A DNA stretch of 64,000 bases from Crossaster papposus (Eukaryota; Echinodermata; Asteroidea; Velatida; Solasteridae). Below are positions 1-64,000 of the stretch, one piece after another; position 1 is the stretch's first letter; each line of letters starts with the position of its first letter. The stretch covers positions 1-64,000 of the forward strand of contig JBAIAA010000028.1 of the NCBI GenBank assembly GCA_037893245.1, read 5' to 3'. The translations under genes and the position numbers were made by a program. The notes beneath the pieces are model-generated. The model saw only the letters and a program-made list of their open reading frames with translations. It ran no database searches and had not been told where the DNA came from.

Positions 1-998
1 TTTTATATGTATTTTTAAGGTTTTTTCCTGACAAAAAAATCTGTATAAAATCATAACTTACGCAGTTTAAGGGCACCATCACCAAATTTTCCAAGATTGT
101 TGCTAACGTCATAAACTAACTTTTGAAAACATATTGTGAAATTTGAAGCTGACATTTTTATAATACAAGTTCAAAGGTCATTTTGTTACGTATTTTTTCT
201 ATGCTTCATATTACAATTTTGATTTGATGTTATGAAATGGAGACCATTCAAAGAGCTTAAAAATGATGTACACACATGTACAACTTGGCCTTCTATGTAG
301 GTGCTATACTTTTCGAGATATAAGTATTTAAAGTTTGGAAATCATGCTAATTAGTTCAAAGTTCACTAGTTCATCTAAACAAATTACAAACAAATTCAGT
401 TCTGGTTTTTATTTCATTTAGACCAATCATAACACCAAATATCATTTTAATCTGCGAGGAACTTGGTCCAAAAGCATGTTGAATTGACACGGAATGACTC
501 GGTTGTCTCAGATTTCTGAGACAACTTTCGTGCAACCACTTATCACCAAAATTGGAAAAATAGTTTTTTTCATTTTCCAGTCATTTGTTATAATGCGTAT
601 CTGAATATTTTCACCATCCGAGAATACCCTCGAAACGACAGAACAATACATTAAATAAGTTTAGCCAATGTGTTTCAAACAAGAATAGTAACGAAACGTT
701 ATAACGAGCCGGTTGAGCGTTTACGTAAAATTTGACGTGAATTCGCACATTGCATTTAACAAACAGGGCGCACAAGGCGTATGCGTGTATTTAGAATTAA
801 GACTGATGATGAATTAAAAAATCTGCCCCAAATTACAGCAGAAATAAAAGGGGCACGTGGCAACAATTCGAAGTAATGACAAGTACAAGCCTAGATGAGA
901 TTTGAAGGTTTGCATGGCTAAAAGGCAATAAGATACGGTAACACCAAATAGTATAGTATCCTCAAATTTGTATCCAATATACCCTACAGGTATATTAT
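1..998. other. AT-rich non-coding stretch
   Basis: No exon, RNA gene or recognisable repeat boundary was seen. A short ORF on the minus strand (814-1107) overlaps the CCCTAACC-rich run and has no domain. Confidence 0.5.
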
Positions 999-1074
999 AC
1001 CCTAACCTTAACACTAACCCTAACTCACATCCTAACCCTTTTTTTTGAATAATTTGAGTAAAATTCAAAAATCT

Positions 1075-1195
1075 ATTTCGTGAAATTCCTTCTGGAGACC
1101 TATTCATCTATAGAATTTACCCTGTGGAGACCTTTTCACTCTCATTGTCCATAGTGTGTAATTAGGTCTTCACAGGTTACCGAATTTAGAAACAG
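1075..1195 (+). repeat. Dispersed repeat, unoccupied relative of 58.38-58.76 kb
   Basis: GGAGACCTATTCATCTATAG, CCCTGTGGAGACCTTTTCAC, GTCCATAGTGTGTAATTAGG. The related repeat at 58.4 kb carries a MITE between the last two blocks. A degenerate CCCTAACC-rich stretch (1000-1040) precedes it. Confidence 0.6.
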
Positions 1196-1196
1196 T

Positions 1197-1330
1197 AATG
1201 TGTGGTTCTGAAAAGAACCGGAGGGAACTCAACGTTTCAGACAGTGTGCTCTGCCCGTCATCAGGAGACTGAGAGATTCAAACGGCGAAGCAAGGTTGTA
1301 TGAAGCCTGGAATCGATGAAGCATACGAAG
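1197..1330 (+). repeat. Terminal arm of the Penelope-like family, solo copy
   Basis: TGTGGTTCTGAAAAGAACCG, GAGGGAACTCAACGTTTCAG and CTCTGCCCGTCATCAGGAG match the left arm at 49.9 kb, including a trailing TATGAAGCCTGGAATCGATG. A shorter inverted copy lies at 55917-55955. Confidence 0.75.
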
Positions 1331-1339
1331 GATATGTAA

Positions 1340-1838
1340 GGCCGTGTCCGAAACGAGTGTCTAGAGCTAAGGTCTACGTCTACAGCTACAGCTATGTCTA
1401 CGTAGGCGCTAAGGCAAATGTAATTCGGACATGGCTACGGTAGAGCCTACGGCTAGTTATTGCGCCCCCAAGCGATGCTTGAATTAGTGTTTGCAAATTA
1501 CGATGTCAGAATTTACAACCATTATCGTCTGCTAGATGTTGCGCAATGTTTGTTTACAGCCAGTCGAAATACCTGATGATATTGGCGTATTTGTCGATCT
1601 GTTAGTTTCAATTCAATGCACTATCATTGCAAAATAAACAAAAATTTGCTCCAAAATTAACGTTAGTGCTGCCGCCATTTTGTTTTGCCTGAGCTAGACA
1701 ACTTCTTTTACGGCTAGATTTTTGTGACGTTGTAGCCGTAGCTGTAGCTCTAGACGGCATTTCGGACAGCGCTACAAAATGGCCGCCGTAGACAATAGAC
1801 CTAGCCGTAGCTCTAGACACCCGTTTCGGACACGGCCC
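1340..1838. mobile_element. DNA element with GGCCGTGTCCGAAAC ends
   Basis: GGCCGTGTCCGAAACGAGTG then CTAGAGCTA is inverted at the right (TAGCTCTAGACACCCGTTTC, GGACACGGCC). Internal CTACGGCTA and TAGCCGTAG motifs recur. About 500 bp, non-coding. The flanking duplication is unclear. Confidence 0.7.
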
Positions 1839-2162
1839 AACTCTCTTCATGCGGGACATGTGGAAAATCCTAGAGTGCGTGTTCTACAGGGGTGTATGTA
1901 ATTATTTGATTGACGAAGGGTACTTGAACACATTGTGAAACATGAACACGTACATGTTGTCAAACCCTTGAGTTCATTTCATGCTGTTTGTCAGCATGTG
2001 TTCAGCAGTACAAAACCTACTTCAAGTTCTTGCATTGTGCCTCTCATACTGGTTGTTTATTTTTTGATTTAGATTGATACAAAGACTGACCTAAATATAT
2101 AACCAAGCACCCACTTGATGGTTTGTAAACACTAATTGTACCGGTATTTATACATCGACTTA

Positions 2163-2544
2163 TTAAAGGTAGGATATCGATACACCATTTGCAGATCTCG
2201 AAAATCTTTACCACCGCATTATTAAGAAAAATCTTACTCATTTGAAGGAAATAAAGATTGTAGGCATCCAGCAAAATGGTTGCGCTAGATATCCTATAAT
2301 TGTTCCGAAAATTAAATTTTATAAAAATAAATTTGCGATCGCCGTCTGGTGAAACAAGAACAACATAAGAATCACTGCCTGGCGCCGGTTGAAAAAAAAC
2401 CCCGTTTTTCTTGCTTTCCTCAGCATCCATGATTGTAAAATTTCGAACAGGTCAGTTAAACAATATTTACTATAAAATACAACCCCTCAAATCCACCTAT
2501 TCATTATAATTCAATTAACTACCAATGGCATATCCTAACTTTAA
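2163..2544 (+). mobile_element. KM1 MITE copy
   Basis: Full length with TTAA at both ends. The left end carries a small insertion (AGGTAGGATATCGATACACC) and the right end reads GGCATATCCTAACT before TTAA. The interior palindrome is partly deleted. Confidence 0.85.
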
Positions 2545-2881
2545 AGAGGATACGGGATGCCAGATTACATTTGTGTTATTTGCCAGGTATACGTAGCTGA
2601 AAACTTATTAAATTAAAAGGACAATTAGTGTTGGGACTAAAAACAATAATTGACCACTTCTGATGTCCAAAAATCGTGACACTTTGGAGGCTTTGTGTGT
2701 AAATACCAGTGTATGCCAGAGCAGCAACTCAGTCATATGAATCACGACTCCCAAGTGTAACTTCACAAACTTCTGGAAACGCCAGATGGAACCAACGACT
2801 TTTGGTTTCATTTTTATGTCAGTCAGACCAAAAAAGTCCTTGGACTATGTCTCTGTGTTTTATATTGGTGTACTCTATGAT

Positions 2882-3507
2882 TTAAAGGTAGGATACACCA
2901 TTTGCAGATATCCAAAAAAAATTACAACCGAATTATTAAGAAATATCTTACTCTTCTAAAAGTATATAATGATTCTAGGCATCCAGCAAAATGATTGCGC
3001 TAGATATCCTGTAAATATTCCGAAAAATTGAATTTTATAAAGACATTTTCGCGATCGCCGGATGGCGATCGTGAAAAAACAAAAATAACATAAGAATAAC
3101 TGCTCAATGCCGGTTAACCAGTTCGCGCCAGGATTATTTTAACATCGCCGAGCCCACGGGCGGGATTATTTTTAACGAAACTCGATCCGAAGCGGGTTCA
3201 GGCTATTAGTGCCGGGAAGCACACCCACGCATTTCCGGCCTTGCTCGCTGCTGACATACATTTCCGAACTTGAACTTGGCGTGTTTATGTGTCATCCGTT
3301 TTGAATTTGGGAAAATATTTGCGTTTATATACGTCATCCGGCGCGAACTGGTTAAAAACGAACGCTATTTTTTGTGCTTTTCTCGCCATCCATGATTCTA
3401 AAACTTCAGACAAGTCAGTTAAACGATATTTACTATGAAATACAACCCCCCAAATGTACCCATTCATGATAATTCAGGCAATTACCAATGGTGTATCCTA
3501 CCTTTAA
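2882..3507 (+). mobile_element. KM1 MITE copy carrying a nested KM2 MITE
   Basis: Both TTAA-flanked ends are present (TTAAAGGTAGGATACACC and GTGTATCCTACCTTTAA). The copy is 626 bp instead of about 380 because a 234-bp KM2 element sits at an internal TTAA (family consensus CGGTTGAAAAC, here CGGTTAAAAAC). Confidence 0.88.
3114..3355 (+). mobile_element. KM2 MITE nested in KM1
   Basis: TTAA duplications at 3114-3117 and 3352-3355 enclose CCAGTTCGCGCCAGGATTAT on the left and its inverse, CATCCGGCGCGAACTGG, on the right. The element is 234 bp, GC-richer than its surroundings and has no ORF of its own. A C-starting inverted repeat with TTAA duplication is compatible with a piggyBac-type MITE. Confidence 0.85.
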
Positions 3508-3717
3508 ACGATATTTCATACGAATGCCTCTCACCGCTGAAGTTCCTATTTAACCTACATGTAATTCTGCATTTGGAAATTCCTGTAGCGAGAAGTATCT
3601 TTGTTTGTACCCGAACCAACAAAATGAGTCAGTTTTAGGTGCATGAACGAAACACGAATATGTGTTTTTGTTTTTACCAAGCTTTTAAGAGTCTACAGGG
3701 GTGTGTATTTATAGGTA

Positions 3718-4036
3718 CCGGGTAGTGTAATAAATGTTACTACCGAAATATTAAGAAATATTTACTTATTTGAAAATGATTGCGCTAGATATCCTGTTAT
3801 TGTTCTGACAAATTTAATTTTATACCAAAAAAATCACGATCGCCGGATGGCAATCACGAAAAAACCAAGAACAACTGCCCAACACCGGTTGAAAACGAAC
3901 GCCGTTTTTCTTGCTTTTTTCCTTGCTATCCATGATTGTAATACTTTGGACAGGTCAGTTAAAACGACATTTACTATAAAATACAACCTCACAAATCCAC
4001 CCATTTTTGATAATTTAAGCCATTACCAATGGTCAT
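3718..4036 (+). mobile_element. KM1 MITE copy, both ends decayed
   Basis: The interior from TACTACCGAAATATTAAG to CATTACCAATGG aligns with KM1. Neither terminal AGGTAGGATACACC survives. Confidence 0.75.
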
Positions 4037-4039
4037 TGG

Positions 4040-5020
4040 TGTTGAACTAGGCATGGAATTCAATCTTCAGTGAGTTGCCATGATTTTTTTTTCATTTTTT
4101 TCCCAAAATCTTATTTGTTCAGTGTAAAATCATAGAAAAGAGTGGAGTGGGTAGTGATTTCCAGGGACCCAGAGACGTGAACCTTAAACAAGCATGAAAC
4201 AAGCTGGTTTATCGATCGTTGAGGTGATCGCTGTCGCTGAACAGTCTTTTTTCTCAGAATCTTTTTTATTCCAAGGCTATAAGCAGACATTGGAATTAAG
4301 GAGAGCTGTTTTGTCGGCCAAGTCATTCGTCTCTGAAACATCTCGTGATGAGCTTGCCTAGCTATAAGCGATGGCCATGCATTTTTCATTGAAAATCGTG
4401 TGTGGGACGTGACCCAACAGCACTAGAAACTAATTTTGTCAAATTCACACGATTGATGGAATAAATGCTAACAAAAGAGAATATTATAAATAATACAGTT
4501 TTTGTAAAGAGCTGCACATGTGTACTGTACGTGTTGGAAAGAAAACTGAGGTCCTGTTTTATTAGTTGTTAAGGAAATTAATTTGTCACGATTGTTGAAG
4601 TTTTGAAACCGCAGTCGGCGACTGCTATCTGCAAGACTTGTGTTGACTTATAGTGTAATCTGCAATTAATTATTAACGGTACAATATTTAAATTAAATTA
4701 AATATTAATTAACAAAAGTATATGAAAACAATGTCTATCAATGTCAATAAATCAATTGTCATACAAATTAACTTACGACCTTGCTGGCCTTGAGAAAATT
4801 TCAAAGCCTGAGAAAACTTCAAAGGAATATTTGAAAGCAATGTTCTGGACGAGAACAGACAATATATAATTAGCTGAATGTGAACTTGAAGCAATGTTTT
4901 AAGACGCAACGAAGCAAAAAAGAACAATGATTAAAACAAGTTAAAGGAAACATGTAATAAGGATTTTTTTTGCCTAAATCAATAAAGTATAATGTTGACA
5001 ACAACATTATGTGTGTGGTT
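4040..5020. other. Non-coding stretch before the THAP remnant
   Basis: AT-rich unique-looking DNA. Small ORFs on both strands (4111-4389, 4709-4927) have no recognisable product. From about 5080 the sequence becomes CpG-richer up to the THAP frame. Confidence 0.5.
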
Positions 5021-5261
5021 GTGTTTATTTTCTGTGATAAATGGGAAAAAATATTTTTTGAAAATTTTGATCAAACCACTCCGCCCCTCGAAGGGAAGCC
5101 TCATTAACATAAAACCTCGCGAGGGGTATGACGAAAATCGAGGCAGAGACTCGCCGCACTGCTACCTGGCCTATCGTATACTGACTGCGCGCATTGCAAC
5201 AAGTGTCCGTCTTTACATGGTTTTTCATTCTGAATCAGGGTAAAAAAACCAGTTTTCGGTC

Positions 5262-5747
5262 ATGCCGACTAGGTGTGTAGCTGATAGGTGTAGCAAAACT
5301 ACTAAGGATGAAGTAAGGCTTCATTTGTTTCCGGCTGATCCTAAATATCGGAGGATTTGGACAGCCAAAGTAAAGCTTACCAGAGCGAAGTGGTCCGGGC
5401 GGGCCTTGTGACTTTCGGCCCTCTGCAGCGAACAATTTGAGCGCCTAGAGGGACCCCATCTTTATCCTCGCTCGAGTTCGTGTCTGAAAAAGAAATACTG
5501 TGATTCGAATCGGACGAATCAGTACTGTTTTCGTCAGATTCACCAAAAACCGAGGAAGAACTTCACGATCGTCCATGTAAAATTTGATTACCGTGCACAA
5601 AGCGTATGCAATTCGTACACTGTGGGTGCATCAACACACAACAATGTGCGTACGTGGCCATGTGAACCCGTCTTGTACCTAGACGTCGCATACCGACTAT
5701 CGAGAATTTGTCCGGGTCCTGCCTCGGTTTACATCACTCATTTATAG
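5262..5747 (+). pseudogene. THAP-domain reading frame with one internal stop
   Basis: ATG 5262 opens MPTRCVADRCSKTTKDEVRL then HLFPADPKYRRIWTAKVKL and TRAKWSGRAL, stop TGA at 5409, and in the same frame LSALCSEQFERLEGPH continues open to TAG at 5745. The pattern C-x4-C, FP-D, W, then C-x2-[H] is a THAP zinc-binding DNA-recognition domain, seen in P-element transposases and host THAP proteins. The final ligand His is Gln here (CSEQF for CSxHF), and TGA sits just before it. The remainder (RLSRICPGPASVYITHL) has no motif I can name. The region just upstream is CpG-rich. It could be a broken gene or a P-element relic. An intron spanning the stop is possible but not supported. Confidence 0.62.
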
Positions 5748-6076
5748 TGGCCTCGAAATTTATAAAAAAGGGGGGGGGGGGGGGGTCAATTTTTGGACAG
5801 CAAATTACCACACAAAATGTACACTAGAACCAGTTTTGCTTGTTATTCACATTTATTACACATAAATCTAATAAATTAAAACAAAACATGCGTAATAAAA
5901 ATGTTAGACTGCATGTTTCCTTTAAAGTGTGCGCACACGCGCAAAGTTTTGATACAGTGCAAGCAAGCAAGATACATTAAATCTACGGTAACAATGATGA
6001 TAAGCAGTTACATGTAATTACTTCTTGGAAAATTGACTGTGAGAAAAACATCATTGGTCTTTTTTACACTATAAAT

Positions 6077-6488
6077 GTGACCTGCTCCAACGAAACCCGG
6101 ACAAAGTTGACAATTTTTGCTTTTTAGATTTTGCTTTTTTCCAATTCTCTAGGTTATCCGCTTTAAATTGATGTATTATTTACATATGTACCTCCACCCT
6201 ATCTCTCCTGGGAGAAGGATTTAGTGATAAAACCCTGACAACCTAATTATGAGATAAACAGCTTTAAAAATCATAAAAGCGTATTGTATCTATACACAAT
6301 TGTTTCACAAAATAACAAATAAAAACACTTTTGGGTGACGGATTATGTTCAAATTTAGGGAGATTGTAGATTAATAGTTTGTGATTCAGGAAAACTCAAA
6401 ATATCAAAATGGTAAAATCAACCACAAATGACTTCAGGAGTACATTGTAATAAAACACACTGTGCGACTTTGTCCGGGCTTCGTTGGA
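6077..6488. mobile_element. GTGACC-family MITE, right tip lost
   Basis: GTGACCTGCTCCAACGAAAC on the left and inverse TTTGTCCGGGCTTCGTTGGA on the right. The final GGTCAC is replaced by TATGCTC. About 412 bp, non-coding. Confidence 0.8.
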
Positions 6489-6691
6489 ATATGCTCTTTC
6501 ACAAATTAATTATGTATAGTGATACACGTACCGGTAGATTTTTATGTGAACAGTTACATGCACTTCTTGGAAAAATAATTGAGAAACACGACATAAAATA
6601 ATTGACCTTAATAACAAAATAATAATGCAGGCACATTATATATTTTTTATTTTGGAAATAAAAATTTGGCCACTTTTAGCTCAAAGAATGA

Positions 6692-6856
6692 AAGTAGATA
6701 TCAAAATTTTTACTACCGAATTATTAAAAAATATTTTACTTATTTCAAAGTAAATAATGATTTTAGGCATCCATAAAAATGATAGTGCTATAGATATCCT
6801 GTAATTGTTCTGGAAATATTTTTTTTATAAAAAGAATTTGCGATCGCTGTCTGGCA
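6692..6856 (+). mobile_element. KM1 MITE copy, left half only
   Basis: From AGATATCAAAATTTTTACT to GCGATCGCTGTCTGGC matches the left half of KM1 and then stops abruptly at unrelated sequence. Confidence 0.75.
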
Positions 6857-7118
6857 TTCAAAGAGCTTGTCAAGCAACATTATTTAGAGTTTGAGAGCTG
6901 CTTGTAACGATACGAATGCACAACTGACAATTATTATAACTGCAACCCTTTTAATGACCCTGAATTACTTAGTATGTGTTTACCTTTCACTCTGTTTAGT
7001 ACAATTAGAGCAATTTAGGGTTGAAAGGGTTAACCATGCACACTAATATGCAGTACATAAGCCAACCTGTACGTTTGCGGCACTATCACTCAACCTGTAC
7101 GTTTGTGGCACTATCAAT

Positions 7119-7695
7119 CAGAGTTGTATTCGAGTCCCCGCAAGTCCCTGCAAGCCCCCTGCAAGCCCCTGCAAGCCCCTGCAAGCCCCTGCAAGCCCCT
7201 GCAAGTCCATCACAAGTCCATCACAAGTCCATCACAAGTCCATCACAAGTCCATCACAAGTCCATCACAAGTCCATCACAAGTCCATCACAAGTCCATCA
7301 CAAGTCCATCACAAGTCCATCACAAGTCCATCACAAGTCCATCACAAGTCCATCACAAGTCCATCACAAGTCCATCACAAGTCCATCACAAGTCCATCAC
7401 AAGTCCATCACAAGTCCATCACAAGTCCATCACAAGTCCATCACAAGTCCATCACAAGTCCATCACAAGTCCATCACAAGTCCATCACAAGTCCATCACA
7501 AGTCCATCACAAGTCCATCACAAGTCCATCACAAGTTCATCACAAGTCCTTCAGTCTTATTAAGTCAAGTCACTAGCTGTTCAGATGAAACATTCCTTAG
7601 TCATTGTTCAACCAGTTACTTTCAACTGGCTTTTGTGAAAGGACTTTTGTGACTGGATTTGTGAAAGGACTTGCAGGGACTCGAATACAACTCTG
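7119..7695. mobile_element. hAT-like element with minisatellite arms
   Basis: Terminal inverted repeats CAGAGTTGTATTCGAGTCC (left) and its inverse GGACTCGAATACAACTCTG type (right) are flanked by CTATCAAT and CTATCACT, a 7/8 match to an 8-bp target duplication. CAGAG ends and 8-bp duplications are hAT features. The left arm expands into about five 10-bp GCAAGCCCCT units, then about 30 11-bp CAAGTCCATCA units (7206-7550). A short unique core with GTCATTGTTCAACCAG follows, then inverted AAGGACTTGCAGGGACT. Apparent long ORFs here are only the repeat read in frame. Confidence 0.8.
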
Positions 7696-7703
7696 CTATC
7701 ACT

Positions 7704-8080
7704 ATCTGATTGAATCAAGACTATTATTGGGAGAAGAAGCATTATTAGCTTAAATGTCAAGGAAAACCGCTTGTCAAGGGACTTGTATCAACACCAGACG
7801 AGTCAATCAATGAAGCAATTACGCGGCCTGGCCATGTATAGGCCCTACATCATGCTACGTGTAAATCTCTACGTGCATGTACATGTATAAATTTGCGTGT
7901 CTTTACAGGGTATAATTATATTTTTTTCGATTAGCAGTGTTGAGTTTATAGGAAAAAAGGGGTTTGTTCGCTCGTTTCCTAGAAAAGAAGAAGAAATGTT
8001 TGTGTGTGTATCGGTACGTGTCTGTATTAATAAGGTAAATGTATACATACAGTATGTACTGATTTATGTGTGTAATTTGT
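7704..8080. other. Non-coding stretch
   Basis: Nothing recognised between the minisatellite element and the GAGGGGTTCTGG repeat, apart from ACATGTAC-type microsatellite. Confidence 0.45.
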
Positions 8081-8490
8081 GAGGGGTTCTGGAAAAATGA
8101 GATGGTACTGGGCAGAGGTTGAAATGAGGGTTCTCCAGTATTAGAAAAGAGGATAAAATTATCCTTATAATACTGTTTGATGTGCTTCAAGTTATGACTG
8201 TTTAAAGTTCGCATTTATCAACATGTCGCAAAAGTAAAATGTTGAAAAAAAGGTCTTTGAAGTTTCAAGTTTTGTACATGTGATATACATGTATGAATAA
8301 ATTTTTTTTTTTTAAATTTGTATCACTTTTATTCCACTACTTTTATACTATTTCAGAACAAAATATAGTTAGTAGGCATACCAAAGATTACAAATCTAAA
8401 AATTTAAAAATAATCGCTTTTATTATATTTTGCAGTTTTTTCCACTGTGCCCTTTGGCTAATTTGCCCAGTTATGTCTCATTTTGGTAGA
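8081..8490 (+). repeat. Dispersed repeat, GAGGGGTTCTGG family, copy 1
   Basis: GTGAGGGGTTCTGGAAAAAT and ACTGGGCAGAGGTTGAAATG are shared with the copy at 30.44 kb, as are later GTATCACTTTTATTCCACTA and TAGTAGGCATACCAAAGATT segments. Non-coding in both copies. Confidence 0.7.
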
Positions 8491-8970
8491 ATACCACGCA
8501 TTTATTAATTTTAAACACTTCGGCATCTTTCTTCAAAACAATAAAATAATGAACCCCAAGTCCCTAGAGTGATTTACTAGGAACGAACCTTATCATTGCA
8601 GATCTTAACAACATACGCTACACAAACTGATATTTTTCTGTGTTTAAGAGGTATATATTGGCCCATTCATCAAGTTACATGTATGATACATCCTCTCATT
8701 TTGGCAAGGTGGGAAAGACGGGAATACTGTCAAAAATACTGTCGTATTGCTCAGGAAACTATTACTTTACGGTTTCTTTACTCTCTCCTTATTGCCTTAA
8801 CCCGTGTTAACGTATTACCCATCGTGGGCTATACCGGGTCGTACAAATTGTTATGTAAACGGGTTGAAAAAAAAGCCACCAGATTCACCTCAGTACATAG
8901 CTACACCACGCCACCACTTTTACTGTAAGCTCACTGTTTTTACTAGACCAGAATGCAGTGTGTATGTATA
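8491..8970. other. Non-coding stretch with an unassigned ORF
   Basis: A 110-codon plus-strand ORF (8596-8928) has no motif, no splice-site logic and no second copy. I treat it as chance. Confidence 0.4.
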
Positions 8971-9185
8971 GCTGTGTTCCAATTGGACTTTTTGGGTTGA
9001 CTTATTTTGACTTTTTGGTCGAATGACAAAATGAAATTCAATGGGAACGCGCGGTAGACTAAACGTCCCTGTCAATGTACCGCGGCGGTGATGTAAAACT
9101 ACCAGGCCAAAAGTGGTCACAGACAGTTTCTGCTCAGCCGCGGTATTTGGTTATCAGGGACGCTGAAAAGTCCAATGGGAACAGC
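8971..9185. mobile_element. Short MITE with GGCTGTTCCCATTGGACTTTT ends
   Basis: GCTGTGTTCCAATTGGACTT at the left and its inverse AAGTCCAATGGGAACAGCC at the right, 215 bp apart. A CCGCGG-containing interior. No coding content. Confidence 0.65.
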
Positions 9186-9540
9186 CTCGCCTTGTAGAAT
9201 TACTGCGACCTCGTGTAAAATGCTTTGTCTTGAGGTCAAATGTGACTGTGCACAGCGCCCACAATGTGTGACATTGTGATTATTTGTACAAGAACTATCT
9301 CTGGTACCTTATTTGACACAGTAATCACATAAATCGTTTTTAATTAATTAATAATTTTGTTTATATGTATTTCTTACACTTCCCCCGCCTAGTTTCATCT
9401 CCCCCACCAATTTCCAACCCACTCCTACCACTTGTCCCTACCACCCATCCACCACCATCTACATATACCCTACCCTACTTCCTACCCCAACCTCCCCAAC
9501 TTCCCCACCCCTACCATTTTCCCTATCCTACCTCACCCAT
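9186..9540. other. Pyrimidine-rich spacer
   Basis: From about 9370, an asymmetric C/T/A-rich stretch (CTTCCCCCGCCTAG, CCCTACCACCCATCC and similar) lacks G on this strand. It borders the complex array. No gene. Confidence 0.6.
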
Positions 9541-9646
9541 CTAATTAGCTGTTTCGGCATTTCAGCCGAAACAGCTTTTGTTTTCGTTAAAGTTTTTTTT
9601 TTAGCTGTTTCGGCAATTCAGCCGAAACAGCTTTTGTTTTCGTTAA

Positions 9647-9693
<47 letters not shown>

Positions 9694-9736
9694 CTGTTTC
9701 GGTTTTTCACCGAAACAGCTTTTGTTTTCGTTAAAG

Positions 9737-9767
<31 letters not shown>

Positions 9768-12700
9768 TTAGCTGTTTCGGTTTTTCACCGAAACAGCTTT
9801 TGTTTTCGTTAAAGTTTTTTTTTTTCTTTTTTTTTTTTTCCACTTTCAGTGTTTTTACCCATAGGATTTACACACGTTTTTTCTGCCAATACACTTTGGC
9901 ACTTTGGTAAATCCGATCGATTTTAGACTTGGCATACATTTAGACAACCACCCAAGGACGGTCCTAGAAGAAATTCGTCGCGATTACGTCACTCAAGGTC
10001 ACGTGACTTTGCGTTAAAGGTTAAATTTTCCCCATAGGTTTTGTACACGTTTTTCTTCACACTATTGACTTTGACACTTTGGTACATCCGACCGACTTGA
10101 AACTTAGCATACACTTAGAACATCACCCACAGATGGTCCTGGAAGAAATTCGGCACGATTGCGTCATTCAAGGTCACGTAACGTCATGTTAAAGTTTCAA
10201 TTTTTTCCCCCATAGGTTTTGTACACGTTTTTTTTTAGACTATGACTAAGACACTTTTGTAAATTTGATCGACTTGAGACTTGGCACACACAGAAGACCA
10301 CCGCACATATATTGAAAGTAATTTTAGACACTCGAAACAGCTCTGTGTTTGTCCACAAACACATGTCTAGTTTTTTTTTTTTCCTCTTTCAGACTTTTCC
10401 CCATAGGATTTGTACACGTTTTTTCTGGCATAGCACTTTGACACTTTGGTAAATCCGATCGACTTGAGACTTGGCATACATTTAGACAACCACCCAAGGA
10501 CGGTCCTAGAAGAAATTCGTCGTGATTACGTCACTCAAGGTCACGTGACTTCGCGTTAAAGGTGAAATTTTCCCCATAGGTTTTGTACACGGTTTTTTTC
10601 AGACTATTGAATTTGACACTTTGGTAAATCCGATCGACTTGAGACTTGGCATACACTTAGAACACCACCCACAAATGATATTGGAAGAAATTCGGCACGA
10701 TTGCGTCTTTCAAGGTCACGTGACGTCACGTTAAATGTGCAAATTATTACCCCATAGGTTTTGTACACGTTTTTCTTTAGACTATTAACTTTGACACTTT
10801 CGTAAATTTGATCGACTTCAGACTTAGCACACACCTCAACCACCATCCCCAGGGGGGCCAAGGGAAAAATTGTCATGATGACGTCATCGTGGGTCATGTG
10901 ACGTCACATTAAAGGTGCAGTTTTTAAGACCCTCTAACTCTGAAAGTACAAGTCCGGTTGGGGTCAAACTTGGTTTGCAAGTATTCGAGGATGTGTTATA
11001 GACGAAAATTAAGATGACGTAATTATGACATCATCGGGTGTCATGTGACGTCACATTAAAGGTTCAATTTTCTCCATAGGTTTTGTACACGTTTTTCTTC
11101 AAAATATTGAATTTGACACTTCTGTAAATTCGATCGACTTGAGACTTAGCACAGACCTCGACCACCATCCTTAGGAGGGCCAAGAAAAAAATAAACAAGA
11201 TGACGTCATCGCGGGTCATGTGACGTCACATTAAAGGTGTAGTTTTTAAGACCCTCTAACTCTGAAAGTACAAGTCCGGTTGGGGTCAAACTTGGTTTGC
11301 AAGTATTCGAGGATGTGTTATAGACGAAAATTAAGATGACGTCATGATGACATCATCGGGTGTCATGTTACATCACATTAAATGTTCAGTTTTTCCCATA
11401 GGATTTGTACACGTTTTTGTTCAACCAATATATCTTTGGCACTTTGGTAAATCCGATCGACTTTAGACTTGGCACACACTTAGACCACCACACACACATA
11501 ATGAAAGACATTTTAGACATCCGAAACAGCTCTGTGTTTGTCCACAAACATATGTATATTTTTTTTTTTTATTTGCCTTTTTTTCCCCATAGGATTTGTA
11601 CACGTTTGTTCAGACAATACACTTTGACACTTTGGGAAATCCGATCGACTTGAAACTTGGCATACACTTAGACAACCACCCAAGGACACATAATGAAAGA
11701 CATTTTAGACATCCGAAACAGCTCTGTGTTTGTCCACAAACATATGTATAGTTTTTTTTTTTATTTGCCTTTTTTTCCCCATAGGATTTGTACACGTTTG
11801 TTCAGACAATACACTTTGACACTTTGGGAAATCCGATCGACTTGAAACTTGGCATACACTTAGACAACCACCCAAGGACGGTCCTAGAAGAAATTCGTCG
11901 CGATTACGTCATTCAAGGTCACGTGACGTCATGTTAAAGGTAACATTTTCCCCATAGGTTTTGTACACGTTTTTCTTCAAACTGTTGACTTTGACACTTT
12001 AATGAATTCGATCGACTTGAGACTTGGCATACACTTAGAACACCAACCACAGATAGTCCTGGACGAAATTCGGCACGATTGCGTCATTCAAGGTCACGTG
12101 ACGTGACGTTAAAGGTGTAATTTATTTCCCCATAGGGTTTGTACACGTTTTTCTTCAGACCTTTGACTTTGACACTTTGGTAAATCCGACCGACTTGAAA
12201 CTTGGCATACACTTAGAACACCACCCCTAGATGTTTCTGAAAAAAATTCGGCACGATTGCGTCATTCAAGGTCACGTGACGTCACATTAAAGGTGCACAT
12301 TTTTCACCCATAGGTTTTGTACACGTTTATGTTTAGACTGTTGACTTTGACACTGTAGTAAATCCGATCGACTTGAGACTTGGCACACACTTAGACCACC
12401 ATCCACAGACGGCCCTAAAAGAAATTTGGCACGATTACGTCATTCAAGGTCACGGGGCGTCACGTTAAAGTTTCATTTTTCCCCATAGATTTTGTACACG
12501 TTTTTCTTTAGACTATTGCCGTTGACACTTTAGTAAATCTGATCGACTTGAGACTTGGCACACACAAAAGACCACCACACACATATTAAAAGTAATTTTA
12601 GACACTCGAAACAGCTCTGTGTTTGTCCACAAACACATGTCTAGTTTTTTTTTTTTTTTTTTTTTTTTTTTCAGACTTTTCTCCATAGGATTTGCACACG

Positions 12701-15700
12701 TTTGTTCAGACAATACACTTTGACACTTTAATAAATCCGATCGACTTGAGACTTGGCACACACTTAGACCACCACCCACAGACGGTCCTCGAAGAAATTC
12801 GTCACGATTACGTCATTCAAGGTCACGTGACCTCACGTTAAAGGTGAAAATTTTTCCATAGGTTTTGTACACGTTTTTCTTCAGACTATTGACTTTGGCA
12901 CTTCGGTAAATCTGACCGACTTGAAACCTGGCATATACTTAGAACACCACCCCCAGATGTTTCTGAAAGAAATTTGGCACGATTGCGTCATTCAAGGTCA
13001 CGTGACGTCACATTAAAGGTTCACATTTTTCTCCCATTGGTTTTGTACACGTTTTTCTTTAGACTATTGACTTTGACATTTTAGTAAATCCGATCGACTT
13101 GAGACTTGACACACACTTAGACCACCACCCACAGACGGCCCAAGAAGAAAATCGGCACAATTACGTCATTCAAGGTCACGGGGCGTCACTTTAAAGTTTC
13201 ATTTTTTTCCCATAGGTTTTGTACACGTTTTTCTTTAGACTATTGCCTTTGACACTTTAGTAAATCTGATCGACTTGAGACTTGGCACACACAAAAGACC
13301 ACCACACACATATTGAAAGTAATTTTAGACACTCGAAACAGCTCTGTGTTTGTCCACAAACACATGTCTAGTTTCTTTTTTTTTTTTTCTTTTTCAGACT
13401 TTTCTCCATAGGATTTGTACACGTTTGTTCAGACAGGTCACTTAGGTACTTTGGTAAATCCGATCGACTTGAGACTTGGCATACATTTAGACAACTCCAC
13501 AAGGACGGTCCTAGAAGAAATTCGTCGCGATTACGTCATTCAAGGTCACGTGACTTCGCGTTAAAGGTGAAATTTTCCCCATAGGTTTTGTACACGTTTT
13601 TCTTCAGACTATTGAATTTGACACTTTGGTATATCTGACCGACTTGAAACTTGCCATATACTCAGGACATCACCACCAGATGTTTCTGAAAGAAATTCAG
13701 AACGATTGCGTCATTCAAGGTCACGTGACGTCAAGTTAAATGTTTAATTTGTCCCCCATAGGTTTTGTACACGTTTTTCTTCAGACTATTGACTTTGACA
13801 CTTTGGTAAATCCGATCGACTTGAGACTTGGCATACACTTAGACCACCATCCCTAGGAGGGCCAAGAGAAAAATCATCACAATGACGTCATCGTGGGTCA
13901 TGTGACGTCACATTTAAGGTGTAGTTTTTAAGACCCTCTATCTCTGGAAGTACAAGTCCGATTGGGGACAAACTTGGTATGCAAGTATTCAAGGGTGTGT
14001 TATAGACACAAATTAAGATAACATCATGATGACGTCATCGTTGGTCATGTGACGTCTCATTAAAGGTTCAATTTTCCCCATTGGTTTTGTACACGTTTTT
14101 ATTCAGACTATTGAATTTGACACTTTGGTCAATCCGAGAGACTCGAGACTTAGTACACACCTCGACCACCATCCCCAGGAGGGCCAAGGGAAACATCGTC
14201 AGGATGACGTCATCGTTGGACATGTGACGTCATATTAAAGGTGTAGTTCTTAAAACCCTCTATCTCTGGAAGTACAGGTCCGATTTGGGTCATACTTGGT
14301 ATGCAAGTAATCGGGGATTGTTATAGACGAAAATTAAAATGAAGTAATTATGACGTCATCGTGGGTCACGGAACGTCATATTAAAGGGGTAGTTTTCCCC
14401 AAAGGATTTGTACACGTTTTTTTGTCAACCAATATATCTTTGGCACTTGGGTAAATCAGATTGACTTTAGGTTTGCGACACACTTAGACCACCACCCACT
14501 TATTACAAAACAAATTAGACATCCGAAACAGCTCTGTGTTTGTCCACAAACACATTTCTAGTTTTTTTTTTTTTCCTCTTTCAGACTTTTCCCCATAGGA
14601 TTTGTACACGTTTTTTCTGGCATAGCACTTTGACACTTTGGTAAATCCGATCGACTTGAGACTTGGCATACATTTAGACAACCACCCAAGGACGGTCCTA
14701 GAAGAAATTCGTCGCGATTCCGTCATTCAAGGTCACGTGACGTCATGTTAAAGGTACAATTTTCCCCATAGGTTTTGTACACGTTTTTCTTCAGACTATT
14801 GACTTTGACACTTTGGTATATCCGACCGACTTGAAACTTGGCATACACTTAGAACACCACCCACAGATGGCTCTTGAAGAAATTCGGTACGATTGCGTCA
14901 TTTAAGGTCACGTGACGTGACGTTAAAGGTGCAATTTTTTTCCCCATAGGGTTTGTACACGTTTTTCTTCAGACTATGGACTTTGACACATTCGTAAATC
15001 CGATCGACTTGAGACTTGGCATACACTTAGACCAGCATCCCTAGGAGGGCAAGGAGAAAAATCGTCACGATGACGTCATCTCGGGTCATGTGACGTCATA
15101 TTAAAGGTGCAGTGTTTAAGACCCTCTGTCTCCGTAGGTACAGGTGTGATTGGGGTCAAACTTGGTATGCATGTATTCCGGGATGTGTTATAGACGAAAA
15201 TTAAGGTGACATCATGATGACGTCATCGTGGGTCATGTGACGTCACATTAAAGGTTCAGTTTTTAAGACCTTATATCTCTGAAAGTACAGGCCCGATTGG
15301 TGTCAAACTTGGTATACAGGTATTCCGGGACGTGTTATAGACGAAAATAAAGGTGACGCCATGGTGACGTCATCAGGTGTCATGTGATGTTAAATTAAAG
15401 GTGTAGTTTCCCCCATAGGATTTGCACACGTTTTTTTCAACCAATATATATTTGGCACTTTGGTAAATCCGATCGACTTCAGACTTGGTACACACATAGA
15501 CGACCACCCACATAATTCAAAGTCATTTTAGACACGCGAAACAGCTCTGTGTTTGTCCACAAACACATTTCTAGTTTCTTTTTTTTTTTCTTTTTTTTCT
15601 TTAGACTTTTTCCCATAGGATTTGTACACGTTTTCTCTGGCATAGCACTTTGACACTTTAGTAAATCCGATCGACTTGAGACTTGGCATACATTTAGACA

Positions 15701-16450
15701 ACCACCCAAGGACGGTCCTAGAAGAAATTCGTCGCGATTACGTCATTCAAGGTCACGTGACGTCATGTTAAAGGTAACATTTTCCCCATAGGTTTTGTAC
15801 ACGTTTTTCTTCAGACTCTTGACTTTGACACTTTGGTATATCCGACCGACTTGAAACTTGGTATATACTTAGAACACCACCCAGAGATGGCTCTTGAAGA
15901 AATTCGGTACGATTGCGTCATTCAAGGTCACGTGACGTGACGTTAAAGGTGCAAATCTTTTCCCCATAGGGTTTGTACACGTTTTTCTTCAGACTATTGA
16001 CTTTGACACTTTCGTCAATTTGATCAACTTGAGACTTAGCATACATCTCGACCACCATCCCCAGGAGGGCCAAGGGAAAAATCGATATGATGACGTCATC
16101 GTGGGTCATGTGACGTCACATTAAAGGTGGAGTTTTTAGAAACCTCTATCTCCGGAAGTACAGGTCCGATTGGGGTCAAACTTGGTATGCAAGTATTCCA
16201 GGAAGTGTTATAGACGAAAATTAAGATGACGTCATGATGACATCACCGGGTGTCATGTTACGTCACATTAAAGGTTCAGTTTTTCCGATAGGATTTGTAC
16301 ACGTTTTTGTTCAACCAATATATCTTTGGCACTTGGGTAAATCCGATCGACTTTAGACTTGGCACACACTTAGACCACCACACATACATAATTTAAGACA
16401 TTTTAGACATCCGAAACAGCTCTGTGTTTGTCCACAAACACATGTCTAGT
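9541..16450. repeat. 6.9-kb complex tandem array with Helitron-like block ends
   Basis: About 31 occurrences of CCCATAGGTTTTGTACACG-type anchors, spaced mostly 174-181 bp. The basic unit runs CCCATAGG, GACTTTGACACTTTGGTAAA, TCCGATCGACTTGAGACTTG, AAGGTCACGTGACGTCA, TTAAAGGT. A second, roughly 145-bp unit (AAGACCCTCTAACTCTGAAA and GGGGTCAAACTTGGTATGC) is interspersed at 10.9, 11.25, 13.9, 14.25, 15.1, 15.25 and 16.1 kb. Eight blocks end in GAAACAGCTCTGTGTTTGTC then CACAAACACATGTCTAG, at about 10370, 11558, 11751, 12644, 13371, 14561, 15574 and 16449, each but the last followed by a T-run. The left edge has four copies of a palindrome AGCTGTTTCGG...CCGAAACAGCT with poly-T. No protein-coding content is credible. 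Confidence 0.88.
11510..11893 (+). repeat. Recent 193-bp block duplication inside the array
   Basis: The segment from AATGAAAGACATTTTAGACA through the hairpin, T-run and next half unit occurs twice with almost no differences. This is a sign of recent unequal exchange in the array. Confidence 0.8.
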
Positions 16451-16905
16451 TCATTTTTATTTTGTTTATTTGTCCCCTTTTTAGGTGGTTTTTAAGCGGT
16501 TGATGAATTAATTGTTTTTTTAATTTGTATGATTAATATTAGTTTTTTTTCTGTTTTTTTTATAAAAGTGTTTTATAATTTGTACATGCAATGTGAAGTT
16601 TTAAATTATTCTAATTTGTAAATGTTCTTGACAATTCCGCTGTTGGCGGCGAAAAAGACATGAAATAAACCAATCTATATATCGCTAAATTTATGGGGCT
16701 GCGAGTGTTTACGGTGCCTAATGATAAACTGTCTAACGTATACAAAGACTGTCTTCATAAGTGTTAATATCACATTCTACCTATTCTTTTAAAATTTAGT
16801 CTGAAACCCGAGTCTTCCAGATTTTTATACATAACCATAACATAGTAAAAATTGTTGACTACGGAGTGGGGCTAATCTGAAATGACAATGTGAAGGGGTT
16901 AATTG
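16451..16905. other. Spacer between the array and the minisatellite element
   Basis: T-rich. TGGCGGCGAAAAAGACATGA and AATAAACCAATC at 16640-16675 look like an old polyadenylation region of a transposon, but no associated ORF was found. Confidence 0.35.
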
Positions 16906-17417
16906 TGACTTGTGACTGGACTTGTGACTGGACTTGTGACTGGACTTGTGACTGGACTTGTGACTGGACTTGTGACTGGACTTGTGACTGGACTTGTGAC
17001 TGGACTTGTGACTGGACTTGTGACTGGACTTGTGACTGGACTTGTGACTGGACTTGTGACTGGACTTGTGACTGGACTTGTGACTGGACTTGTGACTGGA
17101 CTTGTGACTGGACTTGTGACTGGACTTGTGACTGGACTTGTGACTGGACTTGTGACTGGACTTGTGACTGGACCTGTGACTGGACTTGTGACTGGACCTG
17201 TGACTGGACTTGTGACTGGACTTGCAGGGACTTGCAGGGACTTGCAGGGACTTGCAGGGACTTGCAGGGACTTGCAGGGACTTGCAGGGACTTGCAGGGA
17301 CTTGCAGGGACTTGCAGGGACTTGCAGGGACTTGCAGGGACTTGCAGGGACTTGCAGGGACTTGCAGGGACTTGCAGGGACTTGCAGGGACTTGCAGGGA
17401 CTTGCAGGACAACTCTG
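16906..17417. mobile_element. Minisatellite-hAT element, left end lost
   Basis: About 26 units of 12-bp ACTTGTGACTGG (to 17220), then about 19 units of 10-bp CTTGCAGGGA, ending CTTGCAGGACAACTCTG, the right terminus of the 7.1-kb element with a small deletion. No core and no left CAGAG end were found. The units are almost perfectly homogeneous, suggesting recent expansion or conversion. It lies in front of PLCB exon 1. Confidence 0.72.
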
Positions 17418-17585
17418 ATAATCACCAATGAAGTTTACAACTGACTACATCAGTTTGTTTGCATGGCTATATGAAACAATAAGTTACACACTTTGACTTT
17501 TTCCTTTTGTTGATTGTCTAAACTCATGTCTGTTTTTTGTGGTTTATTTTTAAAATTTGTTATTTGTTATTTTTTCTTCCCCTAG

Positions 17586-17654
17586 GATACTGATTGTCTT
17601 GAACTGACCAGCCTCCGTGATACAAGATACGGGAAATATGCAAATGTGCCTAAG
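17586..17654 (+). CDS. PLCB: PLCB exon (PH domain), first visible
   Basis: A 69-nt, phase 0-0 exon after a pyrimidine-rich CCCCTAG acceptor and before a GTAAGA donor. It encodes 23 residues containing LRDTRYGKYANVPK, the PH-domain strand that in PLC beta proteins has the form RDxRxGxxAxxPK. It lies 168 bp downstream of a 0.5-kb minisatellite element. No exon for the preceding PH residues was recognised upstream. Confidence 0.88.
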
Positions 17655-17822
17655 GTAAGAACGTACACCAAGTTTACATTTTCGTTTTGTTTAACACTGA
17701 GGCCCGAAGAGGTGAAAACCTTTTTGTTGAAATGAAAAGCATACAAAGTAAGCAATAGGTCCTATTATCACTTTTTGTAATGTGTGAAAAGGAGACCTAC
17801 TGGCTTTTGTTTACAGCGCTTG

Positions 17823-18308
17823 AAGCGGTGGTCACATCTTACGGTCATGAACGTAGTTGAACGTAGTTGAACGTAGTTGAACGTAGTTCATTTGACCGTA
17901 GTAGACCGTAGTTGACCGTACTTCAACCGTAGTGCCATGGTTACTACGGTCAACTACGGTCCACACTACGGTCAAGTAGGGTCAACTACGGTCCACACTA
18001 CGATCAACTAGAATTAACTAGGGTATAACTACGTATATACTACGTATTATACTAGGCTCACAGTACGGTATATGCATTCAAGGTGACCAGAGAAATATTT
18101 TCAACATGTTGAAAACTTTTGGGCTAACTACGGCAAAATCATGGCTTTCCTCAAGGTCTAAACTCTTGTACGTTCACAACTACGGTCCACTACGTTTAAC
18201 TACTTTTAACTACGACTACTAGGGTCTACTACGGTCCACTACAGTCACACCATACTATGTTCAACTACGTTCAACTACGTTCATGACCGTAAGATGTGAC
18301 CACCGCTT
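17823..18308. mobile_element. Foldback-like element with 10-bp GAACGTAGTT units
   Basis: AAGCGGTGGTCACATCTTAC at the left is inverted at the right (GTAAGATGTGACCACCGCTT). Both arms continue into GAACGTAGTT repeats (three in tandem at left, inverted at right), then degenerate ACTACGGTC units. Just outside the right end a 20-bp TCTGACCACCGCTTTAAATC duplicate follows. It lies 168 bp after PLCB exon 1. Confidence 0.75.
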
Positions 18309-18455
18309 TAAATCTGACCACCGCTTTAAATCCTTTCGCAAAGGCGCTTTATATCCTCGATGAACCAGTTTTCGAGGTTGTCAAGATTTGAATATGTCAA
18401 GCAAGAGATAAACTCACAGTCAAAAGCAAACGTTTAACAGTTCAGTTTCTTTCAT

Positions 18456-19145
18456 TTAAAGGTAGTATACACCATTTGCAGATATCAAAAATATTTACTA
18501 CCGAATTATTAAGAAATATCTTACTCATTTGAAAGTAAATAATGATTCTAGGCATCCAGCCGGACGACGATCGCGAAAAAACAAAGATAACATAAGAATA
18601 ATTGCTCGGCGCCGGTTCAAAACAGACGCTGTTTTTCGTGCTTTTCTTGGTATCCATGATTGTAAAACTTCAGACAGGTCAGTTAAAGGTAGTATACACT
18701 ATTGGTCATTGCTTGAATTATCATGAATGAGTAGATTTGGGGGGTTGAATTTTATAGTAAATATCGTTTAACTGAGCTGTCCGAAGTTTTACAATCATGG
18801 ATGCCGAGAAAAGCACGAAAAACAGCGCATTTTTTCAACCGGTGTCGAGCAGTTATTCTTATGTTATCTTTGTTTTTTCGCGATCGCCGTCCGGCGATCG
18901 CGAATTTTTCATTATAAAATTATATTTTTCGGAATAATTACAGGATATCTAACGCAATCCTTTTGCTGGTTGCCTAGAATCAACATTTACTTTCAAATGA
19001 GTAACATATTTCTTAATAATTCGGTAGTCAATATTTTTGATATCTGCAAATGGTGTATCCTACCTTTAAACGATATTTACTATAAAATACAACCCCCAAA
19101 TCTACCCATTCGTGATAATTCAAGCACTTACCAATGGTGTATTAA
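18456..19145 (+). mobile_element. KM1 MITE copy (outer) split by a second KM1
   Basis: The left end, TTAAAGGTAGTATACACC, is intact. At the internal CAGTTAAACG site (18683) an inverted KM1 copy is inserted, and after 19066 the outer copy resumes with TTAAACGATATTTACTATAA. The right end is cut short after ACCAATGGTGTA. Confidence 0.87.
18683..19069 (-). mobile_element. KM1 MITE copy (inner, inverted) nested in KM1
   Basis: TTAA at 18683-18686 and 19066-19069 flank a 379-bp inverted copy. The outer copy continues in register on either side, so this is a self-into-self insertion at TTAA. The interior retains a clear CGATCGCCGTCCGGCGATCG palindrome. Confidence 0.88.
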
Positions 19146-19678
19146 AGGTAGATACACCATTGGTAATTGCTTGAATTATCTGGAATGGGTGGATAAAGGT
19201 ACCGTAGATACACCAGTGGTAATTGCTTGAATTATTCGGAATGGGTGCATGTAAAGATACACCATTGGTAATTTCTTGAATTATCAGGAATGGGTAGATG
19301 TAAAGGTACCTCAGATACACCATTGGTAATTGCTTGAATTATCAGGAATGGGTGGATGCAAAGGTAGATACACCATTGGTAATTGCTTGAATTATCAGGA
19401 ATGGGTATATTTAGGGGGTTTGTATTTTATAGTAAATATCGTTTAACTGTCTGAAGTTTTACAATCATGGATGCCGAGGGGAAAAAAGCAAGAAAAACAA
19501 TTTTGTATATAAAATTCAATGTTTTTGGAACAACTACAGGTTATCTAGCGCAATCATTTTGCTGGATGCCTAGAATCATTATTTACTTTGAAATATTAAA
19601 GTAAGACATTTCTTAATAATTCGGTAGTAATTTTTTTTCGATATCTGCAATTGCTGGTGTATCCTACATGTACCTTTT
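19142..19678 (-). mobile_element. KM1 MITE copy with five tandem copies of its terminus
   Basis: An inverted KM1 copy whose terminal 50-57 bp (AGATACACCATTGGTAATTG, then CTTGAATTATCAGGAATGGG) is repeated five times head to tail between 19144 and about 19410. The rest of the element follows once. The far end is degenerate (GTATCCTACATGTACC). Confidence 0.85.
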
Positions 19679-20937
19679 GAGGAAATTCTCCCAACTCGAA
19701 CTGGGCGTATAAAATATGCACGTACATGTATGTCGCTCTACCTTTAACGTATCGGTAGAAGATCAATTATCCTTATAAACCTAGATGCCTCGAAAAAAGG
19801 TAGAAGGATGATACATGTACAGTGTAGACTGTATACTATCATAATGTACCGGTACAGTACCTGTACACCTACCTGTACACGTATATGTTCATCCTTGTTT
19901 AGTGATGCTTACATGTACAGGAGCAAGTACATACAGAGGAATACGTAACAACATCAATTACTTGGCCAAAAATCCTTTGGGAGAAGCACAGTATCAAATG
20001 GAGTGTTTGGGAAAATGACATCCAAGTTTCCTTTCAATTGGAAACTGTGTCGTCGCATATGCAATGCATGCACATCGTCATCACACAAGCATGATTTTTC
20101 CTTGGTAAATTTGTGGTGGCGGATCCAGCATTTGTGGAAGGCGAATCGGAAGGCGAATCGGGAGGCGAAACTGAACTATACAAGCGATCAGCCAAGTATT
20201 TTGCTCAGGTGGTTGCAAATTCCTGTTTTTGAAGTGATTATTATAATTATTCCTAACCCTGCTCATTTCAACAGGATTCAACTATTATTCTGTTGGGCCC
20301 TGGTGTTGGATTGATTCCTGAAAGCATTAAGAATTGCATTCTGTTGGGTTACTGGTAAATAATGCCAAGCTGGACTCTGTTTGATCCAGCAGCAAACAGA
20401 AAAATAAGACACATACATGTAGATCCTGTTGGCTTTAGCAGCGTAGTCTGGGGAACCATCAGACGTTGGGGTTTTAAATTAAATAACTAGTCGAGGGCAG
20501 AAGAGATAGAAAAAAACAACAAGACATACATGTACATGTACATGTCTCCTAAAAATGGCGGTGGGCAATGATCAAAAACCTTTTGCTTTCATAGTTGGAG
20601 AAGTTGATATGTAATTTGTGAAGTTTAATTGTTCACATACTGGATTCCATAATCTGGAATCGGTTCCTAACAGTTGGGTACTCAAGTACCCGGTTCCATT
20701 GACCCTGTGCACTCAGCCCCGCGCTACATCTGACTTATAAGTCCCTTAAGAGCTCCTGGGGGTCCAAATATTCCCCCACAAAAAAGCCCTATTTGTAAGC
20801 TTTCCAATGATACATAATTATATGGGATTTGTACACTGTAAATGATATTTGTATACTATACAAACTTGCAACACGTACAAAATCTTTGAAAACAGGCCTG
20901 AGTTTAAGGGGTTAAGGGTTACAGCCCAAGTTTGAAT
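19679..20937. other. Intronic stretch, no gene recognised
   Basis: ACATGTACA microsatellites (19870-19930, 20529-20550). ORF 20003-20314 lacks any known motif. Part of the intron between PLCB exons 1 and 2. Confidence 0.45.
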
Positions 20938-21190
20938 TACACCAGGGCCCAATTTCATAGAGCTGCTAAGCACAATAATTTGCTTAGCATGACATTTTGT
21001 CTTTGGCAAAAACAAGGTTACAGACCAAATTTTTACCTGATCTTTATTGTTCTGGATTGATAATCAGCTGTTTTTTTGCTTAGCATTAAAAACACGTAGA
21101 ATTTTGGCTGGTAACCTGTTTTTAATGAGCAAGATTTTTGGTGCTAAGCAAATTTTTTTGCTTAGCAGCTCTATGAAATTGGCCCCTGCT
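20938..21190. mobile_element. Harbinger-type MITE (CWG family), short copy
   Basis: ACACCAG|GGCCCAATTTCATAGAG at the left and CTCTATGAAATTGGCCC|CTG at the right. The interior TTTGCTTAGCATGACATTTT and CAAGGTTACAGACCAAATTT recurs in the 58.5-kb copy. The left flank ACACCAG matches the Harbinger CWG target. The right flank has CTG instead of CAG. Confidence 0.68.
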
Positions 21191-22011
21191 TCCAACCTAA
21201 ACAGCTCCAACAGTTCGTTCCCCTCCCTACCACCCCATCACCACCCACCCACTATTGCCAACAAAAATCTATTGTCTCCAAAGACCAGGGGAAATAAAGA
21301 TCATTTAAAAAGTGTCACTTTTGTCATAATGTATACGGTTTCCTGTCAATTTTCCAGTCCCACGCCACCAGCAGAAAGGAAGGAAATTACTGGTCTTAAT
21401 TCAGCTGGCCACATCAGCTTTGTGGCCACATTATGCTGTTGTGACCATTTCCCGGTCTATTTGTGGTACATATAGTTGCCAATAATGCACGTCCACAATA
21501 TGATCAATATTCTTGTGTCCTAGATTCATTGAAAGCCTGACGCTAATGTAATAACTGTGTGATCAGATAGGGAAAAGCTCCAACGGTAATAAAATTGGCC
21601 TCGATACAGTGGAAACACACAATTTAAAATGTTAAAGCTTTGCATCAAATTCTAGATACAGAGTGTGGATGAGTCCCAAAATAAACTATAATATATTTTC
21701 TTACCAAAGATAAAATGTACAAAAGTCGCAAGTCGCAAATAAATAGAAGCATAATGCAAAATGTGTATTTGTCCAAGGACAAAGAGCCAGTTATTAAAAA
21801 ATAGAAGGTACAAATAAACAATGGAAGGTTATAATTGAGGAAAGAACAAAACTCCAAGGGGAATTTATCATTGGATGGTGTCAACCCAGACTTTAACTTT
21901 TCAATTAAGTCATTGTCTTATCTGAAGGATTCTAGGCATCGATCTGCAGATTTGTAATGCACTGATAGGCTTATTCCTAGCTTGGTACTAAACTTGGAAA
22001 TGTGAACACAA
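21191..22011. other. Intronic stretch, no gene recognised
   Basis: Unique-looking intron DNA. Short ORFs only. Confidence 0.45.
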
Positions 22012-22789
22012 CCAAACATATACAATGTGAACAACCAAACATCTACAATGTGAACAACCAAACATCTACAATGTGAACACAAACATCTATAATGTGAACA
22101 TAACCAAACATCTACAATGTGAACACAAACATCTACAATGTGAACATGACCAAACATCTATAATGTGAACATATAACCAAACATCTACAATGTGAACATA
22201 ACCAAACATCTACAATGTGAACATAACCAAACATCTACAATGTGAACATAACCAAACATCTACAATGTGAACATAACCAAACATCTACAATGTGAACATA
22301 ACCAAACATCTACAATGTGAACATAACCAAACATCTACAATGTGAACATAACCAAACATCTACAATGTGAACATAACCAAACATCTACAATGTGAACATA
22401 ACCAAACATCTACAATGTGAACATAACCAAACATCTACAATGTGAACATAACCAAACATCTACAATGTGAACATAACCAAACATCTACAATGTGAACATA
22501 ACCAAACATCTACAATGTGAACATAACCAAACATCTACAATGTGAACATAACCAAACATCTACAATGTGAACATAACCAAACATCTACAATGTGAACATA
22601 ACCAAACATCTACAATGTGAACATAACCAAACATCTACAATGTGAACATAACCAAACATCTACAATGTGAACATAACCAAACATCTACAATGTGAACATA
22701 ACCAAACATCTACAATGTGAACATAACCAAACATCTACAATGTGAACATAACCAAACATCTACAATGTGAACATAACCAAACATCTACT
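22012..22789. repeat. 25-bp satellite, about 31 copies
   Basis: The unit is AACCAAACATCTACAATGTG plus AACAT. The first few units are irregular (some lack the AACC), and the rest are perfect from about 22190 to 22785. There are no spacers, so it is not CRISPR-like. It lies in the intron between exons 1 and 2, 280 bp before the CR1/L2-like fragment. Confidence 0.92.
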
Positions 22790-22872
22790 TATGCACATGT
22801 TATTAATAAACACCTTGGAGAGTTGATAGCTAATTATGATTGGTCGAAACTGGTTGGGCGTTTATATATGTA

Positions 22873-23068
22873 GTAATAATAATAATAATAATAATAATTT
22901 ATATTGCGCAAATTCCATAAAAGAAATTATGTTCAAATGCGCATAACAATGCAGTGTACTTACATTACAGCTAAAGAATTGGTTAAACAATAAAAAGATA
23001 CAAATTATTAATTAACACATAAAAAGTACGATAACATAGATCGATCGAATACCCTATAGATCAATAAT
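22873..23068 (-). mobile_element. 3' UTR and (ATT)n tail of the CR1/L2-like element
   Basis: On the minus strand, after the stop codon, about 190 bp containing GCGCATTTGAACATAATTTC and GAATTTGCGCAATATAAAT end in nine ATT/TTA units. A simple trinucleotide 3' tail is typical of this retrotransposon group. Confidence 0.75.
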
Positions 23069-23650
23069 TTATACATATACACTAAGGAACAAGTGTGTTT
23101 TTAACTTACGCTTAAAATCTACAAGGGTCGGAGCTGAGCGGACATTTTGGGGCAGTCGGTTCCATAAAGTGGGTGCAGCTACAACAAATGCTCTGTCACC
23201 GAGTGTTTTTGACATCTTTCCAATGGGTAGACTGAGCAGATTAGAAGTTTGAGATCGTAAGGAATAACGGGAATTCGCCCTTTTTGTTAATAAATCACAA
23301 AGATATTTGGGAGCCTGGTTATGAAATGCTTTAAATGTCAATAACAATACTTTAAATTGAATACGAGCTGGAATGGGAAGCCAGTGTAGTGTCTGTAACA
23401 GGGGGGTAACGTGAGCGTATCTAGAAGCACCATATACAAGTCTTGCCGCTGTATTTTGAACACGTTGTAGTTTATCCAAGTATGATTTTGGTAAGCCAAA
23501 ATAAAGACTGTTGCAGTAATCAAGTCGGGAAGTTATTAAAGCATGGACCAAAATGTTAAGGGTGTCTCTAGATAAAAATTTACGGATATGTCTAATATTG
23601 TGAATATGAAAAAAGCTTATTGAACAAACACTGCTGATTTGTTTAGCCAT
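23069..23650 (-). pseudogene. CR1/L2-like non-LTR retrotransposon, C-terminal end of the reverse transcriptase ORF
   Basis: An open frame of 193 codons with the post-RT signature of CR1/L2-type ORF2: IRKFLSRDTLNILVHALITS, RLDYCNSLYFGLP, KLQRVQNTAARLV, LHWLPIPARIQFKVLLLTFK, RSLRSQTSN-type region, GDRAFVVAAPTLWNRLP and FKRKLKTHLF. The frame continues a little upstream without a start (LESRSVTKFS) and then loses similarity, so this is a 5'-truncated copy. Its 3' end runs toward 22873 and finishes in (ATT)n. No in-frame stops interrupt the remaining part. Confidence 0.88.
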
Positions 23651-23744
23651 ACTAAACTTAGTAACGGACCGGCTTTCAAGAATTGGTCCCTGAACCTGCT
23701 TTGATCAAGGATCATTTAAGCCAATGATTGGCCAAATAATTGAA

Positions 23745-23995
23745 TTAACCAGTTCGCGCCGGGATTATTTTAACATCACCGAGCCGATCGAGGGACGGAA
23801 TTACTTTTAACGAAACTCGATCCAAAGCGGGTTCAGGTCGATAGTGCCAGGAAGCACACCCATGCATTTCCGGCCTTGCTCGCTCACGCTGACAGACATT
23901 TCCGGCCTTGCTCGTGGCTTGTTTATATGCGTCATCTGTTTTGAATCTGGGGAAAACCTTGCGTTTATATACGTCATCCGGCGTGAACTGGTTGA
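23745..23995 (+). mobile_element. KM2 MITE copy
   Basis: TTAACCAGTTCGCGCCGGGA on the left and ATCCGGCGTGAACTGGTTGA on the right, with the right TTAA mutated to TTGA. The interior, including AGGAAGCACACCCATGCATT, matches the copy at 3.1 kb. Confidence 0.85.
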
Positions 23996-24331
23996 CAATC
24001 CTAAGGCAACTGGCAAGAATACAGCGTACTTGAACTAAGCAGGCTTCAAATCTTTATACTGCACGCAGAATGTTTTTATTAACCGAGCACATCATTTTTC
24101 AAAACTGTATGTGTATGTGTTAACGCTAGTTTGTTGCATGCACAGGGTAGAATCGTGAGCTATTGGTCTCAAAGTATGGGTAATAATAACAACGCATATT
24201 GAAGAGACAGAATACCATACAAAAATATATGGCCCCTGAACATGAACACAAAAGTCTGAAAATATCGCCGAACGAAAAATCACAATTTTGACCCATTTAA
24301 CTGTTTATTTTGTTTAAAAGGTATTTATTAA

Positions 24332-24370
24332 AATTAGGAATAACGGTCTTCACACCGTTATTCCCTAATT
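24332..24370. repeat. Short perfect hairpin
   Basis: AATTAGGAATAACGGT, loop CTTCAC, ACCGTTATTCCCTAATT. No T-run or gene context suggests a function. Confidence 0.6.
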
Positions 24371-24690
24371 CAAAGACTTATGAATATCATGATGCATACG
24401 TACATGTTTGGCCAGACTTGACTCTAGACGAGAGATACGTGTAATTGTATTAGAGAAAAATTATTAGAGAGATTGCTCCCCAGGTCTGCCGCTAGCAGCC
24501 GTCAGTCAATAAGAAAGTACACATTGAGTTGAATACATTTTTTAACCAATGACGACGTGCGCAATATTTGTTTCATGGTGTACAAATAAAACGGGCAGTG
24601 GAGTGGAGACATTTTTACAGATTACCGTACACATACCGGTACATGCATGCGTGCTGTATAGCCAACAGAGTACATTGAACTGTACATATT

Positions 24691-24750
24691 AAAACTGGCT
24701 CACGAACCTGGATGAGTGACTAACAATGTCCAGGCTCATGAGCCGGTTTT
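24691..24750. repeat. Short inverted repeat
   Basis: AAAACTGGCTCACGAACCTGG and its inverse CCAGGCTCATGAGCCGGTTTT are separated by about 18 bp. It lies 100 bp before a KM1 copy. Confidence 0.55.
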
Positions 24751-24849
24751 AAACGTACGTTTAATACCGACCAACCACATATTTACCAATGTATTCCCAT
24801 TCATCAATATCCTTTGGTATAAAAAAAGGTGAAAAGAAGTCAACAATAT

Positions 24850-25227
24850 TTAAAGGTAGTATACACCATTTGCAGATATCAAAAATATTTACTACCGAAT
24901 TATTAAGATATATCTTACTCATTTGAAAGTAAATGTCGATTCTAGGCATCCAGCTAAATGATTGCGCTAGATATCCTGTAATTATTCCGAAAAATAGAAT
25001 TTTATAATTTTATAATGATCGCGAAAAAACAAAGATAACATAAGAATAACTGTTCGGCGCCAGTTGAAAAAAAATGCTGTTTTTCGTGCTTTTCTCGGCA
25101 TTCATGATTGTAAAACTTTGAAAAGCTCAGTTAAACGATATTTACTATAAAATACAACCCCCCCAAATCTACTCATTCATGATAATTGAATTACCAAGCA
25201 ATTACCAATGGTGTATCCTACCTTTAA
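24850..25227 (+). mobile_element. KM1 MITE copy
   Basis: Full length with TTAA at both ends (TTAAAGGTAGTATACACC and GTGTATCCTACCTTTAA). The central GCGATCGC palindrome is shortened. It lies in the intron between exons 1 and 2. Confidence 0.9.
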
Positions 25228-25534
25228 GTTTGCAATGTTTGTTCAACAATTACCTGAACATTTACCGGTATGCTTTGTTTTGTGAAATGCCTCTCTAATG
25301 TTCCTTGGGTATCTTCACTCGCGTTATTGGTCCCAAAAGTTAAAGTACTGCACGGTGTTACGCAGAACGCAAGCTGCTGGAACAGCTTGAAACACAGTCA
25401 TTTTTACAAGATGGTTAAAACCAAAGCCAACCCAAATTTATGGTGATTGTTCACCAACCTCCTACAGTTTAAAAAAAATGGTTGATGAGTAGGGTGTTTA
25501 AAAATAATTCTGTAAATGCTAGGTCTAGCTCCCA

Positions 25535-25700
25535 AAACCCCTAGGCTCTCGCCGCACTAAAAAGCATACCAAACCTAACTTCAACAACTGCACACAGGTT
25601 TACTTATTATTGGTACTGAACCTAACAGGACTAAACCTGCCAAACTCCAACTTGTTGAAGTTTGATTGACTTGGTACAGATGGGTCTATGCATTGTTCAG
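25535..25700 (+). repeat. Dispersed repeat shared with 62.26-62.66 kb
   Basis: CTAGGCTCTCGCCGCACTAA, AAGCATACCAAACCTAAC and CTTGGTACAGATGGGTCTAT have counterparts at 62.26 kb (CCCAGGCTCTCGAATTAGAA, AAGCATACCACACCTAAC, CTTGGTACAGATGGTTCAAT). Function unknown. Confidence 0.5.
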
Positions 25701-26052
25701 TGTTGAGGATCAGGGCTGTGATGACTGGTCATTGGTTCTGTGTGTTGAGCTATGTTTGAATGGTGACGCACAGGGTGTACACATCACACTTGTCCAAGAA
25801 CTGTGCTGTGACCAGCCTGAGCTCACCCATGAACAAAATACCTGGGCATTTCCCCAAACTCCAACATTTGTACAAGTCCCATGCCTTTCTGCCCTTAACC
25901 AAAGTCCAAAAACAAGTTGCTAATATGTTTGGTACCAAACTTTCGAAAAACCTAGCAAAACCTGCAGTTAAAGTTTTATGTGCTCGGTCGGGGTATTTAA
26001 GGTTAACTATGTGTTAAACATTTTTCATGTGTTACTTGTCTTGATTGTTCAG

Positions 26053-26193
26053 GATGGCAAATTGCGAGAGACATGCGTCATGGGATCTCCGGACATCCCT
26101 TTGGAAGATAAAACCATGTCTATCGTCTACGGTTCAGACATGGTCAACAACAACACTCTCAACTTCTGCTCCAACAGCGAGAAGATCACACAG
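26053..26193 (+). CDS. PLCB: PLCB exon (PH domain)
   Basis: A 141-nt, phase 0-0 exon between a TTGTTCAG acceptor and a GTAGGC donor, encoding 47 residues. It opens with DGKLRE, continues from the previous exon's VPK as in the family's PKDxKLRE, and contains LEDKTMSIVYGSDMVNNNTLNF, the strand with the V(Y/S)G-D-VN signature of PLC beta PH domains. It ends EKITQ, which joins EWADMI in the next exon. Confidence 0.93.
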
Positions 26194-26204
26194 GTAGGCA
26201 TGAT

Positions 26205-26345
26205 CGGTGCAGAATTAATGAAGCTGTTCAGCATAAACAAATTTGCTGAGCACAAACAAAATATTTCTCATTAATAATGGCCAAAACTCCATTTACTTTT
26301 CATGCTAAGCAAAAACCAGCTGAATACCAGTCGCAAACCGAGATT
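26205..26345. mobile_element. Fragment of a Harbinger-type (GCTTAGCA) MITE
   Basis: GAAGCTGTTCAGCATAAAC, AAATTTGCTGAGCACAAAC and CATGCTAAGCAAAAACCAGC recall the inverted interior of the 21-kb and 58.5-kb copies. The ends are lost. It lies immediately after the donor of PLCB exon 2. Confidence 0.5.
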
Positions 26346-26347
26346 TA

Positions 26348-26782
26348 AATTGTGACCTGACACCATGAAATGGGTGTAAAGTCGTAAAACAAAAAAATTG
26401 ACATAATTGCATTTCTAGAAAGAAGACGTCCTACAAATGATGTATTATCTGTTGCGGTAGCTTATTCCTAGCCACCGCTATACTCTTTTGAAATTGCCGA
26501 AGTCATGCTTCCTTGTTTTGAGAAAACGGGGTTCAAAGTCCAGGAACCGTGCCCACTATAGTATCACTTAATAGTGCAATTTAGACGCAAAAAAAACACA
26601 CTTTAGAGTTTTAATTGAGCTATACAATTTTAGGATATGATAAACAAGTTTTTTTTGTATGTAAACACGTTAACAACTCCAAACCGACCTCTCACATACA
26701 AAAATGACGTTTTGGCCAATTACTCGTTTTGGCCGTGTGCGACTTTCCACTCATTTTGTGGTACATGTACCAGGTCACAATT
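26348..26782. mobile_element. GTGACC-family MITE, AATT duplication
   Basis: AATT|GTGACCTGACACCATGAA ... TTGTGG(TACATGTACCA)GGTCAC|AATT. The 4-bp duplication is exact. It lies in the intron between exons 2 and 3. Confidence 0.82.
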
Positions 26783-27224
26783 AGCATTACTCGAAAAGTA
26801 CAATGTTTATTGAGAAAACAGTAACCACTATCGGGTGCATCATCCCGTACTCTTTCATTTTACACTAAGTAATCATGGTTATTGTTTTGTGATGGTTTGA
26901 CTGGATGGCATTAGAAATGATTCTGCACCAGATTTAGACACGTCTGCACTATGTTCATCGTGTTGAAAAAAACAAAAACCATGAAATGGATATCCATTCA
27001 AATCACTGATGCTCTGTCATTCGGGACAATAACCTCGATGGTGTCAAATAAAAAAATACTTTCTGAGTAATAAGCATTTAAATCTCGGTTTCTTTTATTT
27101 TAAGCCACACTGTACATGTACTTGTACATCACCCAAAAGTTTGTTTTGTATAAACCCTGTCGGCATTCCCACGGGTCATGGAAAGTCATGGAAAGTCATG
27201 GAAAGAAAAGTTGTTCTGGAAAAG

Positions 27225-27300
27225 TTAGGTTCAAACTTGGTATGTGATGGGATGTGTTATAGATATACATTGAAGTGACATCATGATGACGTCATCGTGT
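27225..27300 (+). repeat. Isolated unit of the 9.5-16.5 kb array
   Basis: GGTTCAAACTTGGTATGTGA through TGTTATAGATATACATTGAA and GACATCATGATGACGTCATC matches the second unit type of the array, about 11 kb away in a PLCB intron. It is flanked by CATGGAAAGTCATGGAAAG repeats. Confidence 0.7.
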
Positions 27301-28024
27301 GATTTTTTTATGATTTCGTTTCATTTTTGGACCTTTAAAGTAATTTTTGATTAAAGTGGGTTGATCGGATGGCTGTAAAAGGAGGAGGAGGGGGTCATTA
27401 ATAATTAAAAGTTATTTTCAAAAGCTAACAAATGGTAAGCACAACATCAGTATCATAATTGCAAACAACTTTTCCCTGCAAAATGGCGTTAAATGTCATG
27501 GAAATTGTCATGTTTTAGTCCTGGAAAGTCCTGGAAAAGTCCATGGAATTTGGTTTTCAAATTTTTTATTTTTTTGGCAAGGAAGAATGTTCATGCTAAG
27601 CTTTTTTTATGTGATTAGAAGCTTCATACCATAACATGGCCCTACCAGAGTCTTTAGACTAAGCATTCCCCGCATATTCAAGGCAATTTATATCCTCGTC
27701 TCTAGATAGAGATGTTATCTGACCCCGCAAGGATTCATCTCCAGGATGTTATCGGTTCTTGACTCCTGTCAAGTACGCATATCATGACGTGCGTGCGGGA
27801 GAAAAGTGAAAGAGCTTCAGTGGTTTATCTGTAATTGAGGCAGAAAGGAGAAATGGCTGACGGACAGTCAGACTATTGATGTTTTTCAACTACAGCATTG
27901 GGAAATGTAGCTCGAGAATAGGTTTTAACTCTGTGTATCCGGTATGCCAATTCACAGTATGTTTCTGTCTTGTATTACCTTCGATGAGATCTATGTACAT
28001 GTACATGTACATGTAGTTAAGACA

Positions 28025-28449
28025 AATTGTGACCTGTTCCAACGAAACCCGGACAAAGTCGCACAATGTGTTTTGTCACAATGTACTCCTGAAGTAATTT
28101 CGGGATGGATTTTACCATTTTGAGGTTTTAGGTTTTCCTAAGTCACTTACTATTAATCTACAATCTCCTCAAATTTGAACAAAATCTGTCTACCAGAAGT
28201 GTGTTTTTTTGGTCAATTTTGTGAAACATTTGTGTATAGAAATAATACGCTTTTCTGAACTTCAAAGCTGTTTATCTCATAATTAGGTTGTCAGGGTTTT
28301 ATCACTAAATCCAGACCCCAGGGAAGATAGGGTGGGGGTACATATGTAAAATCATTTTAAAGCTGAGAACCTAGAAAATTTGAAAAAAGCAAAATCTGAA
28401 AAACTAAAAAGTCGACTTTGTCCGGGTTTCGTTGGAACAGGTCACAATT
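28025..28449. mobile_element. GTGACC-family MITE, AATT duplication
   Basis: AATT|GTGACCTGTTCCAACGAAAC ... GTTTCGTTGGAACAGGTCAC|AATT. Long near-perfect inverted repeats (over 35 bp). It is adjacent to the inverted KM1b fragment at 28448. Confidence 0.87.
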
Positions 28450-28640
28450 GTACATCATTTGTTTTGCTACAGTTTTTAAAAAATGGATGGGTTGAGGGGA
28501 TTCATATTTTATGGTTAAGTATTGTGACGCTGACCTGTTTTAGGTTCATAGATGCTGGAAAAACCAAGAAAAGGGTAATTTGTTTGTCTCGTTCCTGCAC
28601 TTTCTTCAGACAAAACGGAGCGTTAGATCAGGCGCTGTTC
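28448..28640 (-). mobile_element. KM1b MITE fragment, inverted
   Basis: TACATCATTTGTTTTGCTAC then AAAAATGGATGGGTTGAGG matches the inverted right end of KM1b. It continues through CATAGATGCTGGAAAAACC. The left part is missing. Confidence 0.6.
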
Positions 28641-28649
28641 TAGAGCCAA

Positions 28650-30437
28650 CATTTTAGAGGGGCTAGACCCTTCGCATGTGATGTCAACTTCTAACTTTCG
28701 CTACTGCTATTTAATTTTTGTACTTTTTATTGATTGATTGGGAGGGAGACCTAAAAAAAATAGGCTGTCAAAACTCATCTGAATCATAGAGCCATGTTAT
28801 CCAATGTAAAAAGTCCTGTAACAAATTATTTAGTTGCCAACTAGTGACTTAGAGACCCCCCAGATCAACTCTAACGTTAGCAGCCAACTTAGCAACCAAC
28901 TACATGTAAGCTTAGCAAATTTTATGAATATCACTTAGCTTCCAACTAGGCTTAGCTTAGCAGGCTTTTATGAATATCGGCTGAGGACATTATCAGGCTA
29001 GGACACCAGACTAGTTGGTTTGATACCAGCAAATATAATGTTCATATTGGCATTTATTGGAACCATACAAAGATTGAACATTTTCCTGGGGAGAAGAGAG
29101 AATATACATGTACCATCCACACTGCAATCTGTTTTGGATATAAAGTGATTTTGTTAAATAAAAAGAATGGACATTGTAATTTTAGAGGAAATCGCACAGG
29201 CTGCTTCAACAGTTTAACCCAGTCTCAGGTTGACTTGTTTGTCTGTGTGATAAGGGAAAATGAAACATTGCCGTATTTCAGGTTGATGAACATCCTGCCG
29301 TAGGTATCTGCAGGGGACTTCATTTGCGTCACTTGGTAGTTTGTTAACCGACATCAGTGTGGTTTCGGTACTCGCATTGAATTTCACTGGTTTCTGTATC
29401 GAGATATTTTTGAGAACTTACTGTACATGTGTCATATGGTGGAATTCAGTTTTATATTTTTCAAGTTTTTACTATTGACTTGAAAAGAGCATCTTTTTCA
29501 ACTTTTGCTTTGTTTTGTTTTGCATATTTTCGTACTATTTTGTTGTGTTGAGTGGGGGGGGGGGGGGGGGATATTTTTGAGAGGTTTTGTTAGTTAGGTT
29601 GCTCTATACATGTAAATAAAAAACAAAAACAAATTACATTGTAACAATCTGCTTCAGCATGTACATCACCTGAGTAATGTTAAATTGTGTGCATCCAACT
29701 ACATGTAGTCTATGTTGGAAACAGGCATTTGAACTAATTAATGAAGTTTTTTCCAAAGACGCATATAACCCGGTACAAAGCCACCTCCCAAAAACAAAAC
29801 CACAAAAATAAATACAAATAAATAAATATTAATTCATATGACTACAAATGTTTGGTTCATTTACAACTTGCCACACATTGCCCGTGTATTCTAGTTTCTT
29901 TTTTTTCATTTTTATGGTGTAAAACTGGCTATTAAAAAATAAATCTTATTTTAAGACAACCCAAAGACACGTTGCAACTTACGACGTGTTTCAAACCGAT
30001 GTCAAGGTAGTTGCGATGTGTTCAACGCATCAAAAGTTTAGTAAAATAGATCTTGCGACGCGTCTTAATGTTTAGTGAAATCGGGGGGGGGGGGGGGGGG
30101 TTGAAGAGAGATTTCCTGGGAAGATTTTTAGGAGTGAAATTCATTTCATCGAGGAGATTGAGTTTTGACACGGGTTTCCACTGCATTGATTTTTTTTGCC
30201 AAGAATATTGCAATAAAAAAATAAAATTGATTGGTTTTCACTTAGAACCGTCTACTTCCTAGTTCTACTCTCTTAAAATTAGAGAGTGCATACACTCTTG
30301 GGGATCGGGTCTCTTCGCCACAGAGAACGGCTGAACAAAATTGGGAGGTTTCAGTGAAGAATAACATCTGCTGCTCCTCCTTCGGTTACCCGTACTCCAT
30401 CTTGTAAATTATCAACAGCTGGCCTAACCCTGTCCTC
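28650..30437. other. Intronic stretch with G-runs
   Basis: Contains CTTAGCAGGC and AACTAGGC motifs at 28870-28990 similar to Harbinger-type arms, and G-runs of about 16 at 29553 and 30084. ORF 30053-30262 spans a G-run and is not credible. Confidence 0.45.
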
Positions 30438-30836
30438 ATGTGAGGGGTTCTGGTAAAATAAGACGGAACTGGGCAGAGGTTGAAATGAGGGTTCTCAGTA
30501 ATTAGAAAATCAGAAATTTGATAAAAATCTCTCTACAATGCGGTTTGTTGCGATTTATTCAGACAATCGGTTAACAAGTTATGGCAAAAGTAAAATGTTG
30601 AGAAAAAGACCGTTAACAGTTTTGAGTTGTGTACATGTGTGACATATGTTTTGCCCTGGGAACACTTTTATTCCACTACGTCCATACTATTTCTTCACAA
30701 AATATACTGGTAGTTAGTAGACCTACATGTACATGTACCAAAGATTACAAATATCAATAAATCTGAAAATTTAAAACAAAAAATCACTCATTCTTCATGA
30801 TTTTTCTGTTTTCTCCACTATGCCCTGGCCCCGTCT
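30438..30836 (+). repeat. Dispersed repeat, GAGGGGTTCTGG family, copy 2
   Basis: Aligns with 8.08-8.49 kb over its full length with small insertions. The ORF starting at 30820 just beyond is not recognisable. Confidence 0.7.
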
Positions 30837-31295
30837 CGTTTTGCTAGAACGCCTCGCATATCGTCTGGCCTGCTTTATTAACCTGCCCTTCCACCCCCCT
30901 ACTAACTTCACGCCCCAGTTCCGAAGATTTAATATACCGCGTCTGTTGCTCACACATTTACGGCATCATGTCGGCTTGGATGTCCAAACTCATTTCACAG
31001 AGTGGGCTCGGGTGAACAAAAATGTTTTTTCCAGTCTTCTTTTTTCTTTTTTCCTCTTGTCTCCTTCCACGCTTGGTCTTCCCGCATCCTGAGACACGCT
31101 AGAACTCGGGTTCCACATCAATTTGTGAGGGAAGAGAGGGGATTACCATCCAGCGGGATGAAAAACATGGCAATCATAGCATGACTGTAACCCGTAGACC
31201 ATGCCCTGGGCATTAGAGCCAACCCGGTTGTCTTTAGATTTCATCCCGACAAAACTACTTATTACATTTACCTCTTTCACTGAAATAAATTTGCC
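30837..31295. other. Intronic stretch, no gene recognised
   Basis: GC-richer than its surroundings. Two overlapping plus-strand ORFs (30820-31184) have no motif I recognise. Confidence 0.4.
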
Positions 31296-31632
31296 TTAAG
31301 GTAGATACACCATTGGTAATTACTTTAATTATCATGAATGGGTAGATTTGGGGGGTTGTATTTCATAGGAAATATCGTTTAACTGACCTGTCCAAAATTT
31401 TACAATCATGGATGCCGAGAAAAGCACGAAAAACAGTGTTTGTTTTCAACGGACGGCGATCGCGAATTTTCTTTTATAAATTTTTTGTTTTCGGAATAAG
31501 TACAAGAATGTCTAGGGCAATCATTTTGCTGGATGCCTAGAATCATTATTTACTTTCAAATGAGTAAAATATTTCTTAATAATTCGGTAGTAAATATTTT
31601 CGATATCTGCAAATGGTGTATTCTACCTTTAA
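31296..31632 (-). mobile_element. KM1 MITE copy, inverted
   Basis: TTAAGGTAGATACACCATTG on the left and AATGGTGTATTCTACCTTTAA-type end on the right. Both ends carry small deletions. It is about 337 bp with one arm of the central palindrome lost. Confidence 0.85.
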
Positions 31633-31812
31633 GGTGAGAGCAACATGTAGCTTTATTCAGGTGTAACAGTGACCCATTTGCAGGTGTTGTTGGGCAACTT
31701 TACTCCCGTAGTGTTTCTCAAAAAGATGTTCTTTTACTGTACATGTATCCTGGCATTTTTTTTACTACTGGGATATTGTGTTATTTTGACTATTATACAG
31801 GGTGAGTCAAAA

Positions 31813-32172
31813 TTAAAGGTAGGATACACCATTTGCAGATATCAAAAATATTTACTGCAGAATTATTAAGAAATATCTTACTCATTTGAAAGGGAATAAT
31901 GATTCTAGGCATCCAGCAAAATGATTGCGCCATATATCCTGTAATTATTCCAAAAAATATATTTTTATAAAGAAGAATTCGCGATCGCCTGAAAAACAAA
32001 GATAACATAAGAATAACTGCCCAATGCCGGTTGAAAACAAACGCCGTTTTTCGTGCTTTTTTCGGCATCCATGATTGTAAAACTTCAAACAGGTCAGTTA
32101 AACAATATTTACTATAAAATACAACCCCCAAAATCTACCCATTTATGATAATTCAAGCAATTACCAATGGTA
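31813..32172 (+). mobile_element. KM1 MITE copy, right end missing
   Basis: Starts TTAAAGGTAGGATACACC and runs through the family interior to CAATTACCAATGG. The last 15-20 bp and the right TTAA are absent. It lies 180 bp from the preceding inverted KM1 copy. Confidence 0.85.
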
Positions 32173-32551
32173 ACCGAATTAGAAAAGTGTTTTTAAAATG
32201 TTGCTGGCTATATTTCACAAACAGTGGCAAAGAGATTTGCATACATGTACATGTCTACCATTTTCCCCCCGATTATATTGTCTATACTATTTTGCTTTTG
32301 TACTTTAACCCTATAAACATATTTCTATAAGAAAAACATCATTAATTTTCTAATTGCAGTAACCCTATAACTCCCAGGGGTGTGTAGACAATTGGATTCA
32401 ATGGATAGACATCTCGATAATTGCTTTTTTGCATTTTCATGAAGAGACGTGAACATGCATGCCTGCCTCTTGAACGCGTACAAAACATACAGTCGACCCT
32501 CATTAATTGAAACTCAACCGGACCTAGTGTTTGTTATACCAGAATTTTTTA

Positions 32552-32906
32552 TTAAAGGGAGGATACACCATTCGCAGATATCGAACATTTTTACTACCGA
32601 ATTATCAAGAAACATCTTACTTATTTAAAAGTAAATAATGATTCTAGGCATCCAGCAAAATGATTGCGCTAAATATCATGTAATTGCTTCAAAACATTTT
32701 ATTTAAAAAAGTCACAAAAAACCAAAAAAAACAACTGCCCTACGCAGGTTAAAAACGTATGCTATTTTTCTTGCTTTTTTCTTATCATCTATGATTGTAA
32801 AATCTCGGACAGGTCACTTAAAAGATATTTACTATAAAATCCAACGCCCCAAATCTTCCTATTCCTGATACTTCAAGCAATTACCAATGGAGTATTCTAC
32901 TTTTAA
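32552..32906 (+). mobile_element. KM1 MITE copy
   Basis: TTAAAGGGAGGATACACC to GAGTATTCTACTTTTAA, with TTAA at both ends. It is more diverged than average and lacks the central palindrome. Confidence 0.85.
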
Positions 32907-33749
32907 GTAGAGTGATGGTCCCATTCACTGTGCACATAAATGCAGAGTTGGGACCAAGGTTTTTTGTTTGCTATAAAACACAATTTGAATTAACAGTGTT
33001 TGTACTAACGAGAGTCAACTGTATTGCACAGAAAGGCGTTAAAGTAGGTCAACTGAGATTTTCGTTTTCTCGGAGGGACACACATCTTTTGTTATATTCT
33101 CGACTGCACGTGCGTAAACACACATTCCCTTTCCTTATAAATGGAAAAACATATTAAACAGAAAGGGCGTCAATGCAGGAAACCTTGAATTTTTGTTTTC
33201 ACAAAGGTACTAAATAATTTAGGCAAATTAAACCACCGTGTTAAATCTAATTACTGGGTTTACGTAGAAATTTACCTTTTAATAGCAATGTAGAATCATG
33301 TGCAAATTTTGCTTACTGCACAAAGTTGTTGCAAAGTAGTATTTCTTTTACTGTTTTAAAATAGGAGAAAATTCTTTGGCAATTATCTCAAATGTTTTTT
33401 TCTTAAAATCCACATGTGTCTTTTCGTGAAAATGGTGGTGGAATGTTATTCAATACTAACTGAAAATCTCACGTAAAATATAGTTCCCAAGGTACATGTA
33501 CATGCCTATTGCATGCCTATTTTAATACAAAGATCATTAAATTCAATTGCCCACCATTGGTCCTTTACCGATTAAGATGGCCTGAAATTGTTATCTTAAC
33601 AAAATAACAGTAGTACATGTACAAGAAACAAACTTGAGGGAGACATGTACACAAGCATGCAGAGTTGGAAGGAGAAACACAAAGAAGGGATAATGAAATG
33701 GAGTGAAAGAATTAACAAAGAAAGGGTTAAAAAGACAGGAAGCGATTAT
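32907..33749. other. Intronic stretch, no gene recognised
   Basis: Low-complexity AT-rich sequence with ORFs under 85 codons lacking motifs. Confidence 0.45.
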
Positions 33750-33925
33750 AGCCGTAGCCTGCTAATCAATCCAGAATGCTGTGGACAGCTGTGCTATGCT
33801 GTAGAACACGGCCTGTGTGACAGCTGCACGCTCGGTTCCATTGTGCAGTGCAGCTACTGGACAAAGACTGCCTTGCAGTCATGTATTTAATTGAGCGAGG
33901 AATTAATACCGGCATCAAGGGGTTA
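33750..33925 (+). repeat. Dispersed repeat, CCAGAATGCTGTGGACAGCTG family
   Basis: ATCCAGAATGCTGTGGACAG, ACGGCCTGTGTGACAGCTG and GGCATCAAGGGGTTAAAAG recur inverted at 47.91-48.06 kb. Short ORFs on both strands differ between the copies, so it is not treated as coding. Confidence 0.6.
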
Positions 33926-34577
33926 AAAGGTAAAATAGGTCTGAAAATATCATTTGTGTTCAAAAATCTTCTCAAAGGTTTCGGGATCTACATGTAAACA
34001 AATTAATAAAATAAATTGTGCAAACATATAACATTCCAAGCCTCACAATATACCGGCATCAGTCTCAAAAACAAATTGCCTGTGGCAAGTGCTAGCCGAT
34101 CTGCATAAGATTAATATTTTCTACACGCATTGTACTACGTGTACAAAACCTGTCATGCCATGAACAAATTTCTACTTTATTCAACTTTCATCAGTCTCGC
34201 CACACGAATTCATTTTGTGTGTGTGTGTGTGTGTTAATATAAAGATGTTTCTGTAAATTAAATTATTGATTAGTGAAGGCACAAGATTAGTTTTGATGAC
34301 AAGTCCTTTGTGTTTAGGCCCTGCGGCCTGAGTCAGTCCTCTGCTAATTACGCACATTCCCAAGTAGTAGAAGAACTGAAGGCAAAACACATGGTTTGCA
34401 GATGGTGTTGTGCCGAGGTGCATAAAGTAGAAAAAATACCTCGTGTTCAGCCCCAGGGTTTTTCTTAGACGATATAAAACTTTTCAGATATTCCATGAAT
34501 TTGAGAGACTGAAAGTGTGACACTGGGTATCTGCGGTCTTTAAAAAGTCTTCATCTAACTTTTCTCAATTTAAGGCC

Positions 34578-34928
34578 TTAAAGGTATACCATTTGCAGAT
34601 ATCAAAACAAAATTACTACCGAATTATTAAGAAATGCTTACTTTTGTTAAAGCAAATAATGATTGTAGGCATCCAGCAAAATGATTGCGCTAGATATTCT
34701 GTAATTGTTTCGAAAAATTGAATTTAATAATCATGATCGCCGGACGAATGATCACGAAAAAACAAGAACAACTTAAGAACCACTGCCCAACGCCGGTTGA
34801 AAACGAATGCCGTTTTTCTTGCTTTTCTTAGCATCTATGATTGTAAAACTTGGGACAGGTCAATTCAATGATATTGACTATAACTTACAACCCTCCAAAT
34901 CGACCCATTCATGATAATTCAAGCAATA
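34578..34928 (+). mobile_element. KM1 MITE copy, right end missing
   Basis: Left end TTAAAGGTATACC has an internal deletion. The interior is typical, and the copy stops at TTCAAGCAATAAAAAC before the right inverted repeat. Confidence 0.8.
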
Positions 34929-35235
34929 AAAACAATAAAAAGTATTAAATTGAGTTGTCCAAGGTTTTAAAAAAATGAACAAAGTGAGTCAATACATTTG
35001 TTTTATTCGCTCGACATAAGGATAACACAGCTTGTTAAAAACAATTGTCTGCAATTGATGCACATCTGTAAACTAAAGCTGATTGCATGTGACAGACAAC
35101 CAACATTATACATGTATCTACCCCCATAAAACAATTTCCCCCAATAACTTTATATAACTGATGTCATTTGATTGGTGGAACTCACATCACTTGACATTCA
35201 TTATTGCTCCCGTCTCTAAAAGTCCCATTCACCCA

Positions 35236-35911
35236 TGGTGAATTAGGGCTGCTCATTTTCAATAATTTGATATTCCAAACAGCGTTATAACCAAATATTA
35301 GAATATTCGAAACCTGGGCTAAAATTTTTGAATATTTTTTTAGGGGAAATTTATTTTTATTTCTTTGGAATACGAAGTTACTGAATGGCGACGATATTAA
35401 ACTTTATTTGCGGGTGAATATTGTTGATTGTACCTGCTGATCTGTGTAACTTTCTGGTACATAATTATTGAGTTTGATTCTCTGAATACAGTTGGTATAG
35501 CAATGGAAACTCTGGTTGCCCCGGAGCCCTGACGTGGTTGTCCCGGCGCTGTCCGGCCCCGAGATTTGTCAAACTCTGCAACAAAATACCTCTCCTCTAA
35601 ACAAAACAAGACATATTATTTGATGTGTATAGTACCAGCCCACAGCTATTCAAATATTTAAACTGTCAAAATGCTATTCGAATATTCGAAACTCGAATAT
35701 TTGATATATTCTAAAGAGTAAAAACATATTTTATTATTTATATTTTAAATGAATATTCGAACCGGCAAAATTATATTCAAATATTTGTTTGATATATTTG
35801 AATATTCAAATATTTGATATATTCAAATATTCAAATATTTGATATATTCAAATATTCAAATATTTGATATATTCAAATATTTGATATATTTGAAACAGCC
35901 CTATGGTAAAT
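35236..35911. mobile_element. hAT-like MITE with AT-rich palindromic tail
   Basis: TGGTGAAT|TAGGGCTG ... CAGCCCTA|TGGTAAAT: a 7/8 match 8-bp duplication around TAGGGCTG ends. The right part (35750-35895) is a run of CAAATATTTGATATATT units that can fold on themselves. The middle holds a unique GC-richer segment (35480-35580). Confidence 0.72.
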
Positions 35912-36129
35912 GGGATTTACTATTCAAAAGTTAGGATTGTCCTTGGTCCCATGGCTTTTGAACAGTCAGCCCTCACTAATTTTGAACAGCAGAGCGCCGC
36001 AGGCCGAAATCTTGGAAGAAGGTTGTGACACGATTTGTGCTGCTTGACAACCACACGCAATCATAACGGCTGACGTTCGGGTTCATATCAGACATTGATT
36101 AAATGAACTTTACATGTAAATGTCAGTTA

Positions 36130-36252
36130 TACAAAACAAATATTGAGTGGCTCTGGTTGCAATATTATCGCTCGGTGAAATCTGGACTTTTCCATTTCAC
36201 TTGGTTTCGCCTCGTGAAATGAAAAAGTACAGATTTTACCTCGAGATAAAAT
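36130..36252. repeat. Inverted repeat, AAATCTGGACTTTTCCATTT family, copy 1
   Basis: GGTGAAATCTGGACTTTTCC and inverse TACAGATTTTACC flank a CACTTGGTTTCGCCTCGTG centre. The outer arms are ACAAATATTGAG and ATAAAATATTGT. A second copy lies at 58.86 kb. Confidence 0.6.
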
Positions 36253-36287
36253 ATTGTTTATATCTGCAAATGGTGTATCCTACCTTC
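36252..36287 (+). repeat. KM1 terminal fragment
   Basis: TATCTGCAAATGGTGTATCC followed by TACCTT is the inverted left end of KM1 in isolation, about 30 bp. Confidence 0.6.
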
Positions 36288-37424
36288 ACTCCCCCAAAAT
36301 AAAGATTGTTTGCCTGCCTGCAGTTGCTAATGACGTTTACGTGCATCTTAACACACGATGGTAAAGTACATGTACAACTGTACATGTATAGCACCACATC
36401 AACTGTTAATTACATTTTTTTGTTCGACTTTACTTCTTTTTTGTTAACGCAATCCAGCAAGCTTTGATTTCACTTTGAGAATAGAAAGTTGATGAGTTCC
36501 GTGGGAGTTTGCGTGGTCTGAGTCATTTTCTGTCCCTGGAGTTAATGAGATAACCTATTGAAGTATACCTGACCTGGGACGGAGTCTGTTTCTCTATTCA
36601 GAGTTTGGTTTCTAATTGCTTTTTCATAATTCAATTCTGTGCATTTACATGTACAATGCATTGCATTTGTTTTGCAAATGAAGCGTAAAATATACGACAG
36701 AATAATCTTGGGATAAATTAATGGGGAAATTGCAACCCAACTCCCATCTCCCCCAAAAGATAATTTCTTCAACGTATCCATATATTTCTTTCAACTACCA
36801 GTAACTTTCTTGTTTTTAATTTTAATAAAGTACCTGTCGGCAAAAACATGTAAATAGCGGTGCTAATAAACTAAGTGTTGGCATCTTGTAGAAGATCCAG
36901 GAATGTTTTACTGAATAAAAATTTGTTTGGCTGAAAAATAATTCTGCGCCTGTGTCCGATAAATTAAAAATAAGCCCGGCGCGAACTGTGTAAATCAATT
37001 TGTCATCATTATTATGATTACTAATCAGCTAGATCTTTTAGATATGTACACGTCTACGACAGGCATCCAACTCTGGCATTACACAGACAAAAAGAGAGGA
37101 AAACCTTGCAGCGCAGGGTCTATAAAATTATGATTTCTAGATGCTCTGTAGTGCATTTTTTGAAAATGTTGATCCCAATCCCACCCCTGTTGTTTGAGTA
37201 CGAGATTTTGTGCCCCCCACCCCCCCCCCACCCATTCCCCCGTCCCCCATAGAAAAATATTAAAACATCAACAATTTTTGTTAATGTAATGTAGGTCTAA
37301 CTTTAATAATTATTTCATATCTCACTTTGGAGACAATAATTATGGTTTTGTAATCGTAGCTTAAATAAAAGTGACAATATACATTAGTATTTGGTGACAA
37401 TATACCATTTGTCAGTTGTGCATT

Positions 37425-37740
37425 TTTATTGTTTAAAGCAGAAAAAGTGATCAAAATATAAAGGTTTTTGACAAATAACCTTGTAAAGTTTTAGCTCTTT
37501 GAATGATGCATATTCCGAGAAAACAATATATTCTAAAACTTAGATCTGAATAAAAAATTTGTCGAGTCAATGCGTGAGTGTTGCGCTTAATGCGTAAGTC
37601 TCACGCTATTCTTAAACTTGGATTTTAAATAATTTTTTTTCGAGTCAATGGGCGAGTGTTGTGCTCATTGCATAAGTCTCACGCTATTCTAAAACTTGTT
37701 AAAAAGTTTATGTTTTGTTAAAACACGCTATTCTAAAACT
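37425..37740 (+). repeat. Dispersed repeat (ATGCATATTCCGAGAAAACA family), copy 1
   Basis: GTGCATTTTTATTGTTTAAAG, TAGCTCTTTGAATGATGCAT and ATTCCGAGAAAACAATAT are shared with the copy at 52.4 kb. The tail here has two internal duplicates of GCGTGAGTGTTG/TCTCACGCTATTC. It ends 85 bp before PLCB exon 3. Confidence 0.62.
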
Positions 37741-37824
37741 TCGATGTTTGAGGCTCCATGCGTGAGTGTTGGCAGCCCTTGCACTGGTACATTTAACTCC
37801 AGTGGTTTTTGGTTCTATTTTCAG

Positions 37825-37904
37825 GAATGGGCAGACATGATTCTGAAGATCGGTTACCATCGTTCCGCCCAGTATCCGTCTCCGAATAGACTTTTGGAGA
37901 AAAT
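37825..37904 (+). CDS. PLCB: PLCB exon (end of PH domain, linker to EF hands)
   Basis: An 80-nt exon starting in phase 0 and leaving two bases over, between TTTTCAG and GTGAGT. It encodes EWADMILKIGYH and ends LLEK plus AT of a split Ile codon. It corresponds to the last PH helix (the family's W-E-L motif) and the start of the first EF hand. The split codon is completed by the single base opening the next exon, which confirms the junction. Confidence 0.92.
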
Positions 37905-38183
37905 GTGAGTAATTAAAATGCAGAATATATACGGCTTGTATGGGAGCAAACAATCTTAAAATGTTTCCCCACAGTGAACACACACAAAATTGGTGTACAC
38001 ACAATTTCTGTACAAGTTCAACCACCTTAGATATAGCTGAGAAAGAATGTAATATACTGACTCCACTTTAGCGGTGTTTTTACAAAGTTTTTAGATTTCC
38101 TAACAAAATTTGAAACGTTTCTCAGTCTCAGATTTATGTCTTTTCAATATTTTTGCACTGATTGACCTTCATTGATGAGATGA

Positions 38184-38427
38184 TATATAGACGATGTGCC
38201 CTCTGACGTCACGTGTTTACATCTGTATTCAAATGTGCCCGGTCGTAAGCACACGCATTGTGTTTACATAAAGTTTGCTTAAAGAGTGACGTCGAAGGGC
38301 AGATCACCTTTGAATTATGTGACCTCTCATGTCATCTCTTAACCAAATTTACGTAAAACATAATGCGTGCGCATACTGCCGGGCACATTTGAATACAGAT
38401 GTAAACAGAGGGCACATCGTCTATATA
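38184..38427. mobile_element. Inverted-repeat element with TATATAGACGATGTGCCCTC arms
   Basis: TATATAGACGATGTGCCCTC and CATCTGTATTCAAATGTGCC at the left are inverted at the right (GGCACATTTGAATACAGATG, GAGGGCACATCGTCTATATA). It interrupts a dispersed repeat whose uninterrupted relative is at 59226-59300 (TGATTGACCTTCATCGAGAT, GATATAATTATG), so it is a mobile insertion at a TATA-type site. Confidence 0.72.
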
Positions 38428-39234
38428 AAGTGGCATCGAGTTGAAACATTCTTTCCTATAGTTTAACGTTCACTGACCATTGCGTATATTGAGTAAAATT
38501 TGGTTTCACAAACGGACACCCAGGTGTGTGTGTGCACATGCATGTCGAGCACTGGTTCACAAGAGAAGAATTTTTCTTTTCACAAAATGACACTTTAAAA
38601 GCTTTGACACATATCTACCCTGTATCTTGTACTGAAAACCTTTTAAAATTGTGAAATTAAGAAGGGTTTCAGTTAGTAAAAACAAAAATGTGTTAGGCGT
38701 GAACTGCCGTACGGTACTTTAATATCAGTTTATGAAAACAAAAATTGCTTGATTCTGTAAAATATGCACATGTGCGCACACCCACATGCTAGAGAGTTCC
38801 GGCACCACATAACGACCGAGGGGCGAGACACAAAGGAGAACAAAGGAAACAAAAGCCCCTCGGTCGGCGGTATGAATGGAAAAATTCGGTCCTCGATCGA
38901 CGGTGCAAGCGCAAAGCAATGGGGATTGGGTATAACATAGGAATAAAGGAAAACACAATATCGAGCCTCGATCGTTATGTGGTTCACGACTACATATGTG
39001 TCAGTTCGTGGTGTCATCAGCCACAAATTGGCCCTCTTATTGAAAAGAAACCTTTTCTAGTACGGATAATGTTGTTAATCATACTCGCAAATCTTTCCTA
39101 TTGCAAATTAACCAAATTGATATTGAGGAAAACAAACTAACATGGCAATGTTTTTGTTGTTCTGGCATTTCCACATTCCATTAAAACAATTACTTTCATT
39201 GTTGGTAATTTGCTTTGTTTGTTTTGGGGGATAG

Positions 39235-39288
39235 TTACACAAGGCTGACGATTATGGTGAACAAAGAAGGAAACGTGCCCCTTAAAAG
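39235..39288 (+). CDS. PLCB: PLCB exon (EF hand)
   Basis: A 54-nt micro-exon between GGGGATAG and GTGAGT. It carries YTRLTIMVNKEGNVPLK and ends on AG of a split Ser codon. The family counterpart is (Y/W)xKLxxxxNxxGxIPV. The phase matches the exons on both sides. It is too short to be seen by ORF length alone. Confidence 0.9.
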
Positions 39289-39417
39289 GTGAGTTTTTAG
39301 CCGGGCTCTATAAGAGCCTGGTGGTGTTTTTCTTGTTACCCGATGATGATGATGATTTCGTACAAAATTTGACATCCGGGAACTTCTCGGTAAAAGATAA
39401 TTCAATAGATTTTCACC

Positions 39418-40022
39418 ATATGTGACCTGTCACCACAAAATGAGAGTAAAGTCGCACAATGTGATTTGGAGATATGGCCATCCAAAGTCAAAATATGAAG
39501 GGGTGGTCAAAATCCTCCTCTACATATTCCTATTTTTGGGGTGCAATCAGATGATCGAAAACCTCTTAAATTTTGGGATTTTGAGTAGTGTTTGCGTAGT
39601 TAATGTTTGGATTAAAGTTCATCAGTGGGTAATTAAATATGCAAATTAGGTCTTCGTAACTGTCCCACGTTTTCGAAATTTTGATATTATGTTGATTATA
39701 CAATAGTTAGTATGTGCATGTGGGAAGGTTTCAAAAAGAAATAATGATTAGAACATAGCCGTTGCTATGCTCAACCGAACCTTACTTGTCCTGTTTGGCA
39801 ATCTTTTGTGTGTTTTGTTTATGATGTTTATAAGTAAGTTTTCTCACAAACACGTTTTGTAAAACCCGTGACCTTCTGGAGCGCTGTAAAATGTATTTAT
39901 CGCAAAACTCCCAAGTGTTGTATACCATTGGAAAGCTCTCTTTCTCAAGAAATTGAAAATACCAATATCTCAATTTTCAATTTTCCGACTTTACTCTCAT
40001 ATTGTGGTGAAAGGTCACATAT
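39418..40022. mobile_element. GTGACC-family MITE, ATAT duplication
   Basis: ATAT|GTGACCTGTCACCACAAAAT ... ATATTGTGGTGAAAGGTCAC|ATAT. About 597 bp, the longest copy. It lies 130 bp after the donor of PLCB exon 4. The ORFs inside have no recognisable product. Confidence 0.85.
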
Positions 40023-40289
40023 GAAAAAGCTATTAACTTTCTCAGATAGACTTGGTGTAAAAACCACACTGCAACAGGGGTCTAATAATATACTGCAAAA
40101 GAGTTCTAATAAAACAGAAATTCCCACGGGAACGTGTACTTTCTGGCTGTATTTTGGCAATATACGGTCACTGCCTTTCCCATAATAGCTGGCCATTGTT
40201 TATAAACTGTTTATACACTGTGTGGAGGGATACATATTATTTTGGCAATTTAGTCACACAAAAAAGCAGCTCTTGCACGAATCCTGTAT

Positions 40290-40713
40290 AGTGAATAACA
40301 GTCTCAAGCATCCTGGTGTGCTGTGGTTTTCCAGAAAAGTGAATTTGTTTTCCAATTTCCAACGATAATTGCCGGCTGGCAATCGTTGCAATTGTTGAAA
40401 AATACAAATGTTACTATTTTTAAACACTGCCCCTAAATTCTTTAATTTGGTTAGTCCACATTTTATTTACAATACTGTTAAACATCTGTGAACCAGTGCA
40501 AGGCAACTAGTCTGGTTCCCTAACCTTTTAAGTCCCTGATGTCTATAAATTGCTCTGTTTCATCCGAAGGAAGTCAAATAGAACCAGACTACAAAAACAT
40601 AATTAATGTTCTTGAATTTTCATGCATCAGTGAACACAAAACCTCTAAAAACAGGTCAACATCATAATATTTACTTTTAATATGAGCCCTCTAACCCATC
40701 CATTAAGGGCTAA
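40290..40713 (+). mobile_element. KM1b MITE, left part, interrupted by the piggyBac element
   Basis: From about 40290 (GTGAATAACAGTCTCAAGC) the sequence follows the KM1b copy at 53.8 kb to CTAACCCATCCATTAAGGG. The continuation of the same copy lies beyond the transposon at 44789. The extreme left end is not recognisable. Confidence 0.78.
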
Positions 40714-41370
40714 ATAACTACATACTACAGAATACTACTTGATTGGGTGTGTACTGACAGAGTACAGATACTGGCAACTACAAAATACTTATAGTGGTAA
40801 TGCAGGTCAGCTACATACTACCAAATACTAATAGTGTGTAGTATTGTTTAGTATTTGGTACTTCAACCCCAATTGTATTGGTAGTATTTTTTAGCATTGG
40901 GTCTTTGTGCTTGTTGAGTGTGTTTGGTTCATATGTACATTATGTATGCTGGGTAGGTCAGGTCAAGGTGACACCCACCACTGATCCACAGTATTGGGAC
41001 ACATGCATGCAGTAATGGGTTTTGGTGATTGATTTTTTTCAAGGCTGGACTACTTCATTTGTTTGCCAGGTATTAAAGTAAAAAACTTATGAATAATAAA
41101 ACTATAGCTTCTATGATATAAGTACAGCATTTTGTCATTTAAATTATTTTGAATATGATGGTGATAAAAATTGGCCAATTCGAACTTGGAAAAGTATAAA
41201 AGGAGTGGACATTTTGTGATTATCACACTCACAACATCGGACAGCAAACATATATTACCTATCTGGAAAATACGATGGCCCGGGTGGTGCAGGATTTGCA
41301 GACAAGCTTGTCTCATTCTGAGGGTGCAGCTTGCTAAGGCAAGGAGGAAAGACTGCATAGTGCTACCAGT

Positions 41371-41443
41371 ATGGAGGAAAGAAGGTTAGAAGGTGGTGAA
41401 AACCCCCAAAAGAAGGAGACAGAGAAAATGAGAGAGAAGTTAA
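41371..41443 (+). pseudogene. N-terminal piece of the piggyBac transposase gene, separated by a MITE
   Basis: ATG at 41371 opens a frame coding MEERRLEGGENPQKKETEKM and REKL, then enters the KM1 element and meets a stop (TAA) about 80 bp inside it. The charged composition matches the repeats on the other side of the insertion, and phase is preserved across the 384-bp insertion. Any product made from this ATG would be a short peptide. Confidence 0.75.
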
Positions 41444-41827
41444 AGGTAGGATACACCATTTGCAGATATCGAAAACATTTACTACCGAATTATAAAGAAA
41501 TATCTTACTCATTTGAAAGTAAATAATGATTCTAGGCATCCAGCAAAATGATTGCGCTAGATATCCTGTAATTATTCTGAAAAATAGAATTTTATAAATA
41601 AAAATTCGCGATCGCCGGACGGCGATTGCGAAAAAAACAAAGGTAACATAAGAATAACTGCTCGACGCCGGTTGAAAACAAACGCTGTTTTTCGTTCTTT
41701 TCTCGGCATCCATGATTGTAAAACTTCGGAAAGGTCAGTTAAACGATATTTACTATTAAATACAACCTCCTAAATCTACCCATTCATGATAATTCAAGCA
41801 ATTACCATTGGTGTATACTACCTTTAA
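41440..41827 (+). mobile_element. KM1 MITE inserted in the piggyBac coding sequence (reference copy)
   Basis: A 380-bp body flanked by TTAA on both sides (41440-41443 and 41824-41827). It begins AGGTAGGATACACCATTTGC and ends ATTGGTGTATACTACCT, giving about 16-bp terminal inverted repeats. Because the surrounding reading frame is restored by removing body plus one TTAA, the duplication and boundaries are certain. Internal landmarks are CCGAATTATTAAG, GGCATCCAGCAAAATGATTG, an imperfect GCGATCGCCG palindrome and ATCCATGATTGTAAAAC. There is no coding capacity. TTAA duplication with TTAAAGG ends fits the Kolobok/T2 type. TTAA is also used by piggyBac, so assignment remains an inference. Confidence 0.92.
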
Positions 41828-44072
41828 ACCAGGAGAATCCTGAAGAAACAAGACAGGATCCTGAGGAGAAGAGGAGACAAAAGAAGAAGAAAAAGAGAGA
41901 GCACTCGAGTCAGGAGACGGCTGAGGAAATAAGCCAGAATCCTGAGAAAAAGAGGAGACAAAAAAGGAAGAAAATAAGAGAGAAGTCGGGACGGGAGACT
42001 GAAGAAACAAGCCAGGATCCTAAGGAGAAGAGGAGACAAAAGAAGAAATCAAAGGAGAAAAAGGGAGATGTGCCAGATCAACAGGGCACTTCCAGTTCTC
42101 TGCCAGTACATGTTCAAAACCGCTACCGGGTAACACAGACAAAAAAGCAGCAGGCTTTTGAGCAGTGGGCCAAGTACAGGGCTGTGGCAGAATCAAGCTC
42201 TGATGATGATACTGATGGTGATGATGATGGCGACCACTTGTCACACATGTTGTATGTCCTGGGCCAACCTCCTGAAGATAGTGACCTGGAGGAAGAGGAT
42301 GATGATGATAGCGACCTGGAGGAAGAGGAGGATAACATTGATGTCCAGAAACCAGCAGACGTCTGCCCAGCAAAGAGGCGAAAAGGAAAAACCTTTGCCA
42401 CTCCTGCTCCAGATAATGATCCTGAGGAAGCAGCGCCCAATGCTGTGCTGGACGAAGATATCAACCAGTGGTCAATGCAGCTGAGGCGGGTTTTCACCCA
42501 TCCATTTAGTGGCCCTACACCACTTGGACCAACTTTTGTAAAGCAAGCTGGGATGAGACCCCTTTATTACTTTTTCCAGTTTTTTCCTTTGGCCCTGTTT
42601 GCCTACATTGCTCAGATGACCAACATCAAGTTGCGGTTTGCAAACATCACTTCCCTGACTTCCACAGCAGAGATTCGTGCCTGGTTTGGCATTCGGTTGG
42701 TCATGGGGTTGAGTCATCTCACAAACACAAGGGAATACTGGTCCAACCGACAAGGTTTCCGCAATGAGCTGATTGTGAAGACGATGACAAGGCAAAGGTT
42801 TGAAGTCATATCTACCTATCTGGCCTGCTCAGACCCACAAGCTGACCCTCGGAATATGCCATCGAATACGACCAAGGAAAAGCAGGACAAATACAACTTC
42901 ATCCGGACCCACCCAAAGTTTTATTTCAGGAGGCTTTGGGATACAGTCATTTACTTATGCCAATCAAAGTATAACTGTGGAAGAAACCTGACAATTGATG
43001 AGGTGATAATCCCTTACCGTGGCTTTCGGGCTGGGTGCCAGAAGGTGTTTATGCCTTGTAAACCCATAAGATCTGGGTTCAAAGTGTATGCGATGGCAGA
43101 AAGTGTGACTGGATATATCTGCAACTTCAATATCCACACTCCGAGCAAAACCCCCAAGAAAATGGGGAACATTGCCATGGAAGTTGCATCATCACACCTG
43201 GACTGCTTCCATCACATATTTACAGACAAGCTGTACACATCCAGGGAACTTGCCAGCCATCTCTTGCAACATGGAACATATCTCACCGGAGCAATCAAGA
43301 CCAACTCCATACGCCTTCCACTTGACCTATCCAACAACCCCAAGAAGAACCTGATGAACCTGGAAGCTGTGCAGCAGATCAGAAAAACACGACGAGGAAC
43401 CTTCTATGTACGACAGAGTGGACAGCTGACATATACCCTGTGGAACGACTCTTCCCTGTTGTCCGTTCTATCATCTGCTCACAGTGGGTTCAGAGACCAT
43501 ACCACCGACTTTGTGACGAGGCGTTACACCATGGACAGTGCCAAAGTCCGGGAGGCCCGCCAAGTCCCAGCACCACCTGCAGTAATCGACTACTGCAAGA
43601 ATATGGGCGGTGTTGATCGAGGTGATCAGCTGCGGAGCTACACCATCAACCGAAAGTCACAACATGGGTGGAAACAGATTGTGTGCTTTCTTGTGGACAT
43701 CGCCCGGGTAAATGCCTGGATTTGCTATCAGCATCATGCACAGCCCCATCCAGAAGAGTCATCTGATGATGAGTCACCTGACGATGAGGGAAGCAATCTC
43801 AACCATACCCACTTCACCATGGATGTAGCTGAACAACTGATTGAAGGCTTTGCCCATGGTTCGAAGAACATACATCAGCCACCGACACAACCAGTGCCAC
43901 TCCACAACTTTGGTGGTCTGCATAGACTGGTACACATGGGAGCCAAATTTCCAAAGGGGTGTAAGCGGTGCGCCAGAGACAAGAAAAAGACCCCATCTGG
44001 CATTCCAGTCAAGACTCACTTTGGCTGTGCTGCCTGCGGTGTCCATCTCTGCACTGTCTACTGCTTCCCAAG
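41827..44072 (+). CDS. piggyBac transposase, PGBD4-like, main exon (N-terminus cut by a MITE)
   Basis: A cut-and-paste transposase that excises at TTAA. The frame is open from the KM1 insertion at 41827, with 668 codons following the in-frame Val codon at 42070. Counting from that codon, the DDE_Tnp_1_7 catalytic aspartates are D310 (LTIDEVI), D386 (FTDKLYTS) and D516/D519 (GGVDRGDQ), so the active site is intact. The N-terminal part is Lys/Arg/Glu-rich with three degenerate repeats (QDPEEKRRQ type), then an acidic Asp/Glu stretch. The C-terminus is a Cys-rich zinc-binding region (CKRC, CAAC, HLCTVYCF). The original start is probably ATG 41371: 24 codons run in frame to the TTAA at 41440, and deleting the 384-bp insertion restores one open frame. 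After the insertion the first in-frame ATG is at 42247. Confidence 0.9.
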
Positions 44073-44213
44073 GTAACAATAAAATTGTCAAACATGTTTT
44101 TCCTATAATTACTTAAAACGCTTGTCTTTCCCTTTCTTGCTACAAAACAGTTTTGTGTCTTTTCTTTTTCCTTTCTTGCTACAAAACAGTTTTGTGTTTT
44201 TGTTGTCCACCAG

Positions 44214-44262
44214 ATACCATGCCATTGCCGGGATTCCTGCACAAGACCCTGATGGCAACTAA
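44214..44262 (+). CDS. Probable last exon of the piggyBac transposase
   Basis: The main frame reaches CCA AGG TAA, but AG|GTAACA at 44073 is also a good splice donor. Joining to an acceptor at 44211-44213 (GTCCACCAG) continues as YHAIAGIPAQDPDGN and then stop, giving CFPRYH across the junction. CFxxYH is the usual end of the piggyBac Cys-rich domain, which supports the splice. The 141-bp intron contains AATAAA at 44078 and a duplicated TTTCTTGCTACAAAACAG segment. Without splicing the protein ends at CFPR. Confidence 0.65.
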
Positions 44263-44275
44263 GGCTTGACAACTA

Positions 44276-44340
44276 CCTCCCTCCAACTGGTCTCCTCCAA
44301 CTGGTCTCCTCCAACTGGCCTCCTCCAACTGGCCTCTTCC
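44276..44340 (+). repeat. 14-bp minisatellite after the piggyBac stop codon
   Basis: About four copies of TCTCCTCCAACTGG with one or two substitutions, inside the 3' UTR of the transposase gene. An ATTAAA-type signal in the AT-rich run at about 44379 could end the transcript. Confidence 0.65.
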
Positions 44341-44788
44341 AGAAACCCAAACAAAAACTACCGCCAAAACAAAATATATTAAAAAATATATAATTTTTTT
44401 TTTAAACAAAGACAGCCATTTGATTCATATATAGGACACAAGTTAAAACTATATTTGTGTCCATGAATTAGATGGCTTAGAAAGTAATGTATTATCTCTG
44501 AAAACCAGTAGTTCATGCTGTGTTTCCGCCTTAGATGATAACAAACATCTCAGTACATGTACTACATATTAATATGTACACTATTTGGGGTGAAGCACTA
44601 TTTGGTACTTTCCCCCAAACAGTGTACATAGCAATATGTAGTACATGTACAACATATAGGGCTACATATTACTACGTACACTATTTGGGGTGAAGTACCA
44701 AATACTAAAAATTACTACAGGCATTGCACACAAGTCAGTGAGAGCACTGCATATACTACTTAAAAAGTAGCATTAGGTAGGGTTATGG

Positions 44789-44837
44789 TTAAAGAAATTA
44801 TAGCAAAAGCAAATGGTGTAGTTTGACTCTCCTTTAA
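44789..44837 (+). mobile_element. KM1b MITE, right end after the piggyBac element
   Basis: TTAAAGAAATTATAGCAAAAG then CAAATGGTGTAG, ending CTCCTTTAA. It aligns with the last 50 bp of the KM1b copy at 53.75 kb, completing the copy broken at 40713. Confidence 0.78.
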
Positions 44838-45360
44838 GTTCTAAATAAAAAAAAAGTGCCTCCAAAATAATGTTGTTTTATTGCACTTCTATTAATACAA
44901 CAACATACCTATGCCTGGTCCATTCCACAGACATTGCATTTCCCCCTATATAAATCGCACGCCTCAAAAAAAAAACCTTTCTCATTTATATTTTTAAATC
45001 TCAGCATGTTTTAGGGCTTGGCTTCTCTCTGTGGAAACCGAAGTTTGTCATCCGATCCTAATCTGCCGATGCTGGCATTGTGAGGTGTAACATTTCCTTG
45101 GCCCCTCACCGTATTGTTCTCTTCAATAGGGTGGAAACAAATCTGATTAGATCGTGGACAAAGACAAGATCTCTGGCATGTAACTCTATCTTTTTCTGAC
45201 AGTACACGTGTATGCCTACGACTCCCATTTTTTTGTTTCCAATTGTGAATGTCAAGCTTTTTTTCCCGTGTTGCAGACTTATGGCATTAGTTCATTAAAA
45301 TGACCTAGTTTATTACCCCTAACACCCTACCCCATTTTTCTTACCGTACACATTGGCCAT

Positions 45361-46130
45361 GTTCACAAAGCGTTTTAGCTAAAACGATTTTAGTTAAAAC
45401 GGTAGATCACCATGGTTTGTCGGTCGTAAAACTAAAACACCGAGCGTTCAGACACCGTTTTAAGTATAGCGAGTTTTAACTTCATAGCGTTTTATCTCTA
45501 TCTGGGGTCACGTAGAACTTCCGCTCATATACATATTTCGCGCGCTACATAATTCGTGTGCACATCAAAACATTCTGTGTGGGATCACGGGTTGCTGGCG
45601 TACTTTCTCTGCAGTTGATGTCGTCGGAGCATTGGCCATGATGGTAAACAGAATTGAGAGTACAGCTAGCGTTAATATTCGACAAAAATACACGAATAAA
45701 CTAGATATAACAACGCAACCGAAAGCAGTTTGAAACGCTGCAATGGCGGCTGTTGATGGCGTGGGTATGGTGCGTGTGGCGTCGCTACAAAATAGCGCGC
45801 ATGGCGTGCTACCGGAGCGTGCATGTAAACAACCGTGCTTGTTTACACCAAAAGCGCGCCACAAAAAGAGCTTACGCAACACCAGGTCAACTGCGCCGGC
45901 TAAAACAGGCAGTGTTTTAGCTAAAACCGTTCACACACCGTACTAAAAAGATAAAACGCTCAGAGTTTTAGCTAGACCCTCCCTCCGAGGTGTTTTAAAT
46001 CACCATTTTAGCGGCGAGATAAAACCGATTCTGTTGAAACTAAAACCGTTCACACATCGTTTTAGCTAAAACTTTTAACCAAATCGAGTTCAACTAGAGT
46101 TTTAAGCGAATTTAAAACGGTGTGTGAACG
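45361..46130. mobile_element. DNA element with GTTTTAGCTAAAACG repeats
   Basis: The left end, TTCACAAAGCGTTTTAGCTA, and the inverse of the right end (CGTTCACACACCGTTTTAAA) are imperfect inverted repeats. GTTTTAGCTAAAAC palindromic motifs recur throughout. A GC-rich core (45720-45900) has short ORFs with no recognisable product. Confidence 0.6.
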
Positions 46131-47719
46131 CACCCATAACCTGAATCCTTTAAAATCCTGCAGTGATTTTACCATTGAGCAATAAAGCAGCCAAACATGG
46201 AGCAAATTAATTACCTAATGGAGGTCTGCACAAACTTTTCCTACGGTATCTTTGACACATAATATACACCTTGTTCTATTGAGAATGTGCATAGAGCATG
46301 AGCAGTGTGAAAGTACAAAGTACAAATAACCTCAATCCATCCTATTTGGATAAACACCCAAGTAAATCCTGCAAAATCATCCATCATTAGTTTAGGCCTT
46401 ATAACCTGGGTCCTGCATTATCCTTAAGTGGCAAAAACCCTAAACGCCCTCAATCCTGCAAATTCCTCTGATGCATCAACTTAAGTGCCCTCAATCCTGC
46501 AATTTGCAAAGAGGCTTTTTGAGGATTTGGGATGGTTAGGGTTAGATGGAATATACATGTACATCATTTGCTTTTGTACATCATTTGCTTTTGGTTTAGG
46601 GGGTTAGTATTGTATAGCTAATACCGGTATTATTACACTGACTGTTTGTATTTATAGATGCTGAAAAAACTAAGAAAAACAATCTTGTTCTTGTAGTCTC
46701 TTTCCCTGACCCTACTTAAGATGAAACAGAGCAATTTATAAACATCAGGGGTATTGTACGGTCAAAAAACCAGTCTGGCTGGCTTTTAACCGATCATATC
46801 GATTGCTAAATAAAATACTAACTATGGTAAATTGGGGTAGTAATGACGTATTTTAAAATAAAAGTTAGTTTCCAACGCTGTGAGATTAATATAAAAATAC
46901 TATTTTTCTTGAAAATGACATCACACCAGGTGCCATAATTTTACATGATGCTTCTGACTGTCATTAACCAACAGTCTAAAGCTCTTTTTATAATAATTTG
47001 GTAGTTTTGTTCCCATTCATCGAGAGCTCTGCCGCTGCAAGTGAAATGTAATCGTTTGTAGTACGAGGTTTTGCACGGCAATGTATACATGTATAAATTA
47101 AGGTCGCTGGAAAGCCAGCTGGATTGTTGTGCATACATTTGCTGCACGCGCGACAACATGTTAACGATGCGGCAAGAAAAACAAAATACAAATAAAATCA
47201 GAATTGTAGAGGCGATTATACTTGTCCCAAGGATGTTTTTGTTACTTGTCCCAAGGATGTTTTTGCAAAAAGGGCACGACGATCAAGGTAAATAACTTGC
47301 CGTTGAAGACAGCTATATTTAGTTGGGCACCTCGGCAATGACGTCGTCGTGGCCGTCATTCAATTCAAAGCCCTGTAACCCATGGTATTTCAACTTCCTG
47401 TGGGGTCCCTTGTTGGTAGACGATGTGGAAAGAATTAGTTTTATCGTGGTGGGAGGAAAACCCCAGAATGATATTCAAGGGGAAACCCACGGAATCAGAC
47501 AGGGACTGAAAACCCATTGACATTGATAAATTGATGGTGCAGATTAAACATAAAAAAAAATTGCAATGGAATATTATCTCAATACTTTTTCATGAAAAAG
47601 CCTTTATCAGACATTTATCACACATTGTCAGAATGCTAAAGTTCTTGTAACGTTTGACATTTGCACACTTGCTGCCCTCGCGGCGTCGCTTGACATTTTA
47701 AACACTGATTTGCCCTCAG
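46131..47719. other. Intronic stretch before PLCB exon 5
   Basis: AT-rich intron DNA with a KM1b-like fragment and a tandem CTTGTCCCAAGGATGTTTTTG pair (47221-47262). ORF 47323-47520 has no motif. Confidence 0.45.
46557..46780 (-). mobile_element. KM1b MITE fragment, inverted
   Basis: A duplicated TACATCATTTGCTTTTG is followed by GGGGGTTAGTATTGTATAG and ATAGATGCTGAAAAAAC, similar to the inverted KM1b interior and the fragment at 28.45 kb. Confidence 0.5.
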
Positions 47720-47807
47720 CATCAAAAAGATGTTTGCATCGTCACGGGAGGACAAGAAGAAAGTAGAAAATGCTCTCCAGGCATCGGGAGTACTTCTTGA
47801 TAAAAAG
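47720..47807 (+). CDS. PLCB: PLCB exon (EF hand)
   Basis: An 88-nt exon between TGCCCTCAG and GTAAGA. Its first base completes the Ser codon, giving S-IKKMFASSRED and then a lysine-rich helix ending LLDKK. The SIxxxFAS start resembles PLCB4-type proteins. The preceding 8.4-kb intron contains the whole piggyBac transposon. Confidence 0.9.
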
Positions 47808-47907
47808 GTAAGACAAACACAGACCAAGTACTTGTTTTTTAGAAGCACAATTTGTTTGGCTAATTGTTTAGCTGCGCCCTGAGATTCGGCCCTCATTTAT
47901 GCTCAGT

Positions 47908-48060
47908 ATAACCCCTTGATGCTGGTATACCCATCGGTATACGCATGCAGTCTTTGTCCAACAGCTGCACTGCACAATGGACTAGAATGTGCAGCTGTGC
48001 TACGGCCTGTGTGACATTACCAACAGCATTCTGGATAGATTAGCATGCCGCGGAATAGCA
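47908..48060 (-). repeat. Dispersed repeat, CCAGAATGCTGTGGACAGCTG family, inverted copy
   Basis: ACCCCTTGATGCTGGTATAC, AGTCTTTGTCCAACAGCTGC and CAACAGCATTCTGGATAGAT are the inverse of the 33.75-kb repeat. It lies 100 bp after PLCB exon 5. Confidence 0.6.
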
Positions 48061-49002
48061 ATTGGGCTTTAACAAAATTGGAAGAAATGTCGATATTTGC
48101 AGTCGGTGATTTTTTTCTCCGCCGTTGTGAATATTTGTATCTCTGATTGAGATCCTAAGGGACTAAGCATAAGGTCACTTGCCGTCAGAGTGCAGACATG
48201 ACAGATACTATTTTTAGATGTTTTACTATCGTACAGAACAGAGATATTATCAAATTAATAATCAAATCATAATCAAATCATAACTGTCACGTATGTAAAT
48301 AACACAATTAAATTTGGGTGCAGGAGTACTGCAACTGTACTTCCAAGAGCTTAAATGCAGACGGAGCACAAGTGTGGGTAGAGAATGGACATGGGTGATC
48401 ACCGAAAATTACTCCTCAGTGAAAACCTGCAAAAGTCCTACTTTTATCCCGAGTTTGTCCTCCAAATTCCTACTTCTGTCGTACTTTAAAACAATTATTT
48501 ATCTTACTTTCTCCTACTTTTTCATCTTGGTCTGCTTGAAAGCCTGACCAAGTCAGTTTTGTGGTGTATTTGACAGTTGTGGGATTATCTGTTAACTCAT
48601 AGAGAAAGGTTCCTTTCTCTATGGTTTAATTAACCCTTAACCTGCCAGACGCAGCGCAGTGCATCAGGTAAATAAAGTCTGGTGCACTTTGATGAATTTA
48701 GCTGTCAGCAACAGTCCACAGTCTAAGACTCTGAGAGCTAATTCCCATTGAACAATGCCAACATTGGGTGACTGCAAACTCTGTGTTGCAGACTCTGAAG
48801 CAGTTTGAGTTGACCTTGATAATTCTGACCTGATGGATCTCGCTGCACTAGGCAGGGTTGTCATGATGCTGATTGCTGCGTGTGGCAGGGTGTCTAGCCA
48901 AAATACCCTGCAGGTAATAAAGTTAATATTCTCACGCCAATATGAATAAAACATGCATGTTTGCTTTCCCTTTTTATTGCTTTCGTCTTCAATTGTCTTC
49001 AG
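48061..49002. other. Intronic stretch before PLCB exon 6
   Basis: No repeat boundary or gene recognised. The ORF on the minus strand (48664-49098) is largely the antisense of exon 6 plus intron. Confidence 0.5.
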
Positions 49003-49103
49003 GATGACTCGATCACTCCCAGCAACTTCCGCATCGAAGATTTCTTCACCTTCTACACCCGACTCATCAGCCAGAAAGAGATTGACAAAGTCTTTCAAGG
49101 ACT
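49003..49103 (+). CDS. PLCB: PLCB exon (EF hand)
   Basis: A 101-nt exon between GTCTTCAG and GTAAGA, starting at a codon boundary and ending with two bases of a Leu codon. It encodes DDSITPSNFRIEDFFTFYTR and then LISQKEIDKVFQG. This is the ND-I-P-F-E-FY pattern followed by the helix that ends in the family's EIDxIF segment. Confidence 0.92.
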
Positions 49104-49296
49104 GTAAGATGATGCAATTTTAACAGTCCCTCTTCTAACCTCTGTTTCTTCCACCGATTTGCTTCATTTTGCATGCACAGTGATTAATTGAAATGTACCC
49201 ACCCATTCTTTGTATCAGTATCCCATGCTGCATAGACACTGAACAGAGCAGTGTGATTTTTCAAGTCCCTATAGCAATAAGGAGTTTACTTTTATA

Positions 49297-49745
49297 ATAT
49301 GTGACCCGCTCCATTGTAATCAGGAATAAGTTGCTGAGGCCGTTTTACACAATCGGCCGTTGAAGTGAACGCATTGGTAAAAATCGTGACCAAGTCGATT
49401 TTCTGAACATTGTATTTTTAGGAAGTGCAGTTATCATAGATTATTGTCATTAATGTCTTGTATGTAAAAACGATCAATGCAGATGAAAATGAAGAGGATT
49501 TGTGTGCGCTGTCGTATGATTTGGGTGAATTTTGTTTATTTCAAAGCTGTTTTTCTCGGAATGTGGATTCGGCAAATAAATATATACCTGTCATCTTCAT
49601 CAGACCATAACTCGTTAACCTAAGAAGATACACACTTGTGATGGGTATCATTAAAAAGCTTATGAAATTCCCTTTCGCACCATGTGCATATCTCAAAAAG
49701 TCATTTTGAGACTTATTCCTGATTTTGATGGAGTGAGTCACATGT
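49297..49745. mobile_element. GTGACC-family MITE, ATAT/ATGT flanks
   Basis: GTGACCCGCTCCATTGTAAT ... ATTTTGATGGAGTGAGTCAC, flanked by ATAT and ATGT. The interior is an inverted relative of the copy at 52.47 kb (both have AAGCTTATGAAATTCCC or its inverse). Confidence 0.82.
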
Positions 49746-49879
49746 ACATCGTTCAATGAACAAGCACAAATCCGTCGAGGAGCCATGTCGTTGTGTATGG
49801 TCTACTGTAGTTCAAATGCACACAAATACTGCAGAGAATTATATATGTAGCATGTAGTTGGCATGTAGTTACCATGTGG

Positions 49880-50692
49880 TAATTCTCTTTAGTGAGATTG
49901 TGTGGTTCTGAATAGAACCAAAGGGAACTCAATGTTTTGGACAGTATGCTCTGCCCGTCATCAGGAGCGATTCTAACGGTGGAGTAGGGTTATATGGAGC
50001 CTGGAAGCAATGAAGCGTGATGTGGTGGAGTTCCTGGGAGAGATGTTTTTTTGTCGCAGACGTTGTATGCCCTGCAGACGAGAGCCTGGTTGATGGAAGT
50101 CGTGATCTTGGGGTGATGGAAGGAACTGCTGTGGAGGTATCTGTCAGTGTGAGTTGGTTTGCGGTAGACGCTGCAAGCGAGACTCCAATCCTGCTTTCTA
50201 GACACCTCAACGCCAAGAAATGAGATGTTCAACCATCCCTTTTTTTGTTCCATGGTGAACTGGATGCTGCTGTGAAGCCTGTTGAGGTGTTTCAAGAAGA
50301 CACGGTTCCCCAAGAATACATCGGTTTCAACATCAGCGACATCTGGTACCCCATCATCACCTCCCAGTCCGATGGTTCCCCTATACCATTGCCAACCTTC
50401 CCCTTCCTTCCCACTGAAACACCTCAGTGATCATCCAGCATCTTCCACGTCCTGCCTGAGTACTCCTGAAGAGTTGCATCTTATGCACGATTCATTGCTC
50501 AGTGATCATCTAGCATACCCTCCATGCATAAAAAGTTGCATCCTTCATACGCCTAATCGTTTCCATAACCCCGCTTCACTGTTGGAATCCCTCAGTCTCC
50601 TGATGACGGGCAGAGCATATACAGTCTGAAACATTGAGTTCCCTCCGGTTCTTTTCAGAACCACTCATCTCACTAAAGAGAATCAACACAAA
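49880..50692 (-). mobile_element. Penelope-like element fragment with inverted flanks
   Basis: Left arm AATTCTCTTTAGTGAGAT, GTGGTTCTGAATAGAACC and CTCTGCCCGTCATCAGGAG is repeated inverted on the right (CTCCTGATGACGGGCAGAGC, GGTTCTTTTCAGAACCAC, ATCTCACTAAAGAGAAT). Between them is a minus-strand reverse transcriptase fragment. Inverted terminal repeats around a truncated copy are common in Penelope-like elements. Confidence 0.75.
49990..50313 (-). pseudogene. Penelope-like reverse transcriptase, C-terminal fragment
   Basis: An open frame containing FLKHLNRLHSSIQFTMEQKK, LNISFLGVEVSRKQD, and VYRKPTHTDRYLHSSSFHHP, then INQALVCRAYNVC. The F-LGV-V-R...VYRKPTHTDRYLH...HHP block is characteristic of the segment just after the RT core of Penelope-like elements, before the GIY-YIG endonuclease. 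Catalytic RT motifs and the endonuclease are missing. Confidence 0.85.
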
Positions 50693-50704
50693 TACCGCAA
50701 ACTA

Positions 50705-51116
50705 ATATGTGACCCGCTCCTACGAAACCTGACATAAGTCGCAAAGGCTATTTCGAGATACAGCTCGTCAAAGTTGAAATGGGGTGAAAAATATAGTGGA
50801 CACCGATTTTTTTTTTTCGTAATTTTTTTATTCTTTATTATGTATACTTTAACTCTCAGTTAGGTTACACAAAGTCAACTTTTTTGATGAGAAAGTACAA
50901 ATATCATGCATTTATTAAGGCAAACTGTGTCCTAAAAGTGGTAATTTATCTCCCAAATACATCGAAATAAAATCCTCATAAAATTGGAAGTATGTATGGT
51001 ATAAAGGTGGTTTTGGTACCAAATAAAAGCTGAAGATGTGTACTTAATGGAAATAACAATATCTCACTTTTCAAAATAACTACTTATGTCTGGTTTTGTG
51101 GGAGCAGGTCACATAT
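50705..51116. mobile_element. GTGACC-family MITE, ATAT duplication
   Basis: ATAT|GTGACCCGCTCCTACGAAAC ... GGTTTTGTGGGAGCAGGTCAC|ATAT. About 404 bp, non-coding. It abuts the Penelope-like fragment. Confidence 0.87.
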
Positions 51117-51310
51117 TTCCTTTTACAGAGCATTGTTACAGTGATCAGTGCTCACTTATTTTTTTCATTATCTTTTTTATTGTCTGAGAAGTATTATGTA
51201 GTTGGTAACAGGTACTCAAATCCATAAGCTGGAACCAGGTCCTGACATCCACAGTTTGGAATACTCAGATACCTGGTTTTGATGCATAGCCCTATAAAAA
51301 GAGGCTATAG

Positions 51311-51717
51311 CAAAGTTGTATTCGAGTCCTTGCACAAGTCCTTGCGCAAGACCTTGCGCAAGACCTTGCGCAAGACCTTGCACAAGACCTTGCACAAGAC
51401 CTTGCACAAGTCATTGCACAAGTCATTGCACAAGTCATTGCACAAGTCATTGCACAAGTCATTGCACAAGTCATTGCACAAGTCATTGCACAAGTCATTG
51501 CACAAGTCATTGCACAAGTCATTGCACAAGTCATTGCACAAGTCATTGCACAAGTCCTTTCATAAAGCCAGTCACAAGTAGCTGGTTTTTGAACAATGAC
51601 AAAGGAATGCCTTTGTCAAAGCTCATTTGAATAGCTTGTGATTAGAACTGGAGGACTTGTGATGGACTGGTAGGGACTTGTGATGGACTTGCAGGGACTA
51701 GCTTGACTACATCCCTG
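51311..51717. mobile_element. hAT-like element with minisatellite arm, perfect 8-bp duplication
   Basis: A perfect 8-bp duplication GGCTATAG (51303-51310 and 51718-51725) brackets ends CAAAGTTGTATTCGAGTCC and, read inward from the right, CAGGGATGTAGTCAAGCTAG. The left arm is a 12-bp array, first CAAGACCTTGCG then CAAGTCATTGCA (51400-51556). The core GTAGCTGGTTTTTGAACAAT is the inverse of the core of the 7.1-kb element. The right arm has two diverged TGTGATGGACT units. Confidence 0.87.
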
Positions 51718-51725
51718 GGCTATAG

Positions 51726-52411
51726 TGACCCCCCTCTCCCCAATTCTACACTTTATAATGGTCATTTTATAAGTAAATCTGTCTGTGGCTTTGAAGCCTC
51801 CTACATATTTAGTTATCACTGGCTCTCTGACACTCACAGCCATATGGTACGCTATCTTTTATTTCCCATCCAGTGAACAATGAATGAACTCGATTTAATT
51901 CCATTGCTTTGGTGACAGCCACATTAAGCTGGGGAGGGGAGGGGGAGGGGGGGAGACTAAAGCAATGCAGATGTTTCATTGTGTCTGCTACCTGAATTTT
52001 TTCTCTTCAGAATTGTATTTCTCTGTTCATCTATTGTCAGTGATTTTGCTCAGTTTGTTTTCTTTTACGTCAATCACAATTCACATTTTCAACCATGCAT
52101 TCCCAGTCTTTCTTTGTCACTGTAATCTCAAATGAAAGATGTATTGATTAAAAAAATAAAAAATTACAGACTTGCAGTCACAAGTGATTGCTTTCAAGAG
52201 GATGAATGGAGCCGGGAAAAACAATTGATTATTTTTTTTCCTGCGGGTTGTTTGAGTATGTACAACGTTTATTGGGCTCAACATTTCAATAAAAGTCGGT
52301 GAACCGACTGCATTCTCTTATTAAACAGACGTCCCTGGACGGGAAGTACATTTTTATCTTTTTGGCTCACTGTTGCAATGCATTTTGACCAAGTTACATG
52401 TAGCATGCTTT
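51726..52411. other. Intronic stretch with G-rich run
   Basis: GGGGAGGGGAGGGGGAGGGG (51935-51955) has four G-tracts and could form a quadruplex on the coding strand. Otherwise unremarkable. Confidence 0.5.
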
Positions 52412-53330
52412 TAAAGGGACAATTTACATTTTGTCGGTTGTGGATTTTTATTGTTTGAAGCAGCAAAAATGTGACCCGCTCCATCGAAATCAGGAATAAG
52501 TCTCGAAATGACTATGTAAGATATGCACATGGTGAGAAAGGGAATTTCATAAGCTTTCTAATGATACCTATCACAAGTGTGTATCTGTTTTAGGTTAACG
52601 AGTTATGGTCTGATGAAGATGACAGGTGTATATTTATTTGCCGAATCCACATTCCGAGAAAAACAGCTTTGAAATAAACAAAATTGACCAAAATCATACG
52701 GACAGTGCACACAAATCGTCTTCATTTTTATCTTTATTGATCGTTTTTACATACAAGACATTAATGACAATAATCTGTGATAACTACACTTCCTCAAATT
52801 ACAATGTTCAGAAAAACGACTTGGTCACGATTTTCACCCATGCGTTCACTTCATCGGCCGATTGCGTAAAACGGCCCCAGCGACTTATTCCTGATTACGA
52901 TGGAGCGGGTCACAAATGCTCAAAACATACAGAAAGATACTTTGACAAACAACCTGATGGAGTTTTTAGCTCTGTAAATGCTGCATATTCCGAGAACACA
53001 ATATTCTAAGATTTTGATTTCAATTCAAATATTTCTTGAGTCACGGGTTGAATTGCAACCACAATCTGCGTTCAGAGCGCGTTCTCAGCCAGCGGATTGC
53101 AGCTTCTCGCATTTCCTGCACTGAACAAATGGTAGCGCCAACAAAGCTTCCAAAAGTGCGTCTCTTGGAAATGGCATTCTTTTGTTATTTTCTTCGTAAT
53201 GTCAGCATGCCAGACGGAATAATTTTACAGGGAGTTTAAAATCATTCAAAACTTTACAATCAAGCTTTTCCATAGAATTTTTGATTGGTTACTTTTTGGA
53301 TAGCTGTAAAAGGTATATATTTCATCTTTT
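52412..53330 (+). repeat. Dispersed repeat (ATGCATATTCCGAGAAAACA family), copy 2, with MITE inside
   Basis: Split by the GTGACC-family element at 52471-52913. Its tail (53000-53330: CACAATCTGCGTTCAGAGCG, GCCAGACGGAATAATTTTAC, GGATAGCTGTAAAAGG) is shared with the copy at 56.15 kb. Confidence 0.65.
52467..52917. mobile_element. GTGACC-family MITE inserted in a dispersed repeat, AAAT duplication
   Basis: AAAT|GTGACCCGCTCCATCGAAAT ... TTACGATGGAGCGGGTCAC|AAAT. The host repeat is continuous across the insertion when compared with the related unoccupied copy near 37.44 kb (AAGCAGAAAAAGTGATCAAA), giving an independent check of the boundaries. Confidence 0.88.
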
Positions 53331-53338
53331 AAAGGTAG

Positions 53339-53706
53339 GATACACCATTTGCAGATATCAAAAATATTTACTACCGAATTATTAAAAGATATCTTACTCA
53401 TTTGAAAGTAAATAATGATTCTAGACATCCAGCAAAATTATTGCGCTAGATATCCTGTAATTATTCCGAAAAATAGAATTTTATAAAGAAAAATTCGCGA
53501 CGGCAATTGCAAAAAAACAAAAAAAAACATAATAATAACTAATCGACGCAGGTTGAAAACAAACGCCATTTTTCTTTCTTTTCTCGGCATCCATGATTGT
53601 AAAACTTTGTACAGGTCAAATAAATGATATTTACTATAAAATACAACCTCCAAATCTAACCAATCGTGCTAATTCAAGCAATTACCAATGGTGTATCCTA
53701 CATTAA
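53339..53706 (+). mobile_element. KM1 MITE copy
   Basis: TTAAAGGTAGGATACACC to GTGTATCCTACATTAA, with TTAA on both sides. Intron between exons 6 and 7. Confidence 0.9.
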
Positions 53707-53749
53707 GTACAGAAACAATGGAAAGAACAATGCATGTCTCGACAGAGAT

Positions 53750-54178
53750 TTAAAGGTAGTATACACCATTTGCACACACCATTTGCACAAATAAAAAACT
53801 ACTGAATTATTCTGAAATACCTTACTTGACTGTAAAGTGAATAACAGTCTCAAGCATCGCTTGAAATCATGGCTCCTCGTGTGATGTGGTTTTCACGAAA
53901 AGTGGCATTTTGTATCAATTTTAAACGATTGCCAGCCGGCAATTGTTGTAAAAAAACCTAACTAATTTTAAACGCTGCTCTACAATTTATTTAATTCGTC
54001 AAGGAACCAGACTATATGTACAAGAACAGCACTGCAAAAACAGCATGTTTTTCCAGCTTGTATGAACACAAAAACTTTAAACAGATCAGCATCACAATAT
54101 TGACTATAAAATGATTTTTTTTCTCTACCCATCTATTTTGGAAAATTACAGCAAAAGCAAATGGTGTATACTACCTTT
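53750..54178 (+). mobile_element. KM1b MITE, diverged KM1 relative
   Basis: Begins TTAAAGGTAGTATACACC and ends AATGGTGTATACTACCTTT, so it shares KM1 ends. The interior differs: GTGAATAACAGTCTCAAGC, AACGATTGCCAGCCGGCAATT and CAGCAAAAGCAAATGG. No ORF. It ends 62 bp before PLCB exon 7. Confidence 0.8.
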
Positions 54179-54239
54179 GCTCTGCACAGCGTTGCCATTA
54201 TCGTTTCAAAAACTCGTTTTCTGTTTTCCTTTTGAACAG

Positions 54240-54406
54240 GGGAGCCAAGAATAAGCCCTATCTAACCACCCAGCAAATGATCAAATTTCTGAATGAGGAA
54301 CAGCGTGATCCCAGACTCAACGAGGTTCTCTATCCATTCTATGACGTCCACCGGGCCAAGGAGCTCATCAATGAGTTTGAACCCAACAAAGCCTTCATGA
54401 AGAAAG
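54240..54406 (+). CDS. PLCB: PLCB exon (EF hands, conserved QRDPRLNE block)
   Basis: A 167-nt exon between TTTGAACAG and GTGCGG. It encodes GAKNKPYLTTQQMIKFLNE, then QRDPRLNEVLYPFYD, HRAKELI, and FEPNKAFMKKG. The QRDPRLNE block is nearly invariant in PLC beta. It starts 62 bp after the end of a KM1b element. The donor lacks the usual A at +3, but the phase (one base left over) fits the next exon exactly. Confidence 0.95.
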
Positions 54407-54417
54407 GTGCGGTATTA

Positions 54418-54500
54418 CAGTGGAACGCCGCTATACCGAACACTGCTATACCGAACATTTGGCTAAATTGAACATTTGGCTATACTGAACATTCGGCTAT
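54418..54500 (+). repeat. Short CTATACCGAACATTTGG repeats after PLCB exon 7
   Basis: About five imperfect copies of CTATACCGAACATTTGG, starting 12 bp inside the intron and running into the (AAT)n of the retrotransposon tail. One more unit occurs at 54642. Confidence 0.55.
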
Positions 54501-54640
54501 AATAATAATAATAATAACAGGCATTTATACTGCGCTTTTCCAAAACATGATCAAAGCGCATAACAAAAGAAAGGATAAATTAAAACAAACTAGAAAAAAC
54601 TTAAATCTACTATTTAGGAAAAAGATAAGTTTTAAGTTTA
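54500..54640 (-). mobile_element. Short 3' end copy related to the CR1/L2-like element
   Basis: (AAT)n at 54500-54519 is followed by TACTGCGCTTTTCCAAAACA and AAAGCGCATAACAAAAG, resembling the tail of the 22.9-kb element (TTGCGC...AAATGCGCATAACAA). It lies 94 bp after the donor of PLCB exon 7. Confidence 0.6.
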
Positions 54641-54722
54641 CTCTATACCGAACACCATCCTTGGCTCTCGATTTTTGTGTACAATAATACCAAACATTGT
54701 TGTTCAAATAAAAGTCAAAAGA

Positions 54723-55075
54723 TTAAAATTAGGATACACCATTTGCAGATATCGAAAATATTTACTACCGAATTGTTATGAAACATCTGACTTATTTTAA
54801 AGTAAATAAAGATTCTAGGCATCCAGCAAAATGATTGCGCTAGATATCCTGGACCTATTTCGAAAAATTTAATAAAAAAACCCCAAAAAACCCATAAGAA
54901 TAACTGCCCGACGCCAGTTTGAAAGCAAACACTGTTTTTCGTGCTTATCTCGGCATCCATGATTGTAAAACTCCGCACAGGTCAGTTAAAACGACACTTA
55001 CTATAAAATACAACCCCCCATATCCACCCATTCACAATTATTCAAGCAATTACCAATGGTGTATCCTACCTTTAA
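54723..55075 (+). mobile_element. KM1 MITE copy
   Basis: TTAAAATTAGGATACACC to GTGTATCCTACCTTTAA. A sequence containing CTCGATTTTTGTGTACAATA before it recurs after it as CTCCTGATTTTGTGTACAAA, so the locus also has a short direct duplication of flanking DNA. Confidence 0.88.
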
Positions 55076-55314
55076 CAAAATCCACCGTCCTTAGCTCCTG
55101 ATTTTGTGTACAAATATTTTAAACATTGTTGAAAATGTATCAACAGGTTTTAAAAAATCAACTTGGTATTTGAAATGCTACAAAGGCTGTTTTTAATTCC
55201 CGAACGTCAAACGGGCGGTGCTTTTTGTGAAAGAGTGACACCATCTACAAAAATGGGCACCTGGTAGATTGGCGGCTGCAAATCGCCATACTGAATGATA
55301 GTATGTACAAAACA

Positions 55315-55380
55315 TGTGATCTGTCGCCACAAAATAAGCTGAAAGTCAGAAATTTTGCCATTTCACATGACAATGGGTCA
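55315..55380 (+). mobile_element. GTGACC-family end fragment
   Basis: ATGTGATCTGTCGCCACAAA then ATAAGCTGAAAGTCAG resembles the left end of the 39.4-kb copy. The rest is absent. Confidence 0.55.
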
Positions 55381-55408
55381 AGGCCAATTTTTTTTTTTTT
55401 TTATGTGT

Positions 55409-55766
55409 TGGAGGATACACCATTTGCAGACATCAAAAATATTTACTACCAAACTATTAAGAAATATCTTACATATTTGAAAGTAAATAATGATTATAGG
55501 CACCCAGCAAAATGATTGCGCAATAATATAATTGTTCTGAAAAATTAAATTACTAAAAAAAAATTGCGATCGTGATCGCGAAAAAATACCAAAACGGCAT
55601 AAGAACCACTGTCCGACGCCGGTTGAAAATAAACGCAGTTTATCTTGCTTTCCTCGGCATCCATGATTGTAAAACTTCAAACAGGTTAGTTATTATATTT
55701 GCTATAAATTACAACCTCCCAAATCCACCCATTCAAGCAATTACCAATGGTGAATCCTCTATTTAA
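55409..55766 (+). mobile_element. KM1 MITE copy, ends degraded
   Basis: GGAGGATACACCATTTGCAG on the left and ACCAATGGTGAATCCTCTA on the right. The TTAA is not preserved on the left. It lies just after a GTGACC-family end fragment. Confidence 0.82.
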
Positions 55767-55911
55767 TCTTTATAACTCCAGTGCCACCTTTTCCATTTTT
55801 GTTTGGTTCTGTAAAACGTCTTGTTTTATGCTGTTTGTTAGATGAGATTTGAATTGTGAGAAGCCAATAAGATAATTTGTTTGTGGTAGCACCATGTGGT
55901 AAATCTGTCCA

Positions 55912-55960
55912 AAACGTTGAGTTCTTCTTCGGTTCTTTTCAGAACCACACCAACTCACCA
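55912..55960 (-). repeat. Terminal arm of the Penelope-like family, short inverted copy
   Basis: AAAACGTTGAGTTCTTCTTC then GGTTCTTTTCAGAACCACAC is the outer part of the arm seen at 50.6 kb. Confidence 0.6.
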
Positions 55961-56134
55961 AAATTTTTTTTTACCACACAGTGCTATTGCAAACAACTTG
56001 TCTTACCCAACTGTATTTACACAACCGCAAGATGTTGGTAGTCCATATTTCCATTACTGAACTCAGTACACCTAGCTCAATGTTGCATACATTGGAAGCA
56101 TTTGTTCTGCAAAATCCAGACATATAAATATCTC

Positions 56135-56500
56135 GACGCATTTTGTGACGAAAAGAATATTCCTAGATTTTGATTTCAATAAAAAATTTGCTGAGTCACA
56201 ATTAGAATTGTGACCACAATCTGCTTTAACGGCGCGTTCTTAGCCATCGGATATTGCGTATCAAACACTGAACAGACCAATAGTAGCGCCAATGCATGCA
56301 CCGCGCATCGTTCTAACACGGAAATGTCCAAAAGTACGTCTCTGACATGCATATTTGGAAATGGCATTCTTTTGGTTTTTTCTTCAAAATGACAGCATTG
56401 CAGACGGAATAATTTCACAGGGAGTTTAGAATCATTAATAACAAGTAAGCTTTTCAACAGTATTTTAGTTCGTTATTTTTGGGATAGCTGCAAAAGGTAT
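56135..56500 (+). repeat. Dispersed repeat (ATGCATATTCCGAGAAAACA family), copy 3, tail only
   Basis: AGATTTTGATTTCAATAAAA, CACAATCTGCTTTAACGGCG, GCAGACGGAATAATTTCACA and GGATAGCTGCAAAAGG match 53.0-53.33 kb. It ends about 25 bp before PLCB exon 8. Confidence 0.65.
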
Positions 56501-56525
56501 TTCATCTCTGTATTCTTGTGTACAG

Positions 56526-56672
56526 GCCAGCTATCTGTGGATGGTCTACTCCGCTATCTATTGAGTGATAAAAACTCTATTGTGAGACCAGACGCCTATT
56601 TACTATGCCATGACATGGAGCAGCCCATAGCTCACTACTTCATTAACTCATCACACAACACATACCTGACAG
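56526..56672 (+). CDS. PLCB: PLCB exon (start of catalytic X domain)
   Basis: A 147-nt exon between GTGTACAG and GTTAGT. It encodes [16 protein letters not shown] and then [19 protein letters not shown]. The His-Asn pair in SSHNTYL is the first catalytic His and its partner (H311/N312 in PLC delta1 numbering). The region before it is the EF-hand to X-box linker. Confidence 0.96.
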
Positions 56673-57078
56673 GTTAGTACACAACTCTATTCTCAAATTT
56701 GTTTCCTTGTGAAGACATCTCATTGTTCTCGTGTATACAAGAACCCTTTAATTTGCAACAGATAACCATACCTTGTAAATCCCTAGAGCTGTAACTACGA
56801 AAGCTGTTTATCTTTATGCGAGTGTAGTATATAGACGTGGATAAATCCAAGTTACACATGTCTTCCTAAACACCTGAATTAAACAGCTCTTACTAAATAT
56901 CTTAAATGGTTATTTAGTTATCCTTGTGTAACTTGGACAGTCTAAACTTATTGACCGTGGACCCTATTGTTAATTACATTGTAATATAGAGGATTGCGCA
57001 ACAGTATGAACATACGATAGGCCTCAGTAGATAAATCTTCAGCAGGTCTTTACTTAGATACTGTACAGCCTGAGCCAT

Positions 57079-57290
57079 ATGGCTGATACCAAAAGGCAAC
57101 GCAGTGACAATTTCACTGCTGACGAAAGGATGGCTCTCGTTGAGACCATGAGGAACTTTAATTCCATTATTGGTGACAAACGATGTGACACTAAAGCCAA
57201 CCAGAAAAAAAGCTGATGCCTGGAAAGCTATCACTTCAGAAATGTCCATCTCGTTTCCTGACCGTAAAAGCGGTCTGCTAACTCTGAAAC
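57079..57290 (+). pseudogene. Myb/SANT-like DNA-binding domain, frameshifted
   Basis: ATG 57079 encodes MADTKRQRSDNFTADERMAL and VETMRNFNSIIGDKRCDTKA then NQKK and a stop. The run AAAAAAA at about 57209 carries a frameshift, and ADAWKAITSEM continues in the next frame. The order NFTxxE...LVE...I..KR.DTKANQKK..AW..I is the Myb_DNA-bind_5 type domain, used by the accessory protein of PIF/Harbinger transposons and some host genes. The domain is broken by a one-base change and truncated after it. Confidence 0.65.
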
Positions 57291-57631
57291 GTCTGATGAA
57301 ATGTTCCTCGTCATATTCTTCTAAGGGATTCACCTTGTCCCTAAAAACTCTTGGTGCACGTTGGTGTTGGCGACCATGACGATGTTCTTGTTATTTGGCC
57401 TCCTCTTGTGCAATTAAGAAGATTTGAAGCGCATCCATCCTGTCCACCTTTCTACCTTTCTGTGTACATATCTGGCTTCTAAATGGCTCAGAATACTCAC
57501 TAAACAACCCCCGTACCATGTTTAAGAATTGCTATTGTTTGTTATAAACACATGTTTAACTCCAATGGTCATTTAAACGCGGCTAACTTAAAACAAGCTT
57601 TGTAGTACTTGTTTGAAGTTAGACACCAGGA

Positions 57632-58297
57632 GCCAATTCCATAAAAGCATTCTAAGCCTAGTTGGTTGCTAACTTCCTTTCTATCTCTAGTTCCTTGCTA
57701 AATCTATTCCATAAAACCATTATACGCTTAGCAAGGTTCCTAGTTGCTTGCTAAAATTAGAATAGGTTTGGGGTATGTCTAAATCCTTAGCACCATTCTA
57801 AGTCACTTTCAATCTTTTATCTTTTGGGAATTTGTATTGACATCCTTATGCGCAGAGTCAAAGATAACCTTAAACTCCTCATAGCGTTCTGCAAGGAACA
57901 GATTTTCCGGAGTCGAGTAATTAGGCTTCTTTCCCCTTTTTGGAGTTGAAACACCCTCTGAATTAGCCATTTCTGAAACATGTGCTTAGGCCGATACAAA
58001 TGTACATACCCTAAATAGGGTACAGAGGAATGCATTGACAATACAACCCACAGCATGACCTGATTTGAACTCTTTCCCTATTGTTAACTCAAACTAACCA
58101 TGTACTTTGGCGATTATGCAAACCCCACACCATTCTAGCAAGCTGCAAGCAAGCAAGCAACTAGTAAGAATATTTCATAGAATGGTGTTATGAAATGCGA
58201 TTTAGTTGATTGCTAGCAAGCAACCAACTAGGCATTTGGAATCTTGCTAAAACCTAGTAATATACTAAGTTAGAATGCTTTTATGGAATTGGGCCCA
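57632..58297. mobile_element. Harbinger-type MITE (CWG family) nested in another element
   Basis: CAG at the left, then GAGCCAATTCCATAAAAGCA, and on the right TGCTTTTATGGAATTGGGCC then CAG, so a CAG target duplication. The target reads ACACCAG|...|CAGGTTT. As I recall, zebrafish Harbinger3 inserts into AAAACACCWGGTCTTTT with a CWG duplication, which fits. It carries the start of a Myb-like gene on the minus strand. Confidence 0.72.
57809..57970 (-). pseudogene. Myb/SANT-like fragment, 53 codons
   Basis: ATG at 57970 reads MANSEGVSTPKRGKKPNYST, PENLFLAERYEEFKVIFDSA, HKDVNTNSQKIKD and stops. The pattern NYSTPEN..LAE.YEE.K.IF......VNTNSQK is the first half of the same Myb/SANT-like domain class. 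The C-terminal helix (AW..I) is missing, consistent with an internally deleted Harbinger-type element. Confidence 0.55.
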
Positions 58298-58491
58298 GGT
58301 TTAAACAGTGACTATTAATTTATACGCATCTAATGGCTTAAACAGCTTTCGTAGTTACAGCCCCTATTTTTTTTGAAAAAACCCAAGAATATTTTTCGTG
58401 AACCCCGTGGAGACCTATTCATCTTTAGAAATATGCCCTGTGGAGACCTTTTGACTACTATTGTCCCCATTGTGTTCTGGAACCAATTTCA

Positions 58492-58720
58492 TAAAACGTG
58501 TAAGCACCAAAATTTGCTTAGCATGACAATTCTTCCTTGAAAAATAACAAGGTTACAAACCAAATTTTCAGGTGATGTTTATTGTTTTTGACTGTATTCA
58601 GCTGGATTTTGTTTTAAATGAAAAGCACGTGGAGTTTTGGCCGATAATCTGTTTTTACTGAGCAAAATTTTGTTGTGCTAAGCACATTTTTGTGCTTACA
58701 TGTTTTATGAAATTGACTCT
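58492..58720. mobile_element. Harbinger-type MITE (CWG family) in a dispersed repeat
   Basis: GAACCAATTTCATAAAACGTG at the left and inverse CATGTTTTATGAAATTGACTC at the right. An empty relative of the host repeat occurs at 1085-1195 (GTCCATAGTGTGTAATTAGG, GTCTTCACAGG), which places the insertion just before AGGTC. Confidence 0.68.
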
Positions 58721-58855
58721 AGGTCTCCACAGGGTAGCGAATTTATAAACACTACTTGAAGTACCATACACTCCTAGCAACATGTATAGTCAGGCCGCAC
58801 CTGAATCTCTTTTTTAGGATTGTTGCTTTTAGCAGATCTGTATGTCGGTTGTATA

Positions 58856-58990
58856 AAACAAATATTGAGGCTTTAAATTGTGAAATGGGAGAAATATTAC
58901 CGTTCGGTAAAATCTGGACTTTTCCATTTTACGAGGAGAAGCCGAGTGAAATGGAAAAGTCCAGATTTTACAAAGCCATAATATTCCTCC
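58856..58990. repeat. Inverted repeat, AAATCTGGACTTTTCCATTT family, copy 2
   Basis: GGTAAAATCTGGACTTTTCC is inverted 30 bp later (GGAAAAGTCCAGATTTTAC). The outer GAAATGGGAGAAATATT pairs with AATATTCCTCCCATTCC. Related to the copy at 36.13 kb. Confidence 0.65.
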
Positions 58991-59373
58991 CATTCCCCTC
59001 TAAGCCTCTCAATACTTTATAATAGACACTGCAGGTTGGTAAACGAGACAATAAATAAAAATGAGGGCTAATTTGCCCCCCTATTCCTAATGTTTTCCCT
59101 CAAAGTTATCTGCCCCGTTCCACCGGCGTATTGTGTTTAAAAAAAAAAATGTAGAATCCTGACGCTGCTTCAGCAGTTGTGTACAGAGTCTATGGAGAGT
59201 CGAGGCAATTTTCCCAGTATTTTCTAACAATATTGGAAATGTTTCTCAGTTTTTTCATTCAATGCTTTTCAACATTTTTGCACTGATTGACCTTCATCGA
59301 GATGATATAATTATGAAAAAAGCTGCAGCGTCAGGTTGCAACATTCTTTGCTGTTTTTCTCCATGGAGTCTGC

Positions 59374-59581
59374 TTAACCAGTTCGCACCGGAGGACGTAT
59401 ATACATGCAAAGTTTTCCCCAGATTCAAAACGGATGACGCATAAACACGTCACAAGCAAGGCCGGAAATGTCTGTCGGCAGCAAACAAGGCCGGAAATGC
59501 GTGGGTGTGCTTTTCGGTACCATCAGTTTGAACCCACCTCGGCTTGGTGATGTTAAAATAATCCCGGCGCGAACTGGTTAA
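59374..59581 (-). mobile_element. KM2 MITE copy abutting PLCB exon 9
   Basis: An inverted KM2 copy with TTAA on both sides (TTAACCAGTTCGCACCGG and CCGGCGCGAACTGGTTAA). Its right boundary is 28 bp before the first base of PLCB exon 9, so only the pyrimidine tract and AG lie outside it. Confidence 0.87.
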
Positions 59582-59609
59582 TACAAATCTTTTGTGCCTC
59601 CCGTCCCAG

Positions 59610-59767
59610 GTCATCAGTTAACGGGTAAATCCACGGTTGAGATGTACCGACAAGCCCTGCTGTGTGGCTGCCGATGCGTGGAGCTGGATTGCTGGGACGG
59701 CAAGACGGCCGAAGAAGAACCAATCATAACGCACGGCTTCACAATGTGCACTGAGGTCTCTTTCAAG
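59610..59767 (+). CDS. PLCB: PLCB exon (catalytic X domain)
   Basis: A 158-nt exon between CCCGTCCCAG and GTCAGC, ending in phase 0. It encodes [37 protein letters not shown] and [14 protein letters not shown]. Glu and Asp of VELD are calcium ligands and His of THG is the second catalytic His. The acceptor lies only 28 bp after the end of a KM2 MITE. The remaining X, Y and C2 exons are beyond the window. Confidence 0.96.
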
Positions 59768-59843
59768 GTCAGCAACCAATCAAATCATTCCATTCTCCCG
59801 GTAAAAAGCAGCATTGCCACAATAAATACTGATTTACTGAACT

Positions 59844-60428
59844 GGGCCCAATTTCATAGAGATGCTTAACGGTAAGCAAATTTTTTTGCTTACTGTAGCC
59901 GAAAAATTTGCTTAAGCGTAAACGTATTTCACCAGCGGTTGCTAACTTAAGCAGGTAAACAAACTGCGCGCGCAATATTTTAGATCGTCTGCTTAAGCAA
60001 AAAATTCCCCCAAAATAAAATAAAATAGAAATGGCGGACAAAACCAAGAGCGTAAAAAAATTTGCACCGGGCGGGGCAAAGCCCAAATCGTCGCCTTTTA
60101 CCGCAGAAATGGATCTGGCACTGGCTACCTCATACATCGAGGAGAAAGCAGTGATTGAGGGGGTCCTAAAGGGTTCCCTTTTGACATCGAAACACAAGAT
60201 AATTTGAATTTCACGTCGCCTTCGAAGAATAGCGGCCATTTTAACTGTTGCTATGTTAAGGTTAGACCTTGCTTAAGCAAAAAATGCGGTGGTTAAGGCT
60301 CCTTTTTTTTTGCTTATCGCTTTAAGCAAAAAATCTTGCTTAACGGTTGCTATGAAATGAAAATTTGCTTAAACACCCCGCTTAAGCAAAAAATCGTCCG
60401 TTAAGCAGCTCTATGAAATTGGGCCCTG
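59844..60428. mobile_element. Harbinger-type MITE (CWG family)
   Basis: CTG|GGCCCAATTTCATAGAG at the left and CTCTATGAAATTGGGCC|CTG at the right give a CTG duplication and long inverted repeats that continue through TGCTTAA/TTAAGCA. The interior holds a plus-strand Myb-like gene start. It lies 76 bp after PLCB exon 9. Confidence 0.75.
60031..60207 (+). pseudogene. Myb/SANT-like fragment, 58 codons
   Basis: ATG 60031 reads MADKTKSVKKFAPGGAKPKS, SPFTAEMDLALATSYIEEKA, VIEGVLKGSLLTSKHKII and stops. FTAEM.LALA..YIEEK.VIEG....LLTSKHK follows the helix 1-2 pattern of Myb/SANT-like domains in Harbinger accessory proteins. Helix 3 is missing. The long minus-strand ORF over the same bases is its shadow. 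Confidence 0.55.
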
Positions 60429-60840
60429 TATAAATGGAGACCTTTTTTTGTTTGCGCTCAATTGCTTTGCACAATTATGCTAAGCAATTATTGACTAGAA
60501 TTCCGTAAAACCAAATGCCCACAATTTTCTAAACAATCTTTTGTGTATCCTATTTTGTTTGTTATGGAGAAGTTGTCAATTTTGGGACATTTTTATTGAC
60601 TTTAGTTACACCAACATAATTGTGCATTTGAAAAAAAAATACAAATGTTGTTATACCTAAACATTTAAAACAGATGATCTGACAAAGCTATCTATATCTC
60701 GTCATATTTGGCAACTGTAATTTATCTTTAAAACTGAAAACCACTTTACTGCCGTTTAATGTGGATCCATTTTGACAGTTTTTCTTTCAAAATGATGTTG
60801 TAAGATGACAAAATTCAAACATTTGCTTTTTCATCAGACT
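60429..60840. other. Intronic stretch, no gene recognised
   Basis: AT-rich DNA between the Harbinger-type MITE and a KM1 copy. Confidence 0.45.
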
Positions 60841-61218
60841 TTAAAGGTAGGATACACCATTTGCAGATATCAAAACTTTTTACTTCCATATTATTAGGAA
60901 ATATCTTACTTATTTAAAAGTAAATAAAGATTGTAGGTATTCAGCAAAATGATTGCGCTAGATATCTTGTAATTCAAAAAAATGGAATTGTATTTTAAAA
61001 AAATCACGATCGCCGGACGGCGATCGTAAAAAAACAAACAAGAACAACATAAGAACCACTGTCTGATGCTGGTTGAAAACAAATGCCGTTTGTCTTGCTT
61101 TTCTTAGCACCCATGATTGTAAAACTTTGGACAGGTCAGTTAAACGATATTTACTATAACCCCCAAATCGTCCCATTCATGATAATTCAATCAATTACCA
61201 ATGGTGTATCCCACCTTA
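60841..61218 (+). mobile_element. KM1 MITE copy
   Basis: TTAAAGGTAGGATACACC at the left. The right end, GTGTATCCCACCTTA, is slightly decayed. The central CGATCGCCGGACGGCGATCG palindrome is nearly perfect. Confidence 0.88.
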
Positions 61219-61727
61219 GGGTAGTTCATAATTTAATGCATACAACATGTCTGCTTTGGGGACAAAATTGTTGTTTTCCTTTTGTAAGAGTTGTCAAATA
61301 TTTGTTTTGTCCCCTTACATGTAGACAATATTTTTCCAGTTTTTTATGTTAATCTCCAATTGGGAAATTTCTCAATCTGCCAAAATCGGCTGGCAACAGT
61401 TATCATGGCAACCAGTTTCACTTTGCTAATTAATCCCCGCAGATATTTGTTTCCATCGTGACAATTGGTTTCAATGTTTTCATGACTCCCTATATTCATC
61501 ACATGGGAAAACAAGTTAATAATATTCTTTAGTCCTGGAACCCTCTTGTAATTGGATGGTTTATTTTATTTAGTTTTTTAATAATGGGAGCTAAAGAAGT
61601 ATTGTGCATAATTTGCAGGCTTATTGGCATGTTTGCCAGCAGTGATTGGAATACTTTGCCATGATTATAAGAGTGAAACTGCCAGAAAAAAGAATTGAAA
61701 AAAAATGTGTTTAATAAGTGTGACCAT

Positions 61728-62215
61728 TTAGGGGCCTTTCGAAATTTTCAATGTTTAAAAATTTCGACTTTTGGTCGAAATTGTTTTGACCCACTGCCCC
61801 ACCCCCAATTTCGATTAATAACAAATTTATTTGTCATGCAGTAAAAAAATCCAAATACATTTATGTACATGCACCTGTAAATGTCCAGTTTAGTGACGGC
61901 GTGATGAAGCTGTAGGTCTGCCCCTTTTGCCCAGGTACCCAGAAGATTTCTGCTTGTTTCATTTCTGCTGAGCGTGAGTGGCAAAACTGGTTTCTTTTGG
62001 ACTACGTTTAGAGAGCAAACATGACGCGCAAACAAAACGTTCGTATGGTGAACAGGGATTTCAGGCATGGATGAAGATCGTGGTTTGGTTTTTTTTTGCT
62101 TTTTTTTTTAAGAAAAGTGAATTTTGACTTTCAATTATTTACCTTGACCCACCCACCCACTATTTCGACCCAAAGTCAAAATTTTAAAACATTGAAAATT
62201 GTGAATGGCCCCTTA
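61728..62215. mobile_element. Harbinger-like MITE with TTA duplication
   Basis: TTA|GGGGCCTTTCGAAATTTTC at the left and GAAAATTGTGAATGGCCCC|TTA at the right. Inverted repeats of about 60 bp include the inverse pair CGACTTTTGGTCGAAAT / ATTTCGACCCAAAGTC. A TTA duplication and GGGGCC ends are classical PIF/Harbinger features. No coding capacity was recognised. Confidence 0.72.
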
Positions 62216-62257
62216 CTAATGTACTCGTGTGTGAAAGGTTAAACAATTAACCCTAAC

Positions 62258-62660
62258 CCCCAGGCTCTCGAATTAGAAAGCATACCACACCTAACAAACT
62301 TCATCAATTATTTTTCGTACACTGCGTTATGGGGACAATCCATAGGGTTTGTGTGCTAAGGAAAATCTTTCTAAACTCAAACTCAGAACATTCAAAAATT
62401 CTAAAATGTTCAACATCACCCTAATTTGTCTTTTTCATTTTCTTTAATTATACCCTAACATTATACATTCTACCTCTAGACCCCTTTACTGGTGACCCAA
62501 CGCGCTCGGTCTGTTTTTTCCAAACAAACAACAAACCTTGTCCCCACAACTAGGTGTAGTAGAACAACAGCTCGCACATGTTTCAGTAATTATTGGTACA
62601 CTACTTAACCTGCCAAACTTGGTACAGATGGTTCAATGCATTATTGGGTAGTTTTAGTGG
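62258..62660 (+). repeat. Dispersed repeat shared with 25.5 kb, longer copy
   Basis: Same order of segments as at 25.5 kb with an additional internal stretch of about 230 bp (62320-62560). No coding capacity recognised. Confidence 0.5.
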
Positions 62661-63183
62661 TATAATATAGTTTTTTAAGTCTTTCTTTTGATTGTTTGTT
62701 AGCCCAATCTTTCGATTGGGCAGTGAAAAATTAGTCTTTAGACTCATTAAATTGTTCCTCTGCACGGAAATCTTTATTCATAAATACCTGGGACAGTTTA
62801 GGCATTCCTATTGGTCGAGAGCCCGTCACGTGGCCGGTATTAAACGGACGATAAAGACATGGCTGGAAGTGTTTAAACATAGCTGGAATCACCATTCCGT
62901 CCCCAGGGCTCACTTTATTTCCAATCCTGAACCGTACCTCGTTTCCAATAATAAGAGCGGGTAGTGTTGAGCGCGTACAGCTCGACACCTTGGGAACGAG
63001 GTTGCCAATGACAGTAATAGTCTGGTTCACAGTAAATACGCTTTATTGCATGTATTGTGTAGAGAGCGACAGAGGCGGAAACATGTCATTTGACACAGAC
63101 AGAATGGCGAAACACCGAAATTTACTTGCGACAATTTTCTGGGACTTTCGGGGCTTTTTGGGCTGAATTTTACAAAAAAGGTA
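62661..63183. other. Intronic stretch, no gene recognised
   Basis: Contains GGCCGGTATTAAACGG (62832) and CCTCGTTTCC near 62938, which resemble the GGTATTAAACAG motifs of the 63.2-kb inverted repeat. Two overlapping ORFs on opposite strands have no motif. Confidence 0.4.
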
Positions 63184-63334
63184 TTTATGAATGGGAATAA
63201 ATGTGTGTTCGGTCGGTATTAATCACTCTGTTTAATTACCCTCGCCGAAGGCGAGGGTAATTATCAGCACCCAGACTCCAATCGGTATTAAACAGAGTAA
63301 TTAAAACCTCTCGAACACACATTTATTCCCTTAG
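63184..63334. repeat. Inverted repeat with central GAAGGCGAGGG hairpin
   Basis: AATGGGAATAAATGTGTGTTC and CGGTATTAATCACTCTGTTT are inverted 60 bp later (CGGTATTAAACAGAGTAATT, CGAACACACATTTATTCCC). The centre is AATTACCCTCGCC|GAA|GGCGAGGGTAATT. Confidence 0.75.
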
Positions 63335-63621
63335 TAAAAGGCGAAAGATTTATGCGAATGCAGAGAAACCAGAGTGATGAGCAATACAATTGAGGGTACT
63401 CTTGTAAAGTGAGTATCTTGAGAGTCACAGTAAGGTACTCACCGAATTACAAAAATACTTGTCTGTTTCCTTGTAACCAACTAAAAATAACAAAAATTGT
63501 GTTTATAAACAAAATAAATGTAAACTGTTGAGGTTTCATTGACAAAAAAGGGTGTTATATTTGAAAAAAGACACAAATTGTAGAATTTACCAGTCAGTTT
63601 GCCCAGGATGTGAACTGTGTG

Positions 63622-63822
63622 AATATTCATGATCAGTGGGCGTGGCTTCACCTTGCACAATGCATTGAATGGCATGCACGAGTGCACATTATCAATGTAT
63701 TGTGCATGTTGTGGCTAAACACAGACAAGAATGTACATCCTCACTACATTGATAATGTGCACTAGTGCATGCCATTAAATGTATTGTGCATGGTGAAGCC
63801 ACGCCTACTGATCATGAATATT
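63622..63822. repeat. Long hairpin, arms about 78 bp
   Basis: ATATTCATGATCAGTGGGCG ... GAGTGCACATTATCAATGTA is repeated inverted (TACATTGATAATGTGCACTA ... CGCCTACTGATCATGAATAT) with about 90% identity and a 45-bp loop. Probably a non-autonomous DNA element. The flanking duplication is not evident. Confidence 0.78.
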
Positions 63823-64000
63823 TAAACAGTAACACTCCCTGTAGAACATACAATATTTTGTGTTTTTATGAATATAACATTCTTTTTCCCCAGATAAAAC
63901 CTTATTATTTAGTATTAGTTTTGATTTAGTTTGTTTATAAACACAAGTTCTGTTATTTTTAGCAGGTTGCAAGACAATAGACAGGTATTTTTGTAATCCG

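Follow-up and report, generated by a model that had tools for sequence, protein, structure and literature searches.

A hAT-type MITE family in Crossaster papposus whose subterminal repeats have probably grown, copy by copy, into minisatellites

The window examined here, a 64,000-nt stretch of Crossaster papposus DNA (contig JBAIAA010000028.1), contains three places where short tandem repeats lie beside what look like transposon ends, and the question is how such arrays come to sit in the arms of a mobile element. An earlier note on this DNA had described three hAT-like elements that share ends, each element with its arm expanded into a unit of its own. The features of the three copies are listed below, with repeat numbers from Tandem Repeats Finder.

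7111..7118, no strand: left target duplication CTATCAAT of the 7-kb copy, 7/8 identical with 7696-7703
7119..7137, + strand: left end CAGAGTTGTATTCGAGTCC, end type T3, 7-kb copy; 892 exact genome matches
7136..7205, + strand: 10-bp array CAAGCCCCTG, left arm, 7-kb copy; x6.9
7202..7553, + strand: 11-bp array CAAGTCCATCA, left arm, 7-kb copy; x32, 99% matches, 30/32 units identical
7554..7629, + strand: core with GTCATTGTTCAACCAG at ~7600, 7-kb copy; in core tree with 53 other copies
7630..7676, + strand: right arm, unexpanded, 7-kb copy
7677..7695, - strand: right end, perfect inverse of the left end, 7-kb copy
7696..7703, no strand: right target duplication CTATCACT, 7-kb copy; 7/8 against CTATCAAT
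16907..17224, - strand: 12-bp array GACTTGTGACTG (- strand unit CAAGTCCAGTCA), right arm, one-ended 17-kb copy; x26.5, 98%
17218..17408, - strand: 10-bp array, CAAGTCCCTG on the - strand, 17-kb copy; x19.1, 100%
17410..17417, - strand: right end remnant CAACTCTG, 17-kb copy; no convincing left end
51303..51310, no strand: left target duplication GGCTATAG, 51-kb copy; 8/8 against the right flank
51311..51329, + strand: end CAAAGTTGTATTCGAGTCC, type T1, 51-kb copy; 32 genome matches; the family's right end, judged by the core
51325..51556, + strand: 12-bp array CAAGTCATTGCA, with CAAGACCTTGC(A/G) variants towards the outer edge, 51-kb copy; x19.3
51557..51634, - strand: core TTGAACAATGAC, 51-kb copy, in inverse orientation to the 7-kb copy
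51635..51699, - strand: left arm, unexpanded, 51-kb copy; imperfect 11-bp repeat with one exact CAAGTCCATCA (- strand); x3.6, 79%
51695..51717, - strand: second end type CAGGGATGTAGTCAAG..., T2-like, 51-kb copy; edit distance 3; T2 has 400 exact genome matches
51718..51725, no strand: right target duplication GGCTATAG, 51-kb copy

The ends, units and coordinates of the earlier note were confirmed, and the three elements are members of one family. The 7-kb copy (7119-7695, with perfect 19-bp inverted ends) and the 51-kb copy are complete, with target duplications as previously reported; the 17-kb element is instead a one-ended fragment. Its left end was sought in the 315 bp upstream, where the best matches need 6-7 edits per 19 bases and were taken as none, and no target duplication was seen there by eye. 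The units are not entirely private to each element: the 10-bp units CAAGCCCCTG (7 kb) and CAAGTCCCTG (17 kb) are one unit differing by one C/T change, and the unexpanded arm of the 51-kb copy contains, on the opposite strand, a single exact example of the 11-bp unit of the 7-kb copy. The proposed Foldback architecture is rejected: the two arms differ in period, and long inverted arms are absent from the two complete window copies, which were tested for them. Inverted pairing between the ends reaches at most 34 nt (91%) in the 577-bp 7-kb copy, and at 51 kb no end-to-end pair attains 14 nt.

Across the 1.02-Gb genome, the 19-mer end types have 892 (T3, CAGAG), 32 (T1, CAAAG) and 400 (T2, CAGGG) exact matches. 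Reversed patterns of the T3 and T1 ends have none, so the matches to these two types are not due to chance. (Shorter end pieces of 15-16 bases matched 21 viral-contig and 54 prokaryote-genome stretches, which were taken as chance.) The 82 fetched loci and the window yielded 95 exact ends, from which 79 distinct copies were collected; L003, L092 and L148 were merged as duplicates into L002, L086 and L147, respectively, whereas the single insertion represented on two contigs, as L102 and L105, contributes two to this count. Complete copies with an 8-bp duplication at no more than two mismatches make up 44 of the 79 (22 perfect, 15 with one mismatch and 7 with two). The earlier note had held that copies lacking such duplications would count against it; by the criteria used here they exist (11 of the 55 two-ended copies), alongside the 44 that have one. 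The remaining 24 of 79 were called one-ended, meaning that no second end passed our criteria, and this class is too large because some members (L101, L104, L109) plainly have a mutated second end. Shuffled flanks give on average 0.26 perfect and 0.26 one-mismatch duplications, against 37 observed with at most one mismatch, and flank identity is 0.89-0.97 within the 8 bp and 0.08-0.32 outside. The duplications are biased towards T at position 2 and A at position 7, each in 38 of 74 strand-symmetrised sites (both in 10/37, either in 28/37). Most copies are ~200 bp, and 29 of the 55 two-ended copies measure 182-247 bp. Short, with hundreds of exact ends, and bounded by two ends and a duplication, the family is a high-copy MITE, apparently non-autonomous, its size suggesting a lack of coding capacity.

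Inside these ends, most copies have some 3-5 CAAGTCC-type motifs in each arm. Motif spacings and seed units were counted in 29 unexpanded copies of up to 260 bp (6 of the 35 short copies exceed 260 bp and were left out). Gaps in the left arm are 10 bp (44), 11 bp (30) or 20-23 bp (15), and those in the right arm 12 bp (64), 10 bp (26) or other lengths (9). Arrays of at least eight units have periods of 10, 11 or 21 bp in the left arm (5 arrays) and 12, 24 or 13 bp in the right (16, 1 and 1), and in all but one of the 23 the period is that of the array's own arm. The unit CAAGTCCAGTCA is present in 19/29 unexpanded right arms and no left arm; conversely, CAAGTCCATCA is found in 19/29 left arms and no right arm. 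Other amplified units, among them CAAGTGCCCG, CAAGCCCCTG and CAAGTCATTGCA, occur in 0/29 unexpanded arms, and for these a mutated seed or a later sweep must therefore be assumed. A Hermes-like AAG(T/C) is present in the consensus units of 21/21 arrays with periods of 10-13 bp, all of which derive from one family. The motif core is not strictly kept, in that a GAGTCC reading accounts for 21/58 units in L143 and for the commonest unit of L115 (11/25). By analogy with the site of the Hermes BED domain, AAG(T/C) (PMC10368747), the subterminal repeats are probably transposase-binding sites. The minisatellites do arise inside the element, and their expansion is copy-specific, as the earlier note proposed; rather than the termini themselves, it is mainly the subterminal motifs that expand, with a period that follows the motif spacing of each arm.

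Expansion was scored in 54 copies (L098, with no recognised core, was dropped from the 55), and in about a third of them (19/54) a motif has been amplified to ~8-122 units. Among complete copies with duplications, 16/44 are expanded, and the arrays sit between the target duplications. The unit sizes observed (10, 11, 12, 13, 21 and 24 bp) fit the definition of a minisatellite (~10-100 bp). Fifteen of the 19 expanded copies have at least eight exactly alike units, the longest exact run being 34 units; the other four (L116, L118, L120, L124) have no run of eight at the periods tested. Cores differ from their subfamily majority by a median of 6.4%, and most arrays show less variation than the core. 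Copies differ in how long their arrays are and in the units that these combine, and CAAGTCCAGTCA is the consensus unit of 8/21 arrays, including pure arrays in both L107 and L134. Among the matches listed for the 11-bp array, at least 53 of 94 loci carry a properly placed family core boundary or exact end and 41 are unplaced; the earlier note's other ground for doubt was minisatellites mostly without the terminal repeats.

On a tree of the 54 cores, the expanded and short labels change 17 times, against a shuffled mean of ~16, which leaves the expanded copies unclustered; because the tree is weakly resolved (3 of 51 inner branches are starred, and these alone force only 2 changes), some expansions may be shared. 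Median core divergence is 0.061 in expanded and 0.065 in short copies (p=0.70), and duplication mismatches are also equal (p=0.66), so age is rejected as the cause of expansion. In L102/L105, one insertion present as an allele or duplicate, the arrays differ by 40 bp; the aligned flanks (3,701 bases) show 51 substitutions and the element one. Since the flanks also hold six other indels (1-23 bp), this difference argues only weakly for special instability. Together with the exact unit runs, it is a sign of the ongoing length change that had been suggested.

The reading we favour, and consider likely, is that of a hAT-type MITE whose subterminal repeats serve as seeds and are amplified into minisatellites copy by copy after insertion. 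Each arm would start with some 3-5 short CAAGTCC-based repeats, probably transposase-binding sites, and this imperfect tandem of 10-, 11- or 12-bp motifs would be a ready seed once a copy had inserted. Replication slippage or unequal exchange, acting in each copy separately, would then amplify and homogenise one motif, with a minisatellite of up to ~120 units as the end product. Because the weakly resolved tree shows no grouping of expanded copies, arrays are mostly uniform against a core divergence of ~6% and the L102/L105 arrays differ in length, we infer growth after insertion in most copies, probably from seeds resembling hAT transposase-binding repeats. Slippage or unequal exchange, and not transposase, would be the driver, and the motifs are predicted, from the Hermes comparison, to bind transposase.

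Transposase might instead drive the growth, through nicking or excision at one end followed by gap repair with slippage between repeats, but we regard this as unlikely. Expansion is frequent and adjoins transposase-type ends, which is not independent evidence because possession of an end was the basis for selecting copies. Truncated copies (the 17-kb copy and L127) also carry long uniform arrays, although these may be older than the truncation; the data give no sign of cleavage, and ordinary slippage suffices. A related and equally doubtful idea is that abortive cutting or binding at subterminal sites triggers the slipping repair, in which case the arrays would record transposase attack and the long ones might in turn sequester the enzyme as decoys.

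Expanded arms might alternatively confer a transposition advantage, more binding sites making better substrates, with arrays passed on by the transposing copies, a model put forward for Galileo and Tetris. The Tetris paper, in the part drawn on here, makes this proposal for the TIR-220 repeats (PMC4079207), and the resemblance of array units to hAT binding sites, the share of complete copies that are expanded and the recurrence of one consensus unit in 8/21 arrays would agree with it. That unit is, however, also common singly in unexpanded right arms, and lengths and unit mixtures are copy-specific. Inheritance as the main route is rejected on the core tree, weakly resolved as it is, and on the equal divergence of expanded and short copies, and we give the advantage model little credence.

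hAT elements have duplications of consensus nTnnnnAn and short terminal inverted repeats starting CA(G/A). The Mutator, P and Merlin superfamilies have 8-bp duplications as well, and Tetris (8-10 bp) was assigned to Mutator by its authors. It is nevertheless improbable that this family belongs to one of them, since the clean 8-bp length, the T2/A7 bias and the short CA(G/A)(A/G)G ends fit hAT, in agreement with the earlier assignment. The genome has at least 110 matches to the hAT dimerisation domain (PF05699) in a search that covered hAT only, and no family end was found in eight hAT-transposase loci of ~3 kb. Finally, it is very improbable that the minisatellites are simple repeats of separate origin, with the element inserted in or beside them, for although the 41 unplaced loci are tied to no end or core boundary, arrays lie inside the target duplications of 16 complete copies, units and periods are arm-specific, and in at least 48 of the 94 listed loci the array passes into the family core in the correct strand orientation, against 0, 1, 0 and 0 at shifted positions.

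Seed amplification in a hAT-type MITE has parallels in several known systems, compared here from portions of the cited papers. Tetris/DAIBAM of Drosophila virilis is likewise non-autonomous, with tandem repeats within its terminal arms, two alleles of different repeat number and growth towards satellite DNA; it is foldback-like, with ~220-bp units and only three complete copies (PMC4079207), whereas our family has 10-12-bp units, two window copies that lack long inverted arms, and 44 complete copies examined, many unexpanded. Terminal tandem repeats that vary in length between copies are also a feature of Drosophila Foldback and Galileo (cited in PMC4079207), from which the lack of long inverted arms at 7 and 51 kb again sets it apart. 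Hermes has short AAG(T/C)-like motifs repeated inside its ends, arranged differently at each, but not, in the account cited, in tandem minisatellites (PMC10368747), and binding in our case is predicted from sequence. Herves is another hAT transposon with subterminal repeats (PMC3143072). In the MITE-derived satellites Xmix and Xstir a non-autonomous element also yields tandem repeats (PMC9659126, as far as consulted); here several units expand in different copies, with arm-specific periods. Among the titles and abstract openings listed in literature searches, none described this family or hAT subterminal-repeat arrays.

Accounts of how minisatellites are born often rely on single loci that no longer show the state they began from. 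The present genome probably contains hundreds of insertions from nearly one seed, some unexpanded and some with up to ~120 units, and target duplications mark the insertion boundaries of these parallel cases. Across them it could be measured how fast arrays grow, beyond what threshold length, from which seed unit and with what bias between the arms. A hAT transposase probably requires clusters of short binding sites, and this requirement may be the functional reason why the seeds are there.

Re-examination of the sequence bears out the description of three places in the window, at about 7, 17 and 51 kb, as elements of one hAT-type family whose arms have turned into minisatellites:

7119-7695: 7-kb element; perfect inverted ends of 19 bp, target duplication matching at 7 of 8 positions; left arm with a 10-bp array (6.9 units) and an 11-bp array (32 units)
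16906-17417: 17-kb element; right half only, with a 12-bp array (26.5 units), a 10-bp array (19.1 units) and an end reduced to its last 8 bases
51311-51717: 51-kb element; perfect 8-bp duplication, 12-bp array (19.3 units) adjoining the left end, right end of another type than the left

The 7-kb and 51-kb elements are two-ended, as the earlier note had them, but the 17-kb element is a one-ended right half: the best upstream matches to a left end have 6-7 edits in 19 bases, none convincing, and a target duplication was looked for and none seen. Units in these elements combine a CAAGTC(C)-type core with a linker of 3, 4 or 5 bases. Each locus had been credited with its own unit, but the 7-kb and 17-kb elements share their 10-bp unit, apart from a C/T difference; nor does the proposed Foldback architecture hold in the two copies tested (7 kb and 51 kb), which have no foldback arms.

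The window also contains other repeats and a transposase frame:

9853-16129: long tract of a degenerate repeat with units of about 175 bp (TTTTCCCCATAGG...), partly with a 353-bp period
17820-18311: second repeat-armed element, ends unrelated to the family; inverted arms of 58 nt (97%; TTGAAGCGGTGGTCACATCTTACGGTCATGAACGTAGT...), 10-bp units TGAACGTAGT/TGACCGTAGT in both orientations; looks more foldback-like than the family copies
21999-22788: array of the 25-bp unit AATGTGAACATAACCAAACATCTAC, 32 units, 96% matches
41743-44076: 777-aa open frame, counted from stop to stop, that contains a DDE_Tnp_1_7 transposase domain (PF13843, E 4e-60), which we take to be of piggyBac type

In the source genome (1.02 Gb, 1,841 contigs), the exact 19-base ends CAAAGTTGTATTCGAGTCC (CAAAG type), CAGAGTTGTATTCGAGTCC (CAGAG type) and CAGGGATGTAGTCAAGTCC (CAGGG type) are found at 32, 892 and 400 places, respectively, and their reversed patterns at none. 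All 32 places of CAAAGTTGTATTCGAGTCC and the first 54 of the 892 of CAGAGTTGTATTCGAGTCC, two of them in the window, were sampled; because exact ends were used and the first 54 taken, the sample favours copies that have diverged little and those on the first contigs. Merging reduced 95 exact ends to 79 distinct copies, 24 of which were called one-ended, some of these carrying a mutated second end. Copies without an 8-bp duplication, which the earlier note regarded as evidence against its reading, do occur among those with two ends (11), against 44 with a duplication, which is perfect in 22, has one mismatch in 15 and two in 7. When flanks were shuffled among copies, the same search gave means of 0.26 perfect and 0.26 one-mismatch duplications. 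For the 37 copies whose duplications have no more than one mismatch, per-position identity is 0.89-0.97 within the 8 bp and falls to 0.08-0.32 immediately beyond them, the sites are biased to T at position 2 and A at position 7, and the second end is closest to the CAGGG type in 21 and to the CA(A/G)AG type in 16. The target duplications of hAT elements are 8 bp long, with T as the second base and A as the seventh, a rule that the length and bias of these sites fit. In the copy L100 (approximately 1991-3100), the family end gives way after about 40 bp to a different hAT-like sequence in which GACTTGACTTG is frequent and which closes with an inverted CAGAGTTGTAACCAAGTC; this may be a related family nested within L100.

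The 55 two-ended copies range from 182 to 1,810 bp, and 29 are shorter than 250 bp. Motifs were counted in 29 unexpanded copies of up to 260 bp, with one mismatch allowed: 27/29 left and 23/29 right arms have 3-5 CAAGTCC-type motifs. Gaps between motifs are 10 bp (44), 11 bp (30) or 20-23 bp (15) in left arms, and 12 bp (64), 10 bp (26) or other lengths (9) in right arms. Units specific to one arm are absent from the opposite arm (CAAGTCCATCA in 19/29 left and no right arms; CAAGTCCAGTCA in 19/29 and CAAGTCCTTTCA in 17/29 right and no left arms), and CAAGTCCCTG is common to both (13 left, 3 right).

Arrays of at least 8 units (Tandem Repeats Finder) are present in 19 of the 54 copies with a recognised core, the middle of the element between its arms; the right arm is expanded in 17, the left in 5 and both in 3. 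The period tracks the arm: 10, 11 or 21 (11+10) bp on the left, and 12 (16 arrays), 24 (one) or 13 bp (one) on the right. The consensus unit is CAAGTCCAGTCA in 8 of 21 arrays; the remainder have CAAGTCCTTTCA, CAAGTCCTTGCA, CAAGTCATTGCA, CAAGTCCATCA, CAAGTCCCTG, CAAGTGCCCG and others. The 16-bp unit of copy L109 reaches into the terminal repeat and includes its inner edge, and the array of copy L127 has at least 98 units. Several amplified units are not present singly among the 29 short copies, so these must have come from a seed that had mutated or through a sweep at a later time.

The start-of-array pattern of the 11-bp unit occurs at 163 genome places (control, 0). Searches for a left-arm array running into the core, with up to 3 mismatches, gave 190 matches with one core type and 281 with the other, in overlapping sets (control, 0 each). 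The 100 array starts among the matches listed represent 94 loci, and in at least 48 of these a core boundary lies no more than 1.5 kb downstream and on the same strand; when positions were shifted, 0, 1, 0 and 0 of 94 had one. As to whether the minisatellites occur mostly without the terminal repeats, at least 53 of the 94 loci have a core boundary or exact end; the 41 unplaced loci may be diverged copies or free arrays.

On a tree of the 54 cores, the labels expanded and short change 17 times (shuffled labels: means 15.9 and 16.0, with counts no higher than this in 420 and 409 of 500 shuffles), and end type changes 3 times. Expanded copies do not cluster, but because the tree is weakly resolved (3/51 branches starred, these alone forcing 2 changes) some expansions may be shared. 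Core divergence is similar in expanded and short copies (medians 0.061 and 0.065, p=0.70), as are duplication mismatches (p=0.66). Given the divergence of the core, two units of the same age would be expected to match exactly over about 8 bp on average. Exact runs extend to 34 units at most, and runs of 8 or more exact units are present in 15 of the 54 copies, all of them among the 19 expanded ones; the expanded copies L116, L118, L120 and L124 lack such a run. It follows that most arrays either postdate the insertion or are homogenised by turnover. Uniform arrays are likewise present in truncated copies (17 kb, L127).

L102 and L105 are one insertion on two contigs, with identical duplication ACAGAATC; the pair may be either alleles or duplicates. 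They differ by 51 substitutions over 3,701 bp of aligned flank and 1 in the element, by six indels of 1-23 bp in the flanks, and by one 40-bp array difference, which we read as two 20-bp units. Separately, L002 and L003 (G000:C7, 475 kb and 483 kb) lie 8.4 kb apart, have a 58-unit array and are identical over 1,989 bp, probably a recent local duplication with the array included.

The BED domains of the transposase of Hermes, also a hAT element, are described as binding AAG(T/C) repeats inside its ends, in an arrangement that differs between the two ends (PMC10368747). The motifs here share that core and show an asymmetry between arms, suggesting that they are putative transposase-binding repeats. 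Among at least 110 hAT-dimerisation matches in the genome, the 8 loci checked held no transposase with matching ends. Motif spacing is 10-12 bp, about one helical turn, and such short tandem spacing of binding repeats could provide seeds for slippage or unequal exchange. The reading GAGTCC, in 21/58 units of copy L143 and in the commonest unit of L115 (11/25), counts against strict conservation; such departures would be expected of arrays on which selection no longer acts.

The nearest precedent that we saw for growth of arm repeats is Tetris of Drosophila virilis, a foldback-like element with units of about 220 bp, for which the account describes three complete copies, a pair of alleles that carry three and four repeats, and growth of the repeats inside its terminal arms to satellite arrays (PMC4079207). 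Compared with Tetris as described there, the family in Crossaster papposus has many copy-specific expansions of 10-12-bp units.
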